From a virus, in IMG/VR virus record IMGVR_UViG_3300042892_003883, positions 1-44,909 of that record: DNA of 44,909 nt; one strand, written 5' to 3'. Under the pieces are notes generated by a model. The model was not told the origin of the DNA and did not search any database. It worked only from the letters and a program-made list of their open reading frames with translations. Positions within the stretch are counted from its first letter, which is position 1. Each line of letters opens with the position of its first letter. Made by a program: the position numbers and the translations under genes. Below are positions 1 through 44,909 of this stretch, one piece after another.

Positions 1-524
1 GAGATTCTGATGTCTTGTAAGTTACCAGAAGCACCTGTTGATACTTGGTGAAGCATTACTTTACTGAAACGTAAAGAAGAACGTTTACCTTTCGTACCAG
101 CACCTAATAAGATACTTCCCATACTTGCAGCCATACCTGTGTTAATGGTTACGATATCAGATGTAACGTAATCCATAACGTCAACGATGCTAAGACCAGA
201 CTTAACTGACCCACCAGGTGAATCAATATGAAGTGTGATGTCTTTTGTTTCCAAGTTATCCAAGAACATAAGTTGTGCTTGAACTACGGTACTCATTCTG
301 TCATTAACAGGACCAGCAAGCCAAATGATACGCTCCATCATCAATCGAGAGAAGATATCCATTTGTGTTACACGCATTTCTCTTTCCTCAAGAATGTACG
401 GTGTTAGTGATGCAGATGGACCGTAAAGTCTATTTTGCATTTGTTCCCAGTAATAGAAATCTAGACTAGAAATATTCATATGCTTGATAGCATACTCTTT
501 AAATTCATTTGTTAAATTGTGCAT
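1..524 (-). CDS. clpP: ClpP-like serine protease (C-terminus outside window)
   Basis: Partial gene: 174 codons are visible from the ATG at 524 and the frame is still open at the window edge. The product resembles the proteolytic subunit of the Clp protease, a cytoplasmic barrel peptidase that degrades proteins fed to it by an AAA+ unfoldase. Family hallmarks seen in order: HIDSPGG near residues 99-105, the nucleophile motif GMAASMGS with Ser134, and KVMLHQ with the catalytic His159. The third catalytic residue (Asp) would lie beyond the edge. The N-terminus is about 35 residues longer than E. coli ClpP relative to the nucleophile. It is the last gene of a minus-strand run that begins at the class A promoter near 1624. 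No ClpX or ClpA is in the window, so it may use the host unfoldase. It could alternatively be a head-maturation protease, since ClpP-fold enzymes do that in some phages. Confidence 0.9.
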   Translation of the reverse strand, partial: MHNLTNEFKEYAIKHMNISSLDFYYWEQMQNRLYGPSASLTPYILEEREMRVTQMDIFSRLMMERIIWLAGPVNDRMSTVVQAQLMFLDNLETKDITLHIDSPGGSVKSGLSIVDVMDYVTSDIVTINTGMAASMGSILLGAGTKGKRSSLRFSKVMLHQVSTGASGNLQDIRI

Positions 525-535
525 ATGGTTTAGTT

Positions 536-814
536 TTATTCGTATATTATTTTTGTTATCGTTTTTGGGAATACTTCTTCCATTTCATCATCCACGTAAT
601 AGTTTTCACTACGACTTAAAATCCAAGTAAATCTGAAATATTTCAAATCTGATACTCGTTGAACTATAACATCAGTACCTTGACCATCACAATGATTATT
701 TGGATAATCAGTTATTTTGTTATAAAATTCCCTTTCGTATTCCCATGGGCCATCACTTGTTTGGTCCTCAAAGTTTTCATCTAATGATATAACTATTCTT
801 TCTCTTTCATCCAT
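536..814 (-). CDS. Conserved-looking small acidic protein, unknown function
   Basis: A 92-residue, acidic, apparently cytoplasmic protein with no signal peptide or membrane segment. The ATG at 814 is preferred; a start two codons earlier would need TTG at 820. With the ATG the start sits 2 nt beyond the stop of the upstream gene (817), the tight spacing expected in an operon. It ends 11 nt before the clpP start. The sequence is rich in aromatic and acidic residues (for example WEYEREFYNKI) and I do not recognise a family. Confidence 0.7.
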   Translation of the reverse strand: MDERERIVISLDENFEDQTSDGPWEYEREFYNKITDYPNNHCDGQGTDVIVQRVSDLKYFRFTWILSRSENYYVDDEMEEVFPKTITKIIYE

Positions 815-816
815 TA

Positions 817-1125
817 TCAATCAAGATTAATTGTTATAAATACTGGTGTGTAATCACCAACATAGGCTCCTAGTGTGTTATAATAAAACCACTCGTATGC
901 CATTTCTTCTTTCTTTTGGTCTATAGTAATACCATCAGCTATTTCATCTTCATCTAATTCTACATCAGTGAAAGTATCTTTAAGTGCTTGAATAGCTTTG
1001 TCTTTATCATAACAAACAACAGTATTCATACCGCATCTATCTGCAACCCCAATGATTGCAGAGTCTAAGTCGTCATAGAAGATAGCTTCTTCATCGACCA
1101 ATTCCATAACTTCTTCTTTAGTCAT
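817..1125 (-). CDS. Phage-type conserved hypothetical protein
   Basis: A 102-residue acidic protein. Its pattern (DSAIIGVADRCG, then VVCYDKDKAIQALK, then YNTLGAYVGDYTPVFI at the C-terminus) matches a small protein family found in many unrelated tailed phages, which ends in a similar 'fN..Gayvg..tP.f' motif. That resemblance is from memory. No function is known to me. Its ATG overlaps the stop of the upstream 155-residue gene by 1 nt, so the two are probably translationally coupled. It lies in the class A (host-like promoter) operon that also carries clpP. Confidence 0.75.
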   Translation of the reverse strand: MTKEEVMELVDEEAIFYDDLDSAIIGVADRCGMNTVVCYDKDKAIQALKDTFTDVELDEDEIADGITIDQKKEEMAYEWFYYNTLGAYVGDYTPVFITINLD

Positions 1126-1592
1126 TAGAATTTCTTTTTAGATTTACCAGCTTCTAGAGCGTCTTTTTTAGCTTGCTCTTCGTCTTTTTCAACTTGATAT
1201 AGTGTTGATATAGATTCTTGAACAACTTCCCACACAGCGTATGTATGTTTCTTTAATACACCTTTAAATGTTTTAACATCTGGTGATTTAACTTCTAGAA
1301 GGTCTTTCTCTGAATCGTAAGAGATTGCTGATAAAGATTCTTCAACTACAATAAGTCTTTGAGCTTCTTCTAATTGTTCAAAAATTTTCTCATTTAATAC
1401 AATGATAACATCATCACCAGTTCTGTACTGAAGTAATTTGTTAGCTTTGTTTACCTTGAAGATTTCTTTAGCTCTATTGTCAGATAACACGGTTATGTTA
1501 ACTAACCCATTTAAACCAGCAGCAACAATTGCTTGGGTATACATAGTTTGAGTTTCTTCGAATGGTTCTTCGAAATTTGCTTTTTTTGCCAT
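1125..1592 (-). CDS. Putative phage metallopeptidase-like protein, active-site motif apparently lost
   Basis: A 155-residue soluble protein and the first gene of the operon leading to clpP. The layout resembles the small phage metallopeptidase-like family: a strand ending IIVLNEKIFEQL, then the segment EEAQRLIVVEESLSAI where that family has an HExxH helix, then a PDVKTFKGVLKKH segment like the family's 'hDv.eF..i...yG'. No HExxH is present, so if the relationship holds the protein has lost the zinc site and may be structural or regulatory. The C-terminus is a lysine-rich tail. A class A promoter lies 32 nt upstream of the ATG. The family assignment is by pattern only and is weak; the gene itself is clear. 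Confidence 0.6.
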   Translation of the reverse strand: MAKKANFEEPFEETQTMYTQAIVAAGLNGLVNITVLSDNRAKEIFKVNKANKLLQYRTGDDVIIVLNEKIFEQLEEAQRLIVVEESLSAISYDSEKDLLEVKSPDVKTFKGVLKKHTYAVWEVVQESISTLYQVEKDEEQAKKDALEAGKSKKKF

Positions 1593-1623
1593 TTTTATTT
1601 ATTTAAGTTAATTGTTATTTTTA

Positions 1624-1654
1624 CAAATATACTATTAACTTTCTATGGTTGCAA
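1624..1654 (-). promoter_or_regulatory. Class A promoter (Bacteroidota type)
   Basis: On the minus strand, TTG (1652-1654), exactly 20 nt, then TATATTTG (1624-1631), matching the Bacteroidota -33/-7 consensus TTG / TAnnTTTG. It drives the run 1592 to clpP. Confidence 0.8.
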
Positions 1655-1669
1655 GTAAAAGCAAACAAT

Positions 1670-2653
1670 TTATTTCATTTCTTTTAATTTAAGTAGCAAT
1701 TCTTTTTGCTCATCACTTATTTCTTTAGGTATGGTTATACTAAGTGCGATAAGAATATCACCTCTAGCATCATTTTCATACGCTTTAAGACCCTTACTTT
1801 GAACTTTTAAGTTACCACCCACATCACTATGTTCTGGTATAGTAATACGTATTTTAGTACCATCTATAGTATCTATATCTACCTTATCACCTAGTACTAA
1901 CTGTGAATAAGTTAGTTTTAACCCCATTTTCAAGTCATTTCCACTACGGGTATATATACTATGCTTACCTTCCATTATTTTTATATGTAAATCCCCAGTA
2001 TTTCCACCTTTTATACCATGTCCTTTACCATGATTAACAAAAATCATCCCTTCTTTAACCCCAGAGGGTAAATCTATCTCTAAAATCTCCTCTATATTCT
2101 TTAACCCAGTATTATTACAGTCATTACAACCTTTTGCATAGGTTAAACCAGTACCAGAACAAGCTGAACAAGGCACTATTTGTTGTATAACACCAATAGG
2201 TGTGTTAATTACATGCATTACAGCACCACTACCACCACAAGTATAGCAATTATTAGCTTCAGTACCACCATGGCCATGACATGAACCACATTTTTCGTCT
2301 CTATTATACTTAAATTTCTTCTTAACACCATTAAAAATCTCTTCTAATGTAAGTGTTAACACTAAAACCATAGATTCACCTGTTCTTACTTGAGGTGAAT
2401 GACGATAATGACGTGTTTCTTGTCTTTGTTGTTGTCGTTCATGACCAAATTGGTCATAGTGAGCCTTCTTTTCTGGATTTGAAAGGTGTTCGTAGGCATC
2501 TGATACCTCTTTAAAGCGGTCTTCAGCTGTTTTATTATCTGGATTCTTATCTGGATGTAGTTCTTTAGCTAATTTTCGATAAGCTTTCTTAATTTCTTCA
2601 CTAGATGCTGTCTTTTTAACACCTAAAACTTCGTAATAATCCTTTTTTACCAT
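1670..2653 (-). CDS. dnaJ: DnaJ/Hsp40-family co-chaperone
   Basis: A 327-residue class I J-protein that would stimulate host DnaK ATPase and deliver clients to it. Seen: an N-terminal J domain ([20 protein letters not shown], with the essential HPD in [11 protein letters not shown]); a short Q/R/H-rich linker where bacterial DnaJ has its G/F region; a zinc domain with four CxxC-type repeats ([24 protein letters not shown] and the degenerate CNDCNNTG); and the C-terminal substrate-binding domain. It is shorter than bacterial DnaJ (about 375). I chose the internal ATG at 2653 over the one at 2695 because the class A promoter box at 2673-2680 lies between them and the J domain begins right after it. 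DnaK and GrpE are absent from the window. Confidence 0.92.
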
Positions 2654-2672
2654 TTTAAACTTGATTTTAACA

Positions 2673-2703
2673 CAAAGGTACGTATAATTATTCATATAAA
2701 CAA
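2673..2703 (-). promoter_or_regulatory. Class A promoter of dnaJ
   Basis: Minus strand TTG (2701-2703), 20 nt, TACCTTTG (2673-2680). It lies in the divergent gap between dnaJ and the plus-strand gene at 2709, and its -33 box is next to that gene's leader. Confidence 0.8.
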
Positions 2704-2708
2704 ATAAA

Positions 2709-3365
2709 ATGCTATATAGAGTGATAGTTCTTACTAATGGTGTCTATAGTCATACCCTACATAGGTGTAAGACTAGGGATACTGCATTCATTAACTACCA
2801 TAAACTTAAGGAAAAGAATACTATACTATACCCTAGAAAATTCATCAATACTAACGGTATTAAGCCAGTAGAATACCAGATATGTGTTACTAAGGTAACT
2901 GAACCTACTGATGTCGCTAGAACACTTAGAGATAAGTATGGAAAGGTTTATACTGAACCAGCACTGGGCGATTGGACAATTCTTGATTCTGATGATTATC
3001 AAGTTGAAGAAACATTTTGGATATATGGATTGAACCCAAAGGGTAATCGACCAAATATTAGTGAAGTTATTAAAAGACTTATGGTTGGTGCTTATGCCAA
3101 GAATATGGTTAAGCAAGTGATTGTTGTTTACAACAAATTAATTATTTATAATGAAGACCAATTTGATATGGTTATTTGTAAAAACCTGGAAGATGCTCAG
3201 AGGCTTCATCATACGCTGGCCAAGATTGCTAGGAAACAAAAGATTAAGAGTCTTATGTTTATGGGTACAGCAAGCAAAGCCACTAATAGCGTTATGTATG
3301 ATTTGATTCATGAAAAGACCAAATGGTCTTACATTAAAATAAGAAGAACTTCTACTAGACCTTAA
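2709..3365 (+). CDS. Conserved-looking phage protein, unknown function
   Basis: A 218-residue basic soluble protein, one of only two genes on the plus strand. The start ATG at 2709 follows an AT-rich stretch and no Shine-Dalgarno sequence is visible; a TATAATTA element on the plus strand near 2682-2689 could be its -10. The N-terminal half has an alpha/beta look ([22 protein letters not shown]). The C-terminal half (residues about 130-218) reads like a small Rossmann-like or NTPase fold ([25 protein letters not shown]), but no catalytic motif is recognisable. Its stop overlaps the stop of the convergent tail-tube-like gene by 3 nt (3363-3365 against 3362-3364 on the other strand). Confidence 0.75.
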
Positions 3366-4024
3366 AACAATAGTATTACTTCTGATACATTTACTGTAAG
3401 TTTACAAGTTGCTAATTCATCCAATGCTACATCTAACTGACCAAAATCAACTGAATCAATTGTAGCGTTTATGATATCCCATTTCTCAACAACAACACCA
3501 GTCGGGTCAAGCATTTCGATTGTCATATTAAATGGTGTTGTTAAAGAACCACCTGGATGAATTAATTCCATAAGTGATTGACTAGTTGATGGTCCAATTG
3601 GGTCAGTTAAAATGATAGTTATTGGTTTCCATTTCATTTTCTTTGAATATTGAAACCCTAAAAATTTTTTAACTTCAAAATACATCATGGGTCTATTTGC
3701 TGATTTAATAACCCATTGTTGTATATTATAATGAGATGGGAAAGTTACTATAAATCGGTTCTTTCTTTTTGGTTCGTAGTTAGCACCAATTGTGTTAACT
3801 ACAGCCCAACAGTCATCTATTTGTTTTTTAGTCATTCCTAAATTAACACCCCAAGCTATTAAAGTACTAGTACAAAAATCTGCACTGAAACTAAAAATAG
3901 TTGTAAGCCTTGCGACTATTTTATTACCGTATTCCTTCCTATCATTTTCAATATTGAAAAATTGATTGTCGTTAACTCGATAATACCTAGATAGGTAATT
4001 TATAATTAAATCTATTTCATTCAT
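3362..4024 (-). CDS. gp19-like tail tube protein with N-terminal extension
   Basis: A 220-residue protein. Residues about 87-220 carry the pattern of T4 gp19-type tail tube subunits: RFIVTFPS, then IKSANRP, then W(K)PITIILTDPIGPSTSQ, MTIEMLDPTGVVVEKW, and SVDFGQLDVALDELATCKLTV near the end. Such subunits stack as hexameric rings to form the DNA channel of contractile tails. Residues 1-86 are additional, helical in appearance (WGVNLGMTKKQIDDCWAVVN), and not part of the usual tube fold. The gene is about 25 kb from the main tail module, between the DnaJ/ClpP region and small unknowns. It may be a specialised tube-terminating or baseplate-proximal paralogue rather than the main tube protein. Assignment is by remembered family pattern. 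Confidence 0.65.
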   Translation of the reverse strand: MNEIDLIINYLSRYYRVNDNQFFNIENDRKEYGNKIVARLTTIFSFSADFCTSTLIAWGVNLGMTKKQIDDCWAVVNTIGANYEPKRKNRFIVTFPSHYNIQQWVIKSANRPMMYFEVKKFLGFQYSKKMKWKPITIILTDPIGPSTSQSLMELIHPGGSLTTPFNMTIEMLDPTGVVVEKWDIINATIDSVDFGQLDVALDELATCKLTVNVSEVILLF

Positions 4025-4212
4025 TAAATAAAAAGGCTTTCAAGACGCTTAACCAAATAGGCAATCTTGTGTTCATTCTCATGAATTTTTTGTTGCATGT
4101 GTGGTGGGATATTCCCAGCAAAATCTGATTTAATTTTAGAATTTTGTCTTTGTAATAGGTCGCTTTCTCTTAGACATTCGTCATAGATGTGAGCTCTTTC
4201 TGCGTTGTTCAT
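4024..4212 (-). CDS. Small helical protein, unknown function
   Basis: A 62-residue, charged, mostly helical protein. Its stop codon overlaps the start of the gp19-like gene by 1 nt, so the two are likely translationally coupled. It has a heptad-like C-terminal half (KIHENEHKIAYLVKRLESLF), suggesting a short coiled coil. I recognise no family. It could be a tail-assembly partner given its coupling, but that is inference from position only. Confidence 0.6.
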   Translation of the reverse strand: MNNAERAHIYDECLRESDLLQRQNSKIKSDFAGNIPPHMQQKIHENEHKIAYLVKRLESLFI

Positions 4213-4223
4213 AGTATTAATTT

Positions 4224-4577
4224 TTAGTTTGTTTTATTTTCACAATTGCATTCTCCACCGTCTTTACAAACACATGGCTTCTCATCAAGAACAACTTCTT
4301 CGTCAGCGACATCAATGTCTACTAGGAAGCTAGCTTTAAGGTCATCGACAATTTTATAAATCTTTGTCATGTCTTCTTCTTTAAGCATAACTGGGTTGAT
4401 GCATTCGATTCTTTCTTCACCTGTTGTTGGCATGAAGAAGGCTAGAGCATTTGATTCTTTAGCCATTAGCATTTGGTTAACTGATTCAGCGAATGGTTGA
4501 ATTATGTTACCTTGTTTCATCATTTCTACATCTAAATAGAAAACTATGATTAGCGGATGTTGATTTACTTTTTCCAT
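4224..4577 (-). CDS. Unknown protein with cysteine-rich C-terminus
   Basis: A 117-residue protein. The N-terminal half has a beta-strand/helix pattern (HPLIIVFYLDVEMM; NALAFFMPTTGEERIECI). The C-terminus ends in CVCKDGGECNCENK, where four cysteines in a short stretch could bind a metal ion. Its start overlaps the end of the upstream 95-residue gene by 13 nt, indicating an operon. I do not recognise the family. Confidence 0.65.
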   Translation of the reverse strand: MEKVNQHPLIIVFYLDVEMMKQGNIIQPFAESVNQMLMAKESNALAFFMPTTGEERIECINPVMLKEEDMTKIYKIVDDLKASFLVDIDVADEEVVLDEKPCVCKDGGECNCENKTN

Positions 4578-4852
4578 ATTTTTTTTAAGTCTTTTGCGTA
4601 TTCTTCGAAGCTAAGTTCTTCGATTATATCTTTATCGTTTATTGGTTGATTGTCTTCAGTTATAAAGTGTAAAAGAATCAATTCATTTACTCTAGCCTTT
4701 TTAGCATCCTCACCGAACTCTGTGTAAGCTTCCAGTGGTTGTATTACATTCTCATTTAAAATCACGTAGATGATGTATTCTGTAACTATACGGTCCTTGT
4801 GTAAAACGCTTAATAACTTATCGACTTCTTTTATAACTATTTTCTTTTTCAT
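4565..4852 (-). CDS. Small unknown protein, first gene of the tail-tube-like operon
   Basis: A 95-residue protein with a lysine-rich N-terminus (MKKKIVIKEVDKLL) and an acidic, helical C-terminal half. It heads the minus-strand run 4852 to 3362. A TATATTTA box at 4864-4871 with a TTG 22 nt further upstream (4894-4896) resembles a weak class A promoter. No recognisable domain. Confidence 0.6.
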   Translation of the reverse strand: MKKKIVIKEVDKLLSVLHKDRIVTEYIIYVILNENVIQPLEAYTEFGEDAKKARVNELILLHFITEDNQPINDKDIIEELSFEEYAKDLKKIWKK

Positions 4853-4863
4853 TCAACTATTAT

Positions 4864-4896
4864 TAAATATACTGTTATTATTTTAAATATAAACAA
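4864..4896 (-). promoter_or_regulatory. Possible weak class A promoter
   Basis: TATATTTA (4864-4871) with TTG 22 nt upstream. It deviates from the consensus in the last base and in spacing. Confidence 0.4.
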
Positions 4897-4933
4897 GTAT
4901 ATCGAAAATAAATGATAGTGTAAAGGGATAAAC

Positions 4934-4957
4934 GAAAAAAACCGCTAAATTAGCGGT
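4934..4957 (-). terminator. Intrinsic terminator
   Basis: Near-perfect hairpin ACCGCTAAATTAGCGGT (4941-4957) followed on the minus strand by a run of seven T. It closes the candidate RNA described at 4934-5079. Confidence 0.8.
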
Positions 4958-5079
4958 CTTTTCTTTGCTTGTTACAAGATAGGGAGGCTTTTGCTTCTAG
5001 CCGAGTAGAGAAGGTTCGTCCATTAATTAATCATTGTAGAGGATTGGACTCCTACGGTTCATGTTTATCTAATTGTTTG
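4934..5079 (-). ncRNA. Candidate structured non-coding RNA
   Basis: The window's only gene-free stretch longer than 300 bases is 4853-5164. Within it, about 145 nt on the minus strand lie between the terminator of the upstream vWA gene and a second strong terminator, and look richer in G+C than the flanks. No open frame longer than about a dozen codons fits. Seen hairpins: GUA(G)GAG-loop-CUCUAC near 5035-5056 with a 7-nt loop UCCAAUC resembling a tRNA T-loop; GGCU...AGCC near 4986-5002; CUUGUAACAAG near 4968-4978; then the terminator. A 12-base A run (minus strand, 5080-5091) precedes it. No clear promoter is visible, so it might be processed from read-through of the vWA transcript. The 5' end is approximate. 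Confidence 0.45.
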
Positions 5080-5125
5080 TTTTTTTTTTTTGGATTGCTG
5101 TACGCATCTTTTTAAACAAGCATAT

Positions 5126-5155
5126 AAAAAGGTGACACCGACTATCGACATCACC
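5126..5155 (-). terminator. Intrinsic terminator of the vWA/TROVE-like gene
   Basis: On the minus strand, an 11-bp stem (5131-5155, with several G-U pairs) and a 3-nt loop, GGTGA...TCACC, followed by five T. It starts 10 nt after the stop of the gene at 5165. Confidence 0.8.
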
Positions 5156-5164
5156 TTCTTAGTA

Positions 5165-6634
5165 TTATACAGTTACGCTAGCGTAACGTTCTGAATCAAT
5201 TACTGTCAACATCATTGACATTGGTGTCATGTCTTTACCACTTAGCAAGCTAGTTAATAAAGATGGGCTAAACCCAGATACCAAAGCAGTTCCAGCTTTA
5301 TCAAAAGCTACTGGTTTGTTATTATCACTACGAGAGTGAAGATTCCAATACACAATCTTTGGCATTGTATACCCAGCATCAGAGAACATTTTCTCAACCA
5401 TTTCTTGAGCTGTTGGATTCCAACCTTTAACAGCTGATGAACCCCAACCACCTCTTTGAGCACCAACGGCAGCATCAAATTCCATATCCGAAAGGATAAG
5501 CATCATCGTTGGCATTTCTTCTTGAGAAACCTTAGATGATATAGCCTTAGCTAATATCAATCTAAACGCAGCTTCTAAATCAGTGTTTCCACCCCACTTA
5601 GAATCACGCATTTGAGCATATCTCTCGTTAAGAGAACCTTTAACTATTTCTAGTCGTGGAACTGCATCGAAAGTAATAAACGCATCCTTGAATGCACCTA
5701 CATTTCTTTCAGAGATATACAAACCTAATGATATTGCAACGTCTAAACATTGAACAGCTGGGTTGTTACCAGCAGAACATGTCATTGAGCTAGAAACGTC
5801 TACCAATGGTAAAACTCTTTCGTTAGCACCTTCCATGTAGTTAGGCAACGCTAACCATTGTGCGTTAGCACCTTGGATGTTGTTTTGTTTCAACGATTTG
5901 ATGATATCGTATGGGTATACGGCACCAGCATTTATTTTAGCTTCACCTTTTTCAACGCTAGCTAAATAAGTACCAAATCTTTCACAGTCATTCTTAGAAA
6001 ATGCTTTCATCAAGTCACTCATTGCCTTAGAAGGCAATTTAGAATACTCAATTTTACCCCAAGCTTTAGCACACATTAATTGCTCAACTGTGTTAGAGTT
6101 TTCAACAAGTAACTTACGGTAATCCTTTGGAGATAACTCTAAGTATTTTCTGATTACATTAGCTTGAGTCTTAGCTTCACGACTAGACACGTTAGGACGT
6201 GGCATCCATTTAGCACAAAGACCATTTTTGTCAGCAAGACCTTTAGCGATTACAGCTAAAGCATCAGCTTCTAATTTAGTTCCGATAAGAACCAAAAGGT
6301 CATCCCATCTACCGAACTCAGAGATTAATCCAATGTTCTTTCTTAAGACTTCTGTCTTATTAACAGCAAGATATGTTATAATATCTTTGAAGATTTGTCT
6401 TTCTCCAGCACCACCACGCACATCACGTGCCCAGAATAATAACTTCATAGCTGTTAATGGGTTCTCACCAAATGCTTTCGTAAACACATTAATTAAACGA
6501 GCTTTGTCTTGACCTCTCATCGCACCAATTTGGAAGAACAAGTCAACACAAGAGTTTAATGATGAAGAATTAGTAGACATACCGTTTTCAGTACGTGAAT
6601 CTTTTGTTTGCATAGCAGATAATAAAGTTGTCAT
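5165..6634 (-). CDS. DUF2828/TROVE-like protein with von Willebrand factor A domain
   Basis: A 489-residue cytoplasmic protein. The N-terminal two-thirds is helical-repeat in character, with the signature LLFWARDVRGGAGERQIF and a GRWDDLL motif. The C-terminal third is a vWA domain with a MIDAS-type metal site, DVSSSM near residue 278, followed by FITFDAVP and a late WNLHSR segment. This architecture (helical repeat plus vWA) is that of DUF2828 proteins and resembles Ro60/TROVE proteins, which bind structured RNAs. The ATG at 6634 is chosen because the class A promoter (6655-6685) overlaps the upstream TTG alternative. It is flanked by its own promoter and terminator, so it is a single-gene unit, followed directly by the candidate RNA at 4934-5079. 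RNA binding is inference; the vWA call is firm. Confidence 0.82.
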   Translation of the reverse strand: MTTLLSAMQTKDSRTENGMSTNSSSLNSCVDLFFQIGAMRGQDKARLINVFTKAFGENPLTAMKLLFWARDVRGGAGERQIFKDIITYLAVNKTEVLRKNIGLISEFGRWDDLLVLIGTKLEADALAVIAKGLADKNGLCAKWMPRPNVSSREAKTQANVIRKYLELSPKDYRKLLVENSNTVEQLMCAKAWGKIEYSKLPSKAMSDLMKAFSKNDCERFGTYLASVEKGEAKINAGAVYPYDIIKSLKQNNIQGANAQWLALPNYMEGANERVLPLVDVSSSMTCSAGNNPAVQCLDVAISLGLYISERNVGAFKDAFITFDAVPRLEIVKGSLNERYAQMRDSKWGGNTDLEAAFRLILAKAISSKVSQEEMPTMMLILSDMEFDAAVGAQRGGWGSSAVKGWNPTAQEMVEKMFSDAGYTMPKIVYWNLHSRSDNNKPVAFDKAGTALVSGFSPSLLTSLLSGKDMTPMSMMLTVIDSERYASVTV

Positions 6635-6654
6635 AGAATTTGTTTTAGATGATG

Positions 6655-6685
6655 CAAAGTTACGAAGTTTTAAAGCCCCTGTCAA
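6655..6685 (-). promoter_or_regulatory. Class A promoter of the vWA/TROVE-like gene
   Basis: Minus strand TTG (6683-6685), 20 nt, TAACTTTG (6655-6662). The leader before the ATG at 6634 would be about 14 nt. Confidence 0.8.
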
Positions 6686-6730
6686 GTAAATTGTTAAATA
6701 TTTTTTTAATCTTTTATAACTAATTGATTA

Positions 6731-7210
6731 TTAGTCTTTTAAATTTTGTGCGTCTATGAAATCAAGACTGGTTAATACCTTACTAACTAATTTTCGTTCT
6801 TTTTCTTTTGTTTCATAAGTTAAGGTATAATTTTCTTTATAAAGTATTGTAACGGTATCGCCAACTGATTTATATAATTTTTCATAAAGAACTTTATCTT
6901 TCAGTCTGTCACCTTGGATAGTAAATGTTCCATGTTCACACTGAAAAGCAACACCAAACTTTTCTGGGATAGTTGTCGTAGTAACTTGTAAATTATTACC
7001 AACCTTAATTCCTTGATTACCGTTCATGTCAGTACCCATCAAATCTCCATTATGAAATGCTGTTTGAGTTAACTCTGTATTATGTTCTGATGGTGAATGT
7101 ATAAGGGTTACTACGATTGCTTTTTCTTTCAAGATATCTGTCGTTAATCTTTCAGTGTCAGCACACGATACTAATAAAATACTTGATAATACTAAAAATA
7201 ATTGTTTCAT
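6731..7210 (-). CDS. Lipoprotein, unknown function
   Basis: A 159-residue exported lipoprotein. The N-terminus MKQLFLVLSSILLVSC has a basic start, a hydrophobic core and a lipobox ending at Cys16. The mature part has a mixed beta character (VVTLIHSPSEHN; FGVAFQCEHGTFTIQGDR; VGDTVTILYKENYTL) and one internal cysteine. It is the second gene after the class A promoter at 7763, 1 nt downstream of another lipoprotein. Bacteroidota place many such lipoproteins in the outer membrane. A phage lipoprotein made under a host-type promoter would fit a role in envelope modification or superinfection exclusion; this is inference. Confidence 0.8.
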   Translation of the reverse strand: MKQLFLVLSSILLVSCADTERLTTDILKEKAIVVTLIHSPSEHNTELTQTAFHNGDLMGTDMNGNQGIKVGNNLQVTTTTIPEKFGVAFQCEHGTFTIQGDRLKDKVLYEKLYKSVGDTVTILYKENYTLTYETKEKERKLVSKVLTSLDFIDAQNLKD

Positions 7211-7211
7211 G

Positions 7212-7739
7212 TTATATTTTTTTAAAGGTTGATGTATATAAATTGTTTGTTGTTGATAGGTTGTCTTTTAAATTCAAAAGTATTGTACCACCTACAGGTA
7301 CTGAGGTAAAGCCACTCGCATTAAAATTATTTGCTGATAAATATAAACCATTAATTGGGTTAAATTGGTGTAAATCGATAGTAGCATTACCCATGGTTGT
7401 ATATAATACATAACTAAATTTTGTTGTGTCAGACCCTATTCTATATTTAGTGTTTGTCAAAAAATGTACAGTATCATTCTTAGTTACATGAGCGTAGTTG
7501 TTATAAACATCAATTAAAACCCAATTGGTTCCGTATAATGGGTTGTTGTTACTAGGCGTTCCCCATGTTGGTGTTGACCCACCATTACCGTATTGGTTTT
7601 GCCAGTTGCTTGTATCTTGTTGCGGTACAACGGTTTTGTAGTTTCCTGGTGTGATTGGTTCTTTCTTGCATGATGTAAATAAACTCGCAAATAAAAAACC
7701 AAATATTATTCCGATTAATAAAATTATATTCTTTTTCAT
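7212..7739 (-). CDS. Lipoprotein with beta-rich domain
   Basis: A 175-residue exported lipoprotein. The signal peptide MKKNIILLIGIIFGFLFASL is followed by the lipobox FTSC with Cys24 and then KKEP, a sequence style typical of Bacteroidota lipoproteins. A low-complexity G/N/T/P/W linker (residues about 40-65) leads into a beta-rich domain beginning LYGTNWVLIDVYNN, which resembles small lipocalin-like or META-like domains of bacteroidete lipoproteins; the fold is a guess. It is the first gene under the class A promoter at 7763 and is paired with the lipoprotein at 6731. A role at the host surface (exclusion of competing phages) is plausible but unproven. Confidence 0.8.
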   Translation of the reverse strand: MKKNIILLIGIIFGFLFASLFTSCKKEPITPGNYKTVVPQQDTSNWQNQYGNGGSTPTWGTPSNNNPLYGTNWVLIDVYNNYAHVTKNDTVHFLTNTKYRIGSDTTKFSYVLYTTMGNATIDLHQFNPINGLYLSANNFNASGFTSVPVGGTILLNLKDNLSTTNNLYTSTFKKI

Positions 7740-7762
7740 ATTGTTTATTATTGATTAGATAA

Positions 7763-7793
7763 CAAAGGTAGTAATAATATTTGACACTACCAA
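7763..7793 (-). promoter_or_regulatory. Class A promoter of the two-lipoprotein operon
   Basis: Minus strand TTG (7791-7793), 20 nt, TACCTTTG (7763-7770). The -33 box lies 3 nt from the rnhB stop. Confidence 0.8.
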
Positions 7794-7795
7794 AT

Positions 7796-8410
7796 TTATT
7801 TTACAAAATTTTTAACAAACATTACTCTATGGTATTTATTTGACCCATGTTCTTTCAATGCCGCTATATGGTCTGGCGTTAAATAGCCTTTGTTTGAAGC
7901 CCAATTGTATTGTGGAAATAAGTCGTGTAGTTTAACCATGTATTCATCACGTCTTACCTTAGCAACTATTGCCGCTGCTGCTATACAAGTATAAGTATCA
8001 TCACCTTTAGGTATCAATGTCAGTGTATTGTTACTTCCGTTTGTTCCTTTATATGGTTGCCATGAATTACCATCAACTAGAATATAGTCTGGTGTTTGTT
8101 TTAGTTCATCAATACATTTATGCATCGTATTGAAGGTTGCTGTATCAATACCTAGTGAGTTAATACTATCAACACTACCAGCATTACAAGCAATTGATAT
8201 TGCGTTATCCGTAATAAGCTTATACGCTTCTGCTTTTTGTTTATCTGATAATTTTTTTGAATCTCTGATTAGTGGTGAGCTAAATCCTTTAGGCATGATA
8301 ACCGCAGCTGTTACTACTGGGCCAGCACCACAACCTCTTCCGACTTCATCGAGTCCAACAACAAATTGACCTGTAGGCCATTCAATAAGTATTTTTTGTT
8401 CTTTTGCCAT
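7796..8410 (-). CDS. rnhB: Ribonuclease HII
   Basis: A 204-residue type 2 RNase H that cleaves the RNA strand of RNA-DNA hybrids, removing primers or embedded ribonucleotides during phage DNA synthesis. Family motifs: GLDEVGRGCGAGPVV with Asp21-Glu22, RDSKKLSDKQ, ILVDGN with Asp113, and AAAAIVAKVRRD with Asp155, giving the full DEDD set. Length is typical. The ATG at 8410 is chosen over a TTG at 8416 because the class A -7 box occupies 8414-8421. The box is only 3 nt from the ATG, which predicts a leaderless or nearly leaderless mRNA. Confidence 0.95.
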   Translation of the reverse strand: MAKEQKILIEWPTGQFVVGLDEVGRGCGAGPVVTAAVIMPKGFSSPLIRDSKKLSDKQKAEAYKLITDNAISIACNAGSVDSINSLGIDTATFNTMHKCIDELKQTPDYILVDGNSWQPYKGTNGSNNTLTLIPKGDDTYTCIAAAAIVAKVRRDEYMVKLHDLFPQYNWASNKGYLTPDHIAALKEHGSNKYHRVMFVKNFVK

Positions 8411-8413
8411 ACA

Positions 8414-8444
8414 CAAAGGTACGAAATTAAAATTAATCTTCCAA
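8414..8444 (-). promoter_or_regulatory. Class A promoter of rnhB (leaderless arrangement)
   Basis: Minus strand TTG (8442-8444), 20 nt, TACCTTTG (8414-8421), with only 3 nt to the ATG at 8410. The -33 box lies inside the end of the upstream gene. Confidence 0.78.
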
Positions 8445-8672
8445 ATCTAATTTTGGTTTAACTAATCTAACTAAGATACCCCCGAATTCAATTTCAAATT
8501 CATCAGACGATACAAATGTTGCTGATGGTGGGTTTGATTTATAGAATAATTGCTCATTCATCTTTCTATGATTAGTTGCTTCTAATTCATAAACTAATGT
8601 TAGTCCTTCTTTGTATATGTTTTCATTTTCAACAATTATTGAAACCGATTCTATTATTTGTTCGTAAGTCAT
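8433..8672 (-). CDS. Small unknown protein
   Basis: A 79-residue acidic protein with an N-terminal helix (MTYEQIIESVSIIVENENIY) and a beta-rich second half (DEFEIEFGGILVRLVKP). It is 1 nt from the upstream 74-residue gene and ends inside the -33 region of the rnhB promoter. No recognisable family. Confidence 0.6.
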   Translation of the reverse strand: MTYEQIIESVSIIVENENIYKEGLTLVYELEATNHRKMNEQLFYKSNPPSATFVSSDEFEIEFGGILVRLVKPKLDLED

Positions 8673-8673
8673 A

Positions 8674-8898
8674 TTAAAATTTAGTAAATATTGATTTCAG
8701 CTTAATCATGAATCTTTGGAAGAAAGTTTTTTTAATTATTTGTGCTTTACCTGGATTGGTCTTTATGTCATCACCTAGACCATTTTTTATTTCGCTAATG
8801 AACTGTGACTTCTTCATAGATGTCTTGTATTGTTCCAATAGCATTTGCTTTTCAGTTTCTTGAATCTCTCTGTTGATTATGTCTTTTTTACCACTCAT
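8674..8898 (-). CDS. Small basic helical phage protein
   Basis: A 74-residue lysine-rich helical protein with a strongly basic amphipathic C-terminus (FFQRFMIKLKSIFTKF). Its layout (a Gln/Glu-rich helix, then SQFISEIKNGLGDDIK, then the basic tail) resembles a small conserved protein I associate with large Bacteroidota phages; function unknown. The start overlaps the stop of the Nudix gene by 4 nt, so it is co-translated with it. Confidence 0.62.
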   Translation of the reverse strand: MSGKKDIINREIQETEKQMLLEQYKTSMKKSQFISEIKNGLGDDIKTNPGKAQIIKKTFFQRFMIKLKSIFTKF

Positions 8899-9446
8899 AT
8901 TATTAATATTTTTTCGAATAATCCTTTAAATAATGGGCTTGGTAAAGAATCTTTAGCAAACCATCCACTATTTAAGTTTTCTGAGTCCAATATAGGTTTA
9001 AATTCTGAATTAGTCAAGCCCTCAAAATAATGGAATTCCATATTCTTACTTGGGATAAATTCAACACCTACTTTTTTAAACTCAACATTAGTTGGCTTAA
9101 CAAATAATTCCTCATACATCTCACGCTTAAGACCTTCTAACACATCTTCACCTTTTTCAATACCACCAGACATAAGAGCCCAAGTAGGTTTTTTATCATT
9201 TCTAAGTAATAAAAATACCCTATCAGTCTTTGTACATTTGATTAACACACCACCAACGATTTTCTTATCATCTTGTTCCGTTATATTATCTGGTGTATTA
9301 TCGTGACCACATTTATGACAAAAATACATATCTGGCCCAGCTTCAGATTTCATCCAGTTCCAAGCACACTTTTTACATGTGATTTTCTTATCAGCTTCCA
9401 TGAGTCCTTTTATAAGTCTTTCTTTTATGAATAATTTATCTGCCAT
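8895..9446 (-). CDS. Nudix hydrolase with N-terminal zinc ribbon
   Basis: A 183-residue protein. Residues 21-50 form a zinc ribbon (Cys24, Cys27, Cys43, Cys46, in ITCKKCAWNW and YFCHKCGHDN). From about residue 60 comes a Nudix domain whose box reads G-x5-E-x7-REMYEELFV, matching the consensus except that the final Gly is replaced by Phe. Nudix enzymes hydrolyse nucleoside diphosphate-X compounds; possible substrates are damaged dNTPs, dinucleoside polyphosphates or NAD/RNA caps. The ribbon may contact nucleic acid or another protein. A near-class-B box (AATATTTATA) lies 5 nt from the ATG. Confidence 0.88.
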   Translation of the reverse strand: MADKLFIKERLIKGLMEADKKITCKKCAWNWMKSEAGPDMYFCHKCGHDNTPDNITEQDDKKIVGGVLIKCTKTDRVFLLLRNDKKPTWALMSGGIEKGEDVLEGLKREMYEELFVKPTNVEFKKVGVEFIPSKNMEFHYFEGLTNSEFKPILDSENLNSGWFAKDSLPSPLFKGLFEKILII

Positions 9447-9451
9447 TCTAA

Positions 9452-9461
9452 TATAAATATT
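9452..9461 (-). promoter_or_regulatory. Class B promoter-like box (variant)
   Basis: Sense-strand AATATTTATA, one mismatch from the GATATTTATA core, 5 nt before the Nudix ATG. Confidence 0.5.
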
Positions 9462-9501
9462 TACTTATTCCGAAATAAGCCTTATAATTAAATAAAAACC
9501 T

Positions 9502-9843
9502 ATGAATACACTTATTTTTATCTTAATTTGCTACGGAGCATGTAATAACATGATTTGGGGAAGCATTTTTGAAGGCTTTAGAAGCTTTCTATCACGATTT
9601 GGAACTGGCCCTTACAGCGTTCACAAACTATTCACATGCTTTATGTGTCTTGGTACTTGGATGGGCTTCTCAGTTACTCTAATAATGAATTACTTTGGTT
9701 ATTTACATCTTACGCCAATGGGTAGTCTAGGAATCACTAATTTAGGTCTTGCCGTCTTCTTAAACGGACTTTTATCTTCAGCTGGGGTTTGGTTATTCAA
9801 TACTGTTCAAGATGCGTTAGAACAAGGTTTCTATAAGAAATAA
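9502..9843 (+). CDS. Small integral membrane protein with CxxC-type motif
   Basis: A 113-residue plus-strand gene. Three hydrophobic segments are visible, near residues 1-20, 48-66 and 76-100. A conserved-looking motif, HKLFTCFMCLGTWMGF, sits at the start of the second segment. It resembles the 'C..C.g.W.g' motif of small DUF1360-like membrane proteins found in phages and Gram-positive spores; function unknown. The start is preceded by an AT-rich leader containing TATAATTA, as at the other plus-strand gene. Its stop abuts the stop of the convergent gene at 9844. It could alter the host inner membrane. Confidence 0.72.
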   Translation: MNTLIFILICYGACNNMIWGSIFEGFRSFLSRFGTGPYSVHKLFTCFMCLGTWMGFSVTLIMNYFGYLHLTPMGSLGITNLGLAVFLNGLLSSAGVWLFNTVQDALEQGFYKK

Positions 9844-10050
9844 TTAATCCTTAGTTTCATCTTGGTCGATGATTCTAAATCTAAGTAATGGTTTACCGTT
9901 GATGGTAACATCTCCCTTATCATTCTTACCTATTTCTTTAACAGTGACTTTTTTATTCTTGAATTTACCTCCTAGAATTACATCACCAACCTTGATATCA
10001 AGGGTGATAGCTTCTGTTAGTACTTCGTTAAATATTTTGGTTATTTTCAT
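9844..10050 (-). CDS. Small beta-rich unknown protein
   Basis: A 68-residue protein starting at the ATG at 10050; a longer reading from a TTG at 10086 would run through the terminator hairpin and promoter and is rejected. The middle segment (IKVGDVILGGKFKNKKVTVKEI) has the look of a small beta-barrel such as an SH3/KOW-type fold. An exact class B box lies 3 nt upstream, giving a monocistronic late-type unit with an apparently leaderless start. Confidence 0.65.
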   Translation of the reverse strand: MKITKIFNEVLTEAITLDIKVGDVILGGKFKNKKVTVKEIGKNDKGDVTINGKPLLRFRIIDQDETKD

Positions 10051-10053
10051 ATC

Positions 10054-10063
10054 TATAAATATC
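10054..10063 (-). promoter_or_regulatory. Class B promoter box
   Basis: Exact sense-strand GATATTTATA, 3 nt before the ATG at 10050 and just downstream of the terminator at 10074-10097. Confidence 0.65.
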
Positions 10064-10073
10064 CTGTAAAATA

Positions 10074-10097
10074 GAAAAGGACCCAATAGGGTCCTTT
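10074..10097 (-). terminator. Intrinsic terminator
   Basis: Perfect 9-bp stem AAAGGACCC/GGGTCCTTT with a 4-nt loop (10076-10097), ending the operon of the gene at 10100. Confidence 0.8.
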
Positions 10098-10099
10098 AA

Positions 10100-10840
10100 T
10101 TAATATCCTTTAGAATCGATACATTTATCACAAGCTTCGTTTTCATCGCAATCGCAACCACTATAGTTGGCAATTGCTGGTTTACGCTTAGGTGGTAATT
10201 CAATCTTTTTTGCTAGGTTTGAATTTGCTGGTTTATTTGCTTTTCTACTTTCAAGTATCTTTAAATTTCTTTCAGCTCTGGCTTCTTCTTCAGCTAATTC
10301 TCTTTCTTCTTCAGTCATAGCTATTGGTTTACCTTCTTCATCTAAAAACTCAGTTGTTGGTAATATCGCTTCTTCAATAAATGGTGGTTCGATATATTCC
10401 TCTTGCTTTTGTGTTATAGGTATCGTTGGTTCGATTATTTCATCAATCTCAACATCTATATCTGAAATAGCACCGACAAAATCTTCATCACCAAATGTAA
10501 ACTTAAGCCTTTTCAATTTATCAAGTGAATTCTTCTTGAAAACTTCTTTTAATTCGTTTACCTTGGCTTTAAGTAATTCGTGTTTCTTCTCTCGTTCCAA
10601 GTTTATCTTTATAGTCTTATCAACATATTCTAGCAATTTATCTAATCCAACATTAGGGTTCTCACTATGAATCATATGATAGTTCATTGATTCATCACCT
10701 TTCGTTCTGGTAATATTTGCATCCTCTGGAAGTGTCCAACCTTCATTCAATACAACATCAACAACTGGTATCGTCTTTAAAAAACGAATACCAATCACGT
10801 ATGGTTGTAATGATTCTAGTGTCTTTGTTATATTTGACAT
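10100..10840 (-). CDS. Acidic phage protein with Cys-rich C-terminus, unknown function
   Basis: A 246-residue protein. Residues about 1-125 look globular with a long helix (NLEREKKHELLKAKVNELK). The middle is Glu/Pro-rich and probably disordered (residues about 130-185). The C-terminus carries CDCDENEACDKC, a possible small metal site. It is the last gene of the run 11479 to 10100, before a terminator. A virion-associated or scaffold role would fit its composition, but I recognise no family. Confidence 0.65.
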   Translation of the reverse strand: MSNITKTLESLQPYVIGIRFLKTIPVVDVVLNEGWTLPEDANITRTKGDESMNYHMIHSENPNVGLDKLLEYVDKTIKINLEREKKHELLKAKVNELKEVFKKNSLDKLKRLKFTFGDEDFVGAISDIDVEIDEIIEPTIPITQKQEEYIEPPFIEEAILPTTEFLDEEGKPIAMTEEERELAEEEARAERNLKILESRKANKPANSNLAKKIELPPKRKPAIANYSGCDCDENEACDKCIDSKGY

Positions 10841-10845
10841 ATTAT

Positions 10846-11058
10846 TTATAGTTTAATTCCTGTGAAGATAACAGATAACATATAAGCTATAGAAACACAT
10901 AAAAATATCAATGATGTTTTAGAAACCTTATACTTAACTGGTAATTCTTCTGATGATGTTAAGAACGCTTGAATAAAATAATATCCATGTCTGAATACTG
11001 TTAACCCAGACATGAATAATAAAATTATTAATATTCTATTTAATAGTTCAACTACCAT
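10846..11058 (-). CDS. Small two-helix membrane protein
   Basis: A 70-residue protein with hydrophobic segments at about residues 7-28 and 48-68 separated by a polar loop with charged residues (SSEELPVKYKVSK). Two-helix proteins of this size include phage holins, and it lies 1 kb downstream of the GH19 endolysin gene on the same strand, but the intervening genes and lack of any specific motif leave the role open. Confidence 0.6.
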   Translation of the reverse strand: MVVELLNRILIILLFMSGLTVFRHGYYFIQAFLTSSEELPVKYKVSKTSLIFLCVSIAYMLSVIFTGIKL

Positions 11059-11061
11059 AGA

Positions 11062-11250
11062 TTACTTTTTTGGTGATGTTTCGTTTGAAGCTGTTTGTAC
11101 TAATTGCTTAATTGCTTTGTAGCTTTTTCTTAAACGAACACCAGCTGCTTTTTGTTCTTTATTGTAGAATTTATCAGCATCTGTAGCCATTGCGTCAATA
11201 AGTGTGTTGATATCTTTCTTGAAGATGTCGAATTTGTTAGTTGTTTCCAT
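11062..11250 (-). CDS. Histone H1-like (Hc1-type) DNA-binding protein
   Basis: A 62-residue protein matching the short histone H1-like proteins encoded by Bacteroidota: FDIFKKDINTLIDAM, then DADKFYNKEQKAAGVRLRKS, then YKAIKQLVQ. The KAAG-x-R-x-RK core is the most diagnostic part. Such proteins bind DNA non-specifically and compact it. In a phage it could condense host or phage DNA, be packaged, or modulate transcription. It lies 3 nt from the upstream stop of the gene at 10846 and overlaps the 80-residue gene at 11237 by 14 nt. The assignment is from memory of the family pattern and is fairly strong. Confidence 0.75.
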   Translation of the reverse strand: METTNKFDIFKKDINTLIDAMATDADKFYNKEQKAAGVRLRKSYKAIKQLVQTASNETSPKK

Positions 11251-11479
11251 TGTTTTCTGGGTTTAATTGATTGTTATTGTTATTATTTGTCATCATACTA
11301 GTAAATTTAGCAATACTAGCTTCCGTTGCCACAATACGTGACAATAGATGTTTTATTTGTTGTGTTTTTGTGTTGATTTCTAAATCACCATTTATGGTTT
11401 TCTCTAATTCTTCCTCTAACTTTAAGTTATCGGTTGTTAGTTCCATGAGTATTATTTTAATAAGCCTAGCTGTTTCCAT
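11237..11479 (-). CDS. Small coiled-coil protein with Asn-rich tail
   Basis: An 80-residue protein. Residues 1-62 form charged helices with heptad spacing (LTTDNLKLEEELEKTI; IKHLLSRIVATEASIAKF), followed by a low-complexity tail of repeated Asn (NNNNNNQLNPENNGNN). The end overlaps the Hc1 gene by 14 nt, indicating co-expression. No family recognised. Confidence 0.6.
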   Translation of the reverse strand: METARLIKIILMELTTDNLKLEEELEKTINGDLEINTKTQQIKHLLSRIVATEASIAKFTSMMTNNNNNNQLNPENNGNN

Positions 11480-11529
11480 TTAATAAATCTAATGGATGTT
11501 TTTCAAAAGGCAAGTATAAAAGTGATATT

Positions 11530-12003
11530 TTATACGTTTTTCAGTGATTTATCGAAAATTGTATAGATTTCAATGAGAGTATCCATGTCGGAATTAGTCT
11601 TACTTCTGGTATAATCAAATATGTTATACCAAACCTTAAGTACGTTCTTATCCATCTGAATAAACTCATTTTTATCTATAGTTGTGTAATATACTTCAAG
11701 CATAAACTCAAGGAAATAATGATATAGCTTTGGGTTATCAAATAAAAGACCCTCACTCATAAAACGTTCTTTGTTTTTATTCCAACACCAATTAAAATGT
11801 TGGATTTGTTGTTCAATGGTTGTAACGTCATCGCCTAAGTATGTATCAAACGCCAGTCTTAATAGCGATTGTACAAAATCACTATATAATTCACATCGTT
11901 CAATTTGAATATTATTCGCACTGTATAATACAGCGATACCTTCTTTGCTCATTGGATTATTAATATAATCCAAGAAATTATGTTTTTTAGATTTATCGTT
12001 CAT
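11530..12003 (-). CDS. Conserved phage-type hypothetical protein
   Basis: A 157-residue helical protein. The segment DTYLGDDVTTIEQQIQHFNWCWNKNKERFMSEG is reminiscent of a small conserved protein in T4-like and related phages ('T..Q...HF.WCW.k....F..E'). No function is known to me. A TATCTTTG box 13 nt upstream (12017-12024) matches the class A -7 element, but no TTG is present at the expected distance. It is separated from the downstream 80-residue gene by 50 nt. Confidence 0.7.
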   Translation of the reverse strand: MNDKSKKHNFLDYINNPMSKEGIAVLYSANNIQIERCELYSDFVQSLLRLAFDTYLGDDVTTIEQQIQHFNWCWNKNKERFMSEGLLFDNPKLYHYFLEFMLEVYYTTIDKNEFIQMDKNVLKVWYNIFDYTRSKTNSDMDTLIEIYTIFDKSLKNV

Positions 12004-12016
12004 AACTTATTTTTAA

Positions 12017-12024
12017 CAAAGATA
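12017..12024 (-). promoter_or_regulatory. Possible class A -7 element without a -33 box
   Basis: Minus strand TATCTTTG, 13 nt before the ATG at 12003; ATT rather than TTG stands 20 nt upstream. Confidence 0.4.
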
Positions 12025-12048
12025 ATGTGAATTTTTTAAAAATAAATA

Positions 12049-12666
12049 TTATTTTGTTAACCAACTGTAATATCTTTGAGTTAATGATAATCTATCCTCT
12101 AGACCATTTTTACCTCCGTTGATTCTAAGTGTCATTGCAAGTATTGTATCAGTTGTTACGCCTTTATCGGCAATTGCCCATAACTTATTTTTATCAAAGA
12201 AAAATAATGCTGCTTCAAATGCATAATCAGTAGCAACTAACTCTGGGGTTGTCATTATTACTGGTTTCTTAATTGAATCAGCAAATGCTTGGTAATTTAA
12301 TTTTCCAGTAGTTTGCAAGGCCCCTCTACCACGAAATTTGAATCCTTCACCAGATGCTTCATTACCATTACCCATTCTATCAGCATATACACGTGCACCA
12401 ATCTTATGTGGTTGACGAGCATACTCATTAGCCATCGCATCAGTTTTGAAATACTTTCCGAATATTTTTTTAAGTCCATCCGCAGAGTAATTAAGGTTTT
12501 CACTAAATAGTGCATAACCACCTGTTTCATGAGCTGTTTGTCCAAAAAAGTGTGCTGCTCTCTCTGGTGTCATTTTAAAATAAGCCATTGCAGCTTTTAG
12601 TGTTGCTGGTCCAAATGAACCATCGGCCTTAACGCCTATTTTTTCTTGTAATTTAATTAAACTCAT
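12049..12666 (-). CDS. GH19-family endolysin (chitinase-like muramidase)
   Basis: A 205-residue peptidoglycan hydrolase. Residues about 3-30 look like a small peptidoglycan-binding helix bundle (LQEKIGVKADGSFGPATLKA). The catalytic domain follows: HFFGQTAHETGG with Glu47, SENLNY with Glu56, then RMGNGNEASGEGFKFRGRG. The Glu-Glu spacing of nine equals that of the catalytic pair (Glu49/Glu58) described for the SPN1S GH19 endolysin. No signal peptide is present, so export would depend on a holin. It is a single-gene unit with an exact class B box 32 nt upstream. A second endolysin (amidase) lies at 18134. Confidence 0.92.
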   Translation of the reverse strand: MSLIKLQEKIGVKADGSFGPATLKAAMAYFKMTPERAAHFFGQTAHETGGYALFSENLNYSADGLKKIFGKYFKTDAMANEYARQPHKIGARVYADRMGNGNEASGEGFKFRGRGALQTTGKLNYQAFADSIKKPVIMTTPELVATDYAFEAALFFFDKNKLWAIADKGVTTDTILAMTLRINGGKNGLEDRLSLTQRYYSWLTK

Positions 12667-12698
12667 TGTTGTGTGTTTTAGGAAACGTTATTGTTATT

Positions 12699-12708
12699 TA
12701 TAAATATC
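12699..12708 (-). promoter_or_regulatory. Class B promoter box of the GH19 endolysin gene
   Basis: Exact sense-strand GATATTTATA, 32 nt before the ATG and directly after the terminator at 12716-12749. Confidence 0.65.
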
Positions 12709-12715
12709 ATTAAAA

Positions 12716-12749
12716 ACAAAAAACCCCTAGAAAATTCTAAGGGTTTTTA
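12716..12749 (-). terminator. Intrinsic terminator
   Basis: Minus-strand hairpin with CCC(T)TAGAA pairing to TTCTAGGG(G) and a T run after it, 20-50 nt past the stop at 12769. Confidence 0.75.
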
Positions 12750-12768
12750 AGTATATTTAATTAACAAT

Positions 12769-14628
12769 TTATTGTTTGTTCATTGCGTTTTTTATTTGTT
12801 CTGGGTCATGTTCACCAGAACCATCTTCACCACCAGCAGCTGCTGATTCATCAATATCATCAAACGCATCTGCGATATCAATTCCTTCTCTTTCAGCATC
12901 TTCAATATGATTAACAATTGCATCGTAATCGTTACCATACATTTCAAAAGCTTTTTCTGGGATTGCAACGCCATTGTTTAAATCATCAGCAAAAACGTGC
13001 TTATTTCCTAATAATAAGAAATGTTCACCTGTTGTTTTTGATGTGAATTTTTTATAGTTTTTAGATGGTGCAACTTTAATATCATCAACTGGTTCAGCTT
13101 CTATTGGAACAGCCATAGCTTCTGGTTCATCGATAGAAGAATCATCATCGTCATCATCACCCATTTCATTAGGTGTTTTATCACCCATTTCAACTGAATC
13201 GTCTTCATCGTCATCACCTTCTTCTGGTTCTACTGGCTCTGGTTCTACGTGTTCTTCTTCTTCTTCTTCTTCGTCTTTTTCTATTTCATCTTCTTCATTC
13301 ATTGGTGCGAAATAGTTTTCACCTAATTTAATACCTTTTTTGTTTGATTCTTTTACAACCTTAGCTGTAGCAGTAGCTGTGTGAGTAGCTGTTCCGCTTT
13401 CAACGTGTTTTTTAGCATCTGCTGATTGAGAAACTTTAATCTTATCCCATTCACCAACTTTAGGTGCTGGAGCTTTTGTTCCTTTTTCAGTTGAGGCTGT
13501 TCCTTCAACATGCTTCTTTGCATCAGCAGATTGAGGTACACTAATTTTTTCCCATTCACCTTTTTTAGGTGCTGGAGCTTTTGTTCCTTTTTCAGTTGAA
13601 ACACTTCCTTGAATATGTTTCTTTGCTTCTGGAGCTGATTTTACAACTGTATCAATTGATTCAGCTGAACCTTCAACCGCATCAGAATCTTCGATATCAT
13701 CAGATTCACCAAGTAATTTTTTAGTTTTTTTCCAAACGTCACCAAAAGCAGCGTTCTCATTAACTCTAGATTTACCTTTTACAAGACCAAGAGTATCAGA
13801 AGACTTATAACCCATAAGAGCTTTCATTCTAGACATATCTTCACTAATTAAAGATTTATTAGCAGATGTTAATACAACAGCTTTACCTTCTTTAAGTGTT
13901 CCTTCCCAACGAACTTTACAAGTAACATTTCCGTCAGAAATTTCAAACACTTTCTTATCTGTTCTATAGCCTTCTGGGATTAGGGTTAAGGCATGACCTA
14001 TTTTTTGTGTAGTATTACTACCTTCGAATTCTTTTTTAAATGTGATTCTTTTCATTGATTCTTTTATTTTTGGTTTATTGTTATTTTCATTATTTTCAGC
14101 CATAGCTAATTTTTTAGAGCCTTTTTTAACATCTTTAGGTAAGTTTTCAATATCATCACCAAGACCATAGAATGGAATCTCAGCAGCATCTTTTTTCTTC
14201 TGACCAGCAAGTGTCGCATCTATAAATTTTTGACCGAAATCATCAGATGACGCACCCCAAGCAGCTTCAGCATTACCGCCTTTAGCATTACCCATAGTTG
14301 AATCACCTTTGATAGCTTTTTTTGCTCTATCGTTGAATAACTTATCAGTTCTATCGTATTGAAGGTTTTGCATACCACCACCAAGTTCTATCTCAGCATG
14401 ATAATCTTCTTCTTGTTTATCGTTGTAGTTGAATTTAACAGTAGAATCCTTTTTATCACCTTTGATAGATTTTTCATAGTCTTTTACTGTCTTATCAATA
14501 TCCTTAACACCAGCAGCGTTAATTTTTTTGTTTTCTGAACCAATACTTTTAGTCATTTTAATACCTGGAGTTGTTTCTTCAGATACAAATCTATTAGTTA
14601 ATCGGTTTTTTATCGTATTTTTATCCAT
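12769..14628 (-). CDS. Large acidic, repeat-containing protein, probable virion or head-core component
   Basis: A 619-residue hydrophilic protein without signal or membrane segments. Layout: a Lys-rich N-terminal region (1-190); a possible folded domain about 190-310 (MKRITFKKEFEG ... MKALMGYKSSDTLG); tandem 35-residue repeats about 325-415 with the core STEKGTKAPAPK-x-GEW and spacer AKKH; a run of Asp/Glu about 440-510; and a short C-terminal domain (YKKFTSKTTGEHFLLLGN). Long acidic low-complexity stretches are common in scaffold or internal head proteins, but this is inference. It has a class B promoter 19 nt upstream and a terminator downstream. Confidence 0.7.
   Translation of the reverse strand: MDKNTIKNRLTNRFVSEETTPGIKMTKSIGSENKKINAAGVKDIDKTVKDYEKSIKGDKKDSTVKFNYNDKQEEDYHAEIELGGGMQNLQYDRTDKLFNDRAKKAIKGDSTMGNAKGGNAEAAWGASSDDFGQKFIDATLAGQKKKDAAEIPFYGLGDDIENLPKDVKKGSKKLAMAENNENNNKPKIKESMKRITFKKEFEGSNTTQKIGHALTLIPEGYRTDKKVFEISDGNVTCKVRWEGTLKEGKAVVLTSANKSLISEDMSRMKALMGYKSSDTLGLVKGKSRVNENAAFGDVWKKTKKLLGESDDIEDSDAVEGSAESIDTVVKSAPEAKKHIQGSVSTEKGTKAPAPKKGEWEKISVPQSADAKKHVEGTASTEKGTKAPAPKVGEWDKIKVSQSADAKKHVESGTATHTATATAKVVKESNKKGIKLGENYFAPMNEEDEIEKDEEEEEEEHVEPEPVEPEEGDDDEDDSVEMGDKTPNEMGDDDDDDSSIDEPEAMAVPIEAEPVDDIKVAPSKNYKKFTSKTTGEHFLLLGNKHVFADDLNNGVAIPEKAFEMYGNDYDAIVNHIEDAEREGIDIADAFDDIDESAAAGGEDGSGEHDPEQIKNAMNKQ
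13390..13640 (-). repeat. 105-bp tandem coding repeats
   Basis: Two full copies and a partial third of a 105-bp (35-codon) unit. A core of over 30 identical bases recurs at about 13462 and 13567. Encodes repeats in the 619-residue protein. Confidence 0.8.
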
Positions 14629-14647
14629 CTTTTTATTTTGGTTTAAT

Positions 14648-14657
14648 TATAAATATC
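14648..14657 (-). promoter_or_regulatory. Class B promoter box of the 619-residue protein gene
   Basis: Exact sense-strand GATATTTATA, 19 nt before the ATG at 14628 and 19 nt after the stop at 14677. Confidence 0.65.
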
Positions 14658-14676
14658 TAAGTTTTAGCTAAAGTTA

Positions 14677-16401
14677 TTAAGCTTTAGTGTTTTTTGATTC
14701 AATTATTCGTTTAACTTCTTCTATTGTTTTACCAGTCTTTTTAGCAATTACCTCATAAAGTGATGATGGGGCTGTTTTTGAATATGATACAACACCAGAA
14801 TCTCCTTGATTACATTTACCATTCTGAGCTGATTTGTTGTTATTAAGCTTAACACAACTATTTAATTTAACAAAAGAACCTTTTTTTATTTGAGGTTCCT
14901 TTTGAGCTTTTGTTTTCTCACCTTTTTTAAATGTACCATCAGCCGCAATATTTAACGCATTAGCATCATAAGGACCTACACTATCTGGGCCAGCTGTCAT
15001 TTCTTTAACAACCTTTACTTTTGGTTTATTAATATCTCTACTTACCATATCTGGTTTGCCAGCTCCAAAAGGTCCAACAAACATACCAGTAGCACCAGGC
15101 ATACCAGTATTCATTTCCATTACTTCATCATATGGTGTTCCAAAAAAATCTGGGGCTGGTGGGTCTTTTTTCTCAACATCTGGTGCTGGTGTGCGTTCAC
15201 CCTTTGCAGTCATTCTCATTTTTGTAAGTGCTTTCTTGCTATTGATAGCGTTTTCAGCATCTCTCTTATCAAAAAATTCTTTCTCCCATTTTTGTGAATC
15301 AGCTCTTATCTTAGCTAATCTAGATTTAAGGTCATCCCCTTCTTCTTCTTGAACGTTAGACTCACTTAATATCGAAACTAAGTTTTTATCTTTATCGTAA
15401 TGAGATATTAAATGTTCTTTTACTTCATCATCTATTATAACAACATATTCATTTCCAGTTTCGTAAAAATCATATGGTGTTTCACCATTAGTTGGACCAG
15501 ATACAACATTTATTTGACCGTCCTCAACCATTAAATTAACATAATTTGCTATGTCTTCTTTAGTTGGTCTAATGTTATCCATCTTGTCATCTACAGGATA
15601 TGAAATAGCTTCAGCATTCATATAATCTTCATCATTAACATTTCCATGATAAAAAACAAACTTAGAACCTTTTGAGTCTAGAATAATTATTTCTCTATTT
15701 GCATATAATCCAGTAAATAAAGGATTCATTGGGTCTCTTGCTTCAACATATTCATCATCTTTTTGATTATATGGTGCTCTGCTATCATCTTTAGCTCCAG
15801 CTGGATAATTATCATTCTCATCAACAACTGGTTTGACATGTTTCCTTAATTCTTCTTCAACAGTTTTAACAGCTGTTTTAGCATCACCAAGTGATTTAGA
15901 TAATTGATGTGTTCCATTCTTCTTAACAAGCATTCCTTTACTTAAAAGAGTGTTAGTTATTGAATCATGAGATAAACCATTTTGTTCCCAATATGGTGAT
16001 AAGGTATCGCTTTTGCGATATAAATATTTTAATAAATCAGCTACTTCAGCTGGGTGTTTGTCTTCAACTTCATCATTTTCAATAGAATTTTCTTTAATTG
16101 GAATTGGACGAACTTTTTTCATTTTACTATTTGGTATATCTATAGGGGCCTCAATATTAAATTTACCTAACGATATCTCATTTTCATCTTCACTAAAAGT
16201 TTTAACACCACTACCTTTAAATTCTCGTTTGAAGCTATTATCAACTCGATTCAAACCACCTTTAATTTTAACACCACCTTCTTTTATAAGTCTATTATAT
16301 TGTTCAAGTGTAATTTTAATTACAGCACTTTTTTTATTTGGTGTTTTACTAACAATACCGAGTAATTTAGCTTGATTTTCTGTTATTTTAATTTTTTTCA
16401 T
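14677..16401 (-). CDS. Large hydrophilic phage protein, probable virion component
   Basis: A 574-residue protein, mostly polar with several likely disordered, Lys/Glu/Pro-rich parts (for example residues about 340-430). The N-terminus has two similar motifs, KIKITENQAKLL and IKITLEQYNRLIKEG, that look like a short duplicated element. A possible folded domain lies at about 180-330 (REIIILDSKGSKFVFYHGN; YEYVVIIDDEVKEHLI-like strands). The C-terminal 65 residues (KKGSFVKLNSCVKLNN ... VIAKKTGKTIEEVKRIIE) form a small separate domain. The ATG overlaps or abuts the stop of the 84-residue gene (16403), so the two share the class B promoter at 16668. Family not recognised. Confidence 0.68.
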   Translation of the reverse strand: MKKIKITENQAKLLGIVSKTPNKKSAVIKITLEQYNRLIKEGGVKIKGGLNRVDNSFKREFKGSGVKTFSEDENEISLGKFNIEAPIDIPNSKMKKVRPIPIKENSIENDEVEDKHPAEVADLLKYLYRKSDTLSPYWEQNGLSHDSITNTLLSKGMLVKKNGTHQLSKSLGDAKTAVKTVEEELRKHVKPVVDENDNYPAGAKDDSRAPYNQKDDEYVEARDPMNPLFTGLYANREIIILDSKGSKFVFYHGNVNDEDYMNAEAISYPVDDKMDNIRPTKEDIANYVNLMVEDGQINVVSGPTNGETPYDFYETGNEYVVIIDDEVKEHLISHYDKDKNLVSILSESNVQEEEGDDLKSRLAKIRADSQKWEKEFFDKRDAENAINSKKALTKMRMTAKGERTPAPDVEKKDPPAPDFFGTPYDEVMEMNTGMPGATGMFVGPFGAGKPDMVSRDINKPKVKVVKEMTAGPDSVGPYDANALNIAADGTFKKGEKTKAQKEPQIKKGSFVKLNSCVKLNNNKSAQNGKCNQGDSGVVSYSKTAPSSLYEVIAKKTGKTIEEVKRIIESKNTKA

Positions 16402-16402
16402 A

Positions 16403-16657
16403 TTAACTACTTTTGTTACTTAAATTATTCACCCATAAACCTCTTTTAGTCCAAAGAGTTTTATATAATTGGCTTAAAACATTCTTAGTTATATCAACTA
16501 CTTTATCTTCCAATCCTTTATCATCTTTTATTCTGTCTTTAATAATTTTCTCAATTTTATTTTTAAACTCAGTTGTATCCATATAGATTTTTAACTCCTT
16601 GGATACGTCAGCTTTTGTTAGCTCCTCGTTTAATTTATTTTTAATTGGATTCTTCAT
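16403..16657 (-). CDS. Small basic helical phage protein
   Basis: An 84-residue Lys-rich helical protein (KNKIEKIIKDRIKDD; VVDITKNVLSQLYKTLWTKR). The C-terminal part recalls small proteins found next to structural genes in other large phages; function unknown. It is the first gene after a class B promoter and is directly followed by the 574-residue gene, so both are probably late and virion-related. Confidence 0.65.
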   Translation of the reverse strand: MKNPIKNKLNEELTKADVSKELKIYMDTTEFKNKIEKIIKDRIKDDKGLEDKVVDITKNVLSQLYKTLWTKRGLWVNNLSNKSS

Positions 16658-16667
16658 CTGTTTTCTA

Positions 16668-16677
16668 TATAAATATA
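16668..16677 (-). promoter_or_regulatory. Class B promoter box (variant)
   Basis: Sense-strand TATATTTATA, first base differing from the core, 10 nt before the ATG at 16657 and 10 nt after the terminator at 16688-16710. Confidence 0.55.
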
Positions 16678-16687
16678 TGATTAATCA

Positions 16688-16710
16688 CAAAAAAAGCCCC
16701 AATGGGGCTT
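16688..16710 (-). terminator. Intrinsic terminator of the lysis-type operon
   Basis: Hairpin AAGCCCC/GGGGCTT (16694-16710) with a 3-nt loop and a seven-T run on the minus strand, 19 nt past the stop at 16729. Confidence 0.85.
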
Positions 16711-16728
16711 AATTTTAAAGGTTTCTTT

Positions 16729-16902
16729 TTACTTTCCCTGTAGAGGGTTCTTTTTGCCTGTTAGTGCTTCATATTCGGTATTTATCTCACCTGTCTGAGG
16801 GTCGTGAGTCGGAATAGGAAACTTAGGTTCTTCTTTTTTCTTAGCTTCTTCAGCTCTCTTTGCGATATCTCTAAAGATATCATGCATATGATTACTTCCC
16901 AT
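16729..16902 (-). CDS. Short 57-residue charged protein at the end of the lysis-type operon
   Basis: A 57-codon frame found by reading the minus strand. It begins MGSNHMHDIFRDIAKRAEEA, continues Lys/Glu-rich, and ends NPLQGK. The ATG overlaps the stop of the spanin-like gene above it (TAATG), a typical coupled arrangement, and the terminator follows closely. The segment PIPTHDPQTGEINTEYEALT is a plausible conserved core. No membrane segment or signal is present. The coupling and the lack of any other use of the interval support a real gene; function unknown. Confidence 0.65.
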   Translation of the reverse strand: MGSNHMHDIFRDIAKRAEEAKKKEEPKFPIPTHDPQTGEINTEYEALTGKKNPLQGK

Positions 16903-17369
16903 TACTTTGCCATTAATATTATCACTGTTATTGGTAGTACTACCGCTGCTGTAAACCCAATCACTTTAAGTATTTTCTGTTTACGTATTTCTTTCTTTTG
17001 TTTCTTAATAGTATCTAGATGTAAATCTATTTCAGTATCTTTATTGAGCATGATTTGAGTATCGTTAGCTATAATTTTTTTAAAATTATTACATTTAGAT
17101 TCATAAGCATCAACTTGTGATTTTAATAAAGAAATTGATGATAGATGAATAACTTCTCGCTCCATATAAACTTCAATTAAGCTATCAGAAATTTGTTTAC
17201 CATATAAATCATTTAGAACGACCTTGGCATCAGCTAAAGTCATTGTAACAAGTGTATCGCCTTTAGCGTTAGTGCTTGTTAGTACTCTTGGTTCTATCTT
17301 TGAGATAGTCTGAGAAAGCGTTTGAAACGCCATTAGCAGACAAACCATTAACACGAATAGTTGTTTCAT
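16902..17369 (-). CDS. Exported coiled-coil protein with C-terminal membrane anchor, spanin-like partner
   Basis: A 155-residue protein. Residues 1-19 are a signal peptide (MKQLFVLMVCLLMAFQTLSQ). A soluble part (about 20-90) includes TMTLADAKVVLNDLYGK. A charged coiled coil spans about 75-130, and a hydrophobic segment lies at about 132-153 near the end (ILKVIGFTAAVVLPITVIIL). No canonical lipobox precedes Cys10, so it is not a standard outer-membrane spanin; an exported protein with a C-terminal anchor recalls unimolecular spanins in reverse detail. Its first 101 nt overlap the end of the i-spanin-like gene in another frame, the classical Rz/Rz1 layout. I recall related proteins near endolysins in Bacteroidota phages. 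Lysis function is inferred. Confidence 0.68.
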   Translation of the reverse strand: MKQLFVLMVCLLMAFQTLSQTISKIEPRVLTSTNAKGDTLVTMTLADAKVVLNDLYGKQISDSLIEVYMEREVIHLSSISLLKSQVDAYESKCNNFKKIIANDTQIMLNKDTEIDLHLDTIKKQKKEIRKQKILKVIGFTAAVVLPITVIILMAK

Positions 17370-17658
17370 TTTTTTGTTTTTTTAATTTATCTAAATCTGA
17401 TTGTGTCTTAGCAAGCTTAATTTCATTAGCTACTAATTGTGTATTGATGTCGGCTATTGCTGCATCAAGCTTTGTATTAACAATTTTAAGACTATCGTTT
17501 CTCTTTGTTAATATCTCATTATTAGCACGTAATGCATCAATAACATCTTTTTTATAGTCAATTTTATTACGTTGACCAAACAAAAAACTGATACATAATG
17601 CAATACCAAGTATAATGATAACCCAAGTTTTAAAATCTAAATTAGTTTTCATCAACAT
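17269..17658 (-). CDS. i-spanin (Rz)-like protein
   Basis: A 129-residue protein with one N-terminal hydrophobic segment (WVIIILGIALCISFLFG, about 12-28), then a long charged coiled coil (about 35-100: KKDVIDALRANNEILTKRN; LAKTQSDLDKLKKQK) and a short C-terminal tail. That is the topology of inner-membrane spanin subunits, which with an outer-membrane partner fuse the two membranes at the end of lysis. The starts at 17658 and 17652 are both ATG; either overlaps the upstream gene by 11-17 nt. Its 3' end overlaps the next gene by 101 nt in a different frame. The amidase lies two genes upstream. Confidence 0.7.
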   Translation of the reverse strand: MLMKTNLDFKTWVIIILGIALCISFLFGQRNKIDYKKDVIDALRANNEILTKRNDSLKIVNTKLDAAIADINTQLVANEIKLAKTQSDLDKLKKQKNETTIRVNGLSANGVSNAFSDYLKDRTKSTNKH

Positions 17659-18127
17659 CGTTTAAATCTTCAACTGCCCATTCTTCAGTCCAATTCTTAT
17701 AATAACCAATTAGTTTACCTAATAAAGAAACTAAATTTGTCTCTAATACGATATTTTCAGAGCTTGGTATTAATTCTGGGTTTGACCCTAATAAAGTCAT
17801 TTTAAATTTAACACCAGCATTTATATCTGGCTTAGGCAGAAACGTCCCTTCCAATAAAACATCCTCATTTTGTGGATAAATTTTGAAATTGTCAATACGA
17901 ACTCTCTTATCAATAGTTTGTAAACCTTCTAATTCTTCTTTCCAAAGAGCACCACCTTTTACTGGTGACTTAGTTGCTTCTGGTTCTTCGCCATCTACTT
18001 CTGGTTGCATTTGTTCTTGACCAGGATTACCCATTGTATCTTCTTCGTTGATGATACTCTTAAAACCACCTCTCATGATATTCATCATTTGTTTGGTTTT
18101 GTCATGTTCGTTAATGTTTTCTTTCAT
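17642..18127 (-). CDS. Unknown soluble protein in the lysis-type operon
   Basis: A 161-residue acidic protein. An N-terminal polar region (1-60, Glu/Gln/Pro-rich) is followed by a possible folded domain (VRIDNFKIYPQNEDVLLEGTF; GVKFKMTLLG; LVSLLGKLIGYYKNWTEEW). No signal or membrane segment. It sits between the amidase (gap 6 nt) and the i-spanin-like gene (overlap 17 nt), so it is co-transcribed with both. The N-terminal MMNIMRGGF and INEE elements recall tail or head proteins of this phage type, so its role may be structural rather than lytic. Confidence 0.6.
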   Translation of the reverse strand: MKENINEHDKTKQMMNIMRGGFKSIINEEDTMGNPGQEQMQPEVDGEEPEATKSPVKGGALWKEELEGLQTIDKRVRIDNFKIYPQNEDVLLEGTFLPKPDINAGVKFKMTLLGSNPELIPSSENIVLETNLVSLLGKLIGYYKNWTEEWAVEDLNDVDEN

Positions 18128-18133
18128 TCTTTT

Positions 18134-18745
18134 TTATTTTATTTCAAATTTATTTTTAAACTCCTCGCAATCCCAAGCTGGGCTTAAGTCCGTGTAATTC
18201 TTATCTAAATTACTTTTATAGATTATTGAATTCTCTTCAAGTAAATTATCTATTTTTGTATTGTGACCAATTGGGTTCACAGATATAAAAAATTCCTCAC
18301 ACAACTTATTAACCAACTTATGGGCCGAATCAATCTGTTCGTTAGTATAAGAAGCCCACATTGATTGACCTCGCCATTTTCTAACATAAACACTGTTCGG
18401 TTCCTTATAAATATCCCCAGACCACGTAATAAATTCATTATTTGTAATATCTTTGGTTAACCAACCGTTATTTTCTAACAAAATAACAATAGATTTGCTA
18501 TCTAATTCCGCATTATTGAAAAATCTTGAATGATACTTAGGGTCGAAATGTTGGAAAATAGAACCAGCCGCATCTATTGTAAATGCAGCTGTTCTTTTAA
18601 ATTTATTATTGTATCGATGTAACCAACCTTTGATATGTCTCATATCACGGTTACTTGTATGACCAATGACTATGATTTTTTTTATGCTTTCATTAACTAC
18701 GTAATTATCGGTTGGTAATTTGTATGTTGTTTCGTCAATTATCAT
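18134..18745 (-). CDS. N-acetylmuramoyl-L-alanine amidase-like endolysin
   Basis: A 203-residue protein with the amidase_2/PGRP pattern: a strand ending IIVIGHT (His29), AAFTIDAAGSIFQHFDPKYHS, then SIVILLENNGWLT, and a later GHNTKI (His161). In the T7-type family the zinc ligands are two His and a Cys. The two His are plausible here but the third ligand is not obvious, so it may be divergent. Such enzymes cut the bond between N-acetylmuramic acid and L-Ala. No signal peptide. It overlaps the upstream membrane-protein gene by 4 nt. It is the second lytic enzyme besides the GH19 endolysin, with a different bond specificity. Confidence 0.75.
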   Translation of the reverse strand: MIIDETTYKLPTDNYVVNESIKKIIVIGHTSNRDMRHIKGWLHRYNNKFKRTAAFTIDAAGSIFQHFDPKYHSRFFNNAELDSKSIVILLENNGWLTKDITNNEFITWSGDIYKEPNSVYVRKWRGQSMWASYTNEQIDSAHKLVNKLCEEFFISVNPIGHNTKIDNLLEENSIIYKSNLDKNYTDLSPAWDCEEFKNKFEIK

Positions 18746-20007
18746 TTACGTCTAAAAAATACTGTGTTGTTATCACCATTCTTAGTCACCTTATTGGTAC
18801 CGATTCTTTGAATAGTATTACTACCTTTAGCCTCTGGTATTGGTGTTGAATAACCACGGTTTTCTCTTATTTCTTTGATATTCTCAACTTCAATTTTACC
18901 TGTTGTAATTACTGGCTCTTTTTTATAAACTGGAACCTCAATTTCTTTTTCACTAACAACTTTAGCCTCAACTTTTGGTTCTTCAACTATTTCTTCTGGC
19001 ATAGGTCTTACGTCCCATGGCTTTTCTTCTTCAATTACTACTTCTGGTTCATCAACTTCAATTGTTGGTGTCTCAATTAATTCAGTTAATTCAATTGCAT
19101 TGTGTGGTTCATCTTCATAGTTTACACCCTCATTTACACCCTCATTTACACCCTCATTTACACCATCATTTACAGACTCACTAATAACTTTAGTCTTTGG
19201 TTCTAATGGATTTACTTGCCCATCTAGTTCAAATACTCTATTAGTCATTAAAATTAGAGCTATTGCTAGTGGGTCAAATACAAAGATAAGTAAAAGAATT
19301 AAATAGTTAACAACCTTTCCCATTGGTGCACCTGTTAATTCAGCTATATACTTAAGAGGACCAACTTCACCAGCAATTTCACTACCAGCCTTTAGTTCAA
19401 GTCCCTTTACATTATACTTACTAACTGAATCAGAAAGTATTGCATTCTTTGTATTAAGACCATCAATATCATTTGATAGTTTTTGAATCTCTGTAGTTGC
19501 AAGGGTTATATCAGCTCTTACTTTATCTTTAGCTTTATTGTTCTTAGCTGAGTCAAGTCTTGTTTCTTGATTACTTCTAAGGCTACTCAATTGGTCAATA
19601 CGTTTATTCTTGGTTGTTACTATCTTCTCATTGTCAGCTATATTCTTCTCGAATAAGAGCTTCTTACCATCAAGCACACCTAATTCACCTTCATGTATTT
19701 CAAGCTTGTTAGCGGTCTTCTGATAGGCATTAGAAAGGAATCCATAGATACCAGCTGATGTAATCATCATAAGTATCGCAACACTTATTGTTAAGTATAT
19801 TTTAAGGCTAAGTGCTAGTCTAGACCAATATCTATGAAGGGCTGTAGTTGTTATTACTTTACCGACTTCAAGTACAGTGGCCATTATGATTACAGCGGTG
19901 CTAGCACCAGCGAATAATTGACTAAGACCCCAAACACTGAAATACCCAGCACACCCAGCAACTGCTAGGGCTATTATTAACATTATGTAACTAAATTTAA
20001 ACTTCAT
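18742..20007 (-). CDS. Multi-pass membrane protein with coiled coil and acidic tail
   Basis: A 421-residue inner-membrane protein. Hydrophobic segments are seen at about residues 5-28, 32-50, 70-92 and 233-255. Between the third and fourth is a long charged coiled coil (about 100-200: KIADNEKIVTTKNKRIDQLS-like). After the last, a hydrophilic Glu/Pro/Val-rich tail (260-421) includes tandem VNEG repeats. The motif FVFDPLAIALILMTNR at the fourth segment is one I associate with a membrane protein found in other large aquatic phages; function unknown. It is the first gene under the class B box at 20019 and the amidase follows. A role in lysis timing or membrane anchoring is inference; its size argues against a simple holin. 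Confidence 0.72.
   Translation of the reverse strand: MKFKFSYIMLIIALAVAGCAGYFSVWGLSQLFAGASTAVIIMATVLEVGKVITTTALHRYWSRLALSLKIYLTISVAILMMITSAGIYGFLSNAYQKTANKLEIHEGELGVLDGKKLLFEKNIADNEKIVTTKNKRIDQLSSLRSNQETRLDSAKNNKAKDKVRADITLATTEIQKLSNDIDGLNTKNAILSDSVSKYNVKGLELKAGSEIAGEVGPLKYIAELTGAPMGKVVNYLILLLIFVFDPLAIALILMTNRVFELDGQVNPLEPKTKVISESVNDGVNEGVNEGVNEGVNYEDEPHNAIELTELIETPTIEVDEPEVVIEEEKPWDVRPMPEEIVEEPKVEAKVVSEKEIEVPVYKKEPVITTGKIEVENIKEIRENRGYSTPIPEAKGSNTIQRIGTNKVTKNGDNNTVFFRRK
19121..19180 (-). repeat. 12-bp tandem repeat encoding VNEG
   Basis: Five 12-bp units from 19121; the first three (19121-19156) are identical and the last two have point changes. In frame, encoding VND/EG repeats of the membrane protein. 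Copy-number change would not shift the frame. Confidence 0.9.
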
Positions 20008-20018
20008 TTTCTTTTATT

Positions 20019-20028
20019 TATAAATATC
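20019..20028 (-). promoter_or_regulatory. Class B promoter box of the lysis-type operon
   Basis: Exact sense-strand GATATTTATA, 11 nt before the ATG at 20007 and 8 nt past the sigma terminator. Confidence 0.68.
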
Positions 20029-20036
20029 CCAAATAT

Positions 20037-20060
20037 AAAAAAAGGGGCAAAACCCCTTTT
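20037..20060 (-). terminator. Intrinsic terminator of the sigma-factor gene
   Basis: Minus-strand hairpin AAAAGGGG/CCCCTTTT (loop TTTTG) extended by further T, immediately after the stop at 20063. Confidence 0.85.
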
Positions 20061-20062
20061 AG

Positions 20063-20893
20063 TTATTCATGCATTAAACTATACAAGTCGTGGGCGTTAT
20101 GTCTTAATTTTCGAATTGCTTTTTCTTTAATTTGTCGTATTCTTTCTTTTGTTAGTGAATATTTTTCACCGATTGCTTCAAGTGTCATTGGTTCAAAATC
20201 AGTATTAATACCAAAATAACATTCGATAATTACTCGTTCTCTTTCATCAAGTGTTTCAAGTGTTTTATTTAATTCGTTTTTGATTCTAGTATCAACGATT
20301 AAAAGGTCTTCTTCTTGATTATCACCAGCAATAAGTTCTATTAATTCATCACCTTCTTCATTTATTGTTTCGTTAAGTGAAGCACACTTAGGAAAACTTA
20401 AAAGTTGCATTGGTTCATTTTCCTTATCAAAGATTTCACCATAAACTGGCTCTCTTTCATTAGCATATTCAAACTTAGCAATTTCTTTTTTTAGATATGA
20501 TAATTTGTTGATGACATTTGCTGGCAGTCTTACTATCCTTGCGTTATCATTAAGGCTTTGAATGATTGATTGTTTTACCCACCATACAGCGTATGATATA
20601 AATCTAAAACCTCTTTCATGTTCAAATCTATGTGCTGCTTTTATTAGACCATAATTACCTTCACTGATTAAATCGGATAAAGGTAAACCTTGCCCTTGAA
20701 ATTCTTTTGCTATTGAAACTACAAATTTAAGGTTTGAGTTTACTAATGTTTCTATGGCTTTTTGGTCACCATTTTTTATTTTTTTTGCTAATTCTATCTC
20801 ATCTTGTTGGGTTAGAATAACTGTTTTTCTTACGTCTTTAAAATACTTAGATATACTATCATCACTATCAAAATTTACATATTTTCGGTTCAT
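20063..20893 (-). CDS. RNA polymerase sigma-70 family factor (RpoD-like)
   Basis: A 276-residue factor with all DNA-contacting regions. Region 1.2 (about 10-40, SISKYFKDVRK); region 2 (about 52-115) with NLKFVVSIAKEFQGQGLPLSDLI..., RFISYAVWWVKQSI as the -10 recognition part; region 3 (INKLSYLKKEIAKFE...); and region 4 with LDERERVIIECYFGI and a helix-turn-helix TLEAIGEKYSLTKERIRQIK. Length and sequence resemble the short RpoD of Bacteroidota (about 287), suggesting capture from a host. It is a single-gene unit between two terminators, with a class B box 43 nt upstream, so it may be self-activated. It is the obvious candidate to read class B promoters. Confidence 0.95.
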   Translation of the reverse strand: MNRKYVNFDSDDSISKYFKDVRKTVILTQQDEIELAKKIKNGDQKAIETLVNSNLKFVVSIAKEFQGQGLPLSDLISEGNYGLIKAAHRFEHERGFRFISYAVWWVKQSIIQSLNDNARIVRLPANVINKLSYLKKEIAKFEYANEREPVYGEIFDKENEPMQLLSFPKCASLNETINEEGDELIELIAGDNQEEDLLIVDTRIKNELNKTLETLDERERVIIECYFGINTDFEPMTLEAIGEKYSLTKERIRQIKEKAIRKLRHNAHDLYSLMHE

Positions 20894-20936
20894 TAATTTG
20901 TTTCATTTTTCTTCTTTTTTTCGTTATGTTTGTTAC

Positions 20937-20946
20937 TATAAATATA
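20937..20946 (-). promoter_or_regulatory. Class B promoter box (variant) of the sigma gene
   Basis: Sense-strand TATATTTATA, 43 nt before the sigma ATG and 3 nt past the terminator at 20950-20976. Confidence 0.58.
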
Positions 20947-20949
20947 CTA

Positions 20950-20976
20950 CAAAACCCTTAAAAGTCAAGGGTTTTG
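20950..20976 (-). terminator. Probable terminator hairpin
   Basis: Perfect 10-bp stem CAAAACCCTT/AAGGGTTTTG with a 7-nt loop; only a short T tract follows. It ends the gene at 20988. Confidence 0.7.
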
Positions 20977-20987
20977 TCGGTTTTTAC

Positions 20988-21521
20988 TTAATATTTTGCC
21001 AAATAACCAAGGACTAATTTATCCTGTTCTGTTAGGTTTTCAACACCATTATCTATCAATTTATTCCATAAAACCTCTCGGTCATGTTTGGTCATTTTAT
21101 CAACATCTTTTTCTGTTATAACCTTCTCAGTAACAGTAAAACCAGATGGACCATTCTTAATAGGTTTTACATCGATTCTATCACTTCTAGTGTCAGCTGT
21201 CTGCCTTATTTCTCTTAATAGTTTGGCTGTTTCATCATCTAAGTTCATAGTTTTCAAAAAACCAAATAAACCTTCATGTGTTTCTTTTCTATTTATGTTG
21301 AATCCAGCTGATTCTGGGTTTAAATCAAAAATCATAAAATTCCTTCTATGAAGTGTGAACCAATCAGTTAATTCTTTAGGACTAACAGCTGATGAAAAGG
21401 TTGCTATAAATAAACCTTTACCATCTAAAAAATTCGGCACGGTTTCACTTATTTTGGCTATTTCATCTTTAACACCAGCGGTATCGCCAATAACTACTAG
21501 ACAATAATTTCTAAATTTCAT
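20988..21521 (-). CDS. Unknown cytoplasmic protein
   Basis: A 177-residue protein. Residues about 1-70 have an alternating strand/helix pattern (NYCLVVIGDTAGVKDEIAKI; GLFIATFSSAVSPKELTDW; RRNFMIFDLNPESAGFNIN), suggesting a small alpha/beta domain. The C-terminal part is helical and charged. It has its own class A promoter and a terminator, so it is an independent host-promoter unit next to the sigma gene. The position makes a regulatory role thinkable, but nothing in the sequence shows it. Confidence 0.65.
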   Translation of the reverse strand: MKFRNYCLVVIGDTAGVKDEIAKISETVPNFLDGKGLFIATFSSAVSPKELTDWFTLHRRNFMIFDLNPESAGFNINRKETHEGLFGFLKTMNLDDETAKLLREIRQTADTRSDRIDVKPIKNGPSGFTVTEKVITEKDVDKMTKHDREVLWNKLIDNGVENLTEQDKLVLGYLAKY

Positions 21522-21537
21522 AATTTATTTCTTTATA

Positions 21538-21568
21538 CAAAGGTACTAAATAAAACATCACAATCCAA
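21538..21568 (-). promoter_or_regulatory. Class A promoter
   Basis: Minus strand TTG (21566-21568), 20 nt, TACCTTTG (21538-21545), upstream of the gene starting at 21521. Confidence 0.8.
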
Positions 21569-21569
21569 A

Positions 21570-22220
21570 TTATATTAACTTTATTTCAGATAGATGGTTT
21601 ATTTTATTGACAGTTATGATGTTATCACGTTTAATTACTCGATTTATATAACTACATAGTGGTTGTAGATTGGTGTAGTGATTAAGTTTAATCACATCAT
21701 CTAAGGTAACCGCTGTAGCTAGTGGCTCTTTATGGTCAATATCCCATCCATACCCCTCGGTCCCATTATATAACCCATAATTATCCCATGTCATCCAACA
21801 TAAAAATTGTGATTCAATTTCTTGTTTAAAGTCATCGAAAGAACAACCAAGTATTTCAAATGACCTAGATTTTTTAGTAAAACCTTTTTTCTTTAATAAC
21901 GACCTAATAGTTCGTTTAATATTAGTACTTAATTTAAACACTGGGTCTTCAGTTCTACGTTTATTATAATTCTCGTTATTTTTTTTTTGTTTAATCTCTT
22001 GGTTATCTTTAAAATAAGTTTTAGAGTATTTTAAAATTTTTTCTTTATTTTTAATATAGTATTCTCTAATATATTTTTCTCTTTTTTCTATGCGTTCTTT
22101 TTTTAATATTTCTTTTTCTTCATCACTTAATGTTAGTTTTTTTATCTTATCATAATATTTCTTTGCTTCTAATTTTCTAGCGGTTTTTTTATCCTCTTCG
22201 GTAAAGTATTTTTTTTTCAT
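21570..22220 (-). CDS. HNH-family endonuclease
   Basis: A 216-residue basic protein. The first 110 residues are Lys-rich and helical, probably DNA-binding. The C-terminal domain carries an HNH-type motif: GWDIDHKEPLATA, then LNHYTNLQPLCSYIN and RVIKRD, the pattern of phage HNH nucleases. It is preceded by the phrase SFEILGCSFDDFKQEIESQF, common before such domains. The ATG at 22220 is chosen; the earlier alternative is a TTG at 22250. It lies between the gp46-like gene and an unrelated gene, a typical place for a free-standing homing endonuclease, and has a class B-like box 13 nt upstream. Confidence 0.87.
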   Translation of the reverse strand: MKKKYFTEEDKKTARKLEAKKYYDKIKKLTLSDEEKEILKKERIEKREKYIREYYIKNKEKILKYSKTYFKDNQEIKQKKNNENYNKRRTEDPVFKLSTNIKRTIRSLLKKKGFTKKSRSFEILGCSFDDFKQEIESQFLCWMTWDNYGLYNGTEGYGWDIDHKEPLATAVTLDDVIKLNHYTNLQPLCSYINRVIKRDNIITVNKINHLSEIKLI

Positions 22221-22233
22221 ATTTAATAGTTTA

Positions 22234-22244
22234 TAATAAATATC
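22234..22244 (-). promoter_or_regulatory. Class B-like box (variant)
   Basis: Sense-strand GATATTTATTA, with one extra T relative to the core, 13 nt before the HNH ATG. Confidence 0.4.
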
Positions 22245-22281
22245 ACACAAAATATGAAAACGTAAATCTTTTACAAAAAAA

Positions 22282-24651
22282 TTATGAGAGATTAATTCTT
22301 GATAGATGATTCTCTTTTACTACCGTAACAATATTACTAGACCAATCTTTAACTAATCCATTATGGGTAATTAGGAAAACAATATCATACATGTCTTTTA
22401 TCTTATCAAACAACGATTTAAGCTTCTCTAGGTTCTCATCAGCTACCTTACCTAATACTTCATCAAATGTAATGAAATTAGGCATAGGAAGGGTTGATAT
22501 CTTACCTAATACTGCCCTTAATGCAAGACTGGCTGCTGTCTTTTCAAGACCACTACCAGATTTAAGTAGTTTAGACACCCCATCATTGATTATTAGAAAC
22601 TGTACATCGTTCTTATCATCCATAAATATCTCTATTTCGAAATCTGTTACGTCATCTAGTAGTCTAGACACCTCAGAATTGATAATAGGTAGTACACTAC
22701 GTAGAACTAACTTACTTACACCCTTCTTTCCTACTAAATCTATGTATATTTTATAGATTTTTTCTATTTCTTCTTCCTTTTTAATGACTGCAATTAGATT
22801 TGTCTTAACTAGTATGTCATTATTATTAGTTTTTAAGTCAGTTGAAACTCGTTCTATCTTAGAAATGGTATCATCTTTAGTATGTTCACATACAACTAGG
22901 TTAGTTTTAACCTGTGAAATCTCAATATCTATGTTTTTATTCAACTCAATAGCTGATATATTAAGATTATATTTCTTTAAATCATTTTTCTTAGCAACTA
23001 TTTGGTTTCTTAGACCACCAATTTCAACTTCTAACCTAGAAATATCTAATTCATACTTATTTTTAGTATCAATTAGCGTCTTAGTCTTGGCTAATTCAGT
23101 TAATTCAGTGTTAATACGAAGTATTTTACTACCTAGTACTAAAATTTCAGACGATAATAAGGCCATATCACTAGTATGCTTTGCAATATGCTCACTATTA
23201 TCTACATCATCTAGCTTACGGTTACATGATTGACATATACCGCCAGCAATAAGACCAGCAATTACCTTTTTTAACCTAGATACCTCGGCTTCTTTTACCG
23301 CTTTTAATGATGTACTAGTAGATAACTCCTTAGTTAGTTCATGGTGACGGTCTTCATCGAAGTTTACATCACCTATTTCATCTATACTAGCTTTTATAGT
23401 AGTTATATTATCCTTTAATGCTATACCACTAGCTGTTAATGTTGCAATATCACCCTCTAATTTACTAGGATTAAGGGTAGCTATAGTAACATCTATCTTT
23501 TCTTTACTATTAATAAGAGTATCATTAGCTGCATTAAGACGATTAATCTCTATTTTAGTATCAGTAAGCTTAGTATTAAGTACTATATCTAAATCAACGC
23601 ATTCTACTACCTTAGTATTATGTTCTTCTATCTCATTTGCAAGGGTAATTACATCATAATTGTTAGATTTCTTCTTACCATTGAACTCATTATACATCTT
23701 TCGTACTATAGCTTCCTTTAATTCTAGTATTTCAAGACCAATAAGTCTAGTTAATACCTTTCCAGACTCAGTTGTTGTCAATCCAACAAGGTCGTCTAGT
23801 GTTTTTTCAGTTGCAAGTACCAATAATTCGAAATCTTTCTCACTTCCAATCGTTTCTTTTATCTTTTTGGTTGTTTGTTTAGCATCTTCTTCATTTTTTT
23901 CTTCTTCTGTACCATCTGGAAGCACTTTATAGTAACTTAATTTGTTACTTACCTTCCATTCACCAGTTTTTGAAGCTGTTCTTTTCATTTTTCTCTCAAT
24001 AATGAACTCATCACCCTCAATATCTATCATCCCACGCACCACAACATCGTTTTTTCCGCTATAGGTGTTGAATATTTGCTCATTTTTGTCAGTTTTAGTA
24101 GTAGTACCATGCAATAAGAACTTAATTGCATCTATAGTAAAGGTAGTTTTACCCCCTTGGTTAGCTGGAACACTGTTTACTACGGTTAATCCTTTCAATT
24201 TACCGAATGGTACATAGTTTTCAGCACCAAATGATAGAAAATTATCTATCATAACCCATCTAATTGACCAGGCCCTATGTTGTGATACAGTTAAATCAAC
24301 GTTTAATTCACCATTAACAAGGTTATCTAGTGCAATTATACGGTCAAAGTCTACTACCTTACCATCACGGGTGATAACTTCCTTCATAAGGGCCCTTTGA
24401 TAGGTGATATCCATGATATTCTCTATACCAGCACCTGTTATCTCTACTATATCACCATTAGTATTAACCTTAATAGGTCTAAATTGAACATTAATGTTAC
24501 CACTATTAATACCATACTTCTTTGCAAAGAAGTTTCGAACCTTAGTCTTAGCTTCTTTACTATAATTTTCTGGTCGGTCATCCCAATACACTTTCACCTT
24601 AGAACTAGGTGAAATAGCTGTTTTGTCTAATGTCATTACTTTATTCTCCAT
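22282..24651 (-). CDS. SbcC/Rad50-like recombination ATPase (T4 gp46-like)
   Basis: A 789-residue SMC-like ATPase that pairs with the gp47-like nuclease to process DNA ends. Seen in order: an N-terminal extension (1-130) not usual for the family; the ATPase start (IDNFLSFGAENYVPFGKLKG) with a P-loop read as NQGGKTT near residue 162; long coiled coils; a zinc hook CQSC near residue 470; the signature SGSGLEKTAAS near 700; and Walker B NFITFDEV near 727. The P-loop lacks the usual first Gly (PANQGGKTT where GxNGxGKS/T is usual). Its start overlaps the 156-residue gene by 11 nt. The nuclease partner is at 25588. Confidence 0.93.
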   Translation of the reverse strand: MENKVMTLDKTAISPSSKVKVYWDDRPENYSKEAKTKVRNFFAKKYGINSGNINVQFRPIKVNTNGDIVEITGAGIENIMDITYQRALMKEVITRDGKVVDFDRIIALDNLVNGELNVDLTVSQHRAWSIRWVMIDNFLSFGAENYVPFGKLKGLTVVNSVPANQGGKTTFTIDAIKFLLHGTTTKTDKNEQIFNTYSGKNDVVVRGMIDIEGDEFIIERKMKRTASKTGEWKVSNKLSYYKVLPDGTEEEKNEEDAKQTTKKIKETIGSEKDFELLVLATEKTLDDLVGLTTTESGKVLTRLIGLEILELKEAIVRKMYNEFNGKKKSNNYDVITLANEIEEHNTKVVECVDLDIVLNTKLTDTKIEINRLNAANDTLINSKEKIDVTIATLNPSKLEGDIATLTASGIALKDNITTIKASIDEIGDVNFDEDRHHELTKELSTSTSLKAVKEAEVSRLKKVIAGLIAGGICQSCNRKLDDVDNSEHIAKHTSDMALLSSEILVLGSKILRINTELTELAKTKTLIDTKNKYELDISRLEVEIGGLRNQIVAKKNDLKKYNLNISAIELNKNIDIEISQVKTNLVVCEHTKDDTISKIERVSTDLKTNNNDILVKTNLIAVIKKEEEIEKIYKIYIDLVGKKGVSKLVLRSVLPIINSEVSRLLDDVTDFEIEIFMDDKNDVQFLIINDGVSKLLKSGSGLEKTAASLALRAVLGKISTLPMPNFITFDEVLGKVADENLEKLKSLFDKIKDMYDIVFLITHNGLVKDWSSNIVTVVKENHLSRINLS

Positions 24652-25111
24652 ATAAATCTCTTTTCTTTTTTAATTTTAATTCTTCTAATTCTTTTTTAAT
24701 AAGTTCTGATTCATCATGTAATTCGTTGTAGGTTTTTACATGTAATTGACATCGCTTTTCAAGTACACCAACATCAGCTAAATAATCTTTCTTCATAACT
24801 ACCAAATCATTTTCTAGACTGGCAATCTTGTCGGTAAGAACTTTTGTTTCAGTATTATCTGTTACGAAAACTTCTTTTTCAATAACCTTCTCGATAATCT
24901 TTTCAACTTCGACAATCTTCTCAACAATCTTCTCAACTTCTACAATCTTCTCAACCTCAATAATTTTTTCATTAGCTATTGGTGTTGCTCCAAACTTTTC
25001 AATTGTAAATCCTTGTTTGATTAACTTAAAAGTAAACTCATCAATATTTGATATGTTGTTTACACGACAATAGTCCCAGATTTCATCTTTAAATATCTTC
25101 GGAAGTTCCAT
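24641..25111 (-). CDS. Coiled-coil protein with tandem VEKI repeats
   Basis: A 156-residue protein. The N-terminal 45 residues look folded (LPKIFKDEIWDYCRVNNISN). Residues about 46-85 consist of short repeats of the form (I)VEVEKIVEK, and a coiled coil continues to the Lys-rich C-terminus. The stop overlaps the start of the gp46-like gene by 11 nt, and its own start overlaps the 80-residue gene by 23 nt. It is tightly bound into the gp47-gp46 operon and may be an accessory or adaptor protein of that complex; inference from position. Confidence 0.68.
   Translation of the reverse strand: MELPKIFKDEIWDYCRVNNISNIDEFTFKLIKQGFTIEKFGATPIANEKIIEVEKIVEVEKIVEKIVEVEKIIEKVIEKEVFVTDNTETKVLTDKIASLENDLVVMKKDYLADVGVLEKRCQLHVKTYNELHDESELIKKELEELKLKKKRDLYGE
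24864..24972 (-). repeat. Short tandem coding repeats (VEKI/VEKIVE)
   Basis: Degenerate 9-15 bp coding repeats within the 156-residue coiled-coil gene, encoding alternating EKIVEV and EKIIEK units. Confidence 0.7.
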
Positions 25112-25331
25112 CGCCTTTGTCTGTTAATAAATCTCTTATATCATCTTCTGTTTGATGAAGGAATTGAATTTCTTTAGTTGATTCGTCAACATAAACTGTC
25201 TGAACCGAATGATTTATTAACGCTAATGATTTCTCACTTTCAACAACAATCATTTCACCATTAACAATGGTAAAATTATCAAGTCTACTTGGTAGGCTTG
25301 TTACATAATCTTTTAATTCCTTTAATGTCAT
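25089..25331 (-). CDS. Small unknown protein in the recombination operon
   Basis: An 80-residue acidic protein (MTLKELKDYVTSLPSRLDNF; then strands FTIVNGEMIVVESEKSLALI). It overlaps the next gene by 23 nt and the upstream gene by 1 nt. No recognisable family. Confidence 0.62.
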   Translation of the reverse strand: MTLKELKDYVTSLPSRLDNFTIVNGEMIVVESEKSLALINHSVQTVYVDESTKEIQFLHQTEDDIRDLLTDKGDGTSEDI

Positions 25332-25582
25332 TATGATAAATTTTCTTCTTTTGCTTCTTTATACGTCTGTAACATTTCGATAAGACTATCAATACCTTTA
25401 TCTGTAACAGAAAATCTTATTTCTTCGATACCACGCTCTCTTATGATATCACCTTCGTTAGTACGCTTGTATGAAGGGTTATCCAATAGAAATACCAATT
25501 CATGAATCTTGGTGTATTCTTCACTTTTAGAATCATCTTTTTTATAATAGATGTTATCTCTTACTTGCAATAATGTTTTCAT
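25331..25582 (-). CDS. Small unknown protein in the recombination operon
   Basis: An 83-residue charged protein with a helix-strand-helix look (MKTLLQVRDNIYYKKDD; IEEIRFSVTDKGIDSLIEML). It follows the gp47-like gene by 5 nt and overlaps the next gene by 1 nt. No family recognised. Confidence 0.62.
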   Translation of the reverse strand: MKTLLQVRDNIYYKKDDSKSEEYTKIHELVFLLDNPSYKRTNEGDIIRERGIEEIRFSVTDKGIDSLIEMLQTYKEAKEENLS

Positions 25583-25587
25583 TTTAT

Positions 25588-26400
25588 TTATAGATTAGTT
25601 ATTATTTCTTTATTATTTTCTAAATCTTCAATTGATTTAATCTTGAATTGATAGTACGGATATTTGTTATCAACATCATGCTCATCAAATTTACATGTAT
25701 CAACGTCCCATTCTAGAAACCCATGTTTTGTTACGTTTTCACCGAAATTCTGTTGAATTAAAGACGATGGATAAGCTATCGGAATACCCTTGTGGAAGAA
25801 TACTTGTCGCTTATGGATATCACCAAGCATTACCATATCACAACCTTCAAAGATATCAAGACCAGCACCATGGTCAATATCATAACCGATGTCTGTCTTA
25901 GCATTCATTACTGGTGCATGAAATAAACCGATATATTTTTTATCTGGACCGAACTCTATCCTAGCAGCTTCTATATCTGGTCTAGAATTACCTTCAAATA
26001 TTGAATAGACACACCAAACGATATTATCATCAAGATAACAACGACTCTCTTTAAAAAAGTTTATGTTAGCATCTGGAAGCATCTGTACCATTGGTGTGAT
26101 GCTATCAATACGGTCTTTGTTATTCTCTAACAAGTCATGATTACCAGCAATAAGAATCACTGGTGCGATTTCTTCAAGCTTCTTTAAGAACCAACTACCA
26201 AGCATCAATTGTTCATTTGAAATGACAATTTTTTGGTGAACTAAATCGCCAGCAATTAGAATTCTAATTTCTTCTTTCTTATAATCAACAAGTAAGTCAG
26301 TTAGTTGATTTATAAGGGTTCTGAAGACCTCTTTATACTCGTCATGTTGACGGAATGTTCTGATATGAATATCAGCTAAATGTATTATTTTCTTTACCAT
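25588..26400 (-). CDS. SbcD/Mre11-like nuclease (T4 gp47-like)
   Basis: A 270-residue calcineurin-fold nuclease, partner of the gp46-like ATPase. Metal-binding motifs: LADIH (Asp10, His12), IAGDLVH (Asp52), AGNHD (Asn87-His88-Asp89), then FHAPV and LGDIHKRQ. The ATG at 26400 is preferred; the longer frame to 26451 overlaps the upstream gene by 50 nt and precedes the conserved start. The two genes are separated by three small genes, which is unusual but still one operon. It probably acts in recombination-dependent replication and end processing, as in T4. Confidence 0.93.
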   Translation of the reverse strand: MVKKIIHLADIHIRTFRQHDEYKEVFRTLINQLTDLLVDYKKEEIRILIAGDLVHQKIVISNEQLMLGSWFLKKLEEIAPVILIAGNHDLLENNKDRIDSITPMVQMLPDANINFFKESRCYLDDNIVWCVYSIFEGNSRPDIEAARIEFGPDKKYIGLFHAPVMNAKTDIGYDIDHGAGLDIFEGCDMVMLGDIHKRQVFFHKGIPIAYPSSLIQQNFGENVTKHGFLEWDVDTCKFDEHDVDNKYPYYQFKIKSIEDLENNKEIITNL

Positions 26401-26401
26401 G

Positions 26402-26668
26402 TTATAAAATATCTTTTCCTTTTTCAAGTGGTTGAAGTCTAAATGCTTCAACTATTTCGTTATTTTCTATTCTTATTAATGTTTGTTTAAGCATACCTTG
26501 AAACAAATCATCTTTTAAGTAAAACCCATCTTCATATTCACTATGACATTTCCATGAAACAGGGTTCATCATTTTATAGTCTGTTGGTAACATAAATGGA
26601 TTGTATCTGACACCTCTAGTATCAGTTAGTTTACAATCTTTTACTTCACCCATTATCGGTTTGCTCAT
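26402..26668 (-). CDS. Small unknown protein
   Basis: An 88-residue protein with one internal motif-like stretch (DTRGVRYNPFMLPTDYKMM; WKCHSEYEDGFYLKDDLFQ). It lies between the PD-(D/E)XK nuclease (gap 1 nt) and the gp47-like gene (gap 1 nt), so it is co-transcribed with both. No recognisable family. Confidence 0.65.
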   Translation of the reverse strand: MSKPIMGEVKDCKLTDTRGVRYNPFMLPTDYKMMNPVSWKCHSEYEDGFYLKDDLFQGMLKQTLIRIENNEIVEAFRLQPLEKGKDIL

Positions 26669-26669
26669 A

Positions 26670-27452
26670 TTATGCGTTTTTCATTAAGTTATAGTGATGT
26701 AATTCAATTAATTTCTTAGCCTCATGTTTCATATACATAATGTGAATTTTCTCGAAAGATTCCTTCACCTTATCCCAATACAATACAACGATTTGGCGGC
26801 ACTTTCTCTTTGGGAACTCTAATTCGTACATGTAAGCATAAACACTCAATTGTAGCGTGTATATGGACCACTGACAAGCTTGTAAATGGTCGAATGGTTT
26901 GTGTAGTGTTTCGTTACCGTAAGGGTTAAAGAAGTTGAATACACGGTTTGTTTTATGGTCAAGCACATCAAAGTAAACTGTATCAATATCAATGATAAGG
27001 TCACTCATACCAGCTAATTCATATTGTTCAGCGAATAATATCCTCTCTGGCCAAACAGCAATACCTTCATCAATCTTAAGTGCGTTATATCCATCAATTA
27101 CTTTTTGTTCAAATTGACCTTCTTCATCATCTTTAGGGAAATACCATTTATCAGCCAATAAATAACGTTCAACAATATCATGAACACGTGTCCCATAAAT
27201 ATTTGCTTCGTCATTTAAGAATTGCCAGTAATCAATGATTTGTTGTTGAGTCATGCCGATATAACGTTCTTGTTTAACACTATCTAATTGATTAACAATA
27301 GCGGCTGACACACCTTCAACATCAAAGTGTGGTTCTATAGAAGAAAGAGTTGTGGTAACAGATGTATATATCTTACCAGTCTCTCTATGATGATATTTGT
27401 GTGCTATTGGTTCTAAATAAACAGGACCAACCCATAATTTTGCTTTACTCAT
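26670..27452 (-). CDS. PD-(D/E)XK superfamily nuclease (RecB/Exo-like)
   Basis: A 260-residue protein. Motifs of RecB-like nucleases in order: GTRVHDIVERYL with His91; AEQYELAGMSDLIID with Asp151; FDVLDHKTNR with the Asp165-x-Lys167 pair; and a later QLSVYAYMYEL, the usual Gln/Tyr helix. No Cas4-type cysteine cluster is evident. It may be a 5' to 3' exonuclease for DNA repair or recombination, or for host DNA degradation. It begins 4 nt from a perfect class A promoter box, predicting a leaderless mRNA, and heads the nuclease-gp47-gp46 operon. Confidence 0.88.
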   Translation of the reverse strand: MSKAKLWVGPVYLEPIAHKYHHRETGKIYTSVTTTLSSIEPHFDVEGVSAAIVNQLDSVKQERYIGMTQQQIIDYWQFLNDEANIYGTRVHDIVERYLLADKWYFPKDDEEGQFEQKVIDGYNALKIDEGIAVWPERILFAEQYELAGMSDLIIDIDTVYFDVLDHKTNRVFNFFNPYGNETLHKPFDHLQACQWSIYTLQLSVYAYMYELEFPKRKCRQIVVLYWDKVKESFEKIHIMYMKHEAKKLIELHHYNLMKNA

Positions 27453-27456
27453 ATTG

Positions 27457-27487
27457 CAAATATACTATTAATTTAGACGTATTGCAA
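27457..27487 (-). promoter_or_regulatory. Class A promoter of the nuclease/recombination operon
   Basis: Minus strand TTG (27485-27487), 20 nt, TATATTTG (27457-27464), with 4 nt to the ATG at 27452. Confidence 0.8.
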
Positions 27488-27490
27488 GTA

Positions 27491-28447
27491 CTAATACAAT
27501 TCATTATCAGAAAGTGTCTTTGCAGTCTTTAAAAGTAGTACTATACCCCTATGTTTAAGTTTTTCAAAGACTTTAGACGGGTCAAAACCCTCTGGTGGTC
27601 TTATTATCTTAATTCTACCCCTAAGATTACCAAAATTTAGCTGTCTATACAAGTTTTTAGCATCTTCATAAGCATCATCATCCAAAAGTATCACAATATT
27701 AGCATTAGCTTTGTCATGAAGCATCTCTAAAAGTTGTTCTGGTATGAATTTACCTAATAATGGGATGGAATTTGGTACAACTATATGGTCAGTAGCACCT
27801 TCAACGATATAAATTGTTGCATCCCAATTGATTTTACCTTCATTAAAGATAATTTCTTGTTTTTCAGCATCTGGATTTATGTATTTTAACTTATTTGGCT
27901 CACTTGAAAACCATCTAGCAATAAAATAAGTTAATTTTCCAGTACTATCGTATGATGGAATGATAATTCTATTAAAAAATCTACCTTTTACTGTATAACC
28001 TATATCAAATTCATCAATAATTTCATTAGTAATACCACGATTATACAGATATGCCTTAGCTATATCTGATTTCCAGTCTTTATCTGTACATTCAGCTAAC
28101 CTTTTATACCCCTCTGGTAACTCTAAATCGGGTATAATATGCTGTTTTGCAAGTATTATATCAGTATCTGGCTTTATTAATAGATAATCACGTAGTATTT
28201 TGGGGGTACCATACTTCTTAAGTAGCTTAATTACAGGCCCATGCATGTTATTAGTATCATGACAAGACCAACATCTAAACATACCCCTCTCATAGTTAAT
28301 CTCTAGGTTACCCTTACCATCACCATCGGGCATACCTTTCTCAGCAGAACAAGCTGGGCAGTCAAAAGCGACTTGGCCAGAATCTTCGTTATGCTTCCTG
28401 TGTTCGCCAAGGAAATTTTCGAGAATATCGACTAAAAGTAGAGACAT
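27491..28447 (-). CDS. DnaG-type primase
   Basis: A 318-residue primase. An N-terminal zinc-binding domain has Cys30, Cys33, Cys59 and Cys62 (DCPACSAEKG; RCWSCHDTNNMHG). A TOPRIM domain follows with IYIVEGATD near residue 210 and ILLDDDAYEDA near 255, carrying the catalytic Glu and Asp residues. It is shorter than bacterial DnaG and lacks a clear helicase-interaction domain. It synthesises RNA primers for the phage replisome. A TACCTTTG box lies 4 nt from the ATG, with a palindrome directly upstream of it. Confidence 0.93.
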   Translation of the reverse strand: MSLLLVDILENFLGEHRKHNEDSGQVAFDCPACSAEKGMPDGDGKGNLEINYERGMFRCWSCHDTNNMHGPVIKLLKKYGTPKILRDYLLIKPDTDIILAKQHIIPDLELPEGYKRLAECTDKDWKSDIAKAYLYNRGITNEIIDEFDIGYTVKGRFFNRIIIPSYDSTGKLTYFIARWFSSEPNKLKYINPDAEKQEIIFNEGKINWDATIYIVEGATDHIVVPNSIPLLGKFIPEQLLEMLHDKANANIVILLDDDAYEDAKNLYRQLNFGNLRGRIKIIRPPEGFDPSKVFEKLKHRGIVLLLKTAKTLSDNELY

Positions 28448-28451
28448 TAGA

Positions 28452-28459
28452 CAAAGGTA
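28452..28459 (-). promoter_or_regulatory. Class A-like -7 element of the primase gene
   Basis: Minus strand TACCTTTG, 4 nt from the primase ATG. No TTG at the 20-nt distance, unlike the other class A promoters; a palindrome occupies the spacer instead. Confidence 0.6.
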
Positions 28460-28473
28460 CGAAATTAATTTCG
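28460..28473. repeat. 14-bp perfect palindrome in the primase promoter
   Basis: CGAAATTAATTTCG abuts the -7 box. Its size and position fit an operator for a dimeric regulator; the same first half (CGAAATTAA) follows the rnhB box at 8421-8430 without the second half. Confidence 0.5.
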
Positions 28474-28488
28474 ATTATACTAATTTAT

Positions 28489-28761
28489 TTACCGAATATT
28501 TGGTTTACCAACCTTTACGCTCATGACGTATGATTTAGCTATTTGAGCAATGATTGAATCCCTATTGGCTTCAAAACGGTCATTCTGTGGTGCAATATAT
28601 TTCTTTTGAACTAAAGATATTACCTTCATAATCATGTCATTACGCTCATCTTGGTCATAAGTCATATTAAAAGCTACAATATATTTATCAACTAGGTTTC
28701 TAGTTACGATAAGATTTTCATCTGTCGATGAATCAATTTCTTTTGTTAAACTATCTTCCAT
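28489..28761 (-). CDS. Small unknown protein
   Basis: A 90-residue charged, helical protein (LVDKYIVAFNMTYDQDERND; RDSIIAQIAKSYVMSVKVG). It overlaps the end of the RuvC-like gene by 16 nt, so it is co-expressed with it. No recognisable family. Confidence 0.65.
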   Translation of the reverse strand: MEDSLTKEIDSSTDENLIVTRNLVDKYIVAFNMTYDQDERNDMIMKVISLVQKKYIAPQNDRFEANRDSIIAQIAKSYVMSVKVGKPNIR

Positions 28762-29417
28762 ACTCCGATTTTATTCATATAACCACGTGCCGCAGTATAC
28801 GCATCAGAGGTATCAAAGGTTTCTTTTTTAAGTTTATTGTTTTTATCGTAAAACCAGGTAACTTGTGGTTCTAATTCAGAAACTTTCTCCCAAAGGACAT
28901 ATTTCTTATCAACATCAAAAGGATGGTCACCAAATAAAACTGGTTGGTTCTTAGCTATAGCTTTTTCAGCTAACGGTGTTCCATCTTTTTTGAAACGTCT
29001 TACAGCCATCAATTCTGGGAATGCATATTTACGAGCATCATATGATGAAATAAATTCTGGAACAACACCAAGAGTATCATATACTGATTTGCTAATCATT
29101 CCATTAAATCTAAGAAGTGTTGCTATTGTGTAAACGTTATTTGATTGAAGAAGTGGTTCTTCGATAACAACTCTGGTAACACCTAGGTTTTTAAGTTCAC
29201 CAAAAATATCATGATTTTTTAATAAAAATTCAGATTCAAATATTTCGACTTTACGAAATAATTCTTCTGTTTTACTTTCTGGTTGTGGTTTAACTTTAGG
29301 ACTAACATGTGTTAACCATTTAAGTTTACCATTATCACCTAAATCTTGAAATAAGGCTATCCCGATTGTAGATGTTGATACATCTAATGCTAATAAAAAT
29401 TCAGTATTTTTTGACAT
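28746..29417 (-). CDS. RuvC-like Holliday junction resolvase (RNase H fold)
   Basis: A 223-residue nuclease-like protein. Catalytic acidic residues of the RuvC family are visible: LALDVSTSTIGIAL with Asp12 in the first strand; VVIEEPLL with Glu86/Glu87; and the C-terminal DTSDAYTAARGYM with Asp202 and Asp205. It probably cuts four-way junctions or branched DNA before packaging. A TAACTTTG box is found 13 nt upstream. It heads the replication/recombination cluster. Confidence 0.88.
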   Translation of the reverse strand: MSKNTEFLLALDVSTSTIGIALFQDLGDNGKLKWLTHVSPKVKPQPESKTEELFRKVEIFESEFLLKNHDIFGELKNLGVTRVVIEEPLLQSNNVYTIATLLRFNGMISKSVYDTLGVVPEFISSYDARKYAFPELMAVRRFKKDGTPLAEKAIAKNQPVLFGDHPFDVDKKYVLWEKVSELEPQVTWFYDKNNKLKKETFDTSDAYTAARGYMNKIGVWKIV

Positions 29418-29430
29418 AATTCTTTTATGA

Positions 29431-29438
29431 CAAAGTTA
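29431..29438 (-). promoter_or_regulatory. Possible class A -7 element without a -33 box
   Basis: Minus strand TAACTTTG, 13 nt from the ATG at 29417. CTT instead of TTG stands 20 nt upstream. A short hairpin (29443-29457), possibly a weak terminator of the tail operon, overlaps the spacer. Confidence 0.4.
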
Positions 29439-29463
29439 AACCACCTTTTTAAAAGGTAAAGTC

Positions 29464-30678
29464 TTATAACGTAATTTTTACACCAAATACTTTAAACTCG
29501 TTGATATTCTTAAGAACATGTCTATCAGTCTTGGCAATAGCAATCAAATTGTTAAAGCTATCATATAAACCGATTTCTGAAATTCTAGGTACATCACTAT
29601 TACTGAATGTAGGGTTTGTTGACCCACCGAATTCACCTCTACCAGCAATACACGTTAAATTTTGGAATATACTAGTTGATATGCTATCAAATGTTATTGA
29701 TGTTCCTGTAGTCGCTCCTGTTGGATTAACAGCACCATAATCAGCAACAATTGTTGGGTGTGTAAGTACAATAAAACCTTTATCTAAATAAGCAATACCA
29801 ACACACGTATCAGCACTAAATCCTAAATTAGAATTTGTTTGTAAATTCCAAAATTGTTTTTGGTTAAGTGAGAATGGTTTTACTGATGCGAAACCAGTAG
29901 CCCAACTTAATGAACCAGAACCACCATTCGGTGTTAATATAGAATCTGAAAATAATAATGCTATGTTTGAATCTATTGACACTGTTACTGGTGATGTTTC
30001 TCTATAGTTAGCATCTTCAATTGTTAATGGGATACTTTTATTTTGGAATGTTGAATAAATATCATAAGTCCCACCAGTAGTTGTTAATGACACTTTAACT
30101 TGTTTACCATCAATTAATTCACCATATTTAGTGTTATTAATCGCTAAAACTACTACCTTATTTACCGCTAACCCACTAAGTGATGTGTCTGAAAACCCAC
30201 CATTAGCAAATGTTTTACCAGTATAAGTTGTATCTTGTGTTGAGTTTAATGGTAATCCAAATGAGTAATATAAATTAACTAAACTATCTGTTGCGTAATC
30301 ATTTCTATTAATAACATTATGAACTATATTCGTTCCGCTTATAGTTGTTTGACCATTAAAAGATATTTCACTAGAAACGACTGATGAATTAGATTCGACT
30401 AATTTTTTTAAAATACCACCACTACTATAAATAAGAACACTCTTAAGATTAGCATTTTGTGTTGTACTGTTACTAGCAGAACCATTTGGTCCAATATCAC
30501 CACCCTCAGCTGGTACTTGACCAGTTGATAGAGCAGATGTTGCATAATAATTAGCATCTGAATCACCAAGACTAAACGTAGTTATTAGATTGCTATTAGT
30601 TGATACCATAGCTTTTCTACCAAACGGTGTTAATTTAGCTATTAGTGTTATTGCTGATGACGAATTGTTGTATCCCAT
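29464..30678 (-). CDS. Tail-associated structural protein, paralogue of the next gene
   Basis: A 404-residue Ser/Thr/Asn-rich protein typical of phage tail proteins. The N-terminus (LIAKLTPFGRKAMV ... FSLGDSDANYYATSA ... NLKSVLIYSSGG) matches the N-terminus of the 717-residue neighbour (SIKLTEKGREQLAQ ... WAIGDSEINYGREAI ... NLKSYITAG). The C-termini also match (RISEIGLYDSFNNLIAIAKT against KVSEVAIYDSAKNLVCIGKL). The two therefore share an architecture and probably arose by duplication. The gap between them is 1 nt. Last gene of the tail module. Confidence 0.75.
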   Translation of the reverse strand: MGYNNSSSAITLIAKLTPFGRKAMVSTNSNLITTFSLGDSDANYYATSALSTGQVPAEGGDIGPNGSASNSTTQNANLKSVLIYSSGGILKKLVESNSSVVSSEISFNGQTTISGTNIVHNVINRNDYATDSLVNLYYSFGLPLNSTQDTTYTGKTFANGGFSDTSLSGLAVNKVVVLAINNTKYGELIDGKQVKVSLTTTGGTYDIYSTFQNKSIPLTIEDANYRETSPVTVSIDSNIALLFSDSILTPNGGSGSLSWATGFASVKPFSLNQKQFWNLQTNSNLGFSADTCVGIAYLDKGFIVLTHPTIVADYGAVNPTGATTGTSITFDSISTSIFQNLTCIAGRGEFGGSTNPTFSNSDVPRISEIGLYDSFNNLIAIAKTDRHVLKNINEFKVFGVKITL

Positions 30679-30679
30679 A

Positions 30680-32833
30680 TTAAAAGTCCATTGATAATTC
30701 CAACATTATTGTATTTCCAGCTAATAAAGCCACTGGGGTGCTAAGTTTACCAATACAAACAAGATTCTTTGCTGAGTCATAAATAGCTACTTCACTAACC
30801 TTGATATTTGGTGGGTTAGTTGATGATACTTGACTTCTAGTTGGGTTTGTCGTTGCATTAAACTCACTTGATGCTACATTAACATCAAACATTGTTTTAT
30901 AAATTGTTGCACCAATAAATGTTGTTAAATTTCCGTAGAAAAATCTTTCATCACCAAATTGTAAATTTGATGCTTGATTATTTGGGGCCATATTAAGTTT
31001 TTCAATAATACTGAATGTTGTTGCACTAGAGTCATTAATAGAGTTAACTAAGAAGCCAGTAGTTGTTGCTGCTGGATTTTCTAATAGTGTTGGATTAATT
31101 GTTTCACCAGAAACACCTGTAATAGCTGTTGATGTAAAATCAATTACTTTCCAAGCACCTGGGTCTGGTCTTGTGCTTGGTGACTGAACTATTTGATAAA
31201 CTAATTTAAACGTATCAGCATAGAAACCAAGACCATCATAACTACCAGATTCAATTTTACGCATGTATGGTAACGCATCTAACTCTCCTATTCTAAATGT
31301 AACATCTTTTTTAGATGCTGAATTATTAGTTAGCTTAATATAATTTTGAGCGTGAAGACTAGTTGTTAATCCACTAACATAATTATTCTCAAGAATATAT
31401 GTCATATAAATTGTATCATTTATATTTAAAAGACCAGTAGATGTTCCACCACTTGGTGCTTGAACGACAGCTGATAATACTGGGAGTGTCCAGTTTCTAT
31501 TTGATTTGTAAGAGATAGCTGCAACAATTTCATCATCATGAATAACAATTGTTTTTAATTGTGGGTAAACTCTACCAACAACTAATGGCATTGTATCACC
31601 ACTAGATAAAAGTGTCATGTCTTCAATTAAATCAATATATTCAATATCACTAGTGCCAACTAATTTTGTATCACCAGAAGATATGAATCTCATGCCTTGT
31701 GTTGTTCCACTACCAGTGTTAAATCCTCTTCTATGATACATTAAATCTGGTAAATAAATTTGAACCATCTTTGAATTTGTCGTATCAATATATAAGAACT
31801 CACCATAAAGGTTAGATATCGTATTGTTTGTATAATGAAGAATGCTAATCGATTTAGTTACATCATCTGGATAACTAAATCCAGGACCGTTACAGTTAAA
31901 ATTAAGCGTATCCGCAGTTGAAGAACAAAGATATTCTAAGTAAGGATTCTTATCACCTAAATAAGGGTATGAACCAAATTTAGTATAGTCTTCATAAACA
32001 GGCGTAGGTGTTGTAAGGCCAGTTATACCAGCAATATTTTCACACCATACATTATTCATATTCCAAACTGGAACGTCATGACATGTCACGTTATTTGATG
32101 CATTAAATGAAAGTGTTCCAGAATCCCAATAAGATGTAGTATTACCAGTCGCTATTGTTTCATAAACTTCACCACCTCTATAAATAATAACAGTTGAATT
32201 AGTTGATGATGCTGAATAATTTGGAAGCGTTCTATCAACTGTAACAGTATTACCTGTCATTGATTGAATCTTGAACCATAAGCTTGGAATCGGTGTTGCG
32301 TTTTCAGTACTACTTAAGTTACCAACTGTGTCATTTGTTAATTTAACAAGCATGATATCACCAACTGTAACCGCTGATGTGGTAGCAAGTGTTAAATTGC
32401 TAGTACTAGCAAAACTATTTGTTGCTATTAATTCTACATATGGTGTGTATGTGTTAGCTGTAAGTGTCGTATAAACACTGCCAGATGTACTAAAAAACCC
32501 TCTTTCAAGAGCTTCATTATTAACAACAGCTTTAATTACACTAATATTTGCTTGTGTTAATGGTTGAAATGGGTTACCAGCAGCACCAGCTGTGATGTAA
32601 GATTTTAAATTTGGTTGTCTATCAAATGGTCGCATAATCTTACTCGTTGCCGATAAAGTTATGTCATTTGGACCATGAAAAGCATCAACAATAGCTTCTC
32701 TACCGTAATTTATTTCGGAATCACCAATCGCCCAAAAAGAGAAATTAAGTTGTCCTTGGGCTAATTGTTCCCTACCTTTTTCTGTTAGTTTTATGCTAAC
32801 AAATGGGCTCGTGCTATTAATTATGTAACTCAT
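30680..32833 (-). CDS. Large tail structural protein, paralogue of the adjacent gene
   Basis: A 717-residue Ser/Thr/Asn/Tyr-rich protein without signal or membrane segments. It shares its first about 100 and last about 60 residues in pattern with the 404-residue gene downstream; about 300 residues are inserted between. The N-terminal motif FWAIGDSEINYGREAIVDA is one I remember from structural genes of large uncultivated Bacteroidota phages. Two exact class B boxes precede it, the nearer only 4 nt from the ATG. Confidence 0.78.
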   Translation of the reverse strand: MSYIINSTSPFVSIKLTEKGREQLAQGQLNFSFWAIGDSEINYGREAIVDAFHGPNDITLSATSKIMRPFDRQPNLKSYITAGAAGNPFQPLTQANISVIKAVVNNEALERGFFSTSGSVYTTLTANTYTPYVELIATNSFASTSNLTLATTSAVTVGDIMLVKLTNDTVGNLSSTENATPIPSLWFKIQSMTGNTVTVDRTLPNYSASSTNSTVIIYRGGEVYETIATGNTTSYWDSGTLSFNASNNVTCHDVPVWNMNNVWCENIAGITGLTTPTPVYEDYTKFGSYPYLGDKNPYLEYLCSSTADTLNFNCNGPGFSYPDDVTKSISILHYTNNTISNLYGEFLYIDTTNSKMVQIYLPDLMYHRRGFNTGSGTTQGMRFISSGDTKLVGTSDIEYIDLIEDMTLLSSGDTMPLVVGRVYPQLKTIVIHDDEIVAAISYKSNRNWTLPVLSAVVQAPSGGTSTGLLNINDTIYMTYILENNYVSGLTTSLHAQNYIKLTNNSASKKDVTFRIGELDALPYMRKIESGSYDGLGFYADTFKLVYQIVQSPSTRPDPGAWKVIDFTSTAITGVSGETINPTLLENPAATTTGFLVNSINDSSATTFSIIEKLNMAPNNQASNLQFGDERFFYGNLTTFIGATIYKTMFDVNVASSEFNATTNPTRSQVSSTNPPNIKVSEVAIYDSAKNLVCIGKLSTPVALLAGNTIMLELSMDF

Positions 32834-32837
32834 ATTT

Positions 32838-32847
32838 TATAAATATC
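32838..32847 (-). promoter_or_regulatory. Class B promoter box (proximal)
   Basis: Exact sense-strand GATATTTATA, 4 nt before the ATG at 32833. Confidence 0.65.
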
Positions 32848-32866
32848 TTTGTTTTCTTATTTTAGT

Positions 32867-32876
32867 TATAAATATC
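32867..32876 (-). promoter_or_regulatory. Class B promoter box (distal)
   Basis: Second exact GATATTTATA, 29 bp upstream of the proximal copy, in the same 58-nt gap; tandem promoters or duplication. Confidence 0.6.
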
Positions 32877-32891
32877 CAATAGTAAATAATA

Positions 32892-34316
32892 TTAATATGA
32901 ATTAATAGAATTAGTTTGAATTGTTAATGGTATTATTTCGCTATATGCAATAGTTGTTACTATATCCCCACATAATGTAATATAATTCTTTTCATTTTTT
33001 ACTCTATAGTATAATATTGTACCAACAGTACCACTAGCAGTAAAGGTATCACTATACAAGGTTCTACCTATACTATATGAGGTGTATCCACTACTATATA
33101 GGGTAGTGAAAGAAGTACCTGTACTCACTTCTAGACTAAAAAAGCCATTATTTAGCTGTGGACCTGTCAATATACTCCAAGTTACTGATGGTACATTAGT
33201 GTTTAACCCGTTTACTACGTTAGTAGTGGGGAAATATACTATAGTAATCATATCATCAAGTACTATATTACCCTCTAGTATGATTCTTTTAGGATTAGAT
33301 ATTGATTGGTAGTAGTCAATTCCACTTGCAAGTGTGGCTCCGTTAAGCATTACTATTATTGCACCACCACTTGCTGGTGTAACTGTAGTAAAAATTTCAT
33401 ATTTTCCAGTTGTTGTGTCATAATATGGGTTGTTTGAACCTTGATTATTACTAATTCCGCTTACAACTGGTGCGTTTACGTTAATATTATCACCAACTAT
33501 GTTGTTTCCACCTAGTGTTGTGAAGATAATTGTTACAATATCACCATAAACCATACTACCATTCATGGTTATTACACCACCACTTAGTGTATAATCATAA
33601 TTTTTAGCTAATACAAGACCATTTAATGTAACAATTATATCACCAGCAGCAGAATTACTTACGGTAATGTTAGTTTGACCATCAATTGGTAGAACTACTT
33701 GCTGTACAAGTTGATTTGCAGCTACTGTATTACTAGCATTAACCATTAATCTAGGTATTTCAGCCTGTTTTAGTGCTATAAAGTAATAATCTAGTGTACT
33801 ATCGTATAATCCGAACTCACTACCACTACTAAAAGTTAGTGTATCTATGGTTTTACCTAATTTTTCCCCAAAAAACGTACATACAGGGTACATATAGTAA
33901 CCTTTAACTAAATAATCACCATCTAATGATATACCACTAATAGGTATATACTGTGTTGTTGCACTAGTTGCACTTATTGCAGAGTATTCTATAATACCAG
34001 ATTTATATACAGGTGGTGTTATAAATGACTGTGTTTGTGTTGCATATTTATATATTTCATACTTAAATGTAGCACTATTAGCTGTAAATGACTCAGTATT
34101 CGCTGTAAATTGGAATGTAAGAGGTATTATTGTTGCTGTACTGATAACATAAGATGTTCCAGTAGTACCCGTACAATCGATTTTAGAGGCCCCAGAGAGA
34201 TTAAATAATGGTGATTCGAATACACACATATCAGAGCTCATATTAACGTTTAATATGTCTTTGTTTCGTACTGCACCGTTTTCGTTTTGAATGTATATAA
34301 TCTCTTGAAATCTCAT
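32892..34316 (-). CDS. Tail/baseplate structural protein with tandem beta repeats
   Basis: A 474-residue Ser/Thr/Ile-rich protein. Two similar beta-rich repeats are seen: DIIVTLNGLVLAKNYDYTLS ... GDIVTIIFTT and AIIVMLNGATLASGIDYYQS ... DDMITIVYFPTT, a pattern ('V.LNG..L..g.DY.v') common in phage tail fibre or baseplate proteins. The N-terminus (MRFQEIIYIQNENGAVRNKD) is polar. The C-terminal part looks like a beta-sandwich. Stop at 32892 and the upstream gene's stop at 34316 overlap its start by 1 nt, so it is coupled to the 80-residue gene. Confidence 0.75.
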   Translation of the reverse strand: MRFQEIIYIQNENGAVRNKDILNVNMSSDMCVFESPLFNLSGASKIDCTGTTGTSYVISTATIIPLTFQFTANTESFTANSATFKYEIYKYATQTQSFITPPVYKSGIIEYSAISATSATTQYIPISGISLDGDYLVKGYYMYPVCTFFGEKLGKTIDTLTFSSGSEFGLYDSTLDYYFIALKQAEIPRLMVNASNTVAANQLVQQVVLPIDGQTNITVSNSAAGDIIVTLNGLVLAKNYDYTLSGGVITMNGSMVYGDIVTIIFTTLGGNNIVGDNINVNAPVVSGISNNQGSNNPYYDTTTGKYEIFTTVTPASGGAIIVMLNGATLASGIDYYQSISNPKRIILEGNIVLDDMITIVYFPTTNVVNGLNTNVPSVTWSILTGPQLNNGFFSLEVSTGTSFTTLYSSGYTSYSIGRTLYSDTFTASGTVGTILYYRVKNEKNYITLCGDIVTTIAYSEIIPLTIQTNSINSY

Positions 34317-34558
34317 TAGTAATCTATTTCTAGTGTAATCATTGTAATATTATTTGTATTTCTAAGTCCAAAATTAATTGGTTTTAGAAGTCCTTCTGTG
34401 TCTTCAATCTTACTGAAATTTTGTAAAAAGGCAACAAGACCATTCATATTGATATAATCTTCTTCTTGAACTTGCCCTGTAACACTAGTAATTAATTGAA
34501 CACTACCAATCGGTAAGTCAATTAATTCTCCTTCTATTTTCTTTATTAATTGTGGCAT
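34316..34558 (-). CDS. Small tail-module protein, unknown function
   Basis: An 80-residue protein (LIKKIEGELIDLPIGSVQLI; NMNGLVAFLQNFSKIEDTE). It lies between the fibre gene (gap 3 nt) and the 474-residue gene (overlap 1 nt), so it is probably a late tail-assembly or fibre-attachment protein. No family recognised. Confidence 0.65.
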   Translation of the reverse strand: MPQLIKKIEGELIDLPIGSVQLITSVTGQVQEEDYINMNGLVAFLQNFSKIEDTEGLLKPINFGLRNTNNITMITLEIDY

Positions 34559-34561
34559 ATA

Positions 34562-36559
34562 TTATGGTTTTCTAAATACACTTCTATTTGTTGTTCCGAT
34601 AGATGTTGTTATTGTTACGGCAGTCGTTGTATATAAACCACCATTAGCAAGTGTTGTATCAGCATCGGCAGCTGCATCGTCAATATAATCTCTTATTGTC
34701 ATTAATGCAAGTGTTTCAACATATGTTGTGTTAGATATTGTTCCTGTTATACCATCACCAAACACAATAGTACTATTACCATTAGCAGTGCTTCCACTAC
34801 CATGTACAAAACTAGTTTGTCCAGATGCGATTGAATTATAACCTCCAGCATGTGAATAATTACCAATAGACGTTGTTAAAAAACCTTCAGCGTGGCTCGT
34901 TTCACCACTTGCTGTTGTTAAATATCCTTCAGCGTGACTAATATTACCTATTGCAGTTGTTTCTTGACCTTCAGCGTGACTTACTATACCACTTGCTATA
35001 GTATTATGACCTTCAGCATGACTCGCATCACCACTGGCAGTACTTCCACTTCCACTAGCATTACTCGCACCACCACTAGCTATTGTACCAGCACCTTCAG
35101 CATGACTAAAAGTACCACTAGCTGTTGATAAATAACCTTCAGTGTGTGCAAAATTACCATTAGCAATTGTTAACCAACCTTCAGAATGGCTAGCTAAACC
35201 ACTTGCGGTTGTATTAGCACCTTCAGCATGACTTATGTTACCAGTTGCTCGTGTTTGTTGATTTTGTGCGTGACTATAATAACCAGTAGCTTGTGACTCA
35301 TAACCTTCAGCATGTGCTTCTGGTCCACTAGCTATTGTGTTAAAACCTTCAGTATGACTCGCAATACCATAGGCTGTTGTATATGAACCTTCAGCATGAC
35401 TATAATTACCACTAGCTGTCGTGTGTGTTCCTTCAGAGTGACTACCATCACCACTAGCTATTGTAATATCTCCTTCGGCATGACTTGTATTACCGCTAGC
35501 TAATGAACTAAAACCTTCAGCATGAGAATAATCAGAAAATGCTGTTGTTAGTCTACCTTCAGCATGACTTGCAACACCACTTGCTATCGTACTATTTCCT
35601 TCAGCATGACTAGCACCACCACTTGCTATTGTATTGACACCTTCAGCATGACTTGTATAACCACCAGCTACGCTGAAATAACCTTCAGCATGTGAATAAT
35701 CCCCACTTGCTGTTGTTTCTTCACCTTCGGCATGTGAATATGCACCGCTTGCTATTGTGAAATGATTTTCGGCATGGCTAGCAATACCAAGAGCCCTAGC
35801 TCCATGACCTTCAGCGTGTGTTTTGTTACCTAATATGATATCAGCAAAAGTACTATTCAAGTTGGTTACATCAGCTACGTAAGTACCGCTATTAATTGTT
35901 GTATTATTTAATAAAATCTCAGTTGATGTCGCTGAACTAAAAGTTACTGTATTGTATGTATATATGTAACCATCTAATATAACAGTAGAACCAGCAAATT
36001 CAGAGGTTACATCACCATATGTACCATCAAGTGAAATTAAACCACTGGTAATACCTGTGATTGTAAACCCTTTCCAACCAGCTCTACTACTTTCACCTTC
36101 ACTATGACTGTCACTACCAAAAGCTATTGTACTATTTCCTTCAGCATGACTATTATTACCACTTGCTGTTGTTAAATATCCTTCAGAATGACTATTACCA
36201 CCACTTGCTATTGTTTGATTACCTTCGGCATGACTATAATCACTAATTGCTGTTGTTAGCCAACCTTCAGCATGACTAACTTGGCCAAGTGCTTTTGTTT
36301 CATCACCTTCAGCAACTGAATAATCACCTGTTGCATCAAGACCACTATCATTATTAGCTTTTATTGATTGATAACCAGTGCTACCGCTAGTCCAATATTC
36401 GCTAGCAGTTCCACTGCCACCAAATAAAGCGACATATTCACTCATAGGTATCTTATAAGAGCTACCAGCTGAGTTTTGTGATGTATCGCTAGTTATCACT
36501 ATGTGTATTAGGTCTGTTAAGCTAGCACCAGATGCTTGTATTCTGTCGGTTAATTTCAT
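34562..36559 (-). CDS. Tail fibre with YadA-type head repeats
   Basis: A 665-residue fibre-like protein. The first 75 residues form an attachment domain (LTDLIHIVITSDTSQNSAG). From about residue 79 to 600 come about 30 tandem 14-residue repeats of the form SHAEG-x3-T-x-ASG-x2, as in the left-handed beta-roll of trimeric autotransporter adhesins such as YadA. A non-repeat insertion of about 85 residues (FTITGITSGLISLDGTYGDV...) interrupts after the sixth unit. The C-terminal 60 residues (ALMTIRDYIDDAAADADT ... GGLYTTT) resemble phage-fibre ends. It probably forms a trimeric receptor-binding or whisker fibre. A class B box lies 15 nt upstream. Confidence 0.9.
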   Translation of the reverse strand: MKLTDRIQASGASLTDLIHIVITSDTSQNSAGSSYKIPMSEYVALFGGSGTASEYWTSGSTGYQSIKANNDSGLDATGDYSVAEGDETKALGQVSHAEGWLTTAISDYSHAEGNQTIASGGNSHSEGYLTTASGNNSHAEGNSTIAFGSDSHSEGESSRAGWKGFTITGITSGLISLDGTYGDVTSEFAGSTVILDGYIYTYNTVTFSSATSTEILLNNTTINSGTYVADVTNLNSTFADIILGNKTHAEGHGARALGIASHAENHFTIASGAYSHAEGEETTASGDYSHAEGYFSVAGGYTSHAEGVNTIASGGASHAEGNSTIASGVASHAEGRLTTAFSDYSHAEGFSSLASGNTSHAEGDITIASGDGSHSEGTHTTASGNYSHAEGSYTTAYGIASHTEGFNTIASGPEAHAEGYESQATGYYSHAQNQQTRATGNISHAEGANTTASGLASHSEGWLTIANGNFAHTEGYLSTASGTFSHAEGAGTIASGGASNASGSGSTASGDASHAEGHNTIASGIVSHAEGQETTAIGNISHAEGYLTTASGETSHAEGFLTTSIGNYSHAGGYNSIASGQTSFVHGSGSTANGNSTIVFGDGITGTISNTTYVETLALMTIRDYIDDAAADADTTLANGGLYTTTAVTITTSIGTTNRSVFRKP
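34751..36325 (-). repeat. 42-bp degenerate tandem repeats (14-residue beta-roll units)
   Basis: About 31 units counted in the translation, six before and 25 after an insertion of about 250 bp. The SHAEG pentapeptide is the most conserved part. Units are diverged at the DNA level, so recombination may reshuffle them. Confidence 0.88.
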
Positions 36560-36574
36560 TTCTTTTTGTTTTTA

Positions 36575-36584
36575 TATAAATATC
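36575..36584 (-). promoter_or_regulatory. Class B promoter box of the fibre gene
   Basis: Exact sense-strand GATATTTATA, 15 nt before the fibre ATG, just downstream of the nucleotidyltransferase gene. Confidence 0.65.
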
Positions 36585-36586
36585 AG

Positions 36587-36907
36587 TTAAGGAATTAAAA
36601 TAACCCCTATTTTGTTATCAGTTGAAAAGACATTGGTTTTTAACCCAATACCTTCTAATATATATTTGTCAATACTTTTATCAATCGTTTCATAAATAAT
36701 TACATCGTAATCTGAGTATTCATCCCAATATCCATGTTTATAACTACCATGGACATAAACATCTAAATCCTTACCAACAAACTCTACTAAAAATAACTTA
36801 ATTTTTTTAAAGTCTTTTTGAACTTGGTCTGGTAAATCATTAAAGTTCTGTAGTATACCTCGTCTAATTCGTTCACGACCTTTATATGTCATTCTAGTTG
36901 GTTCCAT
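36587..36907 (-). CDS. Minimal nucleotidyltransferase (MNT-like, GSX10DXD)
   Basis: A 106-residue protein. Residues 47-70 carry the diagnostic DNA polymerase-beta-type motif: VYVHGSYKHG then EYSDYDVIIYE, giving Gly54-Ser55, ten residues, Asp66-x-Asp68. This GSX10DXD motif is that of the small MNT antitoxins of HEPN/MNT systems, which transfer AMP to a HEPN RNase toxin. A third catalytic Asp/Glu is not clear in the C-terminal 35 residues, so activity is uncertain. No HEPN gene (RxxxxH) was seen next to it. It sits between two tail genes: its ATG overlaps the upstream stop by 1 nt, so it is expressed late with them. Family call firm; role inferred. Confidence 0.82.
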   Translation of the reverse strand: MEPTRMTYKGRERIRRGILQNFNDLPDQVQKDFKKIKLFLVEFVGKDLDVYVHGSYKHGYWDEYSDYDVIIYETIDKSIDKYILEGIGLKTNVFSTDNKIGVILIP

Positions 36908-39900
36908 TATTCTATCACTACTCCATTTTCAACAACTACATCACAATCATATGAGTAATAACTTATTACTGGTTCACCATTCCAAAGACTAAAATCACCC
37001 TCATGATATGATAATCCAATAGAGGTACCAACGTCACTTACAGTGTTTATACTGAATGTATCAGTCGATGGTCTTATAATATAGAAACCATTACTACTAT
37101 TTGAACCAGAAACACTTCTCTCAACTAAAGAAATTTGTGCATGGTAATCAGTTAATCCGACAGCAGCAAAAGTATCATTTAAGAAATCAACAAAATTAGT
37201 GTATGTTAATCCAGTTATTCCACCACCAGTACAACCAGATGATATGGTATTAGTAGCTAACACAATATCAGTACTACCACTTGTAAATGTTGGTGAATAC
37301 GTAGCACCTGTTAAATATTCAATACCATTTACTATTAAATTAGCCATAGTAAATGTTACTGCTGTAAATTCAGTACCATCACAAAATAGATTGTTAATTA
37401 CATATTCTGGACTTTCTTGCATTGAATACCAACAAGCCGATAACGTTGGTGGAGGCATAATAAATTTAACTATCGATTGATTACATAAAGCATCTGTAAT
37501 AGTTACATAATAGTTACCAGAATTTAGAGTAGCTGTTTGACCAGTTGAACCATTACTCCATAAATAAGTTACTGGTTGTGTTGCACCAACTAACACTACA
37601 CTAGCTGTTGGGTAATTAACGTCAACACTAGCTTGAAGTGTATTTTCATTAATTGATGTGCCATTAGAATCACAAGCTTGTGCTGATGGTCCAGTTATGC
37701 TTACAGTACCTATAAATTCTGAACCAGAATTCATTTGTGCTATACAAAGACTATCACAATATGATGTTACTGGACTCTTAAGTCTTATATTATCACCACT
37801 AACGATTTGTATTGGTGTTGTTGTAACACTAACTGTTGTACATTGACCAGCCGTTCCATTTATTGGGCTAAGAATTGTTTGACCACTAAATGGATTGCCA
37901 CAGAATAATGATGAGTAAGCTTTATATTTGTATTTTTGTTGGTCAAATATTGTATTCGTGTAAACCTTTACACTACCCCAGATTGTTGTTGCTGGAATTA
38001 CTTGTTCAACAATGTCTACCCAATAGTTACCTACTAGATTAGCAAATTGTTCCATAGTAAGGTAATCAAACTTAGAACTTTCGTTACCACAATATAATCC
38101 ACTATTCATGTATCTATCATAAAGTGCTCTTAATGTTGGGTAACCAGAAATTGTTTGACGATTCTTAGCATCAATTAATTCTGATGTAAGAAAATATTCA
38201 AAATCTTCAATAGTTGTTGCAGCTGAAAGTGGTTGAGTCATCAATGATTGGAAATCAATCATATCGTCACCACAACAATTTGCATGGTTAAATAAACTAG
38301 TTGTACCAGTTGTAAGTCCATCCATGAAATCATAATAATACCCATCCATGAACGCAAAACATTCATCATCTTGGAAATTCTTACTACCACAATCTTCAAT
38401 ACATGGGAAACAAGTTGTAACACCTGTAAGTAAACAAGGATTATCACTAATATAACACCAAACATCAGTTTCAACGGCCTTAGCTAAATTAATATCTAAA
38501 TCAATTTCTTTTGTATTGATAACAAGCCTTTCATCATTAACATCATAATTTGTTTGACGAATGCTATTATTACCATTATTGTTTGATATGATAAATGGTC
38601 TATTAGTTAATGTTGTATTATTAATCCAAGATTTTCTATTATCACGAATTCGTTCTAATTCAAAACCTGGTGATTGTGATAAGAAAATATCATTTCTATC
38701 TACATTTGTACAAACTTTATCAAGTGATATTTCATCAATAAGAACACAGAAATCACCACATGAATGATTAATCTTAAGACTTATTTTTATTTTTTCATTT
38801 TTTATTAACTCAAGTATTGCTGTATCAGTTATACCTGTCGAAAAATGAACCCAATTAGATGCTAATGCTGTTGGTGGTAATGAAGAAATAAATATATCAC
38901 TCGCTCCACTTGTACCACTAAGTCCAGACTCATCGAATAAACCTTCAATAATATTATTCATAACGGCATCACAACTAGATGCGTTTGCTGTTGTTACACC
39001 ACTTAAATTAAGTGTTAAAGGAACACATTCGCCATTTGAATCCCCACAAACATAAAACCCACTATTCAAATTATTTTTTAAATAATCATATAAATTTCCA
39101 GCACCTATTGCTGGAAATAAAGGTATTGTTGCAACTGTTTGTAAATTAAAAGGTACTAATTGAGCTGTATCAGCTGATGTTATTACATCTAATGTTAAAG
39201 AAACATCAAATGTTTCAAACATTTCAAGTGGTGTTTTACAAAGACTGTTTATTAGTGTCTGAGGAGTATCAGCTGATACTGGTTCTACTTGTGAAGTTAA
39301 TGAATCAAGTGTTTCTCTACATTTTTTTTGCTCTTGCATTAAAATGTTAATTTCATTAGCTAAATCACTTTTAGTTGAAAATGGTGTATCACACTCAGTC
39401 ATATATACTGGTGTTTGTGTATTATTTAAAATATTGTTATTTATAATAACACTATTTTGGTCAAATAACGTTTGAACGTTTTTACAAGTAAATGAAGATT
39501 CATCACCATTTATAAATAAATTGTAATTATAATCACCAAGTAATTGATACCACGCATTTAAGCCATCTGGTTCAGATAAACAATAATTTTGACCAGCAAC
39601 AATAGCATCTTGTAAACCAAAACCAAAAGGTGCTGTTGTACTACCAAAAGCGGTCCTACCAAAAGATTTTGTTTTACCTGTATATGTAGTATACGTTGGT
39701 ACTAATGGAATATTTGCACAATATATGCTATATTGTGTATTTAAGTAATTTTGTTGTAATACCGCTAAACTATTAGCTATTTCTTCACATTTAGCTTGTT
39801 GTTCTCTAATCTGAATATCTAAATTAGATAGTTCGCCAATAAAATCATCTTTTATTGGCACCGCAACCATAGGTATTTGTATCCCCTTAAGAATGTTAGA

Positions 39901-40269
39901 CAGTGTTTCACATTTAACCTTAAATAAAAAATCAAACTCAACATTTAGTGTACAATTATCACCATCTTCAACATAGAAAACAGAACCATCATTACCTTTA
40001 GGATTAAGTACTAATTTAAAAGCATTATCTAATGAACAAACTGAATTTGTTTTATAACGACAAACTTGATTTTCAATATCAAAAGTATAATTAGGGTTAA
40101 TAAATTGACAGCAAGTTTTAGACAAAGGAAGGGCAGCCCCTTGATTAACAGAGGGTATATAAACTGAAACAGTACCATCTGGATTTTCCACGATAGTACC
40201 ACCGTATTCGTTTTCAATAGTTTTTCTATCTAAACACGTGTTATAACCAATTGTATTTCGTTCTGCCAT
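36907..40269 (-). CDS. Large tail/baseplate protein with a SprB-type repeat
   Basis: A 1120-residue, Cys- and Asn-rich structural protein. The N-terminal part includes a CC motif (SKTCCQFINPNYTFDIENQVC), followed by coiled-coil stretches (about 150-180 and 310-330). Near residues 876-938 lies one SprB repeat: VTYLWSNGSTGQTATLNSGN then YYVTITDALCNQS, the pattern of the flavobacterial gliding adhesin SprB. The C-terminal 180 residues are beta-rich. The start at 40269 (MAERNTIGYNTCL) is chosen because it follows an AT-rich gap; the longer frame to 40326 would overlap the neighbour by 29 nt. Structural role inferred from position and composition. Confidence 0.78.
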   Translation of the reverse strand: MAERNTIGYNTCLDRKTIENEYGGTIVENPDGTVSVYIPSVNQGAALPLSKTCCQFINPNYTFDIENQVCRYKTNSVCSLDNAFKLVLNPKGNDGSVFYVEDGDNCTLNVEFDFLFKVKCETLSNILKGIQIPMVAVPIKDDFIGELSNLDIQIREQQAKCEEIANSLAVLQQNYLNTQYSIYCANIPLVPTYTTYTGKTKSFGRTAFGSTTAPFGFGLQDAIVAGQNYCLSEPDGLNAWYQLLGDYNYNLFINGDESSFTCKNVQTLFDQNSVIINNNILNNTQTPVYMTECDTPFSTKSDLANEINILMQEQKKCRETLDSLTSQVEPVSADTPQTLINSLCKTPLEMFETFDVSLTLDVITSADTAQLVPFNLQTVATIPLFPAIGAGNLYDYLKNNLNSGFYVCGDSNGECVPLTLNLSGVTTANASSCDAVMNNIIEGLFDESGLSGTSGASDIFISSLPPTALASNWVHFSTGITDTAILELIKNEKIKISLKINHSCGDFCVLIDEISLDKVCTNVDRNDIFLSQSPGFELERIRDNRKSWINNTTLTNRPFIISNNNGNNSIRQTNYDVNDERLVINTKEIDLDINLAKAVETDVWCYISDNPCLLTGVTTCFPCIEDCGSKNFQDDECFAFMDGYYYDFMDGLTTGTTSLFNHANCCGDDMIDFQSLMTQPLSAATTIEDFEYFLTSELIDAKNRQTISGYPTLRALYDRYMNSGLYCGNESSKFDYLTMEQFANLVGNYWVDIVEQVIPATTIWGSVKVYTNTIFDQQKYKYKAYSSLFCGNPFSGQTILSPINGTAGQCTTVSVTTTPIQIVSGDNIRLKSPVTSYCDSLCIAQMNSGSEFIGTVSITGPSAQACDSNGTSINENTLQASVDVNYPTASVVLVGATQPVTYLWSNGSTGQTATLNSGNYYVTITDALCNQSIVKFIMPPPTLSACWYSMQESPEYVINNLFCDGTEFTAVTFTMANLIVNGIEYLTGATYSPTFTSGSTDIVLATNTISSGCTGGGITGLTYTNFVDFLNDTFAAVGLTDYHAQISLVERSVSGSNSSNGFYIIRPSTDTFSINTVSDVGTSIGLSYHEGDFSLWNGEPVISYYSYDCDVVVENGVVIE

Positions 40270-40297
40270 TATATAATTATCTATTTTATTTTTTTTA

Positions 40298-42964
40298 TTA
40301 AGTTCTAATATAGCCATATACCTCATTACAACCTATATCTCCATTACTTCTTGCTTCATATGTTTGGTATAGTATACCACTTGTTCCAAGATTTAAGTCA
40401 GCAATTCCATCTTCAGTTAATTTACAACCATAACCAATTTGCCCCGTATTAGGGTCAACTATATTTGGAACTGGTATCGTTAAATTAGCAACACAATTAC
40501 ATCCATCTGGTGTTACAATTACTGGTTGATTTACTTCATTTGTAAATTGTAAATATTGGAAATCTGGTCCTGTATGTGTTCCTGGATACATAATTGTTGG
40601 TTGTGAATTTAAAACCCACTTACAAGTTAATTTACAACCACAACCACCACCACTTGTACAACAAACATAACCAGTATTAATTACTGAAACACCTAATGCT
40701 GTCTTGATTGTTTGGTTGTATTCCCATGGTGTACCACCCAATAATCTACAACAAGCTGGATTAGTATAATATGATTGATTTACATTCTGTGTTGGGTTTC
40801 CGTTTATATCGTATTGTTCATACGCAAAAAGATAGACACCAAGTTGTTCGTTTATTTTTGGTGGACTCGTTAATGTTGGGCTGCATGGGGTTGATGTGTC
40901 TGTTTTAACTATATTCTCATTAATGTCAACACAAATACTAAGACTATCATCATCGTCAGCCTCAGAAGTACAACCACATTCATTAATATAAAAACTACCA
41001 TTCATATCTGGAACAATTGTAGTCGTTATAACCACACAATCAGATAATGCAGACCCATCTTCAAACATTCCATCAACATATGTTTGTCCACTATAATTAG
41101 TTATATCACCAAGATTATAGTTAGTAAATAAATTAATACTCCCTGTAGTTGTTGTTGATGAACTAACAGTTACAGCTGAAAAATTTGGAATTAAGGTAGC
41201 AAATTGATTTATGTATTTATATCCACCATCATATGGTCCTAAATGAGGATTATTACCTGTAAGTATATCAATTGTTGACCCACTACCACCTGTTTGACGA
41301 TACCAAAGACCATCGTTTTGAAAATACATATCTGGTGTGTCTGGTAGTGGACTTGGATAACCGTTTGAATCAATCGGGTATAATGAAATATCAGTATCTA
41401 AATCATGTAATTCTAGAACCTTTTTAAATAATTCAATATCTATCGGCCCATCGGCTAAATACACATATTCATTAAATTGAACCAATCCTAGAGGTGCACC
41501 TATAAATCTAACTAAAAACTCAACACTTTTACGAGCACCTTTAGATTTCCAAATCCATGGTGTGTTTAATATAAGTCTTCTCCATAACTCAACATCAGCT
41601 TCAACGGGTGTTAACCCAACTGTTTGACCAGAATACGTTGATTTACTTGTTGTTGTATAATTTGATGTCAAATTAGTTTCAAGTATACTTGAAACCAATT
41701 CCCAACCAAGGACACTAGCTAAGTTTTTTAAATAAACATCTGGTGTGTTATCTTGTTTATCGTAACTTACTGTATGAGCAAAAGCAATACCGCTAATAAA
41801 ATTATTAATATCGTCAATAGCTCTACCGTAAATGTGAAGTGTTTTGTTCATTTTTCTACCAGAAGTATCTTCGTCAAGTGGACCAAGATGAACTGGTGTT
41901 GTATCGAAATTAGATATAGATTCTGACACAAGAAACCTATTCATTAAATCACTTTGATATAAATCATTAATTGTTGATAAATCAAAAAGTTTAGTTGCAT
42001 AAGTGATATATTCGCTAGTATCAAAATCAATATTATAACCATCAGAAACTGGCCAAGTTATTGTATCGGTAACATATAAGATAAGCCCATCATCTGATTT
42101 AATAGGGTACTTAAAAGTTGAAGTATACTCTGGAACTAATTGTCTGTTTAGTAAATAATATTCAAAATCTGGTAAGGCATTAAAAAATTTTTCTTTAATA
42201 CTATTATTAGGTTTAATATGATAATTAAATTTAGATGTTGCACCAGAGAACGGATTCCCATTTACAGTGAAATAAATATAATCGTTTAATAAAGTAGTTG
42301 AACCAGTGAACCCAATTACTGGGTATTCAATGTTATTCACATAAATAACATAAGAACCGTAGTTAACGGTTAAATTTCTTATATCATTAGTTGCATTATA
42401 GGTGTTAATTATTGTCCCATTTGTTAAATAATTAATTTGAAACTTATTATCAATAAAGTTAGTATCTACTTTGAATGACGATATTTCAGTTAAGGAATCA
42501 TATGTATAGTTTTCATAAGTATAACCATTTATAATTTGACCAGTGCTAGATTGTGCTAAAGGTGTTGTATATAAAGACGCTGGCCATTTAGTTATGATAT
42601 CTTCAAGACTAACCCTTACAAATTCACTAAGACTACCAAATAAAGCATAATAATTAAGGTTAGATTTATTTAAGTTAAGTATTACACTCGCATTATCATT
42701 TAAAAGTGTTTTACTTTGTTCTAACGTTAAAGATAGATTATCAAGTGTTATAAAATTAGAAAATTTATTGGAATAGAATGTTTTATCACTCTTAGGTTCC
42801 ATGTTTGTTGTAATAGAGAAATTACCCATTGTAAATAACGGTGTACCACCGTTACTTGCAAGTTGCACACCAACTAAATCTGGACTAAAATTTCTATATT
42901 CAATGCCACCATCAAAAAATGTTTTTTTAGCATAACCAGAAACCTTTACTTTATTATTACTCAT
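40298..42964 (-). CDS. Large tail/baseplate structural protein
   Basis: An 888-residue Ser/Thr/Asn/Tyr-rich protein without signal peptide. Features: polar N-terminus (MSNNKVKVSGYAKKTFFDGG); a central part with conserved-looking VELWRRLILNTPWIWKSKG and SVEFLVRFIGAPLGLVQFNE, helical segments typical of a large baseplate-wedge protein; then a Cys-rich C-terminal region with CC pairs (ACCRLLGGTPWEYN; YVCCTSGGGCGCKLTCKW). It lies between the 1120-residue protein and the 304-residue protein, with 7 nt to the latter's stop. A baseplate or tail-fibre connector role is likely; no close family recognised. Confidence 0.75.
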   Translation of the reverse strand: MSNNKVKVSGYAKKTFFDGGIEYRNFSPDLVGVQLASNGGTPLFTMGNFSITTNMEPKSDKTFYSNKFSNFITLDNLSLTLEQSKTLLNDNASVILNLNKSNLNYYALFGSLSEFVRVSLEDIITKWPASLYTTPLAQSSTGQIINGYTYENYTYDSLTEISSFKVDTNFIDNKFQINYLTNGTIINTYNATNDIRNLTVNYGSYVIYVNNIEYPVIGFTGSTTLLNDYIYFTVNGNPFSGATSKFNYHIKPNNSIKEKFFNALPDFEYYLLNRQLVPEYTSTFKYPIKSDDGLILYVTDTITWPVSDGYNIDFDTSEYITYATKLFDLSTINDLYQSDLMNRFLVSESISNFDTTPVHLGPLDEDTSGRKMNKTLHIYGRAIDDINNFISGIAFAHTVSYDKQDNTPDVYLKNLASVLGWELVSSILETNLTSNYTTTSKSTYSGQTVGLTPVEADVELWRRLILNTPWIWKSKGARKSVEFLVRFIGAPLGLVQFNEYVYLADGPIDIELFKKVLELHDLDTDISLYPIDSNGYPSPLPDTPDMYFQNDGLWYRQTGGSGSTIDILTGNNPHLGPYDGGYKYINQFATLIPNFSAVTVSSSTTTTGSINLFTNYNLGDITNYSGQTYVDGMFEDGSALSDCVVITTTIVPDMNGSFYINECGCTSEADDDDSLSICVDINENIVKTDTSTPCSPTLTSPPKINEQLGVYLFAYEQYDINGNPTQNVNQSYYTNPACCRLLGGTPWEYNQTIKTALGVSVINTGYVCCTSGGGCGCKLTCKWVLNSQPTIMYPGTHTGPDFQYLQFTNEVNQPVIVTPDGCNCVANLTIPVPNIVDPNTGQIGYGCKLTEDGIADLNLGTSGILYQTYEARSNGDIGCNEVYGYIRT

Positions 42965-42971
42965 TTAATTA

Positions 42972-43886
42972 TTAAATTGTTGTTACATTAGCAAATGTCT
43001 TATTAAAATCGATACTATCTCTTTCTTCTCTTACTTCAAATAATGGGTCACCTGTAAATTTATCTTTAATTTCATAAAGATTGTATTGTTTATAAATATC
43101 ATTGTTGAAATTGTAAATTGTGTAAATTCCATCATCAAGACTTTTAGATTGATTACCAAATAAAGCAAAAGCAAGTGTTTCAATATCGTGTTGAACCATT
43201 TCAACTTCAATCATAATTGGATTAAAAAAAGTGTTAGTTATAATAACTTCTTGGTTTGGGTTACCTATAAATGGAAACGCATTTGGTTTAACATTAGATG
43301 CTGAACTAGGTGTTACGGTACAGAATGATAGCGTTGAATTGTCATTAAATCTATAACGTATCGATTTTTGGCTACTATTAGTAAGGTTTTGATTTACTGG
43401 TTCTGCTCTGTTATTTGATGTTATTATCCTAAAAAAATTATTTAACTTCGAATCACTAGCATTAGTATTTGTATTAAGATATTCAATTCTATACCCAACT
43501 AGACCATTATTCTCAAATTTATTAAGAAAATTTTGAGGTACTACTGCTGTATCAAATAATAAACCTTTTATGTCTGGGTACGCAGATAAAACACCGCAAT
43601 CAACTATTCTAGTTCTTATTTCTACAGGTTTTATTATAATTGAATAAAATCCTTTTAACCCAAATTGTGCAACTGGTAATTTAAGTGTATACATCCCACC
43701 AAATAATTCAAACCCACTTCCAGTTTTATTAGGGTTATCCATTTTAAGTAAAACAGAGTTTGAATCTAACTTAATTAGCGTATTGCTACCTTGTTTATCT
43801 CTAGATGGTGTGAAATGATAAAATACCTCCACATCATCTGGTGTTATATCTGCTGGACGTACTACGCCATAAGTTCCTGTTGCCAT
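42972..43886 (-). CDS. Tail structural protein
   Basis: A 304-residue protein, beta-rich and polar (GTYGVVRPADITPDDVEVFY; FGLKGFYSIIIKPVEIRTRI), with no membrane or signal segment. The C-terminal third includes IMIEVEMVQHDIETLAFALF and KSLDDGIYTIYNFN. It follows the gene at 43934 by 47 nt and precedes the 888-residue gene by 7 nt. A tail or baseplate component by context; family not recognised. Confidence 0.72.
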   Translation of the reverse strand: MATGTYGVVRPADITPDDVEVFYHFTPSRDKQGSNTLIKLDSNSVLLKMDNPNKTGSGFELFGGMYTLKLPVAQFGLKGFYSIIIKPVEIRTRIVDCGVLSAYPDIKGLLFDTAVVPQNFLNKFENNGLVGYRIEYLNTNTNASDSKLNNFFRIITSNNRAEPVNQNLTNSSQKSIRYRFNDNSTLSFCTVTPSSASNVKPNAFPFIGNPNQEVIITNTFFNPIMIEVEMVQHDIETLAFALFGNQSKSLDDGIYTIYNFNNDIYKQYNLYEIKDKFTGDPLFEVREERDSIDFNKTFANVTTI

Positions 43887-43933
43887 TTTATTCTTTTTTT
43901 ATTAATATAATCTTAAATAATTAAAAGTATATT

Positions 43934-44821
43934 TTATTCTCTAGTTAATTTGTAATAACCGTTACCATATCGTATTAATTCGCCCAAATTCTTAATTTCA
44001 GACATCTTTAAATGTTTATCCATGACGGTAGTTATTCCTCTGTCTATAAATACATCACTTTGTACTTCTGGTGGAGAAATAATACCAAATAAATATTCTT
44101 CTTTTGTTAATGCTGATATTGATACATTTGTCTCGTTTATACCTTCACCAACATAACTAAAACTAGTAACAAATGTTTTCTTTTTAGCACCATCTATAAT
44201 TACTGTCCTGGTTTGACCAGTATAATCCTTGTATTGCAATCCGTATACTTGATTTGGTGTACCAATTGTTGCACCAGTTATTGCATCAAATACGTATATA
44301 TTAGGGTTACCTAGAGTAACTACCCTACTATGACCACTAACAGGTACCCCATTATAGTTAAAATACCCCTCTTTAGCCATATCAAAGTTAACAATATAGG
44401 TTGCACCAGAGTTATATGTCTTTAAATCAGTTATTTTTGAGTCGGTATTCCCAGTAATATATTGATTACCGAAATTATAGTAGTCAGATTCAACACTACC
44501 TGTTAATCTAAGCACATTTTTTGTTGTTCCAGTCACTCCAGTTATAGTTCCAGAGGTTGCACCACTCATAAATGGAAATGTTATACCACTATATTGTAAT
44601 TTATTATATAAATCATTATAAAATACACTAGGATTTGATGTTGGATTGGTATTATCAGCTGATAAATAACTCATATCAGTAAATAAACCCATATCATCCA
44701 TGTTTTGAGTTATCATTACGTTAATATAAAACGTAGTTGCGGTCATAACACCCCAAGTTGGGCTATTAAATGTTCTATCAGTACTATTTTCTAGTAATAT
44801 TTTACGTTTTATTACTTCCAT
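43934..44821 (-). CDS. Tail structural protein
   Basis: A 295-residue Thr/Gly/Asn-rich protein (LENSTDRTFNSPTWGVMTAT; TISTALTKEEYLFGII-like C-terminal region). No membrane segment or signal. Its ATG overlaps the stop of the preceding gene by 1 nt (TAATG), indicating coupled expression. Last complete gene of the module in the window. Family not recognised. Confidence 0.72.
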   Translation of the reverse strand: MEVIKRKILLENSTDRTFNSPTWGVMTATTFYINVMITQNMDDMGLFTDMSYLSADNTNPTSNPSVFYNDLYNKLQYSGITFPFMSGATSGTITGVTGTTKNVLRLTGSVESDYYNFGNQYITGNTDSKITDLKTYNSGATYIVNFDMAKEGYFNYNGVPVSGHSRVVTLGNPNIYVFDAITGATIGTPNQVYGLQYKDYTGQTRTVIIDGAKKKTFVTSFSYVGEGINETNVSISALTKEEYLFGIISPPEVQSDVFIDRGITTVMDKHLKMSEIKNLGELIRYGNGYYKLTRE

Positions 44822-44909
44822 TATAGTGCTAGTATTTGATATAGGTTAATTGTTGCATTATTTGTCGAGAAAACCACGTTATTCGCTCCAACAGTACCAT
44901 CACCATGGT
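44821..44909 (-). CDS. C-terminal end of a further tail-module gene (partial)
   Basis: The last 28 codons of a minus-strand gene whose start lies beyond the window. They read HGDGTVGANNVVFSTNNA and then TINLYQILAL before the stop at 44821-44823. The composition (Gly/Asn/Thr) matches its neighbours. Coupled to the next gene by a 1-nt overlap. Confidence 0.65.
   Translation of the reverse strand, partial: HGDGTVGANNVVFSTNNATINLYQILAL

Follow-up and report, generated by a model that had tools for sequence, protein, structure and literature searches.

A one-box class of probable late promoters in T4-type Bacteroidota jumbo phages

In phage T4, late promoters lack a -35 element and consist of an 8-bp TATA box placed roughly one turn of the helix before the start site; gp55 reads them together with gp33 and the gp45 clamp (PMC2988020). 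The sigma-A promoter of the Bacteroidota is a different, two-part element, TTG / TAnnTTTG (PMC6847099). Group 2 jumbo phages, Bacteroidota phages included, combine gp23-type capsids with a minimal sigma factor and sometimes an RpoD-like one (PMC7824862). We found no promoter assignment for Group 2 jumbo phages in the searchable literature, and no match there, with subscription journals thinly covered, for the motif described here or for a Bacteroidota phage late promoter. A first-pass annotation had proposed this motif, which we call class B, as an undescribed late-promoter family; its sequence is new in the searchable literature, but its kind is that of the known one-box T4 late system with a minimal sigma factor. 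We consider it likely that class B is the one-box late promoter of T4-type Bacteroidota jumbo phages, read by a gp55-like sigma factor on the host core polymerase. The sequences show the element itself, its strand and position, its conservation, the lack of a -33 box, the genes that it precedes and its occurrence together with the gp55-like gene in relatives; its role as a promoter, its late action and its reading by a gp55-like protein are what we infer from them.

The DNA analysed here (the window) covers the whole of a 44.9-kb virus record. It is a fragment of a larger phage, and nearly all of its genes are on the minus strand. At 5165-6685 it encodes a 506-aa protein that matches PHROG 850, 'RNA-binding protein' (E 4e-146). 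The window holds nine exact copies of GATATTTATA on the sense (minus) strand and none on the antisense strand (mean 0.36 and maximum 3 in 200 dinucleotide shuffles). Intergenic sequence makes up 3.8% of the window, yet seven of the nine copies lie there (binomial P ~4e-9). These seven are the intergenic, minus-strand copies (sense for nearly all genes) that the first-pass annotation had listed, each at its given position; two copies within coding sequence had been missed (18406-18415 and 43091-43100). Three of its four near copies likewise stand (AATATTTATA at 9452, TATATTTATA at 16668 and 20937), while the fourth, GATATTTATT, begins at 22235 rather than 22234. AT content, an objection that the annotation had itself raised, does not explain GATATTTATA, because shuffling within the gaps gives a mean of 0.02 copies and a maximum of 1; we rejected an AT-content artefact on the shuffles, the antisense counts and the host control described below. 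A 16-nt matrix trained on relatives alone, with the window excluded, recovered the previously listed sites and gave 16 sense and 0 antisense matches at >=9 bits in the window (shuffle mean 1.2). The class B sites are as follows.

9452..9461, minus strand: weak class B box AATATTTATA before the NUDIX gene 8895-9446; 10.1 bits; kept before 6 of 8 orthologues
10054..10063, minus strand: class B box GATATTTATA before the small ORF 9844-10050; ATG 13 nt from box start, leaderless type
10076-10097: hairpin and T run directly upstream of the 10054 box
12699..12708, minus strand: class B box GATATTTATA before the endolysin (GH19) gene 12049-12666; 15.3 bits; terminator 12719-12748; kept before most orthologues
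14648..14657, minus strand: class B box GATATTTATAATTAAA before the 619-aa ORF 12769-14628; 18.5 bits, the window's best; before 23 of 24 orthologues
16668..16677, minus strand: class B box TATATTTATA before the 84-aa ORF 16403-16657 and the 574-aa ORF 14677-16401; 12.2 bits; terminator 16694-16710; kept before most orthologues
20019..20028, minus strand: class B box GATATTTATAAATAAA before the 421-aa membrane-type ORF 18742-20007 and the amidase 18134-18745; 17.7 bits; terminator 20040-20060; kept before most orthologues
20937..20946, minus strand: class B box TATATTTATA before the RpoD-like sigma gene; 12.3 bits; terminator 20949-20977; mostly not conserved
22235..22244, minus strand: class B box GATATTTATT before ORF 21570-22217, whose likely start is an internal ATG; 15.0 bits
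32867..32876, minus strand: class B box, upstream member of a tandem pair, before the 717-aa ORF 30680-32833; 16.4 bits
32838..32847, minus strand: class B box, downstream member of the pair; ATG 14 nt from box start, leaderless type
36575..36584, minus strand: class B box GATATTTATATAAAAA before the 665-aa fibre-like ORF 34562-36559 (PHROG 25468); 16.8 bits
43900..43909, minus strand: weak, doubtful class B-like box TATATTAATA before ORF 42972-43886; 9.1 bits
18406..18415, minus strand: exact GATATTTATA within the amidase coding sequence, probably no promoter
43091..43100, minus strand: exact GATATTTATA within the coding sequence of ORF 42972-43886, probably no promoter

A further match at position 12041 (13.9 bits) was left out of the count, since a class A promoter (12017-12046) and the endolysin gene's end both overlap it.

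To extend the analysis, relatives were gathered via their gp46-like and sigma proteins, and ~2.1 Mb was fetched from 14 of them. The exact 10-mer GATATTTATA is present in all 48 of the relatives' records tested, mostly on a single strand. A check of the kind that the annotation had proposed, motif discovery on intergenic regions, returned the same core. We called genes with a simple gene caller in 11 close phages, the window among them, and scanned the gaps before genes for k-mers without assuming any motif; in this unbiased scan ATATTTAT was the 8-mer with the strongest strand asymmetry (278 sense and 64 antisense occurrences). The same scan gave 100 sense and 12 antisense occurrences of GATATTTA, and the host-type boxes TACCTTTG and TATATTTG ranked closely behind ATATTTAT. 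As a host control we used 983 gaps from 80 mostly Bacteroidota contigs, in which class B was not enriched (ATATTTAT, 6 sense and 8 antisense; full element, 0 and 0), whereas class A, the host-type class described below, was found 159 times sense and 46 times antisense.

Logos extend the box to a full element, nATATTTATWA-nn-AAA, of which GATATTTATA is the conserved part. The A triplet lies at +13 to +15 from the box, with 0.91-0.98 A at the commonest spacings and across several motif-ATG distances. It keeps a constant spacing from the box but not from the start codon and is therefore part of the box rather than a translation signal, and it probably marks the start of transcription, which would fall at or beside the triplet, ~12-13 nt past the first base of the box. 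The preferred distance from box to ATG is 21-26 nt, and distances of 13-14 and 40-44 nt are also seen. In a distinct group of genes in the 11 close phages, represented in the window by the sites at 10054 and 32838, exactly 13-14 nt separate the start of the box from the ATG. This is what would be expected if transcription begins at that point, and it suggests that these genes give leaderless late mRNAs. Most class B mRNAs would carry leaders of ~8-13 nt, with a leaderless subset. Before the 717-aa gene, tandem boxes 40-43 and 13-14 nt from the ATG are conserved in seven phages. The -33 box is absent, as had been claimed: this region carries 0.7-0.8 bits in class B versus 3.8-5.3 bits in class A. 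The description of the sites as mostly following straight after a terminator holds for five of them (10054, 12699, 16668, 20019 and 20937; 9000-25000 examined), where a hairpin terminator directly precedes the box and its T run often forms the upstream region.

Like a T4 late promoter, class B is a single AT-rich box in the -10 region, roughly one turn of the helix ahead of the presumed start, has an AT-rich start region and no -35 element, and precedes virion and packaging genes. The phages that carry it share a gp23-type capsid and a T4-type sheath with T4 (Straboviridae and kin), and the large relatives and phage immuto encode a putative gp55-like sigma factor. In an inferred register that places AAA at +1 to +3, (G/T)ATATTTA and the T4 late TATAAATA have up to six of eight bases in common, with T first; class B differs in having TT for the central AA followed by a further conserved T, an A triplet at the start and frequent leaderless placement. 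TATAAATA itself is not enriched on the sense strand and occurs mainly antisense, as the complement of class B; the box is (G/T)ATATTTAT. For gp33 (PHROG 254), seven of eight genomes gave no match, although a short diverged protein could escape, and one gave a marginal match inside a 753-aa frame; for gp45, sought through the C-terminal-domain family PF09116 alone, nine records gave nothing, although a diverged clamp could escape. Because neither gp33 nor the gp45 C-terminal family was convincingly found, we say that class B works like the T4 system and not that it is that system. Late promoters of the SPO1/Twort type, CGTTAGA-N18-GATATT, have two boxes and a phage-encoded sigma factor; they resemble class B in GATATT, but they belong to unrelated phages and class B has no upstream box. 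With the Bacteroidota sigma-A promoter class B shares A-11 and the TTT core, but it lacks T-12 (any base), G-5 (A instead) and the -33 TTG.

The window also carries that host promoter. Class A, TTG-N20-TAnnTTTG with a spacer of ~20, is by its sequence an ordinary host-type promoter; four examples are listed here.

27457..27487, minus strand: class A promoter TTG-N20-TATATTTG before the exonuclease 26670-27452; class kept in orthologues
21538..21568, minus strand: class A promoter TTG-N20-TACCTTTG before ORF 20988-21521
8414..8444, minus strand: class A promoter before the RNase HII-like ORF 7796-8416
1624..1654, minus strand: class A promoter before ORF 1125-1592

Promoter class is retained by orthologues at 30-80% protein identity, and the earlier claim that the two gene sets are nearly disjoint is borne out across them. 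Class B is kept before the 619-aa ORF 12769-14628 (23/24), the endolysin, the 84-aa, 421-aa and 717-aa ORFs and the NUDIX gene, and class A before the exonuclease, primase, RNase HII and ORF 20988-21521. In relatives class B lies directly upstream of the tail sheath gene in 8/8 cases and of the terminase gene (terL) in 3/3. The capsid genes have no class B box of their own within 700 nt; in two large relatives (G020 and G024) class B stands at the head of the gene that immediately precedes the gp23-type capsid gene, and the capsid gene is probably co-transcribed with that gene. By PHROG tally, the first genes behind class B are sheath, terminase and many homing endonucleases, and those behind class A include nucleotidyltransferases, NUDIX, single-strand DNA-binding protein and ParB. 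These gene types suggest that class B genes are late. Altogether these comparisons support class B as a putative second class of promoter whose genes hardly overlap with those of class A, located upstream of late-type genes, conserved across related phages and missing from host gaps.

Which sigma factor reads class B? Twelve large relatives encode a second sigma-like protein of ~245 aa that repeatedly shows a weak similarity to T4 gp55. The window, being a fragment, does not contain this gene; members are located as follows.

G020, 101308-102036: gp55-like protein
G024, 201972-202700: gp55-like protein
G030, 156254-157027: gp55-like protein
L311-L316 and L323-L482: gp55-like members

The best matches are E 1.4e-6 for PHROG 234 ('late sigma') and, by protein, 3e-6 for Pfam Sigma70_r2, and the best PDB sequence match is T4 gp55 itself (E 0.021); profile-profile comparison with gp55 is weak (probability 5-7%, E 0.005-0.007). 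The AlphaFold model is mediocre (pLDDT 71, pTM 0.40), and its top Foldseek matches are mostly sigma factors, all non-significant (E >=0.1). The family is large, with >580 IMG/VR matches, and is weakly recognised by Pfam or PHROGs. Its members are ~60 aa longer than gp55 and have a helical C-terminal extension absent from the T4 protein. In three of the large relatives (G020, G024 and G011) the gp55-like protein is accompanied by two RpoD-like ones, which makes three sigma-like proteins in each.

The cultured Flavobacterium phage immuto, whose host is Flavobacterium sp. LMO8, carries gp20, gp23, a T4-type sheath and a gp55-like protein (78174-78872; E 3e-21), and has class-B-like nATATTTAT boxes before terL (119017), gp20, the sheath gene (147026) and others. 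Taken alone, its gp55-like protein does not match the late-sigma PHROG, and Sigma70_r2 itself gives no match in this phage. A second immuto class, the two-box agTTGc-N-TATATTTAggta, is distinct from the class-B-like boxes and probably early. Around ~60-76 kb (L485-L487) many small genes of this phage share near-identical agTTGc-N-TATATTTAggtatcaataattaaa promoters, in which TTTA replaces the host TTTG, also probably early. Tenacibaculum phage PTm1 has no class B in its first 50 kb and its whole record matches neither the gp55-like profile nor Sigma70_r2, which is consistent but uninformative.

On the reading that we favor, a phage gp55-like minimal sigma factor with the host RNA polymerase core would read the class B box instead of the host -7/-33 promoter, and this switch would activate virion, packaging, lysis and many homing-endonuclease genes. 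A more specific version, which we offer tentatively, is that a two-domain late sigma factor, with a gp55-like region 2 and a helical C-terminal domain in place of gp33, reads a TT variant of the T4 TATA box and gives rise to late mRNAs of which many have short leaders or none, and that a captured RpoD-like sigma factor runs separate promoters.

The window encodes such an RpoD-like protein, whose gene the annotation had implied to be the source of the class B reader.

20063..20893, minus strand: RpoD-like phage sigma factor, 276 aa; Pfam Sigma70 r1.2, r2 and r4; PHROG 351; aligned with host RpoD

The best cellular homologues of this protein, mostly from Bacteroidota, share 43-48% identity with it, and the sigma gene adjoins gp46/gp47-like genes family-wide (window 20063-26451; L001-L021). 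For this protein to read class B, its region 2 would have shifted to (G/T)ATATTTAT and the -33 contact would have become dispensable. In favor of this, the departures of class B from the host -7 box TAnnTTTG (PMC6847099) are concentrated at -12 and -5, and a modest change in specificity might bridge them; the sigma gene also keeps its place next to the gp46-like gene throughout the family, and in the window it is itself preceded by class B. That last point, correctly noted for the window, recurs in just 4 of 35 sequences examined from relatives. In region 4.2, the helix contacting -33 is intact and nearly host-like (TKERIRQIKEKAIRKLR), which suits the two-box class A better than a class without a -33 box. 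Furthermore, neither Pfam nor profile searches found an RpoD-like sigma factor in the whole immuto genome, although a very diverged one could escape such searches. Since immuto nonetheless has class-B-like boxes, class B seems, in this one phage, not to need an RpoD-like sigma factor. We therefore regard the RpoD-like protein as an unlikely reader of class B, and its proposed role there as probably wrong; it more likely would serve class A, host-type promoters.

It is less probable still, and in our view improbable, that the host housekeeping sigma factor, possibly with a phage activator, reads class B as a weak form of its own promoter. The TTT core and A-11 do coincide with the host -7 box TAnnTTTG, and the -33 element of F. 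johnsoniae is also weak (PMC6847099), but class B lacks two invariant bases of the host box, T-12 and G-5, host gaps show no enrichment, and the class B gene sets are nearly disjoint from those of class A. We give least credence to class B being an RNA-level 5' leader signal for processing or translation, as its preferred 21-26 nt from the ATG might suggest, since AAA is locked to the box while the ATG distance varies, the boxes directly follow terminator hairpins where a new start is expected, and host gaps hold no such signal.

Class B, read as a gp55-like-dependent late promoter, would provide a sequence rule for locating late transcription units in a large uncultured family of Bacteroidota jumbo phages. 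It separates two types of phage sigma factor and makes a testable claim on what the captured RpoD-like one does not do. Immuto has a cultured host, so direct testing is feasible now. More broadly, these findings suggest that the T4 late-transcription strategy may extend to hosts with unusual promoters of their own.
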